DNA from: Formicincola oecophyllae
Lineage (GTDB): Bacteria; Pseudomonadota; Alphaproteobacteria; Acetobacterales; Acetobacteraceae
Assembly (NCBI RefSeq): GCF_006542395.2
Contig: NZ_CP038231.1
Span: 558,001-622,000 of the forward strand
Direction: 5' to 3'
DNA: 64,000 nt
Shown: positions 1 through 64,000 of the stretch, piece by piece
Position numbering within the stretch: the first letter of the stretch is position 1
How the letters are laid out: each line of letters opens with the position of its first letter
Notes under the pieces: model-generated
The model's input: the letters and a program-made list of their open reading frames with translations, nothing else
Databases searched by the model: none
What the model was told of the DNA's origin: nothing
Translations under genes and position numbers: made by a program

Positions 1-3000
1 TGCTTCAGCAGGCTGCCGATCCCAGTGATCTGGTTCCCGAAGGCGCCGTCAGCGTCCTGCGTCAGCTCAAGGCGCGCATTGTCAAGAACGGCGCCGGACC
101 CAAAGCTGCTCACAGACCCTGCCAACGTGCCGCCATTGATGGTGGTGCCTCCAGCGTAAGTGTTGTGCGGACCAAACACCACGGTGCCAGCGCCAGCATT
201 CACAACCGCCCCACCAGCGCCACTGACCTGGTGGTTGAAATTGGCCGTACCATTGAAGCCATCCTGGTAGCGCTGGTCAATGTTCAGCAGGCCGTCCTTG
301 GCAGCTATGGCCACATTGGAGCCATCAGCGCCAAAGCTGGTCGTGCTGCCTGTCAACGTGCCACCATTAATGGTGGTGCCACCAGCGTAGGTGTTGCCGT
401 TGGCCAGGATCAGCTCGCCGTTTCCAGATTTAGTGAGGGAGCCAGCGCCAGTGATGGTGTTGCCCGCGCCCATGCGGCGTGTGTCGTTCTGGTTGAAGGC
501 GACAACCGCCCCACCGTCCACAGCGATGGCGCCAGAGCCAAAGCTCCAGCCTGTGCCCGTCAAGGTGCCGGCTGCAATGTGCGTGCCACCCTGGTAGGCA
601 TTCTGGTCAGCCAGCGTGATGGTGCCAGCGCCCATCTTCACCAAGGTGCCTGTGCCAGACACCTGGTTAGCGAACGTGCCGTCCGTGCCCTGGTTCAGCG
701 CCAAAGTTCCATTGTCCGCCACAGCGCCAGAGCCAAAGCTTTGCGTCGTGCCCGTCAAGGTGCCCGATTGGATGATTGTGCCCCCTGTGTAGCTGTTCTG
801 TCCATTCAGGGTTACATTGCCTGTTCCAACCATGGCCAACGCGCCGTCACCGCTGATGGTGTTGCCCGCTTTCTGCATGGCTTGGCCAGCGTCATCAAAG
901 GCCAAAGCGGTGCCAGCGTCCACAGCGATGGCGCCAGAGCCAAAGCTGGTAGTGTGGCCTTGCAGGATGCCACCCTTCACGACCGTTCCGCCACTATAGG
1001 CATTGTCACCATGCAGGATGAGGGTGCCAGCATCTGTTTTGACCAGTGTGCTGCCCTTCCCGCCATGCGTTTTGGAGAAGTCACCATCACTCAACACTGA
1101 ATCGACCTCAGCTGTGATGGCCGCACCCTGCTTGGTGCCATCACCCACGCGAATGGTGGTGTTGGCTGTGCCCATGGAAAGCGCATCACCCGTAATGCGG
1201 GAAATCCGGCCATCATTGTTGGCGAAATCCAACCCTGTGAACACCACGTTGGCCTTGCCACCCTGGTCATCAACCTTCACGGTGCCTGCCTGGCCTTCAA
1301 ACACGGCAGTGCCATTGTCCCAAGCGTAGTTGTCTTGGCCGTCGGCATGCGTCCAGTTTGTCAGGCCGCTCATTTGACGCCAAACGCCATCACCACCATG
1401 GATGACGCCATCGCCTTTCATACTGGTGCCGTCCCAGAAGTTCACACTGTTGGGGCCGCCGCCAATAACCACGTTCACCTGGTGGTCAATGGAGGTTTGA
1501 AGCGTGGCAACAGTGCCGTTGGGCACCAGCAGGCTTTCACCATTGTTGGTCAGCGTACCGCCGTAGTCATAGATGCGGTAGACACCCGTGCCCAGCTCCT
1601 GAACATCAGAGGCAACCTGGTTGATCTCAAGGGTGCCGGCGAGCGCCAGATTGCCGCCAACCTTAACCAGATCGTTCAGGCCACCTTCACCCACATTGCT
1701 CAGATCCCATTTCTGGATGGACCCCTGCGCCAAATTCAAGTTGCCGTTAATAACCAGCGTGCCAGCCTGGCCAGCGCTATCGCCTGGCGAGAGGACGCCC
1801 CCAGAAGCCACCGTTACATTGCCGCCGATCACCCCTGCGCTGCCGCTGGAACCACCGCCCAATGTGGCACCCTGGTTCACTTGGACATTGCCACCCAGGG
1901 CATTGTCCACCAACAACGCGCCGGCATCCACCTGTGTCTGGCCAGTGAACTTGCTGTCGTCACCGGTCAGGCGCACAGCGCCACTGCCGTTTTTGGCCAT
2001 GGTCCCCTGGCCGGAGATCACATTGGCCAAAGTGCCATCTGTGTTCTGGTTCAGGTCCAAGCCTGCGTTCTGGTCAATGGCGATGGTGCCTGTGCCAAAG
2101 CTGCCCACACCGCCTGTCAACGTGCCTGACTGAACGGTGGTGCCCCCTGTGAAGCTGTTGTTCTGCCCCAACGTGACGTCACCCGCCGTTGCCAAATCGC
2201 CCCCACCCGTAACAGTGTTGGTGAAGTTGCCATTGCTGGCCAAAACCAGGTGGCTGTCATCACGCACAGCCTGTTGGCCGGCACCGTTGAGGTTGGTCAG
2301 CTCCAGCGTGCCGTCCTGAATGTCAGTGCCGCCGCTGTAGCTGTTGTCACCACCCAGGACAAGAACGCCCTTGCCGTCCTTGACCATCTGCGTGTGCTGC
2401 CCAACGGCGTCAATGATGCTGTTATTGATGGTGGCTGTGTTCAACGGCATGCCAGCGGCTGGCTGACCATCATTCATCACGCTGACGTCCAGCGTGCCTG
2501 TGGCCGCCTGCAAAGCGTCGCCTTGCAGAACGTAGCCAGGGCCTTGGGCCTGGTTGGCGAAGATCAGTTTCTTCACCACCACCTGGCCTTTGCTGTCATT
2601 CACATTCACCACACCGCCCAAGGCCTCAAAATAGGCATCGGCGCCAGCGTTGGTCCAGTTGGAACGGGCATTGCCGTTCACATCTGTCCAGTTCCTGTCA
2701 TTAAGGCTGGCTGTCCAGCTGTAGTTCGTGCCGGCGGCAGCCGTGCCTTGGCCTGTGAAGCCGTTGCTGCCCATGAGGGTGCCATTGCCGTTATTGGCAT
2801 CACCACCATTCCAGAACAGGCCGTTCTTGTCATAAATGACAACGTTCACCTGGTTTTTGATGGCAGTCTGGATCTGCACCATGTCGGTGGTCGGATTGGC
2901 CAAATAGCCCGTCATGTCTGCAAGCTGCAGATTGTTGAGGCCCACAGCGCTGCCTGCATAGTCCACAAGGTGCACGACACCTTCAACAAACTTGAACTTG

Positions 3001-5238
3001 TCAGGCACCACTGCTGTACCATCAGACCCTGGCAGCACATTTACCTTGGTCACACCTTGGACATTCAGGTTGCCTGCAACCTTCAACAGGTCATTGCCAG
3101 GAAGCGCCTTGGGGTCAAACGGGTTGGCCCGATCGCTTTCCGTGAAGGCCATCTGGGCACCCTGCTGCAGGTTCAGGTTGCCACCAACGCTCAACACGCC
3201 AGTGCTGTTCCTGTCGCTGCTTGTCCCAAGGGGGTCACTTTTCTGACCCGCTGCAATCAAGCCACCAGAAGCCACCGTCACATTACCCAGGACATGGCCG
3301 GCACCATTGGGGGCATAGCTGCCACCAGCCAGCATGGCGCCCTGGTTGACCTGGGCGTTGCCGCCAAGCGCGCCGTTCACCAGCATGGCGCCCTGGTTGA
3401 TGTTGGTCTGGCCTGCAAAGCCGCTGTCGTCACGCGCGATGGTCACTGTGCCAGCGCCGTCCTTGTCGAACGTGCCGTTGCCTGTCAGCTGGTTGCCGAA
3501 GGTCGCGTCGCTGCCTTGGTTGAGGTCAAGCGTGCCAGCCTGAGCCACGTTGATGGCACCTGTGCCGAAGTTGGCCGTTGTGCCTTCAAGCGTGCCTTGG
3601 TTGATGGTCGTGCCACCTGTGTAGGTGTTGGCGCCAGAGAGGACCAAGCGGCCTGCACCCTCCTTGTCCAGCGTGCCAGCCACGGCTTTGCCGTCCTGGG
3701 TGCCGTCCTTGATGATGGAGGCCACTGTGGCCTTGTTGCTGGCGTCCTCAACCGTGGCTGTCAGCTTGTTGCCTGCAATGGTCAGCGCGTCACCTGTGAT
3801 GGTGTAGCTGCCAGAAGAAGGCAGCACAGCGCTGTCTGCTTTAGAGAGGGTGCTGTCGAAGTCCAGACCTTTGACCAGAACAGCGCCCTGGCTGTCGTCT
3901 ACCTGAACCGTGCCGCCCTGGGCGGTGAAGATGGCGTTGACACCACTGTTGTCCCAGTTCGCCTGCGCGTTACCTGTCCTGTCCGTCCAGTTGCGGTTGG
4001 CCGTTGCAGCGTTCCACGTGCCGTTGCCACCCCTGATGAAACCATCGCCCGTTTGCGCAGCCGTGCCGTCCCAGTACAGGCCGTCCCTCAGGCCGTCATG
4101 GTGGGTGTTGTACACCACAACGTTCACCTGGCCCGCCTTGTTCGTCTGCAAGGACGCGCGCTCGCCGTCAGCCGTGTTCAGGTACTGCGTCAGGCTGGCA
4201 AGACCGCGCGCCTGCTCGCTCACATCGCCAAGCTTGCCGTCCGTGAACAAATGGTAGACGCCAACGTCAAACGTTGTGCCAGCTGCCGTGGGCACCATGT
4301 TGAGCGCGCCGTCAAGCGTCAGCGTGCCTGCGACCTTCACAAGGTCCCCTGTTGAGGCGTCCGCCGCCTCCAGGAAGTTCGCGTTGGAATTACCCGCCAG
4401 GTTCAGGTTGCCGCTGATGTTCAGCGTGCCTGTCTGCCCCTTGGCGTAGTCGCCAGCAAACAGCGTGCCACCAGCAGCAACGTTCACATTGCCGCCAAGC
4501 GTGCCCGTGCCGCCAAGGCTTGCGCCCTGGTTGACCTGGGCGTTGCCGCCAAGCGCGCCGTTCACCAGCATGGCGCCCTGGTTGATGTTGGTCTGGCCTG
4601 CAAAGCCGCTGTCGTCACGCGCGATGGTCACTGTGCCAGCGCCGTCCTTGTCGAACGTGCCGTTGCCCGTCAGCTGGTTGCCGAAGGTCGCGTCGCTGCC
4701 TTGGTTGAGGTCAAGCGTGCCAGCCTGAGCCACGTTGACAGCACCTGTGCCGAAGTTGGCCGTTGTGCCTTCAAGCGTGCCTTGGTTGATGGTCGTGCCA
4801 CCCGTGTAGCTGTTGGCGCCAGAGAGGACCAGGCGGCCTGCACCCTCCTTGTCCAGCGTGCCTGCACCAGTGATTTGGTTTTTGAAGGATGCGTCATGGT
4901 TTTGGTTCAAAACCAATGTGCCATTGTCAGCAATGTTGCCTGAACCAAAGCTTTGCGCAGTGCCTGTCAGCTTGCCAGCTTGATTGATGATAGTGCCGCC
5001 AGTGTACGTATTGGCGTCAGCCAGCACCACATTGCCATTGGCCGTGAGGTCACCTGTACCAGAGATGCTATTGGCAAATGTGCCATCCGCACTCAGCACC
5101 AAATGCGCATCATCCCTCACATAAGCTGTGCCAGCCCCCTTCAGGTTGGTCAGTTCCAAGGTGCCATCTTGAATGATGGTGCCGCCCGTGTAGCTGTTGG
5201 CGCCAGAGAGGACCAAGCGGCCTGCACCCTCCTTATCC

Positions 5239-5925
5239 AGGATGGTGTTGGCGGCAGTCTGGATCAGGTTGTTAGCGATGGTGGCGTGATTGTCAGCGCC
5301 ATCCACAGCCACCGTGAAGGTGCTTTCAGAGAGCTTCAGGTCACCGCCCTGGATGGTGTAGAAGCCGTCCTTGGCCAAGTTGCCAAAGTCCATGGACTTC
5401 ACGAACACTTGCCCATCAGTCTTGTTGTCGACCGTGACCGTGCCGCCATGGGCCATGAAGATGGCCTCAGCGCCCTGGTTGTTCCAATTGGCCACAGCAT
5501 TGGCGTCATGGTTGGTCCAGTTGCGGTTGCTGCTGGCGTTCCAGGTGCCGTCGCCGCCCACAAGAGTGCCGTTGCCGTTGGGGTTGCCAGCACCGTTCCA
5601 GAACAGGCCGTTCTTGTCATAAATGACGACGTTGATCTGGCCGTTCACAGCTGTCTGCAATGAAGCGCTGTCGTAACTGTTCAGGTAGGGCAGCAGGTCG
5701 GCCATGTTCAAGGCGGCGCCGCTGTCATCAAGGCCTTTGCCATAGGTGAACAGATGGTAGACGCCATCGGTGAACTTGCCATTGACGATGGCAGGCCCGC
5801 TTTTGCCTGGGGTGAGGTCAATGGTGCCGTGCAGGTCAAGTTTGCCAGCCACATTGATTAGGTCATTGCCGGCAGCGCCTGCGGTTTGGCTGCTTTCAAT
5901 GAACTGGGTTGTGGAGCCCTGCGCA
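5239..5925 (-). repeat. Alternative passenger module B (copy 1 of 3)
   Basis: A block of about 690 bp differs from the standard module, coding for GLFWNGAGNPNGNGTLVGGD, then VDNKTDGQVFVKSMDFGN and a different strand pair. It recurs at 9937-10623 and 13438-14124, with near-identical sequence at offsets of 4698 and 3501 bp. It is flanked on both sides by standard-module sequence, so it looks swapped in as a cassette within the array. Confidence 0.75.
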
Positions 5926-8900
5926 AGGTTCAGGTCGCCGCCGATGTTCAGCGTGCCTGTCTGCCCCTTGGCGTAGTTGCCAGCAAACAGCGTGCCACCA
6001 GCAGCAACGTTCACATTGCCGCCAAGCGTGCCCGTGCCGCCAAGGCTTGCGCCCTGGTTGACCTGGGCGTTGCCGCCAAGCGCGCCGTTCACCAGCATGG
6101 CGCCCTGGTTGATGTTGGTCTGGCCTGCAAAGCCGCTGTCGTCACGCGCGATGGTCACTGTGCCAGCGCCGTCCTTGTCGAACGTGCCGTTGCCCGTCAG
6201 CTGGTTGCCGAAGGTCGCGTCGCTGCCTTGGTTGAGGTCAAGCGTGCCAGCCTGAGCCACGTTGATAGCACCTGTGCCGAAGTTGGCCGTTGTGCCTTCA
6301 AGCGTGCCTTGGTTGATGGTCGTGCCGCCCGTGTAACTGTTGGCGCCAGAGAGGACCAGGCGGCCTGCGCCCTCCTTGTCCAGCGTGCCAGCCACGGCTT
6401 TGCCGTCCTGGGTGCCGTCTTGGATGATGGAGGCCACTGTGGCCTTGTTGCTGGCGTCCTCAACCGTGGCTGTCAGCTTGTTGCCTGCAATGGTCAGCGC
6501 GTCACCTGTGATGGTGTAGCTGCCAGAAGAAGGCAGCACAGCGCTGTCTGCTTTAGAGAGGGTGCTGTCGAAGTCCAGACCTTTGACCAGAACAGCGCCC
6601 TGGCTGTCGTCCACCTGAACCGTGCCGCCCTGGGCGGTGAAGATGGCGTTGACGCCACTGTTGTCCCAGTTCGCCTGCGCGTTGCCTGTCCTGTCCGTCC
6701 AGTTGCGGTTGGCCGTTGCAGCGTTCCACGTGCCGTTGCCACCCCTGATGAAGCCATCGCCCGTCTGCGCAGCCGTGCCGTCCCAGTACAGGCCGTCCCT
6801 CAGGCCGTCATGGTGGGTGTTGTACACCACAACGTTCACCTGGCCCGCCTTGTTCGTCTGCAAGGACGCGCGCTCGCCGTCAGCCGTGTTCAGGTACTGC
6901 GTCAGGCTGGCAAGACCGCGCGCCTGCTCGCTCACATCGCCAAGCTTGCCGTCCGTGAACAAATGGTAGACGCCAACGTCAAACGTTGTGCCAGCTGCCG
7001 TGGGCATCATGTTGAGCGCGCCGTCAAGCGTCAGCGTGCCTGCGACCTTCACAAGGTCCCCTGTTGAGGCGTCCGCCGCCTCCAGGAAGTTCGCGTTGGA
7101 ATTACCCGCCAGGTTCAGGTCGCCGCCGATGTTCAGCGTGCCTGTCTGCCCCTTGGCGTAGTTGCCAGCAAACAGCGTGCCACCAGCAGCAACGTTCACA
7201 TTGCCGCCAAGCGTGCCCGTGCCGCCAAGGCTTGCGCCCTGGTTGACCTGGGCGTTGCCCCCAAGCGCGCCGTTCACCAGCATGGCGCCCTGGTTGATGT
7301 TGGTCTGGCCTGCAAAGCCGCTGTCGTCACGCGCGATGGTCACTGTGCCAGCGCCGTCCTTGTCGAACGTGCCGTTGCCCGTCAGCTGGTTGCCGAAGGT
7401 CGCGTCGCTGCCTTGGTTGAGGTCAAGCGTGCCAGCCTGAGCCACGTTGACAGCACCTGTGCCGAAGTTGGCCGTTGTGCCTTCAAGCGTGCCTTGGTTG
7501 ATGGTCGTGCCGCCCGTGTAGCTGTTGGCGCCAGAAAGGACCAGGCGGCCTGCACCCTCCTTGTCCAGCGTGCCAGCCACGGCTTTGCCGTCCTGGGTGC
7601 CGTCCTTGATGATGGAGGCCACTGTGGCCTTGTTGCTGGCGTCCTCAACCGTGGCTGTCAGCTTGTTGCCTGCAATGGTCAGCGCGTCACCTGTGATGGT
7701 GTAGCTGCCAGAAGAAGGCAGCACAGCGCTGTCTGCTTTAGAGAGGGTGCTGTCGAAGTCCAGACCTTTGACCAGAACAGCGCCCTGGCTGTCGTCCACC
7801 TGAACCGTGCCGCCCTGGGCGGTGAAGATGGCGTTGACGCCACTGTTGTCCCAGTTCGCCTGCGCGTTGCCTGTCCTGTCCGTCCAGTTGCGGTTGGCCG
7901 TTGCAGCGTTCCACGTGCCGTTGCCACCCCTGATGAAGCCATCGCCCGTCTGCGCAGCCGTGCCGTCCCAGTACAGGCCGTCCCTCAGGCCGTCATGGTG
8001 GGTGTTGTACACCACAACGTTCACCTGGCCCGCCTTGTTCGTCTGCAAGGACGCGCGCTCGCCGTCAGCCGTGTTCAGGTACTGCGTCAGGCTGGCAAGA
8101 CCGCGCGCCTGCTCGCTCACATCGCCAAGCTTGCCGTCCGTGAACAAATGGTAGACGCCAACGTCAAACGTTGTGCCAGCTGCCGTGGGCATCATGTTGA
8201 GCGCGCCGTCAAGCGTCAGCGTGCCTGCGACCTTCACAAGGTCCCCTGTTGAGGCGTCCGCCGCCTCCAGGAAGTTCGCGTTGGAATTACCCGCCAGGTT
8301 CAGGTCGCCGCCGATGTTCAGCGTGCCTGTCTGCCCCTTGGCGTAGTCGCCAGCAAACAGCGTGCCACCAGCAGCAACGTTCACATTGCCGCCAAGCGTG
8401 CCCGTGCCGCCAAGGCTTGCGCCCTGGTTGACCTGGGCGTTGCCGCCAAGCGCGCCGTTCACCAGCATGGCGCCCTGGTTGATGTTGGTCTGGCCGGCAA
8501 AGCCGCTGTCGTCACGCGCGATGGTCACTGTGCCAGCGCCGTCCTTGTCGAACGTGCCGTTGCCTGTCAGCTGGTTGCCGAAGGTCGCGTCGCTGCCTTG
8601 GTTGAGGTCAAGCGTGCCAGCCTGAGCCACGTTGACAGCACCTGTGCCGAAGTTGGCCGTTGTGCCTTCAAGCGTGCCTTGGTTGATGGTCGTGCCGCCT
8701 GTGTAGCTGTTGGCGCCAGAGAGGACCAGGCGGCCTGCACCCTCCTTGTCCAGCGTGCCAGCCACGGCTTTGCCGTCCTGGGTGCCGTCCTTGATGATGG
8801 AGGCCACTGTGGCCTTGTTGCTGGCGTCCTCAACCGTGGCTGTCAGCTTGTTGCCTGCAATGGTCAGCGCGTCACCTGTGATGGTGTAGCTGCCAGAAGA

Positions 8901-9546
8901 AGGCAGCACAGCGCTGTCTGCTTTAGAGAGGGTGCTGTCGAAGTCCAGACCTTTGACCAGGACAGCGCCCTGGCTGTCGTCAACCTGAACCGTGCCGCCC
9001 TGGGCGGTGAAGATGGCGTTGACGCCACTGTTGTCCCAGTTGGCCTGCGCGTTGCCTGTCCTGTCCGTCCAGTTGCGGTTGGTGGTTGCAGCGTTCCATG
9101 TGCCGTTGCCGCCCCTGATGAAGCCATCGCCCGTCTGCGCAGCCGTGCCGTCCCAGTACAGGCCGTCCCTCAGGCCGTCATGGTGGGTGTTGTACACCAC
9201 AACGTTCACCTGGCCCGCCTTGTTCGTCTGCAAGGACGCGCGCTCGCCGTCAGCCGTGTTCAGGTACTGCGTCAGGCTGGCAAGACCGCGCGCCTGCTCG
9301 CTCACATCGCCAAGCTTGCCGTCCGTGAACAAATGGTAGACGCCAACGTCAAACGTTGTGCCAGCTGCCGTGGGCACCATGTTGAGCGCGCCGTCAAGCG
9401 TCAGCGTGCCTGCGACCTTCACAAGGTCCCCTGTTGAGGCGTCCGCCGCCTCCAGGAAGTTCGCGTTGGAATTACCCGCCAGGTTCAGGTTGCCGCTGAT
9501 GTTCAGCGTGCCTGTCTGCCCCTTGGCGTAGTCGCCAGCAAACAGC

Positions 9547-12500
9547 GTGCCACCAGCAGCAACGTTCACATTGCCGCCAAGCGTGCCCGTGCCGCCAAGG
9601 CTTGCGCCCTGGTTGACCTGGGCGTTGCCGCCAAGCGCGCCGTTCACCAGCATGGCGCCCTGGTTGATGTTGGTCTGGCCTGCAAAGCCGCTGTCGTCAC
9701 GCGCGATGGTCACTGTGCCAGCGCCGTCCTTGTCGAACGTGCCGTTGCCCGTCAGCTGGTTGCCGAAGGTCGCGTCGCTGCCTTGGTTGAGGTCAAGCGT
9801 GCCAGCCTGAGCCACGTTGACAGCACCTGTGCCGAAGTTGGCCGTTGTGCCTTCAAGCGTGCCTTGGTTGATGGTCGTGCCACCCGTGTAGCTGTTGGCG
9901 CCAGAGAGGACCAGGCGGCCTGCACCCTCCTTGTCAAGGATGGTGTTCGCGGCAGTCTGGATCAGGTTGTTAGCGATGGTGGCGTGATTGTCAGCGCCAT
10001 CCACAGCCACCGTGAAGGTGCTTTCAGAGAGCTTCAGGTCACCGCCCTGGATGGTGTAGAAGCCGTCCTTGGCCAAGTTGCCAAAGTCCATGGACTTCAC
10101 GAACACTTGCCCATCAGTCTTGTTGTCGACCGTGACCGTGCCGCCATGGGCCATGAAGATGGCCTCAGCGCCCTGGTTGTTCCAATTGGCCACAGCATTG
10201 GCGTCATGGTTGGTCCAGTTGCGGTTGCTGCTGGCGTTCCAGGTGCCGTCGCCGCCCACAAGAGTGCCGTTGCCGTTGGGGTTGCCAGCACCGTTCCAGA
10301 ACAGGCCGTTCTTGTCATAAATGACGACGTTGATCTGGCCGTTCACAGCTGTCTGCAATGAAGCGCTGTCGTAACTGTTCAGGTAGGGCAGCAGGTCGGC
10401 CATGTTCAAGGCGGCGCCGCTGTCATCAAGGCCTTTGCCATAGGTGAACAGATGGTAGACGCCATCGGTGAACTTGCCATTGACGATGGCGGGCCCGCTT
10501 TTGCCTGGGGTGAGGTCAATGGTGCCGTGCAGGTCAAGTTTGCCAGCCACATTGATTAGGTCATTGCCGGCAGCGCCTGCGGTTTGGCTGCTTTCAATGA
10601 ACTGGGTTGTGGAGCCCTGCGCAAGGTTCAGGTCGCCGCCGATGTTCAGCGTGCCTGTCTGCCCCTTGGCGTAGTCGCCAGCAAACAGCGTGCCACCAGC
10701 AGCAACGTTCACATTGCCGCCAAGCGTGCCCGTGCCGCCAAGGCTTGCGCCCTGGTTGACCTGGGCGTTGCCGCCAAGCGCGCCGTTCACCAGCATGGCG
10801 CCCTGGTTGATGTTGGTCTGGCCGGCAAAGCCGCTGTCGTCACGCGCGATGGTCACTGTGCCAGCGCCGTCCTTGTCGAACGTGCCGTTGCCTGTCAGCT
10901 GGTTGCCGAAGGTCGCGTCGCTGCCTTGGTTGAGGTCAAGCGTGCCAGCCTGAGCCACGTTGACAGCACCTGTGCCGAAGTTGGCCGTTGTGCCTTCAAG
11001 CGTGCCTTGGTTGATGGTCGTGCCACCCGTGTAGCTGTTGGCGCCAGAAAGGACCAGGCGGCCTGCACCCTCCTTGTCCAGCGTGCCAGCCACGGCTTTG
11101 CCGTCCTTGATGATGGAGGCCACTGTGGCCTTGTTGCTGGCGTCCTCAACCGTGGCTGTCAGCTTGTTGCCTGCAATGGTCAGCGCGTCACCTGTGATGG
11201 TGTAGCTGCCAGAAGAAGGCAGCACAGCGCTGTCTGCTTTAGAGAGGGTGCTGTCGAAGTCCAGACCTTTGACCAGAACAGCGCCCTGGCTGTCGTCAAC
11301 CTGAACCGTGCCGCCCTGGGCGGTGAAGATGGCGTTGACGCCACTGTTGTCCCAGTTCGCCTGCGCGTTGCCTGTCCTGTCCGTCCAGTTGCGGTTGGCC
11401 GTTGCCGCGTTCCACGTGCCGTTGCCGCCCCTGATGAAACCATCGCCCGTCTGCGCAGCCGTGCCGTCCCAGTACAGGCCGTCCCTCAGGCCGTCATGGT
11501 GGGTGTTGTACACCACAACGTTCACCTGGCCCGCCTTGTTCGTCTGCAAGGACGCACGCTCGCCGTCTGCCGTGTTCAGGTATTGCGTCAGGCTGGCAAG
11601 ACCGCGCGCCTGCTCGCTCACATCGCCAAGCTTGCCGTCCGTGAACAAATGGTAGACGCCAACGTCAAACGTTGTGCCAGCTGCCGTGGGCACCATGTTG
11701 AGCGCGCCGTCAAGCGTCAGCGTGCCTGCAACCTTCACAAGGTCGCCCTGCTGGCTTGGCGTGCTTTCCAGGAAGTTCGCGTTGGAATTACCCGCCAGGT
11801 TCAGGTCGCCGCCGATGTTCAGCGTGCCTGTCTGCCCCTTGGCGTAGTCGCCAGCAAACAGCGTGCCACCAGCAGCAACGTTCACATTGCCGCCAAGCGT
11901 GCCCGTGCCGCCAAGGCTTGCGCCCTGGTTGACCTGGGCGTTGCCGCCAAGCGCGCCGTTCACCAGCATGGCGCCCTGGTTGATGTTGGTCTGGCCTGCA
12001 AAGCCGCTGTCGTCACGCGCGATGGTCACTGTGCCAGCGCCGTCCTTGTCGAACGTGCCGTTGCCCGTCAGCTGGTTGCCGAAGGTCGCATCGCTGCCTT
12101 GGTTGAGGTCAAGCGTGCCAGCCTGAGCCACGTTGATGGCACCTGTGCCGAAGTTGGCCGTTGTGCCTTCAAGCGTGCCTTGGTTGATGGTCGTGCCACC
12201 CGTGTAGCTGTTGGCGCCAGAAAGGACCAGGCGGCCTGCACCCTCCTTGTCCAGCGTGCCAGCCACGGCTTTGCCGTCCTGGGTGCCGTCCTTGATGATG
12301 GAGGCCACTGTGGCCTTGTTGCTGGCGTCCTCAACTGTGGCTGTCAGCTTGTTGCCTGCAATGGTCAGCGCGTCACCTGTGATGGTGTAGCTGCCAGAAG
12401 AAGGCAGCACAGCGCTGTCTGCTTTAGAGAGGGTGCTGTCGAAGTCCAGACCTTTGACCAGGACAGCGCCCTGGCTGTCGTCCACCTGAACCGTGCCGCC

Positions 12501-13047
12501 CTGGGCGGTGAAGATGGCGTTGACGCCACTGTTGTCCCAGTTGGCCTGCGCGTTGCCTGTCCTGTCCGTCCAGTTGCGGTTGGTGGTTGCAGCGTTCCAC
12601 GTGCCGTTGCCGCCCCTGATGAAGCCATCGCCCGTTTGCGCAGCCGTGCCGTCCCAGTACAGGCCGTCCCTCAGGCCGTCATGGTGGGTGTTGTACACCA
12701 CAACGTTCACCTGGCCCGCCTTGTTCGTCTGCAAGGACGCGCGCTCGCCGTCAGCCGTGTTCAGGTACTGCGTCAGGCTGGCAAGACCGCGCGCCTGCTC
12801 GCTCACATCGCCAAGCTTGCCGTCCGTGAACAAATGGTAGACGCCAACGTCAAACGTTGTGCCAGCTGCCGTGGGCACCATGTTGAGCGCGCCGTCAAGC
12901 GTCAGCGTGCCTGCGACCTTCACAAGGTCCCCTGTTGAGGCGTCCGCCGCCTCCAGGAAGTTCGCGTTGGAATTACCCGCCAGGTTCAGGTTGCCGCTGA
13001 TGTTCAGCGTGCCTGTCTGCCCCTTGGCGTAGTCGCCAGCAAACAGC
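9547..13047 (-). repeat. 3501-bp higher-order repeat, copy 1
   Basis: This segment of three modules (1143 + 1173 + 1185 bp) is repeated directly at 13048-16548 with almost no differences. One of the few visible differences lies near 11020-11050 versus 14521-14551, and there copy 2 matches a neighbouring module rather than copy 1. That mosaic pattern suggests unequal crossover followed by gene conversion. Confidence 0.85.
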
Positions 13048-16000
13048 GTGCCACCAGCAGCAACGTTCACATTGCCGCCAAGCGTGCCCGTGCCGCCAAG
13101 GCTTGCGCCCTGGTTGACCTGGGCGTTGCCGCCAAGCGCGCCGTTCACCAGCATGGCGCCCTGGTTGACGTTGGTCTGGCCTGCAAAGCCGCTGTCGTCA
13201 CGCGCGATGGTCACTGTGCCAGCGCCGTCCTTGTCGAACGTGCCGTTGCCCGTCAGCTGGTTGCCGAAGGTCGCGTCGCTGCCTTGGTTGAGGTCAAGCG
13301 TGCCAGCCTGAGCCACGTTGACAGCACCTGTGCCGAAGTTGGCCGTTGTGCCTTCAAGCGTGCCTTGGTTGATGGTCGTGCCACCCGTGTAGCTGTTGGC
13401 GCCAGAAAGGACCAGGCGGCCTGCACCCTCCTTGTCAAGGATGGTGTTCGCGGCAGTCTGGATCAGGTTGTTAGCGATGGTGGCGTGATTGTCAGCGCCA
13501 TCCACAGCCACCGTGAAGGTGCTTTCAGAGAGCTTCAGGTCACCGCCCTGGATGGTGTAGAAGCCGTCCTTGGCCAAGTTGCCAAAGTCCATGGACTTCA
13601 CGAACACTTGCCCATCAGTCTTGTTGTCGACCGTGACCGTGCCGCCATGGGCCATGAAGATGGCCTCAGCGCCCTGGTTGTTCCAATTGGCCACAGCATT
13701 GGCGTCATGGTTGGTCCAGTTGCGGTTGCTGCTGGCGTTCCAGGTGCCGTCGCCGCCCACAAGAGTGCCGTTGCCGTTGGGGTTGCCAGCACCGTTCCAG
13801 AACAGGCCGTTCTTGTCATAAATGACGACGTTGATCTGGCCGTTCACAGCTGTCTGCAATGAAGCGCTGTCGTAACTGTTCAGGTAGGGCAGCAGGTCGG
13901 CCATGTTCAAGGCGGCGCCGCTGTCATCAAGGCCTTTGCCATAGGTGAACAGATGGTAGACGCCATCGGTGAACTTGCCATTGACGATGGCGGGCCCGCT
14001 TTTGCCTGGGGTGAGGTCAATGGTGCCGTGCAGGTCAAGTTTGCCAGCCACATTGATTAGGTCATTGCCGGCAGCGCCTGCGGTTTGGCTGCTTTCAATG
14101 AACTGGGTTGTGGAGCCCTGCGCAAGGTTCAGGTCGCCGCCGATGTTCAGCGTGCCTGTCTGCCCCTTGGCGTAGTCGCCAGCAAACAGCGTGCCACCAG
14201 CAGCAACGTTCACATTGCCGCCAAGCGTGCCCGTGCCGCCAAGGCTTGCGCCCTGGTTGACCTGGGCGTTGCCGCCAAGCGCGCCGTTCACCAGCATGGC
14301 GCCCTGGTTGATGTTGGTCTGGCCGGCAAAGCCGCTGTCGTCACGCGCGATGGTCACTGTGCCAGCGCCGTCCTTGTCGAACGTGCCGTTGCCTGTCAGC
14401 TGGTTGCCGAAGGTCGCGTCGCTGCCTTGGTTGAGGTCAAGCGTGCCAGCCTGAGCCACGTTGACAGCACCTGTGCCGAAGTTGGCCGTTGTGCCTTCAA
14501 GCGTGCCTTGGTTGATGGTCGTGCCGCCTGTGTAGCTGTTGGCGCCAGAGAGGACCAGGCGGCCTGCACCCTCCTTGTCCAGCGTGCCAGCCACGGCTTT
14601 GCCGTCCTTGATGATGGAGGCCACTGTGGCCTTGTTGCTGGCGTCCTCAACCGTGGCTGTCAGCTTGTTGCCTGCAATGGTCAGCGCGTCACCTGTGATG
14701 GTGTAGCTGCCAGAAGAAGGCAGCACAGCGCTGTCTGCTTTAGAGAGGGTGCTGTCGAAGTCCAGACCTTTGACCAGAACAGCGCCCTGGCTGTCGTCAA
14801 CCTGAACCGTGCCGCCCTGGGCGGTGAAGATGGCGTTGACGCCACTGTTGTCCCAGTTCGCCTGCGCGTTGCCTGTCCTGTCCGTCCAGTTGCGGTTGGC
14901 CGTTGCCGCGTTCCACGTGCCGTTGCCGCCCCTGATGAAACCATCGCCCGTCTGCGCAGCCGTGCCGTCCCAGTACAGGCCGTCCCTCAGGCCGTCATGG
15001 TGGGTGTTGTACACCACAACGTTCACCTGGCCCGCCTTGTTCGTCTGCAAGGACGCACGCTCGCCGTCTGCCGTGTTCAGGTATTGCGTCAGGCTGGCAA
15101 GACCGCGCGCCTGCTCGCTCACATCGCCAAGCTTGCCGTCCGTGAACAAATGGTAGACGCCAACGTCAAACGTTGTGCCAGCTGCCGTGGGCACCATGTT
15201 GAGCGCGCCGTCAAGCGTCAGCGTGCCTGCAACCTTCACAAGGTCGCCCTGCTGGCTTGGCGTGCTTTCCAGGAAGTTCGCGTTGGAATTACCCGCCAGG
15301 TTCAGGTCGCCGCCGATGTTCAGCGTGCCTGTCTGCCCCTTGGCGTAGTCGCCAGCAAACAGCGTGCCACCAGCAGCAACGTTCACATTGCCGCCAAGCG
15401 TGCCCGTGCCGCCAAGGCTTGCGCCCTGGTTGACCTGGGCGTTGCCGCCAAGCGCGCCGTTCACCAGCATGGCGCCCTGGTTGATGTTGGTCTGGCCTGC
15501 AAAGCCGCTGTCGTCACGCGCGATGGTCACTGTGCCAGCGCCGTCCTTGTCGAACGTGCCGTTGCCCGTCAGCTGGTTGCCGAAGGTCGCATCGCTGCCT
15601 TGGTTGAGGTCAAGCGTGCCAGCCTGAGCCACGTTGATGGCACCTGTGCCGAAGTTGGCCGTTGTGCCTTCAAGCGTGCCTTGGTTGATGGTCGTGCCAC
15701 CCGTGTAGCTGTTGGCGCCAGAAAGGACCAGGCGGCCTGCACCCTCCTTGTCCAGCGTGCCAGCCACGGCTTTGCCGTCCTGGGTGCCGTCCTTGATGAT
15801 GGAGGCCACTGTGGCCTTGTTGCTGGCGTCCTCAACTGTGGCTGTCAGCTTGTTGCCTGCAATGGTCAGCGCGTCACCTGTGATGGTGTAGCTGCCAGAA
15901 GAAGGCAGCACAGCGCTGTCTGCTTTAGAGAGGGTGCTGTCGAAGTCCAGACCTTTGACCAGGACAGCGCCCTGGCTGTCGTCCACCTGAACCGTGCCGC

Positions 16001-16548
16001 CCTGGGCGGTGAAGATGGCGTTGACGCCACTGTTGTCCCAGTTGGCCTGCGCGTTGCCTGTCCTGTCCGTCCAGTTGCGGTTGGTGGTTGCAGCGTTCCA
16101 CGTGCCGTTGCCGCCCCTGATGAAGCCATCGCCCGTTTGCGCAGCCGTGCCGTCCCAGTACAGGCCGTCCCTCAGGCCGTCATGGTGGGTGTTGTACACC
16201 ACAACGTTCACCTGGCCCGCCTTGTTCGTCTGCAAGGACGCGCGCTCGCCGTCAGCCGTGTTCAGGTACTGCGTCAGGCTGGCAAGACCGCGCGCCTGCT
16301 CGCTCACATCGCCAAGCTTGCCGTCCGTGAACAAATGGTAGACGCCAACGTCAAACGTTGTGCCAGCTGCCGTGGGCACCATGTTGAGCGCGCCGTCAAG
16401 CGTCAGCGTGCCTGCGACCTTCACAAGGTCCCCTGTTGAGGCGTCCGCCGCCTCCAGGAAGTTCGCGTTGGAATTACCCGCCAGGTTCAGGTTGCCGCTG
16501 ATGTTCAGCGTGCCTGTCTGCCCCTTGGCGTAGTCGCCAGCAAACAGC
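13048..16548 (-). repeat. 3501-bp higher-order repeat, copy 2
   Basis: Second direct copy of the 9547-13047 segment, same module order (1143 + 1173 + 1185 bp) and 1167 codons long, so the frame is preserved. It abuts copy 1 exactly. Such a long near-perfect tandem duplication is prone to expansion, contraction and assembly collapse. Confidence 0.85.
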
Positions 16549-19481
16549 GTGCCACCAGCAGCAACGTTCACATTGCCGCCAAGCGTGCCCGTGCCGCCAA
16601 GGCTTGCGCCCTGGTTGACCTGGGCGTTGCCGCCAAGCGCGCCGTTCACCAGCATGGCGCCCTGGTTGACGTTGGTCTGGCCTGCAAAGCCGCTGTCGTC
16701 ACGCGCGATGGTCACTGTGCCAGCGCCGTCCTTGTCGAACGTGCCGTTGCCCGTCAGCTGGTTGCCGAAGGTCGCGTCGCTGCCTTGGTTGAGGTCAAGC
16801 GTGCCAGCCTGAGCCACGTTGACAGCACCTGTGCCGAAGTTGGCCGTTGTGCCTTCAAGCGTGCCTTGGTTGATGGTCGTGCCACCCGTGTAGCTGTTGG
16901 CGCCAGAAAGGACCAGGCGGCCTGCACCCTCCTTGTCCAGCGTGCCAGCCACGGCTTTGCCGTCCTGGGTGCCGTCCTTGATGATGGAGGCCACTGTGGC
17001 CTTGTTGCTGGCGTCCTCAACCGTGGCTGTCAGCTTGTTGCCTGCAATGGTCAGCGCGTCACCTGTGATGGTGTAGCTGCCAGAAGAAGGCAGCACAGCG
17101 CTGTCTGCTTTAGAGAGGGTGCTGTCGAAGTCCAGACCTTTGACCAGGACAGCGCCCTGGCTGTCGTCAACCTGAACCGTGCCGCCCTGGGCGGTGAAGA
17201 TGGCGTTGACGCCACTGTTGTCCCAGTTGGCCTGCGCGTTGCCTGTCCTGTCCGTCCAGTTGCGGTTGGCCGTTGCAGCGTTCCACGTGCCGTTGCCACC
17301 CCTGATGAAGCCATCGCCCGTCTGCGCAGCCGTGCCGTCCCAGTACAGGCCGTCCCTCAGGCCGTCATGGTGGGTGTTGTACACCACAACGTTCACCTGG
17401 CCCGCCTTGTTCGTCTGCAAGGACGCGCGCTCGCCGTCAGCCGTGTTCAGGTACTGCGTCAGGCTGGCAAGACCGCGCGCCTGCTCGCTCACATCGCCAA
17501 GCTTGCCGTCCGTGAACAAATGGTAGACGCCAACGTCAAACGTTGTGCCAGCTGCCGTGGGCATCATGTTGAGCGCGCCGTCAAGCGTCAGCGTGCCTGC
17601 GACCTTCACAAGGTCCCCTGTTGAGGCGTCCGCCGCCTCCAGGAAGTTCGCGTTGGAATTACCCGCCAGGTTCAGGTCGCCGCCGATGTTCAGCGTGCCT
17701 GTCTGCCCCTTGGCGTAGTCGCCAGCAAACAGCGTGCCACCAGCAGCAACGTTCACATTGCCGCCAAGCGTGCCCGTGCCGCCAAGGCTTGCGCCCTGGT
17801 TGACCTGGGCGTTGCCGCCAAGCGCGCCGTTCACCAGCATGGCGCCCTGGTTGATGTTGGTCTGGCCTGCAAAGCCGCTGTCGTCACGCGCGATGGTCAC
17901 TGTGCCAGCGCCGTCCTTGTCGAACGTGCCGTTGCCCGTCAGCTGGTTGCCGAAGGTCGCGTCGCTGCCTTGGTTGAGGTCAAGCGTGCCAGCCTGAGCC
18001 ACGTTGACAGCACCTGTGCCGAAGTTGGCCGTTGTGCCTTCAAGCGTGCCTTGGTTGATGGTCGTGCCACCCGTGTAGCTGTTGGCGCCAGAAAGGACCA
18101 GGCGGCCTGCACCCTCCTTGTCCAGCGTGCCAGCCACGGCTTTGCCGTCCTGGGTGCCGTCCTTGATGATGGAGGCCACTGTGGCCTTGTTGCTGGCGTC
18201 CTCAACCGTGGCTGTCAGCTTGTTGCCTGCAATGGTCAGCGCGTCACCTGTGATGGTGTAGCTGCCAGAAGAAGGCAGCACAGCGCTGTCTGCTTTAGAG
18301 AGGGTGCTGTCGAAGTCCAGACCTTTGACCAGGACAGCGCCCTGGCTGTCGTCAACCTGAACCGTGCCGCCCTGGGCGGTGAAGATGGCGTTGACGCCAC
18401 TGTTGTCCCAGTTGGCCTGCGCGTTGCCTGTCCTGTCCGTCCAGTTGCGGTTGGTGGTTGCAGCGTTCCACGTGCCGTTGCCGCCCCTGATGAAGCCATC
18501 GCCCGTCTGCGCAGCCGTGCCGTCCCAGTACAGGCCGTCCCTCAGGCCGTCATGGTGGGTGTTGTACACCACAACGTTCACCTGGCCCGCCTTGTTCGTC
18601 TGCAAGGACGCGCGCTCGCCGTCAGCCGTGTTCAGGTACTGCGTCAGGCTGGCAAGACCGCGCGCCTGCTCGCTCACATCGCCAAGCTTGCCGTCCGTGA
18701 ACAAATGGTAGACGCCAACGTCAAACGTTGTGCCAGCTGCCGTGGGCACCATGTTGAGCGCGCCGTCAAGCGTCAGCGTGCCTGCGACCTTCACAAGGTC
18801 CCCTGTTGAGGCGTCCGCCGCCTCCAGGAAGTTCGCGTTGGAATTACCCGCCAGGTTCAGGTTGCCGCTGATGTTCAGCGTGCCTGTCTGCCCCTTGGCG
18901 TAGTCGCCAGCAAACAGCGTGCCACCAGCAGCAACGTTCACATTGCCGCCAAGCGTGCCCGTGCCGCCAAGGCTTGCGCCCTGGTTGACCTGGGCGTTGC
19001 CGCCAAGCGCGCCGTTCACCAGCATGGCGCCCTGGTTGATGTTGGTCTGGCCTGCAAAGCCGCTGTCGTCACGCGCGATTGGTCACTGTGGCCAGCGCCG
19101 TCCTTGTCGAACGTGCCGTTGCCCGTCAGCTGGTTGCCGAAGGTCGCGTCGCTGCCTTGGTTGAGGTCAAGCGTGCCAGCCTGAGCCACGTTGACAGCAC
19201 CTGTGCCGAAGTTGGCCGTTGTGCCTTCAAGCGTGCCTTGGTTGATGGTCGTGCCACCCGTGTAGCTGTTGGCGCCAGAGAGGACCAGGCGGCCTGCACC
19301 CTCCTTGTCCAGCGTGCCAGCCACGGCTTTGCCGTCCTGGGTGCCGTCCTTGATGATGGAGGCCACTGTGGCCTTGTTGCTGGCGTCCTCAACTGTGGCT
19401 GTCAGCTTGTTGCCTGCAATGGTCAGCGCGTCACCTGTGATGGTGTAGCTGCCAGAAGAAGGCAGCACAGCGCTGTCTGCT

Positions 19482-22400
19482 TTAGAGAGGGTGCTGTCGA
19501 AGTCCAGACCTTTGACCAGGACAGCGCCCTGGCTGTCGTCCACCTGAACCGTGCGCGCCCTGGGCGGTGAAGATGGCGTTGACGCCACTGTTATCCCAGT
19601 TGGCCTGCGCGTTGCCTGTCCTGTCCGTCCAGTTGCGGTTGGTGGTTGCAGCGTTCCACGTGCCGTTGCCGCCCCTGATGAAGCCATCGCCCGTCTGCGC
19701 AGCCGTGCCGTCCCAGTACAGGCCGTCCCTCAGGCCGTCATGGTGGGTGTTGTACACCACAACGTTCACCTGGCCCGCCTTGTTCGTCTGCAAGGACGCG
19801 CGCTCGCCGTCTGCCGTGTTCAGGTACTGCGTCAGGCTGGCAAGACCGCGCGCCTGCTCGCTCACATCGCCAAGCTTGCCGTCCGTAAACAAATGATAGA
19901 CGCCAACGTCAAACGTTGTGCCAGCTGCCGTGGGCACCATGTTGAGCGCGCCGTCAAGCGTCAGCGTGCCTGCAACCTTCACAAGGTCGCCCTGCTGGCT
20001 TGGCGTGCTTTCCAGGAAGTTCGCGTTGGAATTACCCGCCAGGTTCAGGTCGCCGCCGATGTTCAGCGTGCCTGTCTGCCCCTTGGCGTAGTCGCCAGCA
20101 AACAGCGTGCCACCAGCAGCAACGTTCACATTGCCGCCAAGCGTGCCCGTGCCGCCAAGGCTTGCGCCCTGGTTGACCTGGGCGTTGCCGCCAAGCGCGC
20201 CGTTCACCAGCATGGCGCCCTGGTTGATGTTGGTCTGGCCGGCAAAGCCGCTGTCGTCACGCGCGATGGTCACTGTGCCAGCGCCGTCCTTGTCGAACGT
20301 GCCGTTGCCTGTCAGCTGGTTGCCGAAGGTCGCGTCGCTGCCTTGGTTGAGGTCAAGCGTGCCAGCCTGAGCCACGTTGACAGCACCTGTGCCGAAGTTG
20401 GCCGTTGTGCCTTCAAGCGTGCCTTGGTTGATGGTCGTGCCGCCTGTGTAGCTGTTGGCGCCAGAGAGGACCAGGCGGCCTGCACCCTCCTTGTCCAGCG
20501 TGCCAGCCACGGCTTTGCCGTCCTGGGTGCCGTCCTTGATGATGGAGGCCACTGTGGCCTTGTTGCTGGCGTCCTCAACCGTGGCTGTCAGCTTGTTGCC
20601 TGCAATGGTCAGCGCGTCACCTGTGATGGTGTAGCTGCCAGAAGAAGGCAGCACAGCGCTGTCTGCTTTAGAGAGGGTGCTGTCGAAGTCCAGACCTTTG
20701 ACCAGAACAGCGCCCTGGCTGTCGTCAACCTGAACCGTGCCGCCCTGGGCGGTGAAGATGGCGTTGACGCCACTGTTGTCCCAGTTCGCCTGCGCGTTGC
20801 CTGTCCTGTCCGTCCAGTTGCGGTTGGCCGTTGCCGCGTTCCACGTGCCGTTGCCACCAACGATCTTCTGGTTGCCGTTGTTGGCGTCGCCGCCGTTCCA
20901 GTACAGGCCATCACGTGACGTGTTGTAGATGACCACGTTCACCTGGCCATCAATCGCCGTTTGCAACGATGCGTGGTCGCCCGCAGCCAACGTGCCCTGG
21001 ATGATGTTCAGTTCCCGGGCCGTCTCGCTGACATCCTTCAACTCGCCATTGGCGTACGTCATTAAGTGGTAAACGCCATCAGCAAGAACGGTGCCACTTG
21101 GGGTGGCGAAGTTGATCCCGCTGTCCAGCGTCAAGGCGCCCTTGACGTTCACAAGGTCATTGCCTGCGCCGCCAAATGCACCCTGTGTGCTTTCCATGAA
21201 GCTGGCTGTGGAACCCTGCGCAAGGTTCAGATTGCCGCCGATGTTCAGCGTGCCTGTCTGCTTGCTGGGGTAGTCGCCAGCAAACAGCGTGCCACCAGCA
21301 GCAACGTTCACGTTACCTGCGAGCGTGCCAGGGGTGCTGTCTGTGCCGCCGCCCAAGCTGCCGCCCTGATTGACCTGGGCGTTGCCGCCAAGCGCGCCGT
21401 TCACCAGAAGCGTGCCTTGGTCAACATTGGTCTGGCCTGTGAAGCCGCTGTCGTCAGCTGTCAGCGTGATGGTGTCAGCATTTTGCTTATTGAGTACGCC
21501 TGTGCCTGAAAGGGTGTTGGCAAAGGCCGCGTTGCTGGCCAGGTTCAGGTTCAGCGTGCCGCCATTGTCCTGGATGGCGCCTGTGCCAAAGGCATTGACG
21601 GTGCTGTTGGCGCCCTGGTCTGCCGCCGTCACCATGGCGCCACCATCAATGGTGGTGCCACCGCTATAAGTGTTAGTGCTGTTCAAGGTCAGGTCTGTGG
21701 AGGCGATTTCAACGCTACCGCCGCCAGAGATGATTTGGTTGACCGCCTGACCGTCACGCGTCGTCTGGCCCCATGTGCCCGTGGCGTCCGTGTTGAATTT
21801 CAGCGTCACGGGGTGGGTGACAGGGTCTGTGTCGTTTTGGCCCGGACGCAGGAGGATGTCGCCTGTGCCGGCGGAAAGCACATTGTCCAGGACCAGCGCG
21901 CCGCCAGCCACATCCGTGCCGCCGCTGTAAGTGTTGTTACCACTCAGCTCCAGGATGCCTTCGCCATCTTTGGCAAGTTTGGTGTGGAGGCCCGTGGCAT
22001 CCAGGATCTGGCTTTTGATGAGGGCGCTGTTCAGCGGCATCCCCACGGCCGGTTGGCCGTCATTGACCACCGAGACATCCAAGGTGGCGCCACCAGCCTG
22101 CAGGGCATCACCCTGCAAGGTGTAGGTTGGGCTGTCCGAGCTGTTCAGGACGTTGGCGAAGTGCAAGCCTTTGACTGCAACCTGGCCCTTGCTGTCATCA
22201 ATGTTGACGACACCACCCAGCCCTTCGAAATAGGCTGTGGCTGCGCCGCTGTTCGTCCAGCTGGAATTAGCTGAGCCGGTGGGGTTGGTCCAGTTGGAGT
22301 CCTGGCCGCTGGCAGACCAGGTGAAATCCTGGCCAGCCTGCACAGGGCCGCCTGTGTAACCATTGCTGCCATCAAGCTGGTTGTTGCCGTTCTGGGTGTC

Positions 22401-25400
22401 GCCACCATTCCAGTAGAGGCCGTTCTTGTCGTAAATGACGACATTGACCTGGCCCGCAATGGCGGTCTGCAATTGAGCGACATCATTGGTGGGGTCAGCC
22501 AAGTATTGGGTCAAGCTGGCCAGGTTGAGGCCAGAAAGACCAGTGGCGGTGCCCTGGTAATCAATCAGGTGGAGAACGCCATCAACGAACTTGTTGGTTG
22601 GGTTAAGCGCTGTACCAGTGGTGCCAGGCAGCACTGTCACACTGACAGGGCCGTTCACGTTCAGATTGCCCGTCACGTAAATCAGGTCATTGCCTGGGCC
22701 AGCCCAAACGTCCTTGTCGCTTTCCGTGAACTGGGCGCCAGAACCTGAATTCAAGGTCAGGTTGCCACCAATGGCCAGAACGCCTGAATGGTTGCGGTCC
22801 TGACCAGGGTTGATGGTGCCGCCCTGGTTGACCAGGACATTGCCGTTGACAATGCCAGAGGCATTGGGCTGGTCGGTGCCACCGCCCAGCGTGCCGCCCT
22901 GGTTGACGGTCAGGTTGCCGCCAAGGACGCCATTGACCAGCAATGTGCCGCCATTGACGTTGGTTTGGCCATCAAACCCGGCATCGTTAAGGCGGTCAGC
23001 ACTGCCTGGCAGGGTGACGGTACCTGTGCCGTCCTTGGTGAAGGTGCCGTTGGTGTCGCCATTGCCCTGGCTCAGCGGATTGCCTGTCAGCGTGTTGGTG
23101 AAGGTGCCGTCAAAATCCTGGTTGAGGTCAAGATTGGCATCTTGGTTGATGTAGACAGCGCCTTTGCCGAAAGTGCTGGTGGTGCCTTGCAGAATGCCTG
23201 CGCCAACCTTGGTGCCACCTGTGTAGGTGTTAGCGCCAGAGAGGACCAAGCGGCCTGCACCCTCCTTGTCCAGCGTGCCTGGGCCAGTGCTGCCGTCCTT
23301 GATGATGGATGCCACCGTGGCCTTGTTGCTGGCGTCCTCAACTGTGGCTGTCAGCTTGTTGCCAGCAATGGTCAGCGCGTCACCCTGAATGGTGTAGTCG
23401 CCCGTGCCTGGCTGGATCGCGCCCTGGCCGTTCTGGCTGTTGTCGAAGTCCAGGCCCTTGACCAGGACGGCGCCCTGGCTGTCGTCCACCTGGACTGTGC
23501 CGCCCTGGGCCACAAAGTGCGCGTCAACGCCGCTGTTGTCCCAATTGGCCTGCGCGTTGCCGTTGATATCCGTCCAATTGCGGTTGGCTGTCGCAGCGTT
23601 CCACGTGCCGTTGCCACCAACGATCTTCTGGTTGCCGTTGTTGGTGTCGCCGCCGTTCCAGTACAGGCCATCGCGTGACGTGTTGTAGACAACAACGTTC
23701 ACCTGGCCATCAATCGCCGTTTGCAACGAAGCGTGGTCGCCCGCAGCCAACGTGCCCTGGATGATGTTCAGTTCCCGGGCCGTCTCGCTGACATCCTTCA
23801 ACTCGCCATTGGCGTACGTCATTAAGTGGTAAACGCCATCAGCAAGGACGGTGTCACTTGGAGTGGCGAAGTTGATCCCGCTGTCCAGCGTCAAGGCGCC
23901 TTTGACGTTCACAAGGTCATTGCCTGCGCCGCCAAATGCACCCTGTGTGCTTTCCCTGAAGCTGGCTGTGGAACCTTGCGCCAGGTTCAGGTTGCCGCCG
24001 ATGTTCAGCGTGCCTGTCTGCTTGTTGGGGTAGTCGCCAGCAAACAGCGTGCCACCAGCAGCAACGTTTACGTTGCCTGCGAGCGTGCCAGGGGTGCTGT
24101 CTGTGCCGCCGCCCAAGCTGCCGCCCTGATTGACCTGCGCGTTGCCGCCAAGCGTGCCATTCACCAGCATGGCGCCCTGGTTGATGTTGGTCTGGCCTGC
24201 AAAGCCGCTGTCGTCACGCGCGATGGTCACTGTGCCAGCGCCGTCCTTGTCGAACGTGCCGTTGCCTGTCAGCTGATTGGCGAAGGTCGCGTCAGTGCCC
24301 TGGTTCAACACCAAGGTGCCAGCGTCAGCGATGGCGCCTGTGCCGAAGCTCTGGGTGGTGCCCGTCAAGGTGCCGCGTTCAATGTCTGTGCCACCAGTAT
24401 AGCTGTTCACGGCATTCATGGTGACGTCACCGGTGCCGATCATATTCACCCGGCCTGCGCCTGAGATGACATTGCCGGCAGCGGCCGTGTCGTTCTCAGT
24501 GTCATTGAAGGCCAGTGTGGCGTCCTGCGCCACCTGAATGGCGCCTGTGCCAAAGCTGCCACCAGCGTTGCCTGTCAGCGTGCCGGCGTTGACGTTAGTG
24601 CCGCCAGTGTAATGGTTGGCGTTCAGCAGGGTGACGTCGCCAGCGCCATTCATGTTCAGCTGGCCAGCGCCGGAAATGACGTTGCCAGAACGCTGGTTAT
24701 CGCTGCCAGCATCGTTGTAGTCCAAGGCGGCGCCTTGGGCCACATTGATGGCGCCAGTGCCGAAGCTGGTCGCGGCATTGCCGTTAAGCTGCCCACCCTG
24801 CACCAGCGTGCCGCCGCTGTAGTTGTTGGCACCTGAGAGGGTAACGGTGCCAGCGCCCGTCTTCGTCAGGCCGCCGCTTTTGCCTGTGGCGTCGTTGATG
24901 TTGCCGCTGACCAGAGCGGCGCCTTTGCTGGCATCGTCAATGTTCAGTGTCAGGCCGCTGCCCTGCTGGCCACTGCCCGCCACATTGATGTTCTTTTCAG
25001 CCACCGAGGCCGTGCCGTCAGCGAAATTGACCAGGCCGTTGGCCTTGCTGCCGTCAACGTTCAGCGCCGTGGTGCCGGCGCCATCTTTGATGGTGCTGCC
25101 AGCGCCTAAATTGATGGTGCCACCATTGCCCAGGTTCAAGATGCCGCTGGCACCCTGACCATTGGCCTGAACCAGACCGCCACCCGCCAGGTTCAGCACG
25201 CCGCCATCAACCACGTTAAGGGTGCTGGAAGAGGAGATGCCGTTATAGGAGCCGCCCTCAGCTGAAAGTTGACTGCCAGCGCCCGAAACGGTGATGGTGG
25301 CAGGCGCCGTATAGCCAGACATGAAGCCAGCCGTGCCTGAATCCACATGGGCGCCGCCCGTCACATTCAACGCCGCCGTGCCTGTGCCAGCAGCCTGGCC

Positions 25401-28400
25401 GCCCAATCCACCCAGCGTGATGCCATTCGCGTTCAGGGTTGTGCCGGCGCTATCCACATTCACGGTGCCGCTGTCGCCTGCGGCGGCGTTTTCAGCAATG
25501 CGGAGGGCTGGGTAAGCGGCCGTGGCATTAACCTGGCTGCCATTGTTGATGGTCAGCGTGGCACCGTTGGCAGCGCCAACTTCAATCGTGCCAGCGCTGA
25601 CAGTAGCGCCGGAAAGAGTGAAGGTGGTGGCGTTGGGCAAGGGGGTGCCTGCCGTGATGCTCTCCTGCCCGACCATCAGAGTGGATTGGCCAGAACCGGT
25701 CATGGTGCCGTTAAAGGTGCTGTTGCCAGCCACCATCAGGCCAGCATCGCCCAGCACCACCTGGCCTGCGCCAGAAAGGCCCATGACACGCGCGCCATGG
25801 CTCTCAGGCGTGACGGTGGAGAACGTGATGCCACCCGCCATGGGGTTACCTTGGGAATCGGTGCCCGTTTTGCCTAGGCCTGAAACGTCGAACGTGGCGC
25901 CTTTTTCAACCGTCACAGCGGAACCGCCCACGGAGCCGCCATGGTTCTGCTGGCCATTCACCGTGCCATTGACAGCGGACGCACCATCCCAGCCAAGCGC
26001 CATGGTGCCCTGCTGGATGTCAGTGGCGCCTGTGTAGCTGTTGGCACCCGTCAGCGTGAGGGTGCCCGCGCCCGTTTTGGTCAGGCCTGCGCCCGCATTG
26101 GCAGCGCCAGCTTGCAAGGTGGAGGCGATGGTGGCCTGGTTGTTGGCGCCAGCGACATTCACTGCCAAAGTCGGGCCAGCGATGGTCAGCGCGTCACCCT
26201 GAAGGGTGTAATTGCCCGTGCCGGGCTGGATCGCACCTTGGCCGTTCTGGCTGTTGTCAAAGTCCAGACCCTTGACCAAAACAGCGCCCTGGCTGTCGTC
26301 AACCTGAACTGTGCCGCCATTAGCCACAAAGTGCGCGTCAACGCCGCTGTTGTCCCAGTTCGCCTGCGCGTTGCCGTTGATGTCCGTCCAGTTGCGGTTG
26401 GCCGTCGCAGCGTTCCACGTGCCATTGCCACCAACGATCTGCTGGTTGCCGTTGTTGGCGTCACCACCATTCCAGTACAGGCCATCACGTGACGTGTTGT
26501 AAATGACAACGTTCACCTGGCCGTTGATCGCCGTCTGCAACGAAGCGTGGTCGCCCGCTGCCAAATACTGTGTCAGGCCAGCCAGTTCGCGCGCCTGCTC
26601 GCTCACATCACCAAGCTTGCCGTCCGTGAACAAATGGTAGACGCCAACACCAAATGTTGTGCCAGCCGCCGTGGGCGCCATGTTGAGGGCGCCGTCAAGC
26701 GTCAGCGTGCCTGCGACCTTCACAAGGTCACCTGTTGAGGCGTTTGTCGGCTCCAGGAAGTTCGCGTTGGAGTTACCCGCCAGGTTCAGGTCGCCGCCGA
26801 TGTTCAGCGTGCCCGTCTGCCCCTTGGCGTAGTCACCAGCAAACAGCGTGCCACTAGAAGCAACGTTCACGTTGCCCTTGATGGTGCCTACACCACCCAA
26901 TGACGCGTTTTGGGCCACGTTGGCAGCCCCACCCAGGGTGGTGTTCACAAGCATGGTGCCGGCGTTCACGTTCGCCTGGCCTGTAAAGGCGCTGTCATCA
27001 CCTGTCAGCGTGACGGTGTCCGTGCCCTGCTTGTTCAGGGTGCCTGTGCCAGCTAACTGGTTGTTGAACGTCACGGCAGCTGGGGCGCTAGCACCCATGT
27101 TGATGTTCAGCGTGCCGTTGTTCGTCACCTTGCCAGTACCCAGAGCATTGACGGTGCCATTGGCGCCTTGGTCAGCAGCCACCAAAGTGGAGCCAGCGTC
27201 AATCTGGGTGCCACCCGTGTAGGTGTTGGTGTTGGTCAGGGTGGTGGTGCCGCTTTGGCCCCAGTTGCTCCTGACTGACCCAGCGCCAGTGATAAGGTTG
27301 TTGAATGTGCCGGCAGCCCAGCCACCAAAGGACAGCTGGCCGCTGGCGCCAAGGTTGACGACCCCTGTGCCCAGGGCGTCAATGACGCCATTGGTGGTGT
27401 GGCCCGTCACCAAAGTGCCGTCCTGGATGACGGTGCCGCCCGTGTAAGTGTTGGCGCCATACATCACGATGGTGCCGGCGCCTGTCTTCGTCAGGCCACC
27501 TGGGCCCTTCGCGCTGTCCTGGATGGTGCTGTAGACGGCGTCAGAGGGGTGGGCATAGGATGAGGACGCGCCGTCATTCAAGGTCAGGCCGCTGCCCTGC
27601 TGGCCATTGCCAAGGACATTAATGACCGTGTCATGAATGCTGGCACGGTTGAGGTTGATAACGCCATTGGCCTTGCTGCCATCAACATTCAGCGCTGACG
27701 TGGCGTTGCTGCCACTGGCGTTCTGAATGTTGGCAGCATTGAGGGTGATGGTGCCGCCATTGGAGAGGTTAATGGCGCTGCCCTGGCCTGGCGTCAGGTT
27801 CAGGCCGCTGTCAACCAGCGTGCCCTGGTCAGCCACGTTGATGGTGCTGCTGGCGTTGACGCCGTTGAAGATGCCCTGGTTAGCGTCAAGCTCGCTGCCC
27901 ACGCCGGTGACATTGATGACGGACGCAGCATTCGTGCCGCTGGTGATGCCTGGCTGGGGCTGTGTGCTGCCATCGCCCTGGTCCACCACATGGGCGCCAT
28001 TGGTGACGTTGAACGTCTCCGTGCCGGTGGTGGCAGTAGTGGCGTTGCCCAGCTGCAGCCCGATGGTGTTGAAGAGGGTGCCAGTGCCATCGACATTGAT
28101 GACGTTGTTGCCGGAACCGCCCATGACGGTGCCGGCATTGGCACCATTGCCTTGGGCCACAGCATGGGCGCCATTGGTGACGTTGAACGTCTCCGTGCCC
28201 GTGGTGGCAGCGTTGCCCAGCTGCAGCCCGATGGTGTTGAAGAGGGTGCCAGTGCCATCGACATTGATGACGTTGTTGCCAGAACCGCCCATCATGGTGC
28301 CGTCATAGGTACGGGGGTGGGCAGCGCTGCCGTCACCGCCGGACCAGACCTGCATCTGCGCGCCCTGGTTGACGTTCAGGGTGTTATTGCCAGCGCCACC

Positions 28401-30353
28401 CATGGTGAGGTGGGCTGTGTTGAGGTCGAAAGTGTTTTTTGTGAACTGCGCCGCCGCTTGAGTGGCGTTGTGGCCGGAGAGCGTGATGGTGCCGCCAGAG
28501 GTGGCGCTGGTGCCGCCAACGCCCAGATTGACGTTCTGCAGCGTTGTGAACACGCTGCCGCCATTGAGGTTGATGGTGCCGCCACCATGGGAGCCGCCAG
28601 CGGCCAGGTTGTCGATTGAGATCTGGTCATTGCTGAAAGTGACGGCGTTCTGGTTGCCGCCGCTGACCAAAATGGTGGCGCCGTTGAAGCCAGCCGTGGC
28701 ACCTGTGTTGCCTGTGATGGTGCCATTGGCGAAGTTCTTGCTTGCAACGCCATCATCAATCAGCAGGGTGTTGTTGCCAAGCAGCACAGCGCCGCCATTG
28801 CCGGTCAGGCCCTTGATCTCGGCGCCCTGGCTGTAAAGGCCAGCGCTGTCCTGCCAGGATTTGGCAGTGCTGATATCGAAAACAGGCTTGCTGTCATCAA
28901 TGGCGGAGCTTCCCGCATCATTGGGGTCATTGTCATTAGGATCATTGGGATTATTGGGATTATTAGGTGGAGTGGCAGGATGGCTAGGGTCGGCTTGTTT
29001 CCAGTTGTAATCCCAATGACCAGAGGTAGTGCTATTGGCAATGGCACTACCTTTACCCAAGGCGGTGACATCAACAACGCTTGAGGACGCGATGGAACCA
29101 GCGCCGCTGAGGCTCAGCGTACCGCCATTGATGTGCGTGGCGCCTGTATAGGTGTTGGCGGCCGTCAACACCACCTTTCCAGCGTCCTGCATGGTGACGT
29201 CGCCAGCACCCTGGATGATGCTTGAAAGGGCCTCGATGTTCTGGGCAGGGCGCGCGGCCCCCTGGGTGGACGTCTGACCACCAAAAGTGCCTTCGCCCTT
29301 GTAGATCTGCTGGTCCAGGACAAGGTGGGCACCGTTCTCGATGGTGATGAACGGTGTGTTTTGCCCACCGCTGTAACTGGCGCTGGCGCCACCCAGGCCG
29401 ATGACGTCAGCCACCAGGGTGCCACCCTGGATGTCAATCCCGCCAGGGAAGCTGTTCAGCCCGCCAAGAAGAAGCGTGCCACCGCCTTGCTTAACGAGTT
29501 CAACAGAGTTGTTGCCACCAGCGCCAGCCGTACCGTCAGGGCTGTTGAGGCTGGTCCAAATCAGGGCCTGACCAGGGCCAGAGGTGGTAACGTTCACATT
29601 GAAGGTGCTGCCGCTGGGCTGGATGTAGCCATTGTCCAGCTCATAGGCCGTGGTCTTGTCACCTGACTGGTCGTCAAAGGTCAGCGAGTTAACGTTGAAC
29701 GGCGTGACGGTGTAGGTGGTGGTGCCGTTGTTATCGTAAGGATCGTAGGGGTTATCTGCCGTGTAGTTGCTGGTTAGGACGTCAACGGCTTTAGCTGGGT
29801 TGGCCCATTGGTATTTGGCGCCCTGAAAAACAGCGTCACCACCTGGGTTCCAGTTCTGACCATTGCCATTGCTGTTGTTCCATGGGTGTGAACCACCAGC
29901 CAGGTTAGTGGTGGTATTCCAAGCGCCGTTATAGCCATTCCATGTTTCAGGGTTGGCCAGCGCCCCCACATTGCCAGCGCCCACTGTGCCAGGCGCGGCT
30001 GCCAGGGTGAGGAGGCCGCTTGGCTCCGCATTCAAGTTCATCACGCCAAGCTTAGGCACAGCTGGGTAATCAGCGCTGGCCGTATCCAAGGTGGCGCTGT
30101 TCCTAAGGGCAAGGAGGCCACCAGGCCTTTGGGCGTGGCGGGCGCGTGCCTCCAAAGCGCGGCGCGTGGCACGGTTGGGGCGGGTGTAAGACTGCCCCTT
30201 GCCGTAAGCGTCACGTAATTTGTCTTGCAAGTCTGAACTATCATCAAGGGCTTGCGCCTTGCCATAAGTTGGCACAGCCACAAGGGCCGTCATGCCCAGC
30301 AGCGCAAGCTTGCGGATGAAAGTGCGGGGGCTTGGGGTGGCTGAAGGAAGCAT
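19482..30353 (-). CDS. Giant autotransporter passenger, N-terminal part (beta-strand repeat protein)
   Basis: This is the N-terminal 3623 residues of a very large surface protein. I chose the start at 30353 because it opens a signal peptide: basic FIRK at residues 12-15, a hydrophobic stretch, then a GKAQA cleavage site ending near residue 35. An in-frame start at 30509 would add 52 residues in front of it. The rest is Gly/Asn/Thr-rich beta-helix sequence with many copies of the autotransporter-associated strand repeat (LTKTGAGTVTLSGANNYSGGT is typical). Longer modules contain GLYWNGGD, GNGTWNAATANRNWTD and GGTVQVDDSQG. Known relatives are secreted through a C-terminal outer-membrane barrel and act as adhesins or surface layers. 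As assembled, a one-base insertion near 19555 throws the frame and the protein ends at 19482 without a barrel. The same frame resumes below 19079, so I read this as the first third of one gene. Confidence 0.85.
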   Translation of the reverse strand: MLPSATPSPRTFIRKLALLGMTALVAVPTYGKAQALDDSSDLQDKLRDAYGKGQSYTRPNRATRRALEARARHAQRPGGLLALRNSATLDTASADYPAVPKLGVMNLNAEPSGLLTLAAAPGTVGAGNVGALANPETWNGYNGAWNTTTNLAGGSHPWNNSNGNGQNWNPGGDAVFQGAKYQWANPAKAVDVLTSNYTADNPYDPYDNNGTTTYTVTPFNVNSLTFDDQSGDKTTAYELDNGYIQPSGSTFNVNVTTSGPGQALIWTSLNSPDGTAGAGGNNSVELVKQGGGTLLLGGLNSFPGGIDIQGGTLVADVIGLGGASASYSGGQNTPFITIENGAHLVLDQQIYKGEGTFGGQTSTQGAARPAQNIEALSSIIQGAGDVTMQDAGKVVLTAANTYTGATHINGGTLSLSGAGSIASSSVVDVTALGKGSAIANSTTSGHWDYNWKQADPSHPATPPNNPNNPNDPNDNDPNDAGSSAIDDSKPVFDISTAKSWQDSAGLYSQGAEIKGLTGNGGAVLLGNNTLLIDDGVASKNFANGTITGNTGATAGFNGATILVSGGNQNAVTFSNDQISIDNLAAGGSHGGGTINLNGGSVFTTLQNVNLGVGGTSATSGGTITLSGHNATQAAAQFTKNTFDLNTAHLTMGGAGNNTLNVNQGAQMQVWSGGDGSAAHPRTYDGTMMGGSGNNVINVDGTGTLFNTIGLQLGNAATTGTETFNVTNGAHAVAQGNGANAGTVMGGSGNNVINVDGTGTLFNTIGLQLGNATTATTGTETFNVTNGAHVVDQGDGSTQPQPGITSGTNAASVINVTGVGSELDANQGIFNGVNASSTINVADQGTLVDSGLNLTPGQGSAINLSNGGTITLNAANIQNASGSNATSALNVDGSKANGVINLNRASIHDTVINVLGNGQQGSGLTLNDGASSSYAHPSDAVYSTIQDSAKGPGGLTKTGAGTIVMYGANTYTGGTVIQDGTLVTGHTTNGVIDALGTGVVNLGASGQLSFGGWAAGTFNNLITGAGSVRSNWGQSGTTTLTNTNTYTGGTQIDAGSTLVAADQGANGTVNALGTGKVTNNGTLNINMGASAPAAVTFNNQLAGTGTLNKQGTDTVTLTGDDSAFTGQANVNAGTMLVNTTLGGAANVAQNASLGGVGTIKGNVNVASSGTLFAGDYAKGQTGTLNIGGDLNLAGNSNANFLEPTNASTGDLVKVAGTLTLDGALNMAPTAAGTTFGVGVYHLFTDGKLGDVSEQARELAGLTQYLAAGDHASLQTAINGQVNVVIYNTSRDGLYWNGGDANNGNQQIVGGNGTWNAATANRNWTDINGNAQANWDNSGVDAHFVANGGTVQVDDSQGAVLVKGLDFDNSQNGQGAIQPGTGNYTLQGDALTIAGPTLAVNVAGANNQATIASTLQAGAANAGAGLTKTGAGTLTLTGANSYTGATDIQQGTMALGWDGASAVNGTVNGQQNHGGSVGGSAVTVEKGATFDVSGLGKTGTDSQGNPMAGGITFSTVTPESHGARVMGLSGAGQVVLGDAGLMVAGNSTFNGTMTGSGQSTLMVGQESITAGTPLPNATTFTLSGATVSAGTIEVGAANGATLTINNGSQVNATAAYPALRIAENAAAGDSGTVNVDSAGTTLNANGITLGGLGGQAAGTGTAALNVTGGAHVDSGTAGFMSGYTAPATITVSGAGSQLSAEGGSYNGISSSSTLNVVDGGVLNLAGGGLVQANGQGASGILNLGNGGTINLGAGSTIKDGAGTTALNVDGSKANGLVNFADGTASVAEKNINVAGSGQQGSGLTLNIDDASKGAALVSGNINDATGKSGGLTKTGAGTVTLSGANNYSGGTLVQGGQLNGNAATSFGTGAINVAQGAALDYNDAGSDNQRSGNVISGAGQLNMNGAGDVTLLNANHYTGGTNVNAGTLTGNAGGSFGTGAIQVAQDATLAFNDTENDTAAAGNVISGAGRVNMIGTGDVTMNAVNSYTGGTDIERGTLTGTTQSFGTGAIADAGTLVLNQGTDATFANQLTGNGTFDKDGAGTVTIARDDSGFAGQTNINQGAMLVNGTLGGNAQVNQGGSLGGGTDSTPGTLAGNVNVAAGGTLFAGDYPNKQTGTLNIGGNLNLAQGSTASFRESTQGAFGGAGNDLVNVKGALTLDSGINFATPSDTVLADGVYHLMTYANGELKDVSETARELNIIQGTLAAGDHASLQTAIDGQVNVVVYNTSRDGLYWNGGDTNNGNQKIVGGNGTWNAATANRNWTDINGNAQANWDNSGVDAHFVAQGGTVQVDDSQGAVLVKGLDFDNSQNGQGAIQPGTGDYTIQGDALTIAGNKLTATVEDASNKATVASIIKDGSTGPGTLDKEGAGRLVLSGANTYTGGTKVGAGILQGTTSTFGKGAVYINQDANLDLNQDFDGTFTNTLTGNPLSQGNGDTNGTFTKDGTGTVTLPGSADRLNDAGFDGQTNVNGGTLLVNGVLGGNLTVNQGGTLGGGTDQPNASGIVNGNVLVNQGGTINPGQDRNHSGVLAIGGNLTLNSGSGAQFTESDKDVWAGPGNDLIYVTGNLNVNGPVSVTVLPGTTGTALNPTNKFVDGVLHLIDYQGTATGLSGLNLASLTQYLADPTNDVAQLQTAIAGQVNVVIYDKNGLYWNGGDTQNGNNQLDGSNGYTGGPVQAGQDFTWSASGQDSNWTNPTGSANSSWTNSGAATAYFEGLGGVVNIDDSKGQVAVKGLHFANVLNSSDSPTYTLQGDALQAGGATLDVSVVNDGQPAVGMPLNSALIKSQILDATGLHTKLAKDGEGILELSGNNTYSGGTDVAGGALVLDNVLSAGTGDILLRPGQNDTDPVTHPVTLKFNTDATGTWGQTTRDGQAVNQIISGGGSVEIASTDLTLNSTNTYSGGTTIDGGAMVTAADQGANSTVNAFGTGAIQDNGGTLNLNLASNAAFANTLSGTGVLNKQNADTITLTADDSGFTGQTNVDQGTLLVNGALGGNAQVNQGGSLGGGTDSTPGTLAGNVNVAAGGTLFAGDYPSKQTGTLNIGGNLNLAQGSTASFMESTQGAFGGAGNDLVNVKGALTLDSGINFATPSGTVLADGVYHLMTYANGELKDVSETARELNIIQGTLAAGDHASLQTAIDGQVNVVIYNTSRDGLYWNGGDANNGNQKIVGGNGTWNAATANRNWTDRTGNAQANWDNSGVNAIFTAQGGTVQVDDSQGAVLVKGLDFDSTLSKADSAVLPSSGSYTITGDALTIAGNKLTATVEDASNKATVASIIKDGTQDGKAVAGTLDKEGAGRLVLSGANSYTGGTTINQGTLEGTTANFGTGAVNVAQAGTLDLNQGSDATFGNQLTGNGTFDKDGAGTVTIARDDSGFAGQTNINQGAMLVNGALGGNAQVNQGASLGGTGTLGGNVNVAAGGTLFAGDYAKGQTGTLNIGGDLNLAGNSNANFLESTPSQQGDLVKVAGTLTLDGALNMVPTAAGTTFDVGVYHLFTDGKLGDVSEQARGLASLTQYLNTADGERASLQTNKAGQVNVVVYNTHHDGLRDGLYWDGTAAQTGDGFIRGGNGTWNAATTNRNWTDRTGNAQANWDNSGVNAIFTAQGAHGSGGRQPGRCPGQRSGLRQHPL
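27990..28301 (-). repeat. 168-bp tandem duplication inside the passenger
   Basis: Two consecutive copies of a 56-residue unit beginning MGGSGNNVINVDGTGTLFNT lie here. Matching DNA starts at 28095 and 28263, exactly 168 bp apart. The second copy in protein order carries a small ATT insertion in its LGNATT segment. This is a local, older duplication distinct from the large 395-codon array. Confidence 0.7.
28905..28980 (-). repeat. Asn/Pro/Asp-rich linker in the passenger
   Basis: The protein here reads as a run of Asn-Pro and Asp-Pro steps (PPNNPNNPNDPND and onward), made by short imperfect repeats of ATTGGGATT type on the plus strand. It interrupts beta-helix sequence and is likely a flexible, disordered linker between two passenger domains. 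The repeated short DNA units could vary in number by slippage. Confidence 0.6.
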
Positions 30354-30389
30354 GATGGGTTTTCCAGACAGACTAACGTTTATGAATTT

Positions 30390-30757
30390 GTTAACCTTTA
30401 TATAGTTAACGAACCCTCGCCACCGCAAGGATTTGTTAACCAACAAGCCTGAGAATTTCATGACCGTGTTCTGGAACACACAGGAAAATTTTGAGAGTTT
30501 GGCAGGCAATCAAGTAAAAACCGCCCTATTCCAGCAGGTAAAATCCACGTTTTTCTTAAGTAAAACGTTCACGGCTGGGACTTGCCAATGCCCTGCTGCA
30601 CGGCGTTAAGCCAGGGATAAGCTTGGAATCGCTCAAAACCACCTGTTGTTGGGAAACGTGATGAGGGCAGGCAGTTAAAATGCAAAACCAATACAGTTTA
30701 AAATATTAATGGTTAACGCCTTCCCCTTCCCAGCGCTGTGGAAGGAGCTTCGTTAAC
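30390..30757. promoter_or_regulatory. Cluster of GTTAAC palindromes between divergent genes
   Basis: Five GTTAAC palindromes lie in this AT-rich gap upstream of the autotransporter, at 30390, 30405, 30435, 30712 and 30752. The one at 30709-30716 is part of ATGGTTAA, the reverse complement of the TTAACCAT half-site of CtrA-type regulators. The one at 30435 gives TTAACCAA, and 30753-30768 gives TTAA-N8-TTAA. CtrA control of the surface protein is an inference. The 30354-30926 gap (573 bp) holds no gene I can support. Confidence 0.35.
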
Positions 30758-30926
30758 CTCTTTGTTAAGGCGGCTGTAGCTGCTGACAGGGTGTGCGCTG
30801 AAGGTGCGCTGGTTGGTGACACTCACAATTCCCTAGGCAAGGCGCTGGACAATGACGTAGCCTGCCCAAAGGCCAAGCGCTTTTGCTGAAAAGCGCAGCC
30901 AGGCCACTAAATGGTGGGAGGACGGC

Positions 30927-31190
30927 ATGAATTCTGAAGAGATCGCCCTGGATCTGAGCGTGATAGAGGAACAAGGCTTGTTCTTCCTCACACCTGGTGG
31001 GGCCACGGCCCAAAACGCGCCGCCCGTTTTGGCGCAGCTGCGCACAGGTCCTTACAAAAGCGCCAAGGAAGCCAGCAGCCCCGCTGCGCAGCGTGATTTC
31101 CTGCATCATTATGGGGAAGCACGTGCCCAGGAAATGGCGCGGCAACACCAAGCGCACTGGAAAGCCCAATTGGCTGCCCTCAAAATGTGA
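30927..31190 (+). CDS. Small unknown protein, Gly-Pro-Tyr family member 1
   Basis: This 87-residue protein has a strong ribosome site (GGGAGGAC just before ATG). I do not recognise a named family. It opens with a beta-like segment (IEEQGLFFLTPGG, residues 13-25), then a LRTGPYKSAKEA motif near residues 41-52, then a charged Ala/Gln/Arg helix to the end. The same order (short strand with EQG-x-FF, then GPY, then helix) is seen in the proteins at 31913 and 61901. It has no signal peptide or membrane segment, so it is probably cytoplasmic. It is divergent from the giant autotransporter. No function can be assigned. Confidence 0.65.
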   Translation: MNSEEIALDLSVIEEQGLFFLTPGGATAQNAPPVLAQLRTGPYKSAKEASSPAAQRDFLHHYGEARAQEMARQHQAHWKAQLAALKM

Positions 31191-31242
31191 TGCACCTTTG
31201 AACATCCATGGTTGCCCTTTGGGGCAGCCATGGACTGGGCGC

Positions 31243-31281
31243 AAAAAAACCCGCCCCCTTGACTAGGAAGGGTGGCGGGTT
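31243..31281 (-). terminator. Rho-independent terminator of the cold-shock gene
   Basis: On the minus strand an AACCCGCC...GGCGGGTT stem, extended by CCCTT/AAGGG with a short loop, is followed by a run of seven T. It lies about 85 bp downstream of the csp stop codon. The plus-strand side lacks a T run, so it serves csp. Confidence 0.75.
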
Positions 31282-31364
31282 CCAAGGCTTTTCAATGCAG
31301 CCGCAGGGGCTCCATGATAAAGCCAACCCCTGAAAGCTCAGCTTTCAGGCAACGACAAGGGACC

Positions 31365-31568
31365 TCACAGGGCCTTGAGGTTGACGGCAGAGGTCTTGCC
31401 GCGGTTGTTCTCCAGGTCATAGGAGACCTTCTGGCCTTCGTTCAGTGAGCCCAGGCCAGAGCGTTCCACAGCTGAGATGTGGACAAACGCGTCATCCCCA
31501 CCGGCGTCCGGCGCGATGAAACCATAACCCTTGGTCGGGTTGAACCACTTGACGGTTCCTGTATTCAT
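31365..31568 (-). CDS. cspA: Cold-shock protein, CspA family
   Basis: This 67-residue single-domain protein is the usual length for CspA proteins. It starts MNTGTVKWFNPTKGYGFI, which holds the RNP1 motif KGYGFI, and has the RNP2 motif DAFVHI near residue 26. The fold is a five-stranded OB barrel that binds single-stranded RNA and DNA and melts mRNA secondary structure in the cytoplasm. The upstream stretch to about 31780 has no convincing gene and would fit the long 5' leader typical of csp mRNAs, although I cannot identify a cold box. A good terminator follows at 31281-31243. Which paralogue this is (stress-, growth- or cold-responsive) cannot be told. Confidence 0.93.
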   Translation of the reverse strand: MNTGTVKWFNPTKGYGFIAPDAGGDDAFVHISAVERSGLGSLNEGQKVSYDLENNRGKTSAVNLKAL

Positions 31569-31912
31569 TTTCTTCTACTTTCTGGCGGCCGTCGCGCAAA
31601 AATATTCCTGCACGTTCTGGCCGTATATCATGTCTAGCATAGGGATTGCAGACTGCGCCAGAACTTTCTTGTTTTTGAAGGCACGCCCCAACGACCCTTG
31701 AAACCTCCACCCTTCAAATCCCTGGCCGCCTGGAGGCACTGCTGAGACACTGCTTATGCGCCACGAATCCTGCACGCCTGCCGTCAGACCTGGAAAAAAC
31801 CCTGCTGGCCCTTATGTTCAAAGAAGCGATGCGCTGCAGCGGCCCAGAAAGTCCCTTCTGCGGACTTGTCAGTGCCAAGACCAAACGCGCACCAAGATGT
31901 GAAGGAACCACC

Positions 31913-32269
31913 ATGGTTGAACCCACGACACCCCCCCTGCCAGAATTGCCAGGCAACGCCAGCCCCCACGCCCCCAGCCAGGCCATGCAGAACGCCATGG
32001 CCGCTGCCCAAGCGGCAGCCCAGCAAGGGCAGGCGGCCCAGCCGCGCATCAAGGTGAACGCCCACATCCAGCAGGAGGGGGGCAAGTTCTTCCTGGTGGC
32101 TGATGGATTGCGCGTGGGACCCTACCCAGCCCGTGAAATGGCGCGTTCCCCCATGGCCAGCCAGGCACTGGCCCGCGCTTTCGCTGAGCGGGAGACAGCC
32201 CGCCAGAAAGAGCGTGTGGCAGCCATGGCGCGTGACATGGATGCCCAGCAGAACGGTGAAACCCCCTGA
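31913..32269 (+). CDS. Small unknown protein, Gly-Pro-Tyr family member 2
   Basis: This 118-residue protein starts at 31913, where GAAGGAA precedes the ATG. An in-frame start at 31814 lacks such a site. Residues 1-45 are rich in Pro, Ala and Gln and probably disordered. Then come a strand-like segment (IQQEGGKFFLVADG), a LRVGPYPAREMA motif and a charged Ala/Arg/Glu helix to the C-terminus. The order matches the small proteins at 30927 and 61901. There is no signal peptide or membrane span. It lies 50 bp upstream of hchA on the same strand and may share its transcript. I do not recognise the family. Confidence 0.6.
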   Translation: MVEPTTPPLPELPGNASPHAPSQAMQNAMAAAQAAAQQGQAAQPRIKVNAHIQQEGGKFFLVADGLRVGPYPAREMARSPMASQALARAFAERETARQKERVAAMARDMDAQQNGETP

Positions 32270-32319
32270 ACCCCTCCCACACTTCCCCTTGAAGAGTTCC
32301 CCCTTGAAAGGCCCACACC

Positions 32320-33258
32320 ATGAGTGACGCGAACACCCTTTCCAAAGCGCCCGTTCCTGACCGCGCTGAACGTGATGCCTTCTTCCCCTCGCCTTTTTCA
32401 CTAAGCGAGTTCACCGCTCCCACCACGGGTGCTGCGCAGCCCCATTACAGCAACCCTTACAAAGGCCCCCTGAAAGTGCTGATGATCGGCACCCAGGAAC
32501 GCTACCTGCCTGTGACGCAGGGGCGTTATTTCTCCACCGGCAACCACCCTGTGGAGACGCTGCTGCCGATCGCGCACTTCCTGGCCGCTGGCTTTGACGT
32601 TGATGTGGCCACGGTTTCAGGCGACCACGTGAAGTTTGAGAATTGGGCCTTCCCAGAGCAGGACCCCGTGGTGAAAGGCGCTTACGACCACTTGAAGGCG
32701 CGTTTCGAAAACCCCCTGGACCTGCGCAAGGTCGTCCGTGATGGCGGGCTTGAGAAGGGCTCTTACGCTGCCCTGTTCGTGCCTGGTGGCCATGGTGCCC
32801 TCAACGACCTGCCACTTTCACGCGATGTGGGCACCTTGATGGTGGAGGCCCTGAAGCGCGACCGCTTTGTGGTGACCCTGTGCCATGGCCCTGGCAGCCT
32901 GCTTTCAGCCGCTGTGGCCCAAACGCCTGAGGAGAGTCCCGTTTTGGCGCCAGCTTTGAACTTCGCCAACCCTGAGATGATCCAGGGATTGGCCCCCAAC
33001 CCGTTCAAAGGTTATGAGACATGCGTTTTCCCTGATGCCATCGACAACGGCATCCTGCCTGAGATCGGCTACCTGCCAGCCCCCATGCGTTGGCTGGCCG
33101 GGGACGCCTTGGCGCAGGCAGGCCTCAAGGTGCTGCCCAGTCCCAAGCTGGGGCGCGTTCACCGTGACCGCCACTTGCTGACGGGTGACAGCCCCCTTGC
33201 CGCTGAAAAGCTGGGGGAACTGGCTGCCGCCACGCTGCTGGAAGCTTACGGCGCCTGA
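32320..33258 (+). CDS. hchA: Glyoxalase III / protein deglycase HchA (Hsp31)
   Basis: This 312-residue DJ-1/PfpI-superfamily protein of HchA type converts methylglyoxal to D-lactate without glutathione, and in other bacteria is reported to reverse methylglyoxal adducts on proteins and nucleotides. The nucleophile elbow VTLCHGPGSLL places the catalytic Cys at 188 with His 189, close to Cys185/His186 in Escherichia coli. The STGNHPVETLLP segment (residues 72-83) holds the conserved metal-site His and Glu. PGGHGALNDLP near 155-165 is also family-typical. It is about 30 residues longer than the E. coli protein, mainly at the N-terminus. It follows the small gene at 31913 by 50 bp, with GAAAGG before its start. 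Detoxifying reactive aldehydes would suit a sugar-oxidising acetic acid bacterium. Confidence 0.92.
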   Translation: MSDANTLSKAPVPDRAERDAFFPSPFSLSEFTAPTTGAAQPHYSNPYKGPLKVLMIGTQERYLPVTQGRYFSTGNHPVETLLPIAHFLAAGFDVDVATVSGDHVKFENWAFPEQDPVVKGAYDHLKARFENPLDLRKVVRDGGLEKGSYAALFVPGGHGALNDLPLSRDVGTLMVEALKRDRFVVTLCHGPGSLLSAAVAQTPEESPVLAPALNFANPEMIQGLAPNPFKGYETCVFPDAIDNGILPEIGYLPAPMRWLAGDALAQAGLKVLPSPKLGRVHRDRHLLTGDSPLAAEKLGELAAATLLEAYGA

Positions 33259-33304
33259 CCAAGCGCCAACAAACCGTGCCCCGGCAGGGTGGTGTGATAC
33301 AATC

Positions 33305-33973
33305 ATGAGGTTGCCCATGGTCCAGTCCCCGGAAGCGCACGAGCCCTTGATTCTGTGCTTTGACACTGAAACCACCGGCCTGCCCCTGAAACGCCTGCCC
33401 GCCTGGCATGAAAGACAGCCCCATTGCGTGCAGATTGGCGCTGTCCTCTGCAACCAGGAAGGGCGGGAGGTGGAGGCGCTTGACGTCATCATCGCGCCAG
33501 ATGGCTGGCACATCCCCCCACGCGTGGCGGCCATCCACGGCATCACCACTGCCAAGGCGCGCCGTGTGGGCGTGCCCGCGGCAGAGGCTCTGGGACGGTT
33601 CATTGCATTGGCCAAGCGCGCTGACGTCATCGTGGGGCACAATGTGCGTTTTGACCGTCACATCATCCGCACCATGATCCATCGCCACGGCGAAGCCGCT
33701 GGATGGAGCCAGGCTGTGGCTGATGGCATGCATGAACGCGGCCTGCGGTTTTTCTGCACCATGCAGGCCGCCACCCCCGTGATGCGCCTGCCGTTTCCAG
33801 CCAGGCGCTGGGGGGGTGGTTACAAAGCGCCCAAACTGGCTGAAGCCTTGGCGCATTTCACCAACCTGAGCTTTGACGACCTTGGTCCGGCCCACAATGC
33901 CCTCCACGATGCCCGCGCTGCCATGGCGGTTTACTGGGGCATGAGGGAAGCGGGCGTCACCGTGCCTTTTTGA
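33305..33973 (+). CDS. DEDDh-family 3'-5' exonuclease
   Basis: This 222-residue exonuclease carries all three motifs of the DnaQ/DEDDh superfamily: FDTETTGL near residue 19 (Exo I), HNVRFDRHI near residue 116 (Exo II) and HNALHDARAA near residue 198 (Exo III, with the catalytic His and Asp). It would remove nucleotides from 3' ends with two metal ions. I chose the start at 33305 because the in-frame extension to 33185 overlaps the end of hchA. The protein is short and has no polymerase or BRCT domain, so it is probably a stand-alone nuclease or proofreading-like subunit rather than the main PolIII epsilon chain. It follows hchA by 46 bp. Confidence 0.85.
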   Translation: MRLPMVQSPEAHEPLILCFDTETTGLPLKRLPAWHERQPHCVQIGAVLCNQEGREVEALDVIIAPDGWHIPPRVAAIHGITTAKARRVGVPAAEALGRFIALAKRADVIVGHNVRFDRHIIRTMIHRHGEAAGWSQAVADGMHERGLRFFCTMQAATPVMRLPFPARRWGGGYKAPKLAEALAHFTNLSFDDLGPAHNALHDARAAMAVYWGMREAGVTVPF

Positions 33974-33994
33974 GGGGTTAGGAAAGATAATTCT

Positions 33995-34342
33995 TCAGGG
34001 CGGGTTGGCAGTGCCTGGGGTGGGCGGGGTTGCTGACAAATGTTGGCGCAGCAGCTCTTCCTGGTGAGCCTCCTGCTGGCGCTGGTCATAGGTGGGCTCC
34101 GCCGGGCCCACGGGGTAATGCAGCCTATGATAGAGAAAGACCCCAAAGGCAGTGCCGAAAACCAACCCCGCCAGCAGCATCCACGGCAGGACATGGCGCC
34201 CAAACCAGGAAGCCACACGCCCAGTGGCCCACATGACCACCCCCACCAGAACGCCCCACAGCAACAACGGCAGGAGGAATTTCGTCAGCAGCAGCTTCGC
34301 CAGGATGAACGGCGCCTTCAACAATGCCATAACAGCTTTCAC
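33995..34342 (-). CDS. Unknown small inner-membrane protein
   Basis: This 115-residue protein has two clear hydrophobic spans, at about residues 17-40 and 48-70, separated by an RVASWFGRHV turn. The tail is hydrophilic and rich in Gln, Glu and Pro. The start is probably the GTG at 34342, which overlaps the stop of the upstream gene as GTGA. An ATG four codons later (34330) is possible. It is the last gene of a tightly coupled run with the membrane protein at 34339-34710 and msrA. I do not recognise the family. Confidence 0.6.
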   Translation of the reverse strand: MKAVMALLKAPFILAKLLLTKFLLPLLLWGVLVGVVMWATGRVASWFGRHVLPWMLLAGLVFGTAFGVFLYHRLHYPVGPAEPTYDQRQQEAHQEELLRQHLSATPPTPGTANPP

Positions 34343-34710
34343 AAGCGCCCGCTTTCAGGTGCCTGAACACCCACCACCGCAGGTTGCACAGGTTTCACCG
34401 GGTTGTCCTGCCTTGAATGCTGGTTTTGATAACGCTGCTGCCAACTGGCATACAAAGCGCGGTCTTCAAGCCTGTTGTACTGGACCAGAACCGCCTGCTT
34501 GGTCTCAGAGACAAAGCGCGACAGGTCCTGCCACATCCATGGCAGCAAGGTCACAACCAGGCACAGAAGGGCCACGCCCATCACGGCGCTGCGGTGTTCC
34601 GTCACCCAATCCATCAAGCTCCAGCCAGCCCGCACAGCCATCCAAAGGCCAATGAACAGCAGGAACAGGAAAGCCAGCGCTGGAACGCCAACAACCAGCA
34701 GCAGCTTCAT
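34339..34710 (-). CDS. Unknown membrane protein coupled to msrA
   Basis: This 123-residue protein has an N-terminal span (LLLVVGVPALAFLFLLFIGLW region, residues 3-25) and a second span near residues 45-65 (VMGVALLCLVVTLLPWMW). The C-terminal half is polar, with a QYNRLEDRALYASWQQRY helix and a Gln/Pro/Val tail. The start at 34710 overlaps the msrA stop codon as ATGA, so the two are probably translated together, and its own stop overlaps the next membrane gene as GTGA. I do not recognise the family. The company of msrA hints at an envelope or oxidative-stress setting, but that is inference. Confidence 0.65.
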   Translation of the reverse strand: MKLLLVVGVPALAFLFLLFIGLWMAVRAGWSLMDWVTEHRSAVMGVALLCLVVTLLPWMWQDLSRFVSETKQAVLVQYNRLEDRALYASWQQRYQNQHSRQDNPVKPVQPAVVGVQAPESGRL

Positions 34711-35261
34711 GAAGGCTGGTCCTGGCTGTAACGGGCGCGGTAAAGCTGGCGCGCCTTGGCCACCTTGGGGGCGATCACGGCTTGGCAATAGGCTTTGTCG
34801 GGGTTGCGCGCGAAGTAATCCTGGTGCTGTTCCTCAGCGGGCCAGAATGTAGGGCGCGGTTCCAGGGCTGTGACCACTGGCTTGCCCCAGATGTTGCTTT
34901 CATCAATGGCCTGGCGCACCTTTTCCGCCACAGCCAGCTGCTGGGGGGTGCCGTAAACCACTGAACGGTACTGTTCACCAACGTCATTGCCCTGCCTGTT
35001 GATTTCAGTGGGGTTGTGGGTGGTGAAGTAAATCGCCAGCAAGTCACGCAAAGGCATTTCAGCAGGGTCAAACACGACCTCTATCACTTCAGCATGGCCT
35101 GTGGTGTTGGTGCAGACCTCCTCATAGGTGGGATGGGGGGTGTGGCCACCAGCGTAGCCAGGAAGAACGGCCTTGATGCCACGCAACCCCTTGAAAACGG
35201 CCTCCATGCACCAAAAGCACCCGCCACCCAGAAGAATGGTCTCTGTTGTCGCATGTGTCAT
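34707..35261 (-). CDS. msrA: Peptide methionine sulfoxide reductase MsrA
   Basis: This 184-residue enzyme reduces methionine-S-sulfoxide in proteins and free methionine, using a catalytic Cys re-reduced by thioredoxin. The signature GGGCFWCMEAVF near residues 12-23 gives the catalytic Cys 15. GYAGG and the NPTEINRQGNDVGEQYRS block are also typical, and a distal YCQ Cys near the C-terminus could be the resolving residue. The start at 35261 is set by GGGGAAAG eight bases upstream. An extension to 35354 has no ribosome site. No MsrB domain is fused. It heads a three-gene set with two small membrane proteins joined by stop/start overlaps. Confidence 0.94.
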   Translation of the reverse strand: MTHATTETILLGGGCFWCMEAVFKGLRGIKAVLPGYAGGHTPHPTYEEVCTNTTGHAEVIEVVFDPAEMPLRDLLAIYFTTHNPTEINRQGNDVGEQYRSVVYGTPQQLAVAEKVRQAIDESNIWGKPVVTALEPRPTFWPAEEQHQDYFARNPDKAYCQAVIAPKVAKARQLYRARYSQDQPS

Positions 35262-35513
35262 GTCTGCTTTCCCCATGCTGAATAGCCTGTGACCAAGGCT
35301 GACTGAAACGTTCTGACCACGTAAGAAGCTAGCGCACTTTCCCAGGATGCCCAACCATTTCAGAAGCTTTGCTCCCTATCGGTAACTTTACGGGCTGGCG
35401 GGTGCCCAGAGGCCTTCATGGCTTCACCCCACAAGCAATTGCGCTAGGTTGTTAGGCATGGCCTGCGCATTGGCCAACCGACCCTCTTCCTGGCCCCAGA
35501 ACTGGATGACAGC

Positions 35514-36281
35514 ATGACCTTTTCACCAAACCAGCGTTCCCATGCCATGGAAGCTCGTGGCCCCCTGCCCCCTTCAGCGCTCTACAGCCCTGATGTGGAA
35601 CGGCGCCCCCCACCCCCTGCTGATGGCCGCGACCGTTTGGGCGATGATTTGGACTGGAGTTCAGACCGTTCAGAACCCTTGATGACGCGCCAACAGCGGG
35701 CGGACATCATAGCGGACATCATCAAGAGCGCTGGCAAGCGTGGCATGAGTCGCCCCGAAATCGGCCTGGCCGCCAATGGCCTTGAAAACGGCTTCAACCC
35801 CTCCAACACCTCCATTGCGCTTGGCGATGGGGTGAAATCAGGGCGTTTGGTGCGGGTTGGGCGTGGCGCCACCAAGCGTTTCTACGATGGCTTGCAAGCA
35901 ACCTCCACAGCCAAGGCCGCGAACCAGGCCAGCGCTGCGGAAAACGCAGCCATGGAAACGCAAATTGGGGGCAGCGTGACCAATGCCCTTCTGGCTTGGG
36001 CGCCTGTTAAGACCGTTGTCGCGTGGGTGGAGAAACTCCTGCCTGCCCCCAAGACTGAGGCCGCCCAGCTGGCGCGCCGTGAACTGCCAGCTTTGCTGCT
36101 GAAGCTGCGTCACGGTGCAGGTGGCCAAGAAGCCCCAACATTGCGCAACCTCATGCGTTTGCTAACTGCGCAGGCGGAAGATGAAGAGGGGCCTCAGCGC
36201 CAACTGGCCCAAAACCTATTGCAGGCTGTAGGCATGATGCCCCAGGCCTTGGCCAAAGTGGTGCTGCAGCCCAAGGCTTGA
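35514..36281 (+). CDS. Unknown protein with a winged-helix-like segment
   Basis: This 255-residue protein is one I do not recognise. Residues 1-50 are Pro- and Arg-rich and probably disordered. Residues 58-125 resemble a small winged helix: helices around RADIIADIIKSAGKRG, a SRPEIGLA helix, a putative recognition helix NPSNTSIALGDGVKSG, then the strand pair RLVRVGRGATKRFYDG. That arrangement would suit DNA or RNA binding. Residues 150-255 are helical (LARRELPALLLKLRHGAG, LRNLMRLLTAQAED). There are no membrane spans. It is monocistronic, with convergent neighbours on the right. Confidence 0.6.
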   Translation: MTFSPNQRSHAMEARGPLPPSALYSPDVERRPPPPADGRDRLGDDLDWSSDRSEPLMTRQQRADIIADIIKSAGKRGMSRPEIGLAANGLENGFNPSNTSIALGDGVKSGRLVRVGRGATKRFYDGLQATSTAKAANQASAAENAAMETQIGGSVTNALLAWAPVKTVVAWVEKLLPAPKTEAAQLARRELPALLLKLRHGAGGQEAPTLRNLMRLLTAQAEDEEGPQRQLAQNLLQAVGMMPQALAKVVLQPKA

Positions 36282-36288
36282 GCGCCCT

Positions 36289-37023
36289 TCAGCTGGAAAG
36301 GCGCCCCAGATAGATCAAGGCCGTCATGATGGTGGAAAGGTTGCTCAAAATCAGGCTGAAAACGTAAAGCCGCATAGCGCCAGCATGGTTGGCGGGTTTG
36401 ATAAAGGCGTTCCAGCCGAAAATCACAGGCAGCACAATCAAGCCCACCAGTTCCCAACCAGTGAACCACGCCTTCTCTGGCTGGGGCCAAGCTGTGCATG
36501 ACCAAGGCAAGCCAGATTCACCAGGGGGGACAACAGTGCCGCACTCCATGGTGGGTTGGGGGCCAAAGCGATTGGGCCCTGCCATGCTAGGCCAGAAAAG
36601 TAGCACCAGGCACGCCACCCAGCCAAAAACCGGTACCAGCCAAAGCAATTGCCACCAGCCGCTCCAGCCAACGTCATGCAGGCGCCTTGCGCTGAACGCC
36701 AGCGTTGCTGGCAAAAGGGCCAAGTCCAGAACGGTGGAGAACACCATGTTGGCGCAATTCAGCCATGAGATGGATTGCTGATGAAGCTGGGCAAGCGTTG
36801 CAGGGATGTTCAGCAGAATATTCACTGGCAACGCCAAGGCCACCATCACTAAGACCGGCAGCCAATACCAGGCACAGCGGGTCCGCCCTTCAAAGGAATA
36901 AGGGCTGTAGTAATAACTGTTGAGCATCCTCTTCAACGCTCCCCCCTTAAGGTTGGCGGGCTCTTGAACAGGGGCTGGAACGGTTTGGCTGTGGGGAATG
37001 GTGGTGGGACTTGGGGTCGTCAT
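36289..37023 (-). CDS. DUF805 family inner-membrane protein
   Basis: This 244-residue membrane protein has the landmarks of the DUF805 family: an SFEGRTRCAWYW start to the first span (about residue 43), the RRLHDVGWSGWW turn (about residue 112) and the closing FWPSMAGPNRFGPQP motif (about residue 142). Four to six hydrophobic spans are visible. The C-terminal part (TGWELVGLIVLPVIFGWN and onward) goes beyond the usual 110-150-residue family length and adds two further spans. The start at 37023 is backed by AGGAG eight bases upstream. The function of the family is unknown. Upstream, the small membrane protein at 37057 lies 33 bp away on the same strand. Confidence 0.8.
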   Translation of the reverse strand: MTTPSPTTIPHSQTVPAPVQEPANLKGGALKRMLNSYYYSPYSFEGRTRCAWYWLPVLVMVALALPVNILLNIPATLAQLHQQSISWLNCANMVFSTVLDLALLPATLAFSARRLHDVGWSGWWQLLWLVPVFGWVACLVLLFWPSMAGPNRFGPQPTMECGTVVPPGESGLPWSCTAWPQPEKAWFTGWELVGLIVLPVIFGWNAFIKPANHAGAMRLYVFSLILSNLSTIMTALIYLGRLSS

Positions 37024-37056
37024 GGGTAGCTCCTGGTCATCAAGGGCGCTTGAACG

Positions 37057-37380
37057 TCAACTATACAGGATTGCCTGCCAATGCTTGAAAGTGAACGTCA
37101 GCGACATGGCCAACACAACCATGGCCATGATTTCCACCCACGTCATGCTAATATGGGGGTGGTATGGGCTGATCTGGCGTTCTTCTACCCTCTGAGATCC
37201 TGGGCGTGGGGGCAGTAGCTCCAAAAGCAGCAACGATGGCGCAAACACACCGCATACCAAGGCCCACCCCCAGCTGTGGCGCCCTTTGCGTTGGGCGGCA
37301 AGCCAACCAGCCCACCCCAGCAGACCATGCCCAAGGATGAAAAATGCTAAGCCCAGCCAATGCAGCGCGTCAGGATTCAT
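37057..37380 (-). CDS. Unknown small membrane protein upstream of the DUF805 gene
   Basis: This 107-residue protein has hydrophobic spans at about 7-27, 39-55 and 80-97, and a GHGLLGWAGWLAAQRKGR segment between the first two that resembles small phospholipase-D-nuclease N-terminal-like or DUF-type membrane proteins. The match is too weak to name. GAGGATAC precedes the ATG at 37380. It runs into the DUF805 gene with a 33-bp gap and is probably co-transcribed. Confidence 0.55.
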   Translation of the reverse strand: MNPDALHWLGLAFFILGHGLLGWAGWLAAQRKGRHSWGWALVCGVFAPSLLLLELLPPRPGSQRVEERQISPYHPHISMTWVEIMAMVVLAMSLTFTFKHWQAILYS

Positions 37381-37897
37381 GTATCCTCATCACCTCAACC
37401 CTGAAAGGACGGCGGCATCGCGAACTTTTTGTCCTCATGACACCAAGGCAACGCTTAACGTTCGCTTTTGCCTACAGCCTATAGGGGCTGCACCTATGTT
37501 TAAGAAACGATTCGCACCTACCATTTGGCAAGGTGCCTTAAAAGATTTGGTGCTGGCTGGGTGATTTCATGCCATCATTAGCCCTGGCGGCTCCCTCACC
37601 GAGCGAAAATGGTCAGCCACGGCAGGGGTGAGTCGCCGATCCTCCTGCACAAGGCCTTATCAACACGGGGGTTAGCCCCTATCCCATGCAAATAAACTCC
37701 CCTCAAGGGCTGAGAAACAAGATGGCCCTGTTCCGCAAGGCGCTTGCGAGGATTTCAGACTCACGCTAATAATGCGAATGCGAATCGCTCGCAGGTGGCG
37801 AAACCGTGGTGCGGTTCGCAACCCTTAGCCATCCTCTCCAGGACCTATATCCAAAAAGCTTACTAGCTGGGAAAGTCTTCTTACTCTAATCCTCTTC
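37381..37897. other. Gap without a supportable gene
   Basis: No open frame here has a ribosome site or a recognisable product. One short inverted repeat, GCGAAACCG-TGGT-GCGGTTCGC, sits near 37798-37819 but has no T run, so I do not call it a terminator. A small RNA cannot be excluded. Confidence 0.4.
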
Positions 37898-39292
37898 TCA
37901 AGAGGTCGCGCCCCTCTCAAGCGCTGGCAATTGTAACCACTGCCCCAACCTGATGGAGGCTAGGTTGGTGGGGCGTCTGCCATTAGGCAGCGCCACAATG
38001 ACTGCGGCCAGCAAATTCTGAATGTCAGCGAGGGAGCTGTAACCATGCCATGGGATGTAATCGTGGGAACGCTGTTCCATAGTGGTAGGTTTGCGCAAAG
38101 TCCCCGGGTGGGCTGGTAAAGACAGGAACCTGTCTAAGCAGATGCTGCCCCCGTAAAAACATGTCGAACGTCCTCCACCACCTGCACGGACGTAGACATC
38201 CAAAGTGGCTTCAGCTGGCAGAACAGAGGCGCCGCCACCTTGCTTCACAAGCAACCAACTTGGTGGGCAGGACTTTTTCTCCCCGTTCTGAATCCCCCCC
38301 CGATTGCCCAGCACAACCTTGAAAGCCCTTGACGCGCGACCTGGATCCTCCTGAGGTGCCTCTGGGCGATGTTGTGCCGTCACTTGGTCCAAGGCCGACA
38401 TGATCACGCTTTTCAGGCGCAAAATCGCATCCACCATATAAGCAGAGGACACGGGAATTGCCTGACTGTGAATCCCCCCCGGGAACAGGGGTTGTGCCGA
38501 GCCTTCCCAGACCATGGCACTATCTAGGGAAAGGCCCAGGCAACGCGCCATCATGGCCAGCTCCGCCCAAGCAAGGCGTTGTGGTAAGGTGTGGTGATGC
38601 AGTTGCGCCCTGTCCTGGTGGAACAGCTTCTGCACGACACCCAGGCGTGTAGGGACTATCTCATGGTTTTGAATGCCCTGCCCCACCTGCCGGAAACGCT
38701 TGACCAGCAACTCGGCGCGGGCGCGCAAAACTGCCCGTGTCATTTGGGTCAGGCGCAACCCTTCCTGGCCAGGGAGGGCAACCTCCGCAGGGACTAGGAA
38801 AAGTCCATCTCGCAATTGTCGCTCGCAATCTAGCGACCAGGAACCAGGCTCCTGCAGCGCGTCCAGCAATCGGCAAAGACGCATTGTAGCTTTGACGACA
38901 TTATCGGTAGCAAACCCCATGGCCACGAAGACTGGTGGCGCTTCCAGGATCGTTTCCGTACTATCCCTCCTGGAAAGGGTGGCGGTGCCTTTCCAAGTTG
39001 GTTGTCTTGAATGCCTGGGCCTTAACGCACCCAGTCGGTCCGTCACCAACTCCTTTTGACGCATGTCTTGAGGGGTAGGAAGCCCTGTTGCCGCCTCCCT
39101 TTGGCTGGGGGCTGCTTCCCAAAGCTGCTGCGTTTCTTCCATATGGCCAGCCACAGGCACCGATTGTCCAAAACCCTCCCCCTTTTTGGGAAGAGGAGGT
39201 TCAGACAGTCCCTCCTCTTCAAGAGGGGGTAAGGCCGAACTGGTTTCTAAAGAAGGCTTGCTGAACCAACGTTTAATCAAAGGTGGTTTCAT
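37898..39292 (-). CDS. Unrecognised 464-residue protein
   Basis: I do not recognise this protein. The first 90 residues are Pro/Glu/Gln-rich with LPPLEEEGLSEPPLPKKGEG and look disordered. Residues 115-290 are mainly helical (VVKATMRLCRLLDAL, LTQMTRAVLRARAELLVKRF, LPQRLAWAELAMMARCLGL). A Gly- and Cys-containing strand-rich part follows around 330-390, and a helix at 425-445 (SLADIQNLLAAVIVAL) comes near the end. There is no signal peptide or clear membrane span. The start at 39292 has no good ribosome site, so the real start may be further in. It stands alone between two gaps on the minus strand. Confidence 0.55.
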   Translation of the reverse strand: MKPPLIKRWFSKPSLETSSALPPLEEEGLSEPPLPKKGEGFGQSVPVAGHMEETQQLWEAAPSQREAATGLPTPQDMRQKELVTDRLGALRPRHSRQPTWKGTATLSRRDSTETILEAPPVFVAMGFATDNVVKATMRLCRLLDALQEPGSWSLDCERQLRDGLFLVPAEVALPGQEGLRLTQMTRAVLRARAELLVKRFRQVGQGIQNHEIVPTRLGVVQKLFHQDRAQLHHHTLPQRLAWAELAMMARCLGLSLDSAMVWEGSAQPLFPGGIHSQAIPVSSAYMVDAILRLKSVIMSALDQVTAQHRPEAPQEDPGRASRAFKVVLGNRGGIQNGEKKSCPPSWLLVKQGGGASVLPAEATLDVYVRAGGGGRSTCFYGGSICLDRFLSLPAHPGTLRKPTTMEQRSHDYIPWHGYSSLADIQNLLAAVIVALPNGRRPTNLASIRLGQWLQLPALERGATS

Positions 39293-39480
39293 AACGGCAA
39301 TGCAGCAGCACCTTCAACAACCCCTCCAGAACGCAACCAACCTGACCATTTTGCTGACACAGTGACGTCCAGCCAGTCCAGGATTTCACAACGCTTGTGT
39401 GACATTCCCTTGGGATGAGCATTATGGGGCTGAATTGCAATCAGCCAACTGCATGTTAACCAAATATTAATGAAACAACC

Positions 39481-39510
39481 CTGGCCTTGATATCAAAACA
39501 TCAAGGCCAG
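39481..39510 (-). terminator. Hairpin after the Rrf2 regulator gene
   Basis: A perfect 11-bp stem (CTGGCCTTGAT / ATCAAGGCCAG) with an 8-base loop starts 3 bp after the stop codon of the regulator. On the minus strand it is followed by GGTTGTTTCATT, only a weak T run, so termination is likely but not certain. Confidence 0.55.
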
Positions 39511-39513
39511 ATA

Positions 39514-39972
39514 TCATGACGCGCCCAGGGCTGGTTTCAAAATACGGTGCTCCGCACGCCCCATCATGTCTGCCAAAGTGCGCCTGCCCAACACCGCCAT
39601 GAAAGCTTCAGTGGCTTCATCAAGCATATGGGCCAATGCACAAGGCCCCGCCAAGGGGCAAAACTGCTTTTTAGCCTCCAGCCGCACAGTGCATTTCAAG
39701 CATGGCAACAACCCAGCATTAACCTGCAGGGCACGGCCGACCAGACCCATATTGATGGCTTCAGGTTTCTGCGCCAGACGCAGCCCACCACCACGGCCCC
39801 GTACGCTTTCCATGAAGCCGCCAGCGACCAGAACTGGAATAATCTTGGTCAGGTGGTTGTGAGGGATGCCGTAAGCCTCAGCCACTTCACGCGCTGACAC
39901 AAGCCGGCCATCATGAATGCCCAAATAAACGAGTAATCTGAAGCCATAATCCGTGTGCAGCGTCAGCCTCAT
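39514..39972 (-). CDS. nsrR: Rrf2-family iron-sulfur regulator, NsrR-like
   Basis: This 152-residue transcription regulator has the Rrf2 opening MRLTLHTDYGFRLLVYLG and a winged helix with SAREVAEAYGIPHNHLTKII and SVRGRGGGLRLA. It resembles E. coli NsrR, which senses nitric oxide through an iron-sulfur cluster. Cysteines sit at 91, 94, 105 and 111. The Cys105-x5-Cys111 pair matches the spacing of Cys96/Cys102 in NsrR, while Cys91/Cys94 lie further away than usual because of a VRLEAKKQF insertion. Which residues bind the cluster is therefore uncertain. It is transcribed alone and no NO-detoxifying gene lies beside it. An IscR- or RirA-type role is less likely from the start sequence. Confidence 0.8.
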   Translation of the reverse strand: MRLTLHTDYGFRLLVYLGIHDGRLVSAREVAEAYGIPHNHLTKIIPVLVAGGFMESVRGRGGGLRLAQKPEAINMGLVGRALQVNAGLLPCLKCTVRLEAKKQFCPLAGPCALAHMLDEATEAFMAVLGRRTLADMMGRAEHRILKPALGAS

Positions 39973-40088
39973 AATGGATCATCCCCTTGTTGCTGGGCTG
40001 TCAGGTGAACCCCTTCACGCCATTCATGGTGCCCTTGAGGGGGGTAAAGCTCTGCGTTGTGGGGCGCCACCACACAGCCTCCACCACG

Positions 40089-40436
40089 TCAGGTGGCTTT
40101 GCGCACGAACTCCGCCTTCAGTTCCATGGCGCCAAAACCCGGTATTTTGCAGGAAATATCATGACCAGCCGCCTCACCACCCAGGCGGATATTCTTGACT
40201 TTGGTGCCCCCCTTGATGCTTTGAGAGGAACCTTTGACCTTTAAGTCCTTGACCAAAACCACAGTGTCCCCATCTGCCAGGGGGTTGCCATTGGCATCAC
40301 GGATCACGTCATGGTCGGTCTCCCCAGCCGCTGGGGCGTCAGGGTTCCATTCATGGGCGCATTCTGGGCACACCATCAGCGCCCCGTCAGGGTACGGGTA
40401 TTCACAGTTGCATTGCGGGCAGTGCGGTTCAGCCAT
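40089..40436 (-). CDS. yjdM: PhnA/YjdM-family zinc-ribbon protein
   Basis: This 115-residue protein has an N-terminal zinc ribbon, with CPQC at residues 6-9 and CPEC at residues 23-26, followed by the family-typical [20 protein letters not shown] and the KVKNIRLGG block. The length fits the family. It is called PhnA or YjdM in enterobacteria but is not a phosphonatase, and its molecular role is not established. AGGA precedes the start at 40436. It is alone on the minus strand. Confidence 0.9.
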
Positions 40437-40625
40437 TGATATGTTCCTGACAGGGCTTGGATGAAAGCGAAAGTGACAGGCCCCTTCCTAACGGATGGCG
40501 CCCTGAACGCCAAACAGCCTTTTTGACGTCTTGGGCTGGCAAAGTTATGTGGAAGGGCTGCAGGGGCAGGACGAGCCTGTCGCGATTTCTTTCTGCTTGC
40601 CGAACCTTGGCATGATGGCGTGACG

Positions 40626-41273
40626 ATGGCTTCCTCCCTCCTGGATTTCACACTCAGCATTATCTCCTTCACTTTGTCGCCAGGCATGGACACAGCCTTG
40701 ACGCTGAAAATGTCCTTTTCCGGGCGCAAAGCGGGTTTTGGGGCTGTCAGCGGCATTTGCACGGGGCTGCTGCTGTGGGGTGTCATTGCAGCGTTGGGGC
40801 TGACCATCCTGCTGGACAATTGCAAGCCGCTTTATGTTGGTTTGGAATGGGCAGGCGCGCTTTATTTGAGCTGGCTTGGAATTTCAACAATCTGGAAAAC
40901 CTTTCGCCGCCCCAGCCAGGGGGCTGACATCACACTCATCAAAGGGCGGGATTGTTTTAGGGCAGGTTTTGCCGCTGGATTGACGACTGACCTGCTCAAT
41001 CCACAGGTTGGACTGTTTGTGATGACGTTTTTCCCGCAGTTCATCCCAGCCAAGGCCAGCTTCCTGGGAAGACTGTCATTCTACGGCACGCTGACGGCCA
41101 TCAACGCTGGCATATGCTTTGTGTGGCTGGCGCTGTTGGTCATGATGTCAAGCACGCTAGGGCGCTTCATTGAAAGCCCCCGTGTGGCCATGTGGTTGGA
41201 ACGCGTGGCGGGGCTGGTTTTCCTTTATTATGGCCTCAAGATCATCTGGCCCTTTTTGACCCCCATGACCTAA
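40626..41273 (+). CDS. LysE/RhtB-family amino-acid exporter
   Basis: This 215-residue inner-membrane protein has about six hydrophobic spans and the LysE-family signature near the start, SPGMDTALTLKMSFSGRKAG, followed by the glycine-rich GAVSGICTGLLLWG span. The middle LLNPQVGLFVMTFFPQF block is also typical. Members export amino acids or homoserine lactones out of the cytoplasm. The substrate cannot be read from sequence. The start is ATG 40626 or the GTG two codons earlier, and neither has a strong ribosome site. It lies 190 bp upstream of hisA on the same strand. Confidence 0.85.
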   Translation: MASSLLDFTLSIISFTLSPGMDTALTLKMSFSGRKAGFGAVSGICTGLLLWGVIAALGLTILLDNCKPLYVGLEWAGALYLSWLGISTIWKTFRRPSQGADITLIKGRDCFRAGFAAGLTTDLLNPQVGLFVMTFFPQFIPAKASFLGRLSFYGTLTAINAGICFVWLALLVMMSSTLGRFIESPRVAMWLERVAGLVFLYYGLKIIWPFLTPMT

Positions 41274-41463
41274 TGGTGGTGCAAAGAGGCCGGCCGGTGT
41301 GCGGGGCCTTCAAAAACCACAATGCAGACGCTTCCCCTGCCCTGCTGGCGCTTTGGCTGCCACTCCGCTACTGAAGGCACGTTGTCTTCAAACATGTTAC
41401 CTGGCTGCGTCAGCCCGCAGGGCGTTGTGGCTGGTTCCCCCACTCCATGGTTGAGCCTCCTTC

Positions 41464-42294
41464 ATGCCCACCCCCACATCCTTCATGAACCATCCACCCC
41501 TGACGCTGTACCCCGCCATTGACCTCAAGGGGGGGGAATGCGTGCGCCTGCGCCAAGGCATGATGGATGACGCTACACGCTACAACCCGGATCCTGCCGC
41601 GCAGGCCACCACCTTCAAGCAGGCTGGGTGCGACTGGCTGCACGTTGTCGACCTAGATGGCGCCTTTAAAGGCCAGTCGGCCAATGTCAAAGCTGTGCAA
41701 GCCATTCTGCAGGCAGTGGCACAGGGCCCCCAGCCCATGAAAGTGGAGCTGGGCGGTGGCCTGCGTTCGCTTGAAGCCATCGAAAGCTGGCTGAACGCAG
41801 GCGTGCACCGGGCGATTCTGGGCTCGGCTGCCGTCAAGAATCCAGAACTCGTCAAGGAAGCGGCCAAACGCTGGCCTGGCCGCATTGTGGCAGGCATTGA
41901 CGCCAAGAACGGCTATGTGGCCACAGAAGGTTGGGCTGATGTCTCCACCCTGCCTGTTCTCGACCTGGCCCTTAAAATGCAGGATGCCGGTGTAGCAGCC
42001 ATTATTTTCACTGAAATCAGCCGTGACGGCATGTTGGAAGGTCTGGCCTTGAAGGAGACAGCCGCCCTAGCTGAGGCTTTGGATGTGCCCATTATCGCCT
42101 CAGGTGGGGTGGGCAACGCGCATGACCTTTTGGACCTCAGGCGCACAGCGGCAAAAGTCAAAGCTTACCGCCACCATCGGTCTGGCGGCATTGAAGGCGT
42201 CATTGTTGGCCGCGCCCTGTATGACGGGCGCGTCACTCTGGCTGAGGCCATGAGCGTGCTTCAAGGCCCTAGCAAAGTGGGGACGCCATGCTGA
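41464..42294 (+). CDS. hisA: Phosphoribosylformimino-AICAR ribotide isomerase HisA
   Basis: HisA opens the sugar ring of ProFAR to PRFAR in histidine biosynthesis. The 276-residue TIM barrel shows the catalytic Asp in [14 protein letters not shown] (about residue 20), the phosphate loops VELGGGLRS and IIASGGVG, and VAGIDAKNG with the second Asp. The C-terminal part contains a short extra stretch ([17 protein letters not shown]) before [11 protein letters not shown], making it somewhat longer than the usual 240-250 residues. The start could also be the ATG at 41485. The stop overlaps the hisF start by 7 bp. hisH and hisB, usual upstream partners in Alphaproteobacteria, are absent here. Confidence 0.95.
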
Positions 42295-43052
42295 AGCTTC
42301 GCGTCATTCCTTGTCTTGATGTCAAAGAGGGTCGCGTGGTGAAGGGCGTGAACTTCGTTTCCTTGCGCGATGCCGGCGACCCGGTTGAGCAAGCGCGCCT
42401 TTATGACCAGGCAGGCGCTGACGAACTGACTTTCCTAGACATTTCAGCCAGCCACGAGGGGCGGCGTACCATGTTGGATGTGGTCAGCCGCACAGCAGCG
42501 GCCGTAAACCTTCCCTTCACGGTGGGCGGTGGCATCAACACCCCTGAGGACATGAAAACCCTTCTGCTGCGTGGTGCTGACAAATGCAGTGTCAATTCAG
42601 CCGCCTTGCGCAATCCTGACCTCATCAACCAAGCGGCAGGCAAATTTGGCAGCCAGTGCGTTGTCGTGGCCATTGACGCCCGCAAGCGCGTTGATGGACG
42701 TGGCTGGGACGTTTATGCCAAAGGGGGCCGGGAAAACACAGGGCGTGACGCAGTTGAATGGGCTGCTGACATGGCTGCGCGCGGCGCTGGTGAAATCCTC
42801 CTCACCAGCATGGACAGGGACGGCACCAAGGCAGGCTTTGACTTGGAATTGCTATCCACCATCTGCGACCGTGTCAGTGTGCCTGTGGTGGCATCAGGTG
42901 GGGTGGGGGCGCTGGAACATTTTGTGGAAGGGGCTTTGGCAGGTGCTACAGGCCTGCTGGCAGCCAGCGTGTTCCACTTTGGGCAATTCAAGATCGCAGA
43001 CGTCAAGCAGCGCCTAGCCCAAGCCCACCTGCCTGTTCGCTTGGGACGCTGA
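42288..43052 (+). CDS. hisF: Imidazole glycerol phosphate synthase subunit HisF
   Basis: HisF is the cyclase half of imidazole glycerol phosphate synthase. With ammonia supplied by HisH it turns PRFAR into imidazole glycerol phosphate and AICAR. The 254-residue barrel begins [20 protein letters not shown], with catalytic Asp in CLDVKEG, and has [20 protein letters not shown] with the second catalytic Asp, [11 protein letters not shown] and VVASGGVG. All are complete. It overlaps hisA by 7 bp and is followed 47 bp later by hisE. Its glutaminase partner HisH is not in this window. Confidence 0.96.
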
Positions 43053-43099
43053 GCCAGAAAGCTGACTTCAGGACCCTCATCAATCAAGGAGACCATCCC

Positions 43100-43444
43100 A
43101 TGGCCGAAACCCCTACAGTCCAGCATGTTTTGGAACGCTTGCATGCAACGGTGATGAGCCGCAAGGGCGCTTCCCCCTCCCTTAGCCATTCAGCGCGCCT
43201 CATGGCGCGGGGGCGCGACAAAATCGCCCAAAAATTTGGCGAAGAAGCCGTTGAGTGCGTGATAGAGGCAGTCAAAGGCAACCGTGAAGCTTTCATCAGT
43301 GAGAGCGCAGACGTCCTGTACCACTTGGTGGTGATGTGGGTGGACGCAGGGCTCAACCCCTCTGACATCTGGGCGGAACTTGCCCGGCGCGAAGGAACCA
43401 GCGGCATTGAAGAGAAGGCCTCCCGTCCCCAGGAAACGTTTTGA
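43100..43444 (+). CDS. hisE: Phosphoribosyl-ATP pyrophosphatase HisE
   Basis: HisE hydrolyses phosphoribosyl-ATP to phosphoribosyl-AMP, the second step of histidine synthesis. The 114-residue helical protein has the MazG-like core [19 protein letters not shown] followed by [18 protein letters not shown], where the acidic residues bind magnesium. It is a free-standing HisE rather than a HisIE fusion, as is normal in Alphaproteobacteria. AAGGAGA precedes the start. It closes the hisA-hisF-hisE run. Confidence 0.95.
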
Positions 43445-43578
43445 AGGGGCCCGGTTTTCTCCTGTCATCATAACGGTAAGCCATGTGTTTTGGATTAATT
43501 GCCGTCTTTTTGAAGCGCTAAGGCTTTTTGTGGGTTGACGCCACCCCCGCTGCCAGCTATCTACCCATCACGCCTCAC

Positions 43579-43654
43579 GTCCCGTTCGTCTAGAGGCCTA
43601 GGACGCCGCCCTTTCACGGCGGCAACACGGGTTCGACTCCCGTACGGGACGCCA
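43579..43654 (+). tRNA. tRNA-Glu (anticodon TTC), CCA encoded
   Basis: The cloverleaf is complete: a 7-bp acceptor stem GTCCCGT/ACGGGAC (43579-43585 with 43644-43650), an anticodon stem CCGCC/GGCGG around the loop CTTTCAC with anticodon TTC at 43613-43615, and a T arm with GGTTCGACTCC. The discriminator G is at 43651 and CCA at 43652-43654. It reads glutamate codons GAA and GAG. Confidence 0.97.
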
Positions 43655-43696
43655 TCATTTTATGGCAGGAAACTGCCATTTTTATAAGGCGCCTTC

Positions 43697-43749
43697 AAAA
43701 GCCCCGCTGTTGAACTGCTACCACAGTAGCACTTCTGGCGGGGCTTTTT
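43697..43749 (+). terminator. Terminator after tRNA-Glu
   Basis: AAAAGCCCCGC and GCGGGGCTTTTT form a strong outer stem around a second pairing (GTGCTACTGT-type), followed by a T run. It lies about 45 bp after the tRNA and just before the PhzF-family gene. The A run on its left side means it could also stop transcription from the right. Confidence 0.8.
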
Positions 43750-43777
43750 AATGTTATGCCGCCTAGGTGAGCCTGCC

Positions 43778-44656
43778 ATGAAACCTTACACTGTCGTGGA
43801 TGCCTTTTCAGCGCTTCCGTTCCAAGGCAATCCTGTAGGCGTGGTCTTGGACGCTGCTGGACTGACGGACACCACCATGCAGGCCATGGCCCGCTGGACC
43901 AATCTTTCAGAGACGACCTTTGTGCTGCCACCACGCCATGAGCAGGCGGATTATCGTCTTCGTATCTTCACACCCCGTTCTGAGCTGCCTTTCGCAGGTC
44001 ACCCCACATTAGGCACAGCCCACGCCCTTGTAGAGGCTGGCCTCATCAAGCCCGAATCTGGGAAAATCATTCAAGAATGCCAGCAAGGCCTCATCAACAT
44101 CACGGTTGAAGGGCCCGTTGACAGCCAGATTTACACGCTTGAACTGCCACGCCCCTCATCCACCACGCTTACCTCTCATGAAAGGATGGAACTGGAAGCC
44201 ATTCTGGGCGCTCCTATCCTGCCCAATCCCTTGCCAGCACGTTTGGATGTGGGCGCCGTTTGGGCTGTGGCACAAGTGGCAGACGTGGCCGCCCTTCTCA
44301 ACATGCAGCCTGATTTCCAGCGTATGCAGCTTTTTGCCCAACAGCTTGGATTGACGGGCGTTTCCGTGTTCGCCAACCATGGGAGCAACTCTGCCAATGT
44401 GGAAGTGCGTTCCTTCGCGCCATCCTGCGGGGTTGTGGAAGACCCTGTTTGCGGCAGCGGCAATGGCTGCGTTGCCGCTTTCCGATTCCAACATGGCTTA
44501 GTGCCTGCAAATCACTATGAGGCCACACAAGGCCAAAAACTTGGCCGTTCAGGGCGGTTGTTCCTTCACATGACCCCAAGCGGCGCAATCAGGTTGGGTG
44601 GGCACTGCACTACAAGCCTGAAGGGGCATTTGGCTATGCCTAGCAACCTTGCTTGA
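43778..44656 (+). CDS. PhzF-family isomerase-like protein
   Basis: This 292-residue protein has two similar halves in the diaminopimelate-epimerase fold. The start MKPYTVVDAF, the NPVGVVLDAAGL segment and NLSETTFVL with Glu at position 45 match the PhzF family, where Glu45 is the catalytic acid/base. FTPRSELPFAGHPTLGTAHAL in the first half and DPVCGSGNGCVAAF in the second are the two substrate-loop motifs. Outside phenazine producers such proteins have unknown substrates, and there are no phenazine genes here. An in-frame start at 43751 overlaps the terminator, so I prefer 43778 with AGGTGAG before it. Confidence 0.88.
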   Translation: MKPYTVVDAFSALPFQGNPVGVVLDAAGLTDTTMQAMARWTNLSETTFVLPPRHEQADYRLRIFTPRSELPFAGHPTLGTAHALVEAGLIKPESGKIIQECQQGLINITVEGPVDSQIYTLELPRPSSTTLTSHERMELEAILGAPILPNPLPARLDVGAVWAVAQVADVAALLNMQPDFQRMQLFAQQLGLTGVSVFANHGSNSANVEVRSFAPSCGVVEDPVCGSGNGCVAAFRFQHGLVPANHYEATQGQKLGRSGRLFLHMTPSGAIRLGGHCTTSLKGHLAMPSNLA

Positions 44657-44851
44657 TTAAGCCTGGTTAGATTGCCCACCTTTGGCGCTGGCTAAGGCAG
44701 CCTTGGCGGCGGCCTCCACCTGGTCTGTGCGGGGCGCGCGGAACATCAGGCCAGCATGTTCACCCTCCAAAAATCGTCCTACAAACAGTTTTTCTGATGG
44801 ATTCCAACGCACAAGGGCCTCATGGCCATCCACAGTGATAAAAGGGGACAT
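44657..44851 (-). CDS. Small HicB-like domain protein
   Basis: This 64-residue protein resembles the N-terminal domain of HicB antitoxins: a GHEALVRWNPSEKLFVGRFL beta hairpin, then GLMFRAPRTDQVEAAAKAALA as the helix. HicB proteins normally carry a DNA-binding C-terminal part and pair with a HicA toxin. Neither is present here, so it may be a stand-alone HicB-fold protein. An XRE-type regulator gene lies 109 bp upstream on the same strand and might supply the DNA-binding role. The family call is from the pattern only and is moderately sure. Confidence 0.55.
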   Translation of the reverse strand: MSPFITVDGHEALVRWNPSEKLFVGRFLEGEHAGLMFRAPRTDQVEAAAKAALASAKGGQSNQA

Positions 44852-44960
44852 GACTAAAATCCTTGTTCATGAGGATTGCTTTACAACACAGGCCAGGCAG
44901 CCACGAATGGACCTCTGATGCAAGCCTTGCGTTGGCCTGTAGGCAGTGTCCCATGAAGCC

Positions 44961-45572
44961 TCAATAAGTGTCACCATCACCTGAATTGGTGGGCCAACGC
45001 TTGGCAAGACCTTGGCCTGGTTCAGTGGAGCGGTCTTGCGCCTCCGCCATTTTCACCATCACGGGCATCAGCTTAGCTTTGTCCCCTGCGGCCAAACGGC
45101 GCCACACCCGCACCAGCCTCACCTCATCAGTGTTGAGGGGGAAAGGGTCTTTGAAGTTGTCAGCTTCGTGTCCAGCCTTGAACAGGGGCTGTTGACTGTC
45201 ATTGAGGACATTGTCGTGCGATGGAGGCATTTGGGTGAAAACCTCCCCCGCCCTACTGGGGGGGGGAAAGCTGGCACGCCCAAATGTGAAATCCCCCCGT
45301 CCCAATCCCTGAATGTGAACCAATGGTGGGTGGGGTTCGCGACCCATCAAGTAGTCAAGGGTGACACCATAAAAATGCGCCAAACGCGCTGCTGATTCCA
45401 AGCTGATGGAAGTGCGGGCTGTTTCCACACCAGCCAAATGGGCGCGTGACACACCACAAGCTGCCCCCACTTCCTCTTGGGTGATGCGTTGACCTGCACT
45501 CTGGCTTGCGCGCTGGCGCAAATAAGACAAGCGCTGGGCAAGGGTGCGGCGGAAAGCTAGGGCGTCATTCAT
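44961..45572 (-). CDS. XRE-family helix-turn-helix regulator
   Basis: This 203-residue protein has an N-terminal Cro/C1-type HTH at about residues 12-76: LAQRLSYLRQRAS, ITQEEVGAACGVSRAHLAGVE, then SLESAARLAHFYGVTLDYLMG. The rest (residues 80-203) is low in structure with a polar central linker and a VRVWRRLAAGDKAKLMPVMVKMAE helix near the end, perhaps for dimerisation or signal sensing. The target is unknown. Candidates are its own gene and the HicB-like gene 109 bp downstream. The region upstream (45573-45959) is AT-rich. Confidence 0.85.
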   Translation of the reverse strand: MNDALAFRRTLAQRLSYLRQRASQSAGQRITQEEVGAACGVSRAHLAGVETARTSISLESAARLAHFYGVTLDYLMGREPHPPLVHIQGLGRGDFTFGRASFPPPSRAGEVFTQMPPSHDNVLNDSQQPLFKAGHEADNFKDPFPLNTDEVRLVRVWRRLAAGDKAKLMPVMVKMAEAQDRSTEPGQGLAKRWPTNSGDGDTY

Positions 45573-45959
45573 AAATAAAATGATGGCAGATTATACCTTC
45601 TTATGTGTTTGTTGAGCGCACATTCTGCGTGCTGGATGGTGTTTTTTAGCACTTGTCTCAAGGCGCAGTTTCAATCAATGAAATTGGTATTCTTTCTGAA
45701 TGGAAAGAAAAAATCACCTTCAATTAACAACATACCACTCTCTAAAATAGTTCTTATTTTTCAGGTGATGAGTTTTTCTTTTCCGGTTGCGCAAACAGGA
45801 TTTCAGCTGGATAACTGGCGTTGCGTTGGAAAAAATCTCTCCTTAAGGGTTCGCTCCAAGAAATATTTTAACCCTTCATTTGCAACCCAACCTACCACTC
45901 AAGAAAACTAATTTAATTTCCCTGCCGGCTAATCTTAAACCTCAGATTAAATTTGGCAT
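45573..45959. other. AT-rich gap between two regulator genes
   Basis: This stretch is clearly richer in A and T than its surroundings. A 102-codon open frame from 45603 has no ribosome site and no recognisable product, so I leave it out. The gap holds the start region of the XRE gene and the end of the MerR gene. The composition could mark imported DNA. Confidence 0.4.
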
Positions 45960-46496
45960 TCAAGATGCAGATGTGTTTTCCTGTTTCTTTGTTGCAACAC
46001 CTGTGAGGCCATCAATAATCCCACAACCGCTTACTTCCCCGTGGGGGCAAGCGGCAATCAATTTTCGTAACGCAGTGCGCAGTCGCTGGAGTTGGGCCAA
46101 TTTGTCCTCAACTTCTTGCAGGTGCTTTTTAGCCAATTTGTGCACATCGGCCCTCTCCACCTCTTTATCGAGTGAAGGGCTAGCTAAAGGCTGATTGGCC
46201 CCCTTTTTGCGCGGTTCAAGTTTGGCCAGCCCTAGCAATGTCTTGATGTCTTCAAGGGCAAATCCCAAGGCCCGCGCACGCCTGATGAACTGCAGGCGTT
46301 CCACATGGCCCATGCCATAACGCCTGTAGTTCCCACCACCGCGCGGCGGTGCTGGCAGAAGACCGATGCGCTCATAATAGCGCACTGTTTCCACGGCGAT
46401 GCCAGTGCTTTTAGCCACTTGCCCAATGCTGTAAGGGCCTGGTCCAATCAAAGGGCTTAAGGATGGGCTGGTGTGGTTTTCAGGTTGATTGGTCAT
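45960..46496 (-). CDS. MerR-family metal-responsive regulator
   Basis: This 178-residue regulator has a MerR DNA-binding domain at residues 22-90: YSIGQVAKSTGIAVETVRYY, ERIGLLPAPPRGGGNYRRY, and RLQFIRRARALGFALEDIKTLL. A long dimer helix follows and then Cys140-x7-Cys148 (CPHGEVSGC). That two-Cys spacing equals the pair in CueR that binds Cu(I), Ag(I) or Au(I). The upstream Cys of the Hg, Cd, Zn and Pb sensors (near residue 80) is missing. A 10-15 residue extension follows the second helix. The start at 46496 is backed by GGAGG eight bases upstream, better than the ATG at 46529. The gene diverges from a metallothionein gene with a MerR-type operator between them. Confidence 0.88.
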   Translation of the reverse strand: MTNQPENHTSPSLSPLIGPGPYSIGQVAKSTGIAVETVRYYERIGLLPAPPRGGGNYRRYGMGHVERLQFIRRARALGFALEDIKTLLGLAKLEPRKKGANQPLASPSLDKEVERADVHKLAKKHLQEVEDKLAQLQRLRTALRKLIAACPHGEVSGCGIIDGLTGVATKKQENTSAS

Positions 46497-46643
46497 TTTC
46501 CCCTCCCTGGGACAAGGGCACCTGCTCACGCCTTCAAAAGTACTGGGTCACAACAGGACCAATGTTGGGCACTGGGTTCAGGATAACAGAATGGCCCCCT
46601 AACGGTGTGACGTCATCATGACAGATTATCTTTCAAAAATGTC

Positions 46644-46674
46644 TTGACCCTGTAGCGGCTACAGACCCCACATT
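46644..46674 (+). promoter_or_regulatory. MerR-type promoter/operator of the metallothionein gene
   Basis: TTGACC (46644-46649) and a weak -10 CACATT (46669-46674) are 19 bp apart, the overlong spacer typical of MerR-controlled promoters. A perfect palindrome, CTGTAGCGGCTACAG (46650-46664), fills the spacer. The layout closely resembles the Cd/Zn/Pb-type operators of CadR and ZntR. The divergent regulator would repress this promoter, then untwist it when metal binds. The transcript would start near 46681, about 56 bases before the ATG. Confidence 0.8.
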
Positions 46675-46736
46675 CAGTGTCAGCCATTCTGCATGGCCCT
46701 CACACCCGTGAGAAACCATATGTAAAGGAGATCATC

Positions 46737-46859
46737 ATGGCTGATTCAAAATGCGGCTGCGGCCCTTCCTGCAAGTGCGGCCCTTCCTGCAAATGCTCTT
46801 CAGGCCATTGCGGCCCTGAGTGCGGTTGCGGTCCGGACTGCGCCTGCAAGAAGGCCTGA
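46737..46859 (+). CDS. Small cysteine-rich metallothionein-like protein
   Basis: This 40-residue protein contains 11 cysteines and one histidine in repeated CGCGPSC, KCGPSC and CGCGPDC blocks. Almost every residue is Cys, Gly, Pro, Ser, Lys or an acid. Such a composition fits intracellular binding of soft or borderline metals such as Cd, Zn or Cu. It does not match the BmtA/SmtA zinc-finger metallothioneins, so it is a distinct type. AAGGAG lies eight bases before the ATG at 46737, which overrides an upstream in-frame start at 46677. It is controlled, by position, by the divergent MerR regulator. A hairpin terminator follows. Confidence 0.85.
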   Translation: MADSKCGCGPSCKCGPSCKCSSGHCGPECGCGPDCACKKA

Positions 46860-46918
46860 GGCTGAACTAAGCATGCTTCCAGGCAGCACTGCTTAAGCTT
46901 TGCTGCATTGAAGCTGTG

Positions 46919-46957
46919 AACCCCGCCCCTGTGAATTCAGGGGTGGGGTTTTGTTTG
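46919..46957 (+). terminator. Terminator of the metallothionein gene
   Basis: AACCCCGCCCCTG and CAGGGGTGGGGTT pair around a short TGAATT loop, followed by TTTTGTTT. It lies about 60 bp after the metallothionein stop codon. Confidence 0.8.
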
Positions 46958-47069
46958 GAACCCACATTGTTTACAACACCACTGGTGATGGATTCCCACC
47001 AGCGCATGTTCTGAACCGGGCTTGGGCACAGCTGAGCTTTTGGCACAGCTGCCGGTTCCCTCCGCCCCC

Positions 47070-48175
47070 GTTCTGGCTGGTTCAAGGGAGTGCCGTTAAA
47101 TGATGACGGAACAGCCTGGCTAAGTCTCTCTGGCCAGAGCCGCGTGCGTAACTGGTATGATTCCCACCCCATTCTTAGGGGCTATCATCTCAAGAATGCT
47201 GGTCGTTTCACGGCCCGCAACCTTTTAGGGGCTGACGTGCACCTTGGGAAGCATGGGCGGTTTTTTGGCCAACTGATCAATGCAGATACTGGGGGCTGGC
47301 GCCCTTTTGGTTATAGGCCGACTTGGCGCAAGAAGCTGGATGTCTAGTAAGCCTTCTTGGAAGTGGCTGGGCAGGCCCCGGCCTTCATAGGGACAAGGGG
47401 GTTTCCTGTTTGGGTGGCAACACTTCACGGATGCGCCTGATTACATGCTGGGCACGCGTGAAACGCCTGGGGTGCCCCTGTCTTGGAACGGGTACGGGTA
47501 GATGGCTGGGATTCCGTCCAGCCCCAAGACAGCCATCCTGGCAAAAGCTTTTTCCGCGGCACTGAAAATTACCGCAACCGCCTCTCAGGCGCCAATCTCA
47601 GCGTGGTACTCCCCAATTGGCCGGGGCAAGCGAACGCCTTGGGCGTGGTGGGCGTGGTGAATGTGTTTTATGTTGGTTACATGTTGGCGGGGGTTGGGTA
47701 AAACCCTGGAAGAACATGCCCCTTTGTTCGGGCTTCAAGTGGATGCCTACTCAGGAGGCAATGACCGCAGCACAAATGGTGCCGTGGGTACTTACATTGT
47801 GCCTTATGAGCCCAACACCTACTACATTGACCCCACGACCTCTCTAACGGGCAGCCACCTTGTGGACATCACCTCTTATGTTGAAGCAACGTTCCTCAAA
47901 GGACGTTTGATAGTACAGATGCGCCTGCCCCTGTACTGGCGTTACAGCAGCCATGACGCCTTTATTCTTATCTGCTCTCAGGGCCTTACACTTTGCCACG
48001 GCATTACGGAGCAAGCTTTGTGGGCTTGGCGCCCCAACTTGCCGCCACGGCCATAATCTGCCCTTATCTAACTTGGAGCCAGTAAGCGGCCCGTTTCAAG
48101 ACAATCCACAGCCTTCACAAAGCGGGGGCCCATGACACGACCTATTACCAATTAAACTTCATTTTCCATTTCTGA
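47070..48175 (+). pseudogene. Decayed alginate-export-family outer-membrane porin
   Basis: Fragments in different frames line up with the alginate-export (AlgE-like) porins common in acetic acid bacteria. From 47090 the sequence reads LSGQSRVRNWYDSHPILRG, then a GQLINADTGGWRPFGY part. At 47345-47350 two stops in a row (TAG TAA) stand where Gln-Gln is expected. Further on, FTDAPDYMLGTRETPG and, in other frames, VNVFYVGY and GLQVDAYSGGNDRSTNGAV appear. A middle portion seems deleted. The last strand, TYYQLNFIFHF plus stop at 48173-48175, has the terminal Phe of outer-membrane barrels. Nonsense codons, at least three frame changes and a deletion make this clearly dead. The 5' end cannot be fixed. 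Confidence 0.75.
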
Positions 48176-48192
48176 CAGGGAAAATGCACCTT

Positions 48193-48342
48193 ATGAAACA
48201 AGAACAAGACAGTTGGTTCCAGAGGGCGCTACAAACTTTCATCAGCCCGCAAACCACCTCTGTGTTGAGTTCCATCGCCCTCCTGTTAAGTGTTGTTGTG
48301 GTAGTGTTGCAATGGATGCGGCTACCTCACCATGGCCCTTAG
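48193..48342 (+). CDS. Possible 49-residue single-span membrane microprotein
   Basis: A short open frame starting MKQEQDSWFQRALQTF has one hydrophobic span, SSIALLLSVVVVVLQWMRL, and a short tail. An amphipathic N-terminal part before a single helix is common in bacterial microproteins. An in-frame ATG three codons upstream is also possible. AGGGAAAA lies a little far upstream of the start. It begins 17 bp after the decayed porin and may be a relic of that operon. Coding status is uncertain. Confidence 0.4.
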   Translation: MKQEQDSWFQRALQTFISPQTTSVLSSIALLLSVVVVVLQWMRLPHHGP

Positions 48343-48371
48343 GATCCTGAACAACTGTCCCCAACGCCCTT

Positions 48372-49187
48372 TCAGCTGAAGCTAAACAGGTCAGGTTGAC
48401 TTTCAGCGCCTTTGGCCTTTCCCACCACGCTGTCCAAATGGTGTGCCACCCCTGAAAGGCGCGTTTGGGGCAGATAACGGGTTGGTTCATGGGCCGTCAC
48501 AACCGTGACGAAACGCTCAAAGCTCTCCAAAGCTGTGCTGAGCAACCCACGCCTGTGCAAAGCCAGCATAAGCGCCACTGTGCCTGCTTGGCAGGTCAGG
48601 GAAGCTTCAGGGGCCAAGGTTATTTCCGTGAATCCTTGGCAGCTTTCCAACGCACGCCATTGTGGCCCTGTCAAAGCTGGCGCTGCCACTAGGCAGTAAA
48701 GGTAATCATAACCTGCCACTACAGGGTAGCGGCGGCCTTCCACTTCCACACCACAAGGCAAGCCGTTCACGCGTGCGCTGTTGCGCTGATCCTTCAAGGA
48801 TTCCCAAGGCGCCATTTGGTAAAGCTCAGGGAAGGGCCCAGTGCCAAAAGGCCCCTTGCCTTCATAAAGCTTGCTACCATTCCAGAGGCTTTCAAAGCTG
48901 GTTTCCAAAAGGCCCATGGCGCTTTCCACCCAGCAACGCAGATTGAATGGGCTTAAAACAGCACCGAGGGGGTCAGGGCTTTTGGTGGAGATCTCCAGAA
49001 TGCGTTCTATGCCTTGCTCACGTGCAACTTTGTGAAGGGCAGCGACATTGGCGCGTTTCTCTTCAGGGCTTTGCCAGCCCTGCCATTCAAAAGACAGCAC
49101 CACTGGCCTGACCAGAAAACCTGCCACCCCCAGGTCACGCTCACCGTCATCAAACATGGCGGCACGGTAAACCGTTCTTTGAACCAT
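48372..49187 (-). CDS. NADAR-fold protein, DarT1-associated antitoxin-like
   Basis: This 271-residue protein resembles the NADAR-fold proteins found beside DarT1 toxins. Those enzymes remove ADP-ribose from guanine in DNA. The pattern I rely on is ILEISTKSPDPLGAVLSPFNL (about residues 62-82), VESAMGLLETSFESLWNGSK with its KLYEGKGPF continuation, PFPELYQM, KDQRNSARVNGLP, AGYDYLYCLVAAP and ASLTCQAGTVALMLALHRRGLL. No DarT toxin gene is in the window. It follows the unknown gene at 49221 by 33 bp and is probably co-transcribed. It could be an orphan antitoxin, or belong to a housekeeping system handling ADP-ribose. The assignment is from recall and should be tested by profile search. Confidence 0.65.
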   Translation of the reverse strand: MVQRTVYRAAMFDDGERDLGVAGFLVRPVVLSFEWQGWQSPEEKRANVAALHKVAREQGIERILEISTKSPDPLGAVLSPFNLRCWVESAMGLLETSFESLWNGSKLYEGKGPFGTGPFPELYQMAPWESLKDQRNSARVNGLPCGVEVEGRRYPVVAGYDYLYCLVAAPALTGPQWRALESCQGFTEITLAPEASLTCQAGTVALMLALHRRGLLSTALESFERFVTVVTAHEPTRYLPQTRLSGVAHHLDSVVGKAKGAESQPDLFSFS

Positions 49188-49220
49188 GGCCCTCTAGCTT
49201 GCTGGCTTTTGGAAAGGTGA

Positions 49221-49532
49221 TTAGTGGGCGCGTTTTTCGATTTTGCGCGCACGGTCCACAATGTGGGCCGCTTCATCAGAGGTGATGGCCCAGGGGAAAT
49301 CCTCAGCGCCCTGCCCAAGGGACAGGCTTTTCATACCATCGCCATAGCTGATGGTAGGCTGAAGCTGCTCCAAGGGCAGGTTTTCCACAATGGCTTTGCC
49401 ACCAACACTGAAAGTCACGGCTGGACTTTGTTTGTCACGCGCGATGAAACGCGCCTGCGCCTTGGTCGGTTCGCCACGACCGTTCAGGAGGGTGGTGTCA
49501 AACAGATCGTCAAAACGGGTTTGGTCAGACAT
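49221..49532 (-). CDS. Unknown 103-residue protein paired with the NADAR-like gene
   Basis: I do not recognise this family. The protein starts SDQTRFDDLFDTTLLNGRGE, has a strand-rich middle (PAVTFSVGGKAIVENL) and ends in an amphipathic helix (SDEAAHIVDRARKIEKR). It has no Cys, signal peptide or membrane span. A GAAACGTTCC stretch precedes its ATG and a clear SD is missing. It directly precedes the NADAR-like gene in the same direction with a 33-bp gap, suggesting a two-gene operon with a joint role. Confidence 0.6.
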   Translation of the reverse strand: MSDQTRFDDLFDTTLLNGRGEPTKAQARFIARDKQSPAVTFSVGGKAIVENLPLEQLQPTISYGDGMKSLSLGQGAEDFPWAITSDEAAHIVDRARKIEKRAH

Positions 49533-50167
49533 GGAAACGTTCCTGAAAGCTGAAATGAAGCATTATAGCATTATTAGAGGGAAGAGGGCCTGTGTAACGC
49601 GCCAGAGGTGTTCAGGGGAAGCAGACCGAGCTTGTTAAAGGCGCCCTTATCGCCCCCTATAAATGACAAAGCTGTAATGTGGCAGCCATGATTGCTCACC
49701 CCTTTGGTCGGGGGCAAGCCAGGCTTGGCCCACGGCCCCTGAAAACACTAAAACATGCGAGCACCCTAGGCACCCCCTCCTACCGGGGGTCTCTCTATCT
49801 CCTTCATTTCAGCTAGGTGGGCCCTGCTTTTCCACATCTTGGAAAATGGTTCTGGTTATCATGCCAAAATGACTTCAGCCCTCGTTGAACTGTCCACAGC
49901 ACCCTTTTCCCGCACAGGGAAAAGGAAGGCAGATCCCTGCCAAAGAGGAGAAGATTGGTAAGGTTTCCCCTTCACCAAAACTGAAAAGGGGTATAGACAT
50001 CAAAACATCATTATTTTCTCGCAACTGTTTCTAAAGTTTTCCATGTCAAAATAAGGCAAGGTGGGCTGCAGTGCGGAAAAGTGTCGTGGCGCGCAGGCAC
50101 CACCATTCGTTGAGGTTCCGGGCTTCAAGGGCCAGCCCCGCGTGGGCGTGGCGTTTGAGGCTCCATC
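49533..50167. other. Gap upstream of the formate dehydrogenase operon
   Basis: These 635 bp hold no gene that I can support. A short inverted repeat, ACCCCCTCC/GGGGGT, sits near 49770-49788. The region must contain the promoters of the 103-aa gene (leftward) and of fdnG (rightward), but I see no convincing -35/-10 pair or known regulator site. Confidence 0.4.
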
Positions 50168-53100
50168 ATGCAGGACAGATCCATGAAACTTGGGCGCAGG
50201 CAATTTCTCCGTGGCACCGGAACATGCGTGGCAGGCGCTGGAGCAGTGGCAATGGGGTTCACGCCGCCTTTCGCCCATGCCCTTGAAACCCGCCAGTACA
50301 AGCTTCTGCGCGCCAAGCAGACACGCAATAACTGCTGCTACTGCTCAGTTGGCTGCGGCCTGCTGATGTATGGCATGGGCGATGGTGCTATCAACGCCAA
50401 GGCGTCCATTTTCCATATCGAAGGCGACCCTGACCACCCCGTCAACCGTGGCTCCCTTTGCCCCAAAGGCGCTGGGCTGATTGACTTCATCCACAGTAAA
50501 ACCCGCATCACCAAGCCAGCTTACCGCGCCCCTGGCGCTACGGAATGGCAGGACATCACGTGGGACAAAGCCTGCAAGCGCATTGCACGCCTGCTCAAGG
50601 ACGACCGCGACAAGAACTTCGTTGAGCGCAACGAAAAGGGCCAGCTGGTCAACCGCTGGCTGACCACGGGCATGTTGGGCTCCTCCGCTGCCTCCAGCGA
50701 AACAGGCACCATCACCTGGAAGTTCGCGCGCGCCCTCTCCATGCTGTGTTTCGACAACCAGGCGCGAACCTGCCACGGCCCCACTGTGGCAGCGCTTGGT
50801 TCCACCTTCGGGCGCGGTTCCATGTCCAACAACTGGGTGGACATCCGCAATGCCGACATGGTGCTGGTGTATGGCGGCAATGCCGCTGAAGCCCACCCGG
50901 TTGGCTTTAAATGGGCTGTGCAGGCGCGCCTGCGCAACAAGGCTCCCATCGTTGTGGTGGATCCGCGCTTCAACCGCACAGCGGCTGTGGCAGACTTCTA
51001 CGCCCCCATCCGCGCAGGCTCTGACGGCGCCTTCCTGCTGGGAATTATGCGCTACTTGCTGGACCACGACAAAATCCAGCATGATTATGTGCGCGACTAC
51101 ACCAACGCCTCCTTCATTGTGCGGCCAGACTACGAATTCTCTGAAGGGCTATTCAGCGGCTGGCAGGGGCCTGGCAAATACTGGCAGGACACCTACGACA
51201 AAACCTCCTGGAACTATGTTTTGGACAAGCACGGCTACGCCCTGCGTGACGAGACGTTCCAGAATCCGCGCTGCGTTATCAACCTGCTGAAAAAGCATGT
51301 GGAACGCTTCACCCCCGATGTAGTCTCCGAGATCTGCGGCACACCCAAGAAGGACTTCCTGACGGTGTGCGAGGCCATCGCCAGCTGCTCTGCCCCTGAC
51401 AAGACCATGACATGGCTTTACGCGCTGGGCTTCACCCACCACACCAACGGCACGCAGATCATTCGCGGCTGCGCCATGATCCAGCTGCTGCTGGGCAACA
51501 TGGGTATGCCTGGCGGCGGGGTGAATGCTCTGCGCGGGCATTCCAACATCCAGGGCTTCACGGATTTGGGGCTGCTCTCGCTGCGCCTGCCTGGCTACAT
51601 GAACCTGCCCCCAGACCACCAGCAGGACCTGCAGAGCTACCTGACCGAGCACACGCTTGAGCCTGAAATGCCCTTCCAGGTGGATCTGTGGCAGAACTTC
51701 CCAGCCTACTTCGTCTCCCTGATGAAAACGCTGTGGGGCGACAAGGCCCAGAAATCTAACAACTGGGGCTATGACTGGCTGCCGAAATGGGACCAGTCCT
51801 ACGACCTGCTGGCCGTGATGAACATGATGGGCGAAGGCAAGCTGAACGGCTACATCGCCCAAGGCTTCAACCCTCTTGGCTCCTCCCCCGACAAAAACGA
51901 GACCACGCGCGCGCTTTCCAAGCTCAAATTCCTCGTCACCCTCGACCCGCTCAACACGGAGACGGCGAACTTCTGGAAGCACACGGGCGAATACAACGAC
52001 GTGCCGACAGCGGACATCAAAACAGAGGTGTTCCGCCTGCCCACCACCTGCTTCGCTGAGGAGTATGGCTCCATCGTGAATTCAGCCCGCTGGCTGCAGT
52101 GGCACTGGAAAGGCGCGGACGCCCCTGGCGAGGCCTGGGGAGACATGAAGATCCTCTCGCGCATTCTCCATGAACTGCGCGCGCTCTACCGCAAGGAAGG
52201 GGGGCCCGGGGCGGCTTCCGTCCTCAACATGCAGTGGAACTACCAGGACCCGCTGGAGCCCACGCCTGAGGAAGTGGCCAAGGAAAACAACGGCTACGCT
52301 TTGGAGGACATTAGAGACGCCCACGGCAACCTCCTCCTCAAGCGTGGGCAGCTTTTGCCGGATTCGCTGCATTTCCGCGCTGACGGCAGCACCAGTTCCT
52401 TCAACTGGGTGTTCGCTGGCTCCTGGACGGAAGCCGGCAACCAAATGGCGCGCCGCGACAACGCTGACACAGGCTGGGGCTGCACCCCAGGTTGGGCGTG
52501 GGCGTGGCCGGACAATTGCCGCGTCCTCTACAACCGTGCCTGCGCCGACCCCATGGGCAAGGCTTGGGACCCCCGCAAGCAATACATTTTCTGGGATGGC
52601 GAGAAATGGACAGGCGCTGATGCGGCCGATTACCCCGTCAACCAGCCCCCTGGCCCCAACGCCCCTGGACCCTTCATTGACCTGGCTGAGGGCGTGGGCA
52701 GGCTGTTCACGTGCAAATCATTGGTGGATGGCCCCTTCCCTGAGCATTACGAGCCCATGGAAACCCCATTGGAGAAGCTGCCCTACCCCACCAAGACCAT
52801 GCATGACCCGGCCGTTCGTCTCTATGAGCAGGCCAAGGCCCGCATGGGCAGCCCGAAGGACTTCCCCTATGTGGCGACCACCTACTCCATCACTGAGTTG
52901 TTCCGCACCTGGACGAAACATGCGCGCATCAACGCCATCCTCCAGCCGCAGCAATTCATTGAGGTGAGCGAGGAGCTCGCCAAGAGCCTGGGCATCGCGC
53001 CTGGCGACCAAGTGAAGGTCACTTCCCACCGCGGGTACATCAAGGGCATCGCCGTGGTGACCAAACGCATGGGCAAGCTCAACGTCATGGGCAAGGCCCT

Positions 53101-53287
53101 TTACCAAATTGGCGTGCCTTCCAACTGGGGCTTCATCGGCGCCACTAAGCCTGGCTTCCTCAGCAACACCCTGACGCCAGCGGTGGGTGACGCTAACACC
53201 CAAACGCCTGAATTCAAGGCGTTCCTGGTCAACATTGAGAAATCAGGCCCTGGCAACGCAGCCCTGGCCAAAAAGGAGGGCGTGTGA
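50168..53287 (+). CDS. fdnG: Formate dehydrogenase catalytic (alpha) subunit, cysteine type
   Basis: This 1039-residue molybdopterin enzyme oxidises formate to CO2 on the periplasmic side. Residues 7-39 form a twin-arginine signal (LGRRQFLRG). Cys56, 59, 63 and 98 bind a 4Fe-4S cluster. The active-site block [14 protein letters not shown] has Cys202 where E. coli FdnG has selenocysteine; codon 50771-50773 is [22 protein letters not shown] and the C-terminal [12 protein letters not shown] and [12 protein letters not shown] blocks are typical of the membrane-bound FdnG/FdoG group. Start 50168 has GAGG at a good distance; 50183 is an alternative. The next genes give the iron-sulfur and cytochrome subunits. 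Formate would donate electrons to quinone, conserving energy. Maturation needs FdhE (downstream) and molybdenum cofactor from elsewhere. Confidence 0.95.
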
Positions 53288-53288
53288 G

Positions 53289-54344
53289 ATGACGCTGCAA
53301 TCCCAAGACGTTATCCGCATTTCGGCAACCAATTCCCTGACCCCAGGTCCAGATGCGCGCCATTTTGAGGAGCGCGTCACCAAGCTCATTGACGTTTCCA
53401 TCTGCACGGGCTGCAAAGCCTGCCAGAGCGCCTGTGACGAATGGAACAACCTCCGTGACAAGGTTGGCGTCAATGACGGCACCTACAATGACCCGTTTGA
53501 CCTTTCGGCTGAGACGTGGACCGTCATCCGCTTTGATGAGCATGTCGATGAAAACGGCAAGCTTGAGTGGCTCATGCGCAAGGATGGCTGCATGCACTGC
53601 GAGGAGCCAGGCTGCTTGAAGGCCTGCCCCTCCCCAGGCGCTATTGTGCAGTTCGCCAACGGCATCGTTGATTTTGAATCAGAACACTGCATTGGCTGCG
53701 GCTATTGCATGATTGGCTGTCCGTTCAAAATCCCGCATGTGAGCGAGAAGGACAACCATTCCTACAAATGCACCCTCTGTTCTGACCGCGTGGCGGTTGG
53801 GCAGGAACCTGCCTGCGCCAAAACCTGCACTACAGGCGCCATTTCATTTGGTCAGCGCCAAGACATGCTGAATCTGGCTGAGGAACGCGTAGCGGGCCTC
53901 AAAGCACGTGGCTTCCCCAATGCTGGCGTCTACAATCCGCCAGGGGTGGGGGGGACGCATGTGGTTTACGTCCTCCAACATGCGGACCAGCCTGAAATTT
54001 ACCATGGCTTGCCCAAGAACCCCACCATCAGCCCTGTTGTGCTGGGTTGGAAAGACTGGCTGCGCCCGCTTGGCGCACTGGGCTTCCTGGGCACCATAGC
54101 AGCCTTTGGCGCCCATTACCTGGCCGTTGGCCCCAACACGGACGCCCACGCAGCGCCCATCGCCACGGAAACTGAAGACAAGCTCAAGCGTGAGGAAGGC
54201 GTGGTGGATGAAGCTGACGACGCCTGGGAGGAACGCGTCCTTGACCATTGGCAGGATGTCGCCAATGAGGACGCTGCCAAAGCCCAGCAGGCTGAACGCC
54301 ATTCCCAAGACGATGACCACGACCACGGCAAAGGGGGGAAATGA
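53289..54344 (+). CDS. fdnH: Formate dehydrogenase iron-sulfur (beta) subunit
   Basis: This 351-residue electron-transfer subunit carries four 4Fe-4S motifs: [14 protein letters not shown] (Cys39-49), [27 protein letters not shown] and CTLCSDR followed by [15 protein letters not shown]-terminal membrane anchor, [20 protein letters not shown], lies near residues 255-275, and the tail is acidic with His/Asp repeats. It passes electrons from FdnG to the cytochrome subunit and sits in the periplasm. The start at 53289 follows the fdnG stop by 1 bp, so a longer reading frame into fdnG is not needed. The tail overlaps the next gene by 4 bp (ATGA). Confidence 0.95.
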
Positions 54345-55102
54345 CCATGACGATGCCTGACACCGACAAGAAAGTCATCCTGCGCTGTGATTGGACAGGG
54401 CGTGCGCTTCACTGGCTCAATGTGTGCGTTTTCGGCCTGGCCGTGTTCAGCGGTTTGTCATTCTACTTCCCCAGCCTGGACTGGATGGGGCATTTGCTTG
54501 GCCCAGGCCAGCTGGCGCGGACCCTTCACCCCTTCATGGGCATCGCGGCTTTCTGCTGCCTCATGTTCATGTTCATGAAGTTCGTCCATCACAACATACC
54601 CAACAAATATGATGTGCTTTGGTTCAAGAACATCATCCCCATTCTTGAAAACAAGCATAATGTCGATCTGCACATCGGCAAGTACAATGCTGGCCAGAAA
54701 CTGCTCTTCTGGTGCTTGATGTCCCTTATCTGGGTCCTGCTTCTCAGTGGGTTGGTCATTTGGCGCAAATACTTCGCCAACCTGTTCCCCCAAAGCGTGG
54801 TCCAGATTGCTGTCCTCGTCCATTCCATGGCGGCAACCATCATCATTCTGCTGGTCATGGGGCACATCTACTTCGGTTTCTGGGTCAAAGGCTCCATCAC
54901 TGGCATGGTCACGGGGTGGGTCACGCGCCGTTGGGCCCGTGTTCACCATGACCGCTGGTTTGAGGAAGTCATGCGTGACGAGGCTGACGAAGTAACGGCG
55001 CGCATCAAGCACAAAGACGTCCTGCGCCCTGAAGGCGTACCGCCAAGCAGCCATCCCCTCACCCATCCTGAAGCCTCGCTGAAAACCATCGACAAGCACT
55101 GA
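54341..55102 (+). CDS. fdnI: Formate dehydrogenase cytochrome b (gamma) subunit
   Basis: This 253-residue membrane subunit with about four spans belongs to the cytochrome b556 family of formate dehydrogenases. It carries two hemes and hands electrons from the beta subunit to quinone. [21 protein letters not shown] starts the first span; [43 protein letters not shown] and [21 protein letters not shown] contain the heme-binding His residues. It is about 40 residues longer than E. coli FdoI, mainly at the C-terminus. The start overlaps the beta-subunit stop as ATGA. A hairpin lies 30 bp downstream. Confidence 0.94.
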
Positions 55103-55131
55103 GGCCCCCTGCCCCCACAGCGCCCAACCAG

Positions 55132-55162
55132 CCCCGCACCCTGCCCTGGCGTGCGGGGTTTC
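55132..55162 (+). terminator. Hairpin between fdnI and fdhE
   Basis: CCCCGCAC and GTGCGGGG form an 8-bp stem with an 11-base loop, followed by only three T. It may weaken, rather than end, transcription into fdhE, giving less of the accessory protein than of the subunits. Confidence 0.5.
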
Positions 55163-55203
55163 TGCACCAGTCCTCCGTTTCCAACATCCTGTTTAGAGCT
55201 GCC

Positions 55204-56295
55204 ATGACATCCCAACCCACCAACGACCCCAAGCAGACCAACCGTGCCCAGCCAAACGGCGCCGCAGCGCCCCAGGAAGATACCGCTAACCGCCAGGCCC
55301 TCAAGGAGGTGCAGATCAAGCGCCTGCAAGGCCAGAAGGAGCATGTAGGCGCCGCCAAGCGCCGTGCCCCAGCCACCTTGCCCAATGACCAACCAGACAC
55401 AGCCACCATGGATGCCGTGCCCCCTATCGAAGGCATCCTCTCACCCCAATTGGGGACCCTCTATGAACGCCGTCTGGCGCAATTCAAGAAACTGGCGTTG
55501 GAGGCTGGCGAAACTAACGGGGGGCCCTATCTGGGCTTCCTGGCTGTTTTGACGGCAGCGCAGCGCAACCTGCTTCAAACAGCACCCTTGCCGGCTGGAG
55601 CCATGGCCACCATGCAGGCTTGGCTGAACATGGAACGCATGCCTAATGCGGCGGAATTGGCAGCGGCCACCTTCTGGCAGGTGCTTTTCAAGCGCCTTGT
55701 CATGGATGTGTCCCCCCTTCTGACCCCAGAGCACGCTCAGCGCCTGCATGACCTGGCTGCTGACAGGGCAGCGCTTTCCCAACAGGCGGCCAGCCTGCTT
55801 GCTGGGGACTTCCTCTCTGTCGATGGCGCGGTTTCCGCCCCTCTCTGGGCGGCCCTCTCCCTGGCCTGGGCGCAAGGGGCGCAGCGCCTGCTGGCGGATG
55901 AGAACGCGCGCGAAGCCCGCACCAAGACCCCTTCCGTGGCGTGCCCCGCCTGTGGCGGGCTGCCCACGGGTTCGCTTCTCATGGGGGGCAAGCGCGAAGG
56001 GCTGCGCTACCAGCATTGCGCCTTGTGCGAAACCCGCTGGCACCGCGTGCGCTCTGTCTGCACCCAATGTGGCGATGGGCAAAGCATGGATTACTGGTCT
56101 GTGGATGACCGCGAAGCCCCCATGGAGGTGGAAAGCTGTGGCCAATGCCAAACATACGTAAAAGTGTTCAGGTTGGACCGTGCCCCTGACCTAGAACCAG
56201 TTGCCTCTGACTTCGCTTCCCTCATGCTGGATGACGCCGTGGGACGTGAAGGATTCACCCGCGCCACCGTTAACCCCTATGCGCTGCCTGTTTAA
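55204..56295 (+). CDS. fdhE: Formate dehydrogenase accessory protein FdhE
   Basis: This 363-residue protein is needed for maturation of periplasmic formate dehydrogenases in other bacteria. It binds metal through paired CxxC motifs, seen here as ACPACGG, HCALCET, CTQCGD and SCGQCQT (about residues 245-320). Residues 1-60 are polar and probably disordered; residues 80-220 form a helical domain. The genomic place directly after the gamma subunit fits its role. FdhD, the sulfur-transfer partner also needed, is not in the window. A partial terminator precedes the gene. Confidence 0.93.
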   Translation: MTSQPTNDPKQTNRAQPNGAAAPQEDTANRQALKEVQIKRLQGQKEHVGAAKRRAPATLPNDQPDTATMDAVPPIEGILSPQLGTLYERRLAQFKKLALEAGETNGGPYLGFLAVLTAAQRNLLQTAPLPAGAMATMQAWLNMERMPNAAELAAATFWQVLFKRLVMDVSPLLTPEHAQRLHDLAADRAALSQQAASLLAGDFLSVDGAVSAPLWAALSLAWAQGAQRLLADENAREARTKTPSVACPACGGLPTGSLLMGGKREGLRYQHCALCETRWHRVRSVCTQCGDGQSMDYWSVDDREAPMEVESCGQCQTYVKVFRLDRAPDLEPVASDFASLMLDDAVGREGFTRATVNPYALPV

Positions 56296-56532
56296 AAAAG
56301 CCACTGTAAAGTGGGAGAACACGGCAAAGGGGCAAACTCTGGGGATGTCCCCAGTCTTTCCAGGCCAGCCCCAACACTGCAGAGAGGTCATGACGTCAGC
56401 AGCATAGTGCTTTATACCAGGAAAGCTGGAGTAGACTTTCCCAGGCCCTGTTGAACCAATGCGTCCCAGTGTTTGGCCAAGGTCCTGTTCCGTAGTTTGT
56501 GCCGTGTGGCACTGCCCCTTGAAGGAGCGGTC

Positions 56533-57492
56533 ATGACAGACGCCAACTCCGTTTCACCAACTGTTGCCAAGTCCCCCAAAACAGGCACTGCAACAACCTT
56601 GGCAGAAGCGGCGCCTGCCACTGGCGCGCTGGCTTTCGCTCAGCGGCTGCGCGCCGCGGACCATGCTGCCCCCCCAACCCCACCCCAGAAAGCACCCTCA
56701 GCGCCCTCAGCCCTGGCTGAACCAGCCCAAGAGGTGACCCTGGAAGAGCCCGAAGCTGAAGAGCCTGAAGAGGCCCAGAAGACGGTTTCTGAGAACATCT
56801 CTGAATCCGTCTCCGGCAATGTGTTTGAGCCAGACAAGGTTCCTCGTCACCGCAAGCGGCGCACCCTGCCTGAAATCCTTCATTTGAGCTTCCGCAAACA
56901 TGCACCCAATGATGAATTGGTCAAGCGCCTGCGCCGCGACCCAGGCCATGCGGACTGGCCCGTTTTCGGCACCCGCCTGGTAGCGTGCACTTTTGAGAAG
57001 CACGGTCAGGCGGTGGCGGATATCATCAACCACGCCATTCTGCACAGCACCTCTGTCTATGAATACGCCCCCCTTTCCCCTGCGGAGGTAAAGGAGTGGT
57101 TTGCCCAGCGCGCCAAAAACAGCGTTCCCGTCATTGGCCTGGAAGACGCTGACGGGCTTTTGCTGGGTTTCGCCAGTTGGGGCCCTTACAGGCATGAACG
57201 GGCTTACAAATACACGGTCGAACACAGCATCTATGTGCGTGATGGTTACCGGGGCCATGGCTTTGGGCGCATTTTAATGGAAAACCTGCTGGCCGCCGCA
57301 CGCAAGCGCCAAGTGCATGTCATGATGGCCGCCATCGATGCAGGCAATGTCGGCAGTTGTGCCCTTCATGACAAAATGGGTTTCCGCCTGGTGGGAACGC
57401 TGCCTCAGGTCGGTTTCAAGTTCGGACGGTGGCTTGACCTGGCGCTTTACCAGATCATCCTTGACGGCCCACCCCATCCCATGGACGGTTAA
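56533..57492 (+). CDS. GNAT-family N-acetyltransferase with disordered N-terminus
   Basis: This 319-residue protein has a disordered, Ala/Pro/Glu-rich N-terminal third (about residues 1-110, with EEPEAEEPEEAQ) and a GNAT domain at about 150-315 of phosphinothricin-acetyltransferase type. YEYAPLSPAEVKEWF, LGFASWGPYRHERAYKYTVEHSIYV in two parts, and the acetyl-CoA loop RDGYRGHGFGRILMENLL are seen. The length is almost double a plain GNAT. AGGAG lies upstream of the start at 56533. The acceptor is unknown: amino-acid analogues and ribosomal or other proteins are possible. It follows the formate dehydrogenase genes but I see no functional link. Confidence 0.82.
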   Translation: MTDANSVSPTVAKSPKTGTATTLAEAAPATGALAFAQRLRAADHAAPPTPPQKAPSAPSALAEPAQEVTLEEPEAEEPEEAQKTVSENISESVSGNVFEPDKVPRHRKRRTLPEILHLSFRKHAPNDELVKRLRRDPGHADWPVFGTRLVACTFEKHGQAVADIINHAILHSTSVYEYAPLSPAEVKEWFAQRAKNSVPVIGLEDADGLLLGFASWGPYRHERAYKYTVEHSIYVRDGYRGHGFGRILMENLLAAARKRQVHVMMAAIDAGNVGSCALHDKMGFRLVGTLPQVGFKFGRWLDLALYQIILDGPPHPMDG

Positions 57493-57540
57493 CCAGCAGC
57501 GCTGCCTGCCATTGCTTCCCACAACAGGATAGAAAGTGCC

Positions 57541-58047
57541 ATGACTGCCACCCCAACTGCACCACAGGCCCCCACCGCTGCCACACGCTTCCTGGAAGCC
57601 AGTGGCATTCCCCATGAGGTGCGCTCTTATGCGTACGCTCCTGAAAAAGGCCACATCGGCGAACAGGCCGCCACAGCCATTGGGGAACCGCGTGAAGCTG
57701 TGTTCAAGACGTTGGCTGGCAAGATTGACCGCAAAAGGCCCTTTTTTGCCCTCATCCCTGTTGATGACAGGGCCGATTTCAAGGCCATCGCTGCTGCCAT
57801 GGGAGGCAAGAACGCCAAAATGATGCAGCCTGGGGAAGCGCATGAGCGCACAGGCTATGTCCAGGGGGGGACAACACCCTTGGGCTCGCAGGAGCCATTT
57901 CCGGTTGTGCTTGACGAAAGCGCCCTCAAACAACCACGCATCTGGATCAATGCTGGCGCGCAAGGTCTTTTGGTGGCTGTCAGTCCTGAAGACCTCAAAG
58001 GGCTTCTCGACCTGACCATTGCTCCCATCACCCAACCTGCTGGATGA
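57541..58047 (+). CDS. ybaK: Cys-tRNA(Pro)/Cys-tRNA(Cys) deacylase YbaK
   Basis: This 168-residue protein of the YbaK/EbsC family hydrolyses cysteine wrongly attached to tRNA-Pro. The features are AATAIGEPREAVFKTLAGKID (split around residue 45), GYVQGGTTPLGSQ and the closing INAGAQGLLVAVSPEDL. The conserved Lys in VFKTL is the catalytic residue of the family. The length is usual (about 160). It lies 48 bp after the acetyltransferase gene and 19 bp before the DUF475 gene, and these genes may share a transcript. Confidence 0.9.
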   Translation: MTATPTAPQAPTAATRFLEASGIPHEVRSYAYAPEKGHIGEQAATAIGEPREAVFKTLAGKIDRKRPFFALIPVDDRADFKAIAAAMGGKNAKMMQPGEAHERTGYVQGGTTPLGSQEPFPVVLDESALKQPRIWINAGAQGLLVAVSPEDLKGLLDLTIAPITQPAG

Positions 58048-58066
58048 CCGCGCCTTGAACGAACGC

Positions 58067-59173
58067 ATGACTGATGCCCCAACCAAGCCCCAACCTTCCT
58101 CTTGGCTGAAGATCTTCGGCAGCAGCATCGCAGTGTGCGTCTTGGCGCTGGCTGCGGCTGGTTGGGTGGGTTGGCAGGAAGCGAGTGGCGGGCACGCCGC
58201 CCATGTTCAGGCAACCCTTTCCGCGTTGGCCAGTTGCGCGCTTTTAGGTGTGCTGGAGGTGTCGCTTTCCTTTGACAATGCGGTGGCCAACGCCACAGTG
58301 CTGCGCCGCATGACGCGCCCTTGGCAGGACGCGTTCATGACGCTTGGCATGTTGGTTGCCGTCTTTGGCATGAGGTTGGTGTTCCCGCTGGCCATCGTGG
58401 CTGTTGCAGGGCATGTCTCCATGCGCCATGCCCTCATGCTGGCGTTGCATGACCCAGCCCGCTACGGGACCATCCTGGCTTCTGCGCATGATGGCATCAT
58501 GGGGTTTGGCGGTGCTTTCCTCATGATGGTGGGGCTGAACTTCTTTTTCCATCCTGGGAAACACCTGCATTGGCTGGGCTGGCTTGAACGGCCAGCACGC
58601 TTGGCGGGAGGGGTACCGTGCATCAGCGCCATCACTACCCTGCTGCTTCTGCTTATAGTCAAAAGCCTGCTGCCACCCTCTGGAAGCAGCGTTTTCCTGA
58701 GCGCCGGCTGCTGGGGCATTGTGCTGTGGGGCATGGTGGAAGGCGTCAATCACCTCCTTGGCGCTGCGGAACCTGAAAGCGCCCAAGGCAAAAGCCCTGC
58801 ACGTGGTGGATGGCGCAAGGGGCTGGGGCTGTTCCTCTACCTGGAGGTGCTGGACGCCTCCTTCAGTTTTGATGGTGTGATTGGCGCCTTCGCGCTTTCC
58901 AACAATCTGCTCATTATTGCTCTTGGCCTTGGCATGGGTGCCATGGTCATCCGCGCTCTCACTCTCATGCTTGTGGAACGCGGCGTGCTGGAGAACTTCC
59001 CCTACCTGGAGCATGGGGCCTTCTGGGCCATTACCGTCCTGGCGGCCATCATGATGGTCAGCACCCGTTTGGAGGTGCCCGACATCATCACAGGCACCAT
59101 GAGTGCCCTCATCATCGGGGCGTCTCTCCTCTCCTCCATCAAAGCCAAGGCTAAAGGGGCCACGTCACCATGA
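58067..59173 (+). CDS. DUF475/TerC-like integral membrane protein
   Basis: This 368-residue protein has about nine hydrophobic spans. It carries the two acidic span motifs of the TerC/DUF475 group: EVSLSFDNAVANATVLRRM near residue 63 and LDASFSFDGVIGAFALSNN near 265. TerC-type proteins are thought to move metal ions such as manganese or zinc outward, but DUF475 members are not characterised. The start at 58067 avoids overlapping ybaK by 29 bp, which the 58019 start would do. Its stop overlaps the Rieske gene start as ATGA, so translation is coupled to the bc1 operon. Whether it has a role in assembly of the complex is unknown. Confidence 0.82.
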   Translation: MTDAPTKPQPSSWLKIFGSSIAVCVLALAAAGWVGWQEASGGHAAHVQATLSALASCALLGVLEVSLSFDNAVANATVLRRMTRPWQDAFMTLGMLVAVFGMRLVFPLAIVAVAGHVSMRHALMLALHDPARYGTILASAHDGIMGFGGAFLMMVGLNFFFHPGKHLHWLGWLERPARLAGGVPCISAITTLLLLLIVKSLLPPSGSSVFLSAGCWGIVLWGMVEGVNHLLGAAEPESAQGKSPARGGWRKGLGLFLYLEVLDASFSFDGVIGAFALSNNLLIIALGLGMGAMVIRALTLMLVERGVLENFPYLEHGAFWAITVLAAIMMVSTRLEVPDIITGTMSALIIGASLLSSIKAKAKGATSP

Positions 59174-59826
59174 CGGACAGCGACAGCCCTCCATACCATC
59201 AGGACAACCCTACTGACGGGCATTATGGCCGGCGGCGCGTTCTGGGCACAGCTGCAGGGGTGGTGGGGTGCGCTGGACTGTGCGCCGCGTCATGGCCCTT
59301 TCTTGACTCGCTCAATGGCCCCCACAGCGCTAAGGGACGCCAAACCACTTTTGAACCTTTGGACATCGACCTGTCCAACCTTGCTCCAGGCAGCCATCGC
59401 CAATTGACATGGGGCAATTTGCCTGTTGCGGTGACCCACCGCACCAAGGAGCAAATCAAGGCCCTGACGCAACCAACTCTGCTTGCCCAACTGCGTGACC
59501 CAACCTCCCGCAGCAGGCAGCAGCCTGCCGATTGCCGCAACCCTTGGCGTTCCCTTGTGCCTGACTATGGGGTGTATGTTGGCATCTGCACTCACCTTGG
59601 CTGCGTCACACGTTTTCGTAATCTTGAGAATGATCCACCAGCAGGGGGTTTTTTCTGCGGCTGCCATGGCTCATGGTTTGATGGTGCGGGGCGTGTGCTC
59701 AAAAATGTCCCTGCTGCCTACAATCTGCCTGTGCCACCAGCAACGCTTCTGGCGCCTACGATGCTGCGCCTGGGCCGCAGTGCCGCTGATCCTGCCTTCA
59801 CTATGGCCAGCATTGAACGGATGTGA
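59170..59826 (+). CDS. petA: Ubiquinol-cytochrome c reductase, Rieske iron-sulfur subunit
   Basis: This 218-residue subunit of the cytochrome bc1 complex accepts an electron from ubiquinol. A TAT-type anchor comes first: YGRRRVLGTAAGVVGCAGL near residues 19-37. The cluster motifs CTHLGC (about 143) and CGCHGSWFDGAGR (about 168) supply the two Cys and two His ligands of the 2Fe-2S cluster and the disulfide. The spacing is normal. Its start overlaps DUF475 by 4 bp and cytochrome b follows 30 bp later. It sits in the inner membrane with its head in the periplasm. Confidence 0.96.
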   Translation: MTDSDSPPYHQDNPTDGHYGRRRVLGTAAGVVGCAGLCAASWPFLDSLNGPHSAKGRQTTFEPLDIDLSNLAPGSHRQLTWGNLPVAVTHRTKEQIKALTQPTLLAQLRDPTSRSRQQPADCRNPWRSLVPDYGVYVGICTHLGCVTRFRNLENDPPAGGFFCGCHGSWFDGAGRVLKNVPAAYNLPVPPATLLAPTMLRLGRSAADPAFTMASIERM

Positions 59827-59856
59827 AGGGCGTGCCTGCCTCTTATTCTTACCCTC

Positions 59857-61173
59857 ATGACGGAAAAGCCGCCCATGCCTTCCAACCCACCTGACCAGAC
59901 AAAGCAACTGGATGTTTGGGAACGTGCCCAGGCCGAGCTGAAGGGGGAGGAGGATTTCTGCAGGCGCCTGGGACGGCAAGTGGGCCACGCCTTTACCCAA
60001 TGGCTGAACCAGCGCCTACCTTTTTTGGGGACGGCATGGCGCCATATGCGTGATTACCCCATGCCTGCCGTCAACTGGTGGTGGACATTGGGTGCTTGCC
60101 TGATGATGCTGGTTGGCCTGATGGTGGTCAGTGGCCTTTTCCTGGCGGCCAACTACAATCCAGCCCTAGTGGGTGCTTTTAGCAGCGTTCAGGACGTCAA
60201 CCGTCACGTCCCCTGGGGGTGGCTTGTGCGCAACAGCCACGCCGCAGGGGCCAGTCTGTTGTTCGCACTGCTTTACCTGCATATGCTGCGCGGCCTGTTT
60301 TATGGCAGCTACCGCGCCCCGCGCGAGCTTGTCTGGTGGTCAGGGCTGGTGATGATGCTGGCCTTCATGCTGACAGCCTTTGCTGGCTACGTCCTGCCAT
60401 GGGGGCAGATGTCCTATTGGGGGGCGGAGGTCATCACCAGCGCTGTGCGTTCCCTGCCTGGCGTGGGGCAGGTGCTGGCTGGCTGGCTGCTTGGCCATGA
60501 CAATGCCCCCAATGGCCTGGGTGCAGTGGCGCTGCGCCGCTTCTACCTTCTCCACGTTGTCATGGGGTTTGTGCTGTGTGGCCTCACCATGGTGCATGTC
60601 GTGGCGTTGCATGGCGTGGGTTCAAGCAACCCTACCCTTGAAGGGCGGCACCCTGACCTCCGTAAAGAGCCTTTCTGGCCCCGCTATGCCCTGCGCGACC
60701 TTCTGGCCTGTACAGTCACCGTGGCGTGCGGGGTGGTGCTGGCCTGCCTGCTGCCAATGTTGGTTTACAAATCAGAAAACCTGTTGCCTGCCAATGCACT
60801 GAAAACGCCTGAACACATTGCACCAGAATGGTACCTTGCACCTTGGTTTGCCATGTTGCGCGCCATCCCTTCTGAATTAGGCGGCCTCACTGTGGCTGCC
60901 GGCTCTATCCTGGTGTTGTTTGCACTGCCATTCCTCGATGGCAGCTGCCCAACCACGCCAACACGCTTGGTGCGCCGCCTGGGCTGGGGGGCCTTCGCAG
61001 TAGCCTTCCTGGTGTTGGCTGTAGCAGGTGAACAGGTTCCCAGCGCCTTGGGGCTGGCGCTTTCACGCGTAGCGCTGGTGGTGTGGTTTGCCGTTCCCTG
61101 CCTGGTGGTGCCTTTGTGCGCTTGGTTGGACAAACGTTGTGACGCGGGGCAGCAGACCCCCAAGCTATGCTGA
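59857..61173 (+). CDS. petB: Ubiquinol-cytochrome c reductase, cytochrome b subunit
   Basis: This 438-residue cytochrome b has eight or nine spans. Two His pairs for the low- and high-potential hemes lie in NSHAAGASLLFALLYLHMLR (about residue 127) and LLHVVMGFVLCGLTMVHVV (about 232). LPWGQMSYWGA marks the Q(o) site, and PEWY, the hallmark of that site, appears as APEWYLAPW near residue 325. The N-terminus is about 45 residues longer than in most bacteria, with polar sequence. It is followed by cytochrome c1 with a 7-bp overlap. Confidence 0.96.
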   Translation: MTEKPPMPSNPPDQTKQLDVWERAQAELKGEEDFCRRLGRQVGHAFTQWLNQRLPFLGTAWRHMRDYPMPAVNWWWTLGACLMMLVGLMVVSGLFLAANYNPALVGAFSSVQDVNRHVPWGWLVRNSHAAGASLLFALLYLHMLRGLFYGSYRAPRELVWWSGLVMMLAFMLTAFAGYVLPWGQMSYWGAEVITSAVRSLPGVGQVLAGWLLGHDNAPNGLGAVALRRFYLLHVVMGFVLCGLTMVHVVALHGVGSSNPTLEGRHPDLRKEPFWPRYALRDLLACTVTVACGVVLACLLPMLVYKSENLLPANALKTPEHIAPEWYLAPWFAMLRAIPSELGGLTVAAGSILVLFALPFLDGSCPTTPTRLVRRLGWGAFAVAFLVLAVAGEQVPSALGLALSRVALVVWFAVPCLVVPLCAWLDKRCDAGQQTPKLC

Positions 61174-61877
61174 AAGAGACCACAGCCATGCATCCTGCCC
61201 TATTTCAGCCTTCCAAGCCCTTGCTGCTCATTCTGGCCGCCATGCTGGCGTCAACCTTTCCAACAGCAACCTTGGCTGCCCCGCCACAGCTTGTGGGCGC
61301 CACCCAGAAAGGCGCTGGTGTGTTCGTGCAGACTTGCAGCGCCTGCCACGGCATGGAGGCGCTGCATTACAGTGACTTGGCGCGCTTGGCACCCAGCCTA
61401 GCACCCCAGGTGGAAGCCATGGCCAAAGCACGCCACCAAAACATGGATGGCTCCATTACATCCCCTTACCCTGATGGGGCTGCGGCGCGCGCCGCCAACT
61501 GGGGCGATGCCCCCCCAGACCTTTCCAACATTGCAGCCACCATCAAGGGTGGCTGGTACTACATCCAAGCCATGCTGACGGATTACCGCCCAGCGCCGCG
61601 GGGCGTTTCCATGGTGCCAGGCAATTTTTACAATCCCATCGCCATGACCCACCACCGCCATTTCCACATGAAGGCGCCCTTTGCAGGGCTGTCCCCTGCT
61701 GAAGCCAACCAAAAAGCTGCTGATGTAACAGCGTTCCTGCGCTGGAGTGCCAACCCCCACCGCACCACCGCGCATGTCGTGGCCTGGTGGGGGTTGGGGT
61801 GGTGTGCCCTCATGGCAGCGCTTATTGGGGGAATGCTGGCGTGCCTACCAAGGCGGAAGCCACCTGCCAAGACCTGA
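61167..61877 (+). CDS. petC: Ubiquinol-cytochrome c reductase, cytochrome c1 subunit
   Basis: This 236-residue subunit starts with a cleavable signal (LLILAAMLASTFPTATLAA, cut near residue 38). The heme c motif CSACH follows at about residue 55. MTHHRHFHMKAPF around residues 152-165 probably holds the axial Met. A C-terminal anchor, WGLGWCALMAALIGGMLACL, fixes it to the membrane. It overlaps cytochrome b by 7 bp. Together with the Rieske and b subunits it passes electrons to a periplasmic cytochrome c, implying an oxidase accepting from cytochrome c somewhere else in the genome. Confidence 0.94.
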   Translation: MLKETTAMHPALFQPSKPLLLILAAMLASTFPTATLAAPPQLVGATQKGAGVFVQTCSACHGMEALHYSDLARLAPSLAPQVEAMAKARHQNMDGSITSPYPDGAAARAANWGDAPPDLSNIAATIKGGWYYIQAMLTDYRPAPRGVSMVPGNFYNPIAMTHHRHFHMKAPFAGLSPAEANQKAADVTAFLRWSANPHRTTAHVVAWWGLGWCALMAALIGGMLACLPRRKPPAKT

Positions 61878-61900
61878 ATACCCCTTTTAATGACCTAAGG

Positions 61901-62305
61901 TCATTTGGGTTGGCCTTCCTCACTTTTGGGACCTTTTGTCCAGCGGCGCCAAAAGCACAGCTTATCCATGACCTTTTTTTTACGCGCCTGGTAACGGGAT
62001 TTAAAAATGGCTTTGATCATGGCCATCCTTTTATCCTCAAGAGCTTTGGACAAAGCTTTACGCGCCTCTTCAGACTGAGCGTCACGCGCAGTTTTGTACG
62101 GCCCTTGCTTAAGGCGCCATGAATCGGCAGGCAAACCTTCCTGAAGGAGCTGCGCCCGTAGCTGGGCTGCCTGGGGGCCAGTTGGTTCGGCCACAATGTA
62201 AAACTGCCCTTTCTCTTTTGAAATGCGGCATTGCAGCTGGACTTGAGGTTTGGTGGGGGGCGCCTCTTTTTTGGTGCGTTTGAACAAGGCAGGCAGTTTC
62301 ATCAC
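61901..62305 (-). CDS. Small unknown protein, Gly-Pro-Tyr family member 3
   Basis: This 134-residue, very basic protein has no recognised family. After a Lys-rich start (FKRTKKEAPPTKP) comes a strand pair (QLQCRISKEKGQFYIVAEP), then a variable stretch, then WRLKQGPYKTARDAQSEEARKALSKALEDKRMA in helix form, split around residue 80, and a Lys/Arg-rich tail. The order matches the proteins at 30927 and 31913: KEKG-x-FYIV, then GPY, then a long charged helix. It is convergent with petC, with a small palindrome (AATGACC/GGTCATT) at the shared 3' ends. Confidence 0.6.
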   Translation of the reverse strand: MMKLPALFKRTKKEAPPTKPQVQLQCRISKEKGQFYIVAEPTGPQAAQLRAQLLQEGLPADSWRLKQGPYKTARDAQSEEARKALSKALEDKRMAMIKAIFKSRYQARKKKVMDKLCFWRRWTKGPKSEEGQPK

Positions 62306-62379
62306 GTCATCCTTGGTAAGACCGCCCCTTGGTAGGACGGCCAGGGTGGAAGGGCTAACTGTAAGGTCCCGGCAACGCT

Positions 62380-63501
62380 TCAGGGTGCTGGGTTTTGGTG
62401 GCGCTGGTGAATAGCGTTGATGGCCTTCACCACATCAGGCTTCAACGTCACGTTTAAAGCGCCCAGCTCCACCTCCAGCTGGGCCAGGTTGCGCGCCCCC
62501 AAGATGGTGGAGCGCACAAATGGTTGGCGCATGACAAAAGCCAGCGCCATTTGAACTACATCCAGCCCAGCTTCCTTAGCCAAGGTCACGTAAGCCTTGA
62601 TGGCCTCATCCGTACCTGGCTTCTCATAACGCTGGCCCCTGTTGAAACGGGTGGTGCGCGCCCCCTCTGGCCGGGCACCATCAAGATACTTGCCCGTCAA
62701 ATACCCTTGCGCCAAAGGTGAGTAGGCTAACAGCCCCACCCCCTCACGCATGGTGATTTCCGCCAGGCCCATTTCATAAGTGCGGTTGAGAAGGCTGTAA
62801 GCGTTCTGAATGGTGGCTGGCGCCAGCGCGCCTTGGTGCTTGGCCACCTGCACGGCCGACATCACGCCCCAAGGGGTTTCATTGGAGAGCCCCCAGGCCT
62901 TGATTTTGCCCGCCTGCACCAGTTCTTCTAAGGCGGCGATGGTTTCAGCCAAGGGGACCTCATCAGGCTGGGCCGCAGGAGGTTGGAATGTTGTGCCACC
63001 TGCGCCGAACATCTGCACGGCCCTGTCAGGCCAATGCAGTTGGTAGAGGTCGATGTAATCCGTGCCCAACCGCTTGAGACTGTTTTCAAGCGCGTAAGTG
63101 ATGTTGGCCTTGTCCAGGCGCGCCGTGCCGCTGGCGCGGTGGAAAGAGGCGGGTCTGTACCAATCATTGGTGCTGCGCCCCACGACTTTGCTGGCGATCA
63201 GGATTTCCTCCCGGCCAGCTCCAGTGTTGCGCCCACGCTCCTTCAACCATTGGCCGATGATCTTCTCGCTCAGGCCATAGGTTTCAGCCCTGGGGGGGAT
63301 AGCGTACAGCTCCGCCGTGTCAAACATGGTCACACCATGCTTGAGGGCCGCATCCATTTGGTTGAAGGCGTCTTCAGGGGAGGTTTGCTCCCCAAAGGTC
63401 ATGGTCCCCAATGTCAAGGAGGACAGCTGGGGCAGCTGATGGTTGGGGCTTCCCCCCTTTGTAAGGTCATTGGCCAGGGGGGTGGGGGCGTTCTGGGGCA
63501 T
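62380..63501 (-). CDS. Aldo/keto reductase, Tas-like
   Basis: This 373-residue NADPH-dependent reductase belongs to the aldo/keto superfamily. The tetrad is in place: Asp in MFDTAELYAIP, Tyr four residues later in the same block, Lys in LIASKVVGR and His in YQLHWPDR. It resembles E. coli Tas by length and by the LSSLTLGTMTFGEQTS opening. SPLAQGYLTGKY and the RSTILGARNLAQLE end are standard. The start at 63501 is backed by GGAGAAG seven bases upstream, so the longer form starting at 63588 is unlikely. The natural substrate is unknown; small aldehydes or ketones are probable. Confidence 0.9.
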   Translation of the reverse strand: MPQNAPTPLANDLTKGGSPNHQLPQLSSLTLGTMTFGEQTSPEDAFNQMDAALKHGVTMFDTAELYAIPPRAETYGLSEKIIGQWLKERGRNTGAGREEILIASKVVGRSTNDWYRPASFHRASGTARLDKANITYALENSLKRLGTDYIDLYQLHWPDRAVQMFGAGGTTFQPPAAQPDEVPLAETIAALEELVQAGKIKAWGLSNETPWGVMSAVQVAKHQGALAPATIQNAYSLLNRTYEMGLAEITMREGVGLLAYSPLAQGYLTGKYLDGARPEGARTTRFNRGQRYEKPGTDEAIKAYVTLAKEAGLDVVQMALAFVMRQPFVRSTILGARNLAQLEVELGALNVTLKPDVVKAINAIHQRHQNPAP

Positions 63502-63742
63502 GGGCGCTTCTCCACAAAAGGCACAAACATGGGCGGCAGGCAAGCTGGCATGGCATGGCGCTAGCGGCGCTGAAGGTAAGGCAGCCACGTGCCATTACCC
63601 CATGCCCTCCCTGTCATAACATGCTAAACAGGCCTAAACGAACCCTGCAGCCCGCCCCGCCCCTGATGATGGTTGGCGCGCTGCCAGATGCGCGCCACAG
63701 GTGCGCCTGCACCGTGCAGTGCCCCGCAACCCAGGAATCCCC

Positions 63743-64000
63743 ATGCGACTGCTCATTGTTGAAGATGACCCCACCGTCCGTAACTTCATCTTGAAGGGTC
63801 TGCGTGAATCAGGCCACGTTGCCGATGAGGCCGCCAACGGCAAAGATGGCCTGTTCCTGGCGGTATCAGAAGCCTATGACGTTATCATCCTGGACCGTAT
63901 GTTGCCTGGTGGCATTGATGGGCTGAACATCCTTGAGACCTTGCGTGCCCAGGATAACCACACGCCCGTTCTGGTCCTTTCCGCTTTAGCGGACGTGGAT
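63743..64000 (+). CDS. Response regulator, receiver domain (partial, right edge)
   Basis: The first 86 residues are a receiver domain: RLLIVEDDPTVRNFILKGL with the acidic pair at 8-9, and DVIILDRMLPGGIDG with the phospho-accepting Asp at 51. LVLSAL near residue 80 holds the conserved Ser/Thr position. The opening is typical of the OmpR group, but the output domain and any sensor kinase are beyond the right edge. AGGAAT precedes the ATG. Confidence 0.9.
   Translation, partial: MRLLIVEDDPTVRNFILKGLRESGHVADEAANGKDGLFLAVSEAYDVIILDRMLPGGIDGLNILETLRAQDNHTPVLVLSALADVD

Follow-up and report, generated by a model that had tools for sequence, protein, structure and literature searches.

In type Va secretion, the protein is exported by Sec, its C-terminal barrel is inserted with the assistance of BAM, and the passenger folds at the cell surface in the C-to-N direction, beginning at the autochaperone. 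These passengers usually function in adhesion or aggregation. ShdA, the EprS-like proteases, fusolisin, and Ssp share a signal peptide, a PATR β-helix, an autochaperone, and a 12-stranded barrel. The passengers of characterized autotransporters, including those of the PATR type, have 193–3,374 amino acids (PMC9289746).

Another known system with very long, repetitive surface fibers is BadA of Bartonella henselae, which varies by recombination between repeats. BadA has 2,920–4,407 amino acids (PMC8859334), but it belongs to another family: it is a trimeric (type Vc) protein with a neck-stalk organization. BadA fibers of 3,973–4,407 amino acids measure 238–243 nm (PMC8859334).

The locus that we describe here resembles the PATR-type autotransporters in its domains, but it differs from the characterized ones in the length of its passenger. 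It probably consists of one gene, which would encode a monomeric adhesin of about 10,842 residues from the classical (type Va) class of autotransporters.

Extent and reading frame of the gene

We analyzed a 64,000-nucleotide stretch of DNA (the window), which is C1:558001-622000 of a 1.96-Mb genome in three contigs. This is the sole genome of its genus in our comparison set, and its size, its G+C content, and its relatives suggest that the family is Acetobacteraceae. According to the original prediction, a single minus-strand frame with one clustered break runs from position 30353 past the left edge of the window, for about 10,100 codons and with no end in sight. We confirmed the frame and the break, but the frame does end: in flanking DNA that we fetched, there is a stop at C1:555828, which is 2,172 bases to the left of the window. 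From the ATG at window position 30353 to this stop, the gene has 32,526 nt or 10,842 codons, which is 1.7% of the genome, and its predicted product is about 1.08 MDa. The features of the gene and its upstream region are as follows (positions are in the window unless C1 is given).

30390–30757, no strand assigned: upstream region with five GTTAAC palindromes (motif count)
30249–30353, minus strand: Sec-type signal peptide, MLPSATPSPRTFIRKLALLGMTALVAVPTYGKAQA (read from the translation)
20859–30248, minus strand: N-terminal passenger, with β-strand repeats and several diverged copies of a 395-aa module (profiles and BLASTP)
3337–20858, minus strand: array of near-identical 1,185-bp (395-aa) modules, about 17.5 kb (self-BLAST and tiling)
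19080–19555, minus strand: clustered frame break, with a shift that lasts for about 0.48 kb, across a pair of neighboring repeat copies, before the frame is restored (alignment of copies)
1–3336, minus strand: the part of the C-terminal passenger that is within the window, with PATR repeats and unique sequence (profile searches)
C1:555894-556721, minus strand: PF03797 barrel (E = 2.6e-38, above the curated cut-off)

Except for the break cluster at about 19080–19555, the passenger and the barrel are in one frame. This frame is open from window position 30353 to 19484, is shifted from about 19555 to 19080, and then reopens and continues past position 1. The other two sense frames of the same 32.5 kb contain 413 and 414 stops, so the giant open frame is not due to chance.

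The differences between the module copies also bear on whether the frame is used. Among seven full-length copies, codon position 1 varies at 7 sites, position 2 at 0, and position 3 at 19. The corresponding pN/pS is 0.14 in frame, versus 1.2 and 12 in the alternative frames; as the copies are linked by recombination and shared descent and are not independent, we consider these ratios to be a strong sign and not a formal test. Because the in-frame differences are mostly at the third codon position, the giant frame looks translated, and the module copies appear to be under purifying selection.

The Sec signal peptide at the N terminus (30353–30249) was read directly from the translation. By eye, it has a basic n-region, a hydrophobic core, and an AQA-like cleavage site. 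It is possible that translation begins instead at an in-frame ATG about 36 codons upstream of 30353, within the cluster of GTTAAC palindromes. GTTAAC occurs nine times in the 64 kb (5.1 expected), and five of these are within the 370 bp before the autotransporter gene. Also, the spaced pair GTTAAC-N5-15-GTTAAC occurs just once in the genome, at 30390–30410. The cluster is a possible group of binding sites for a regulator.

The passenger and its anchor

The passenger was originally described as β-strand repeats of the autotransporter type, and profile searches bear this out: PATR (PF12951) and TIGR02601 matched many stretches in each part of the passenger that we scanned. (The scan covered the passenger outside of positions 6003–9002 and 12603–19025, which are both made of copies of scanned repeats.) For instance, the N-terminal passenger has 15 stretches of PATR (E = 9.6e-73) as well as a match to TIGR02601 (E = 4.4e-84), and the diverged copies of the module in this region are 43–69% identical. 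The array contains nine full-length copies, two copies of 1,156 bp, partial copies, and a higher-order repeat of 3,501 bp. The copies within the array are 97–100% identical, and outside of the broken copies, their spacings are multiples of 3. We did not find a protease domain in the scanned parts of the passenger.

The profile of the module matches passengers with solved structures, namely Ssp, fusolisin, and a fragment of IcsA. An AlphaFold model of the module has a mean pLDDT of 77, with high values over roughly the first 160 of the 395 residues, and this model is similar to Ssp (5.3e-6 in Foldseek). By BLASTP, the module is similar both to the last 700 residues (1e-30) and to the first 700 residues (3e-9), which suggests that each module may repeat the design of a small passenger. 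The in-frame passenger contains no cysteine, which fits a chain that must remain unfolded in the periplasm. Three cysteines are present in the translated pieces: one is in the out-of-frame tail and two are just before the barrel.

One check originally proposed was to look left of the window for a barrel that ends in an aromatic residue, and we found one there. Between the window and C1:555828, the gene encodes further PATR repeats, an autochaperone-like junction, a helical linker, and the PF03797 barrel, in that order. This is the only match to PF03797 in the genome. The protein ends with ...SLKIHF, so the terminal residue is phenylalanine. We modeled the last 490 residues with AlphaFold, using nine relatives. 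In the model (mean pLDDT of 72, with the first 85 residues being poor), a helix of 41 residues leads into 12 long strands. When we compared it to known structures with Foldseek, the top 17 matches were all autotransporters (8e-14 for the best match), and the matches to the barrel include AaaA, EstA, AIDA-I, NalP, Hbp, EspP, and BrkA. The protein has these features of type Va autotransporters: a Sec signal peptide, a passenger that is a right-handed β-helix with an autochaperone segment (according to profiles and structure prediction), and a 12-stranded PF03797 barrel that ends in an aromatic residue.

The length of the array and the frame break

The length of the array could be an artefact of assembly, in which case the true gene would have fewer (or more) of the 395-aa modules. 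At a distance of 3,501 bp from each other, there are stretches with 100% identity over kilobases, and the likely errors in the sequence sit within the array. Nevertheless, this explanation seems doubtful to us, as most of the copies have substitutions of their own (26 variable sites among seven copies), and similar arrays are found in relatives whose assemblies are nearly closed, such as the 13 × 846 bp array in G115 (two contigs). Even if the array contained just one module, 5,396 codons would remain, and the gene would still be longer than every other barrel frame among the matches listed.

The other concern is the frame break. All six of the internal in-frame stops lie between window positions 19484 and 19085. 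When we aligned the nine full-length copies, the first two were found to have three one-base excesses between them, which bound the shifted stretch, and the other seven had none. As assembled, the gene comprises a frame of 3,624 codons that has the signal peptide but not the barrel and a frame of 7,084 codons that has the barrel but not the signal peptide. If the break is real, then either the gene was recently inactivated or the break is an off-switch, and the cell would have an anchorless product of 3,623 amino acids and a silent remainder of 7,084 codons. The break is, after all, present in the assembly, and one of the differences is outside of homopolymer runs. There is also a precedent, in that BadA was lost by frameshift in two of eight strains of B. 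henselae (PMC8859334).

Still, we think that a genuine break is unlikely. Decay would not be expected to place three breaks inside 0.48 kb and spare the remaining ~32 kb: the probability that three random indels in the gene would fall within 476 bp is about 7e-4. The shifts sum to a multiple of 3, but they enclose the six stops, so this is not a working compensation. And the copies downstream of the break maintain pN/pS of 0.14, although a very recent loss would leave no trace there. Instead, the cluster is probably a residual error of the consensus or the assembly, in repeats to which short reads cannot be assigned.

Taking the break literally would give two long frames, but we rejected the idea of two adjacent autotransporter genes (or of an N-terminal exported protein next to a separate barrel protein) as very improbable, because both flanks of the break are within one repeat array and in the same frame, and there is no barrel where the first frame ends and no signal peptide where the second one starts. 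We also rejected a trimeric (type Vc) autotransporter, as the anchor is PF03797 and the Pfam scan gave no match to the YadA anchor.

Size, relatives, and proposed product

We compared the length of the gene to those of other autotransporters. A search with the barrel as the query covered 397 members of the family and gave matches in 47 of them, including the source genome; the longest other barrel frame was 4,543 amino acids. Using PF03797 as the query, the longest other frames were 4,058 amino acids (397 genomes from the order) and 4,324 amino acids (398 genomes from the phylum), in each case among the best-scoring ~155 matches listed. Together, the searches covered about 900 distinct genomes, with matches listed by score, so that longer frames might be missing from the lists if their barrels scored poorly. 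An intact product of 10,842 residues would be over twice the length of any other barrel frame listed from these ~900 genomes and three times the length of the largest characterized passenger. Both this survey and the published range fit the original statement that autotransporters mostly have 500–4000 residues. No autotransporter of about 10,842 residues is reported in the literature that we searched, which included few subscription journals and which we consider to be weak evidence.

Far larger bacterial genes than this one exist, and its length is extreme for an autotransporter but not for a bacterial gene in general. The suggestion that it is one of the largest bacterial genes was too strong, as over 41,000 proteins above 5,000 amino acids have been catalogued across life (PMC11573180).

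Two other genera from the same family have related autotransporters with tandem repeats. G069 encodes a 2,069-aa autotransporter (L033:7656-13865) with PATR repeats and about four tandem, near-identical units of 1,083 bp (361 aa); its barrel and junction are 55% identical to those of our protein. However, its repeat unit is unrelated to the 395-aa module over most of its length (39% identity over 86 amino acids by BLASTP, or at most a PATR-like stretch). For the N-terminal ~1,000 residues of the G069 protein, BLASTP gave no match. G115 encodes a 4,543-aa autotransporter (L034:1766-15397) whose barrel region is 39% identical, and its 13 copies of an 846-bp unit each encode 282 amino acids. The G115 unit is not recognizably related to the 395-aa module (BLASTP E of about 4). 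The G115 units are 100% identical over the 300-nt stretches that we compared, which could reflect very recent amplification, strong homogenization, or assembly. Other relatives contain shorter in-frame repeats, with best periods of 663, 1,146, 1,227, and 261 bp. In all of the relatives with a period found, the spacings of the repeats are multiples of 3. When we used the N-terminal region as the query, we found no relative among 60 genomes.

Because the three types of unit share at most a PATR-like stretch, while the barrel is common to all of them, the sequences suggest that passenger units were amplified independently on a shared anchor. On balance, we lean towards an intact, single-chain type Va autotransporter of about 1.08 MDa, within a group of Acetobacteraceae in which these proteins have repeatedly become longer, in each genus on its own, as whole passenger modules were amplified in frame.

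If so, the chain would be exported by Sec, and then its C-terminal 12-stranded barrel would be inserted by BAM. The cysteine-free passenger would be threaded out and would fold at the surface, from its autochaperone-like C-terminal end outward, to form a very long right-handed β-helix of repeated 395-aa modules. Each module would have PATR turns, followed by an autochaperone-like stretch and finally by a W-rich segment that resembles the start of the passenger. The gene would grow by in-frame unequal recombination between modules. By analogy, the most likely role would be adhesion or autoaggregation, either on the host gut or in a biofilm. The sequence itself shows the frame, its ends, the domains, the signature of selection, and the structure of the repeats; export, folding, adhesive function, the mechanism of growth, and the production of one intact chain by the cell are what we infer for this protein.

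Each turn of a β-helix takes up about 22 residues and adds 0.48 nm to its length. From about 10,400 residues, we estimate that the folded fiber would be about 0.2 μm long (0.23 μm), and that the extended chain would be about 3.8 μm. A contour length of microns, as was originally proposed, would be true only for the unfolded chain. The predicted length of the folded fiber is near that of the longest BadA fibers (PMC8859334).

If the protein is intact, it would raise the upper limit on what can be self-secreted through the outer membrane, with a passenger of about 10,500 residues that would be kept unfolded in the periplasm and then translocated and folded without ATP. Also, with unrelated units on the same barrel, the three genera provide a comparative case for how fibers may lengthen by module amplification in acetic acid bacteria with small genomes.

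Elsewhere in the genome, we found no match to SSU rRNA in the three contigs (the same search missed 5 of 14 controls) and no Rfam match in the two small contigs. It is possible that the rrn operon is plasmid-borne, as in Oecophyllibacter. Finally, a BREX-type BrxC/D ATPase and a TerB-domain protein are encoded to the left of the autotransporter gene, at L002:7956-11687 (C1:547956-551687), and this region may be a phage-defense island.
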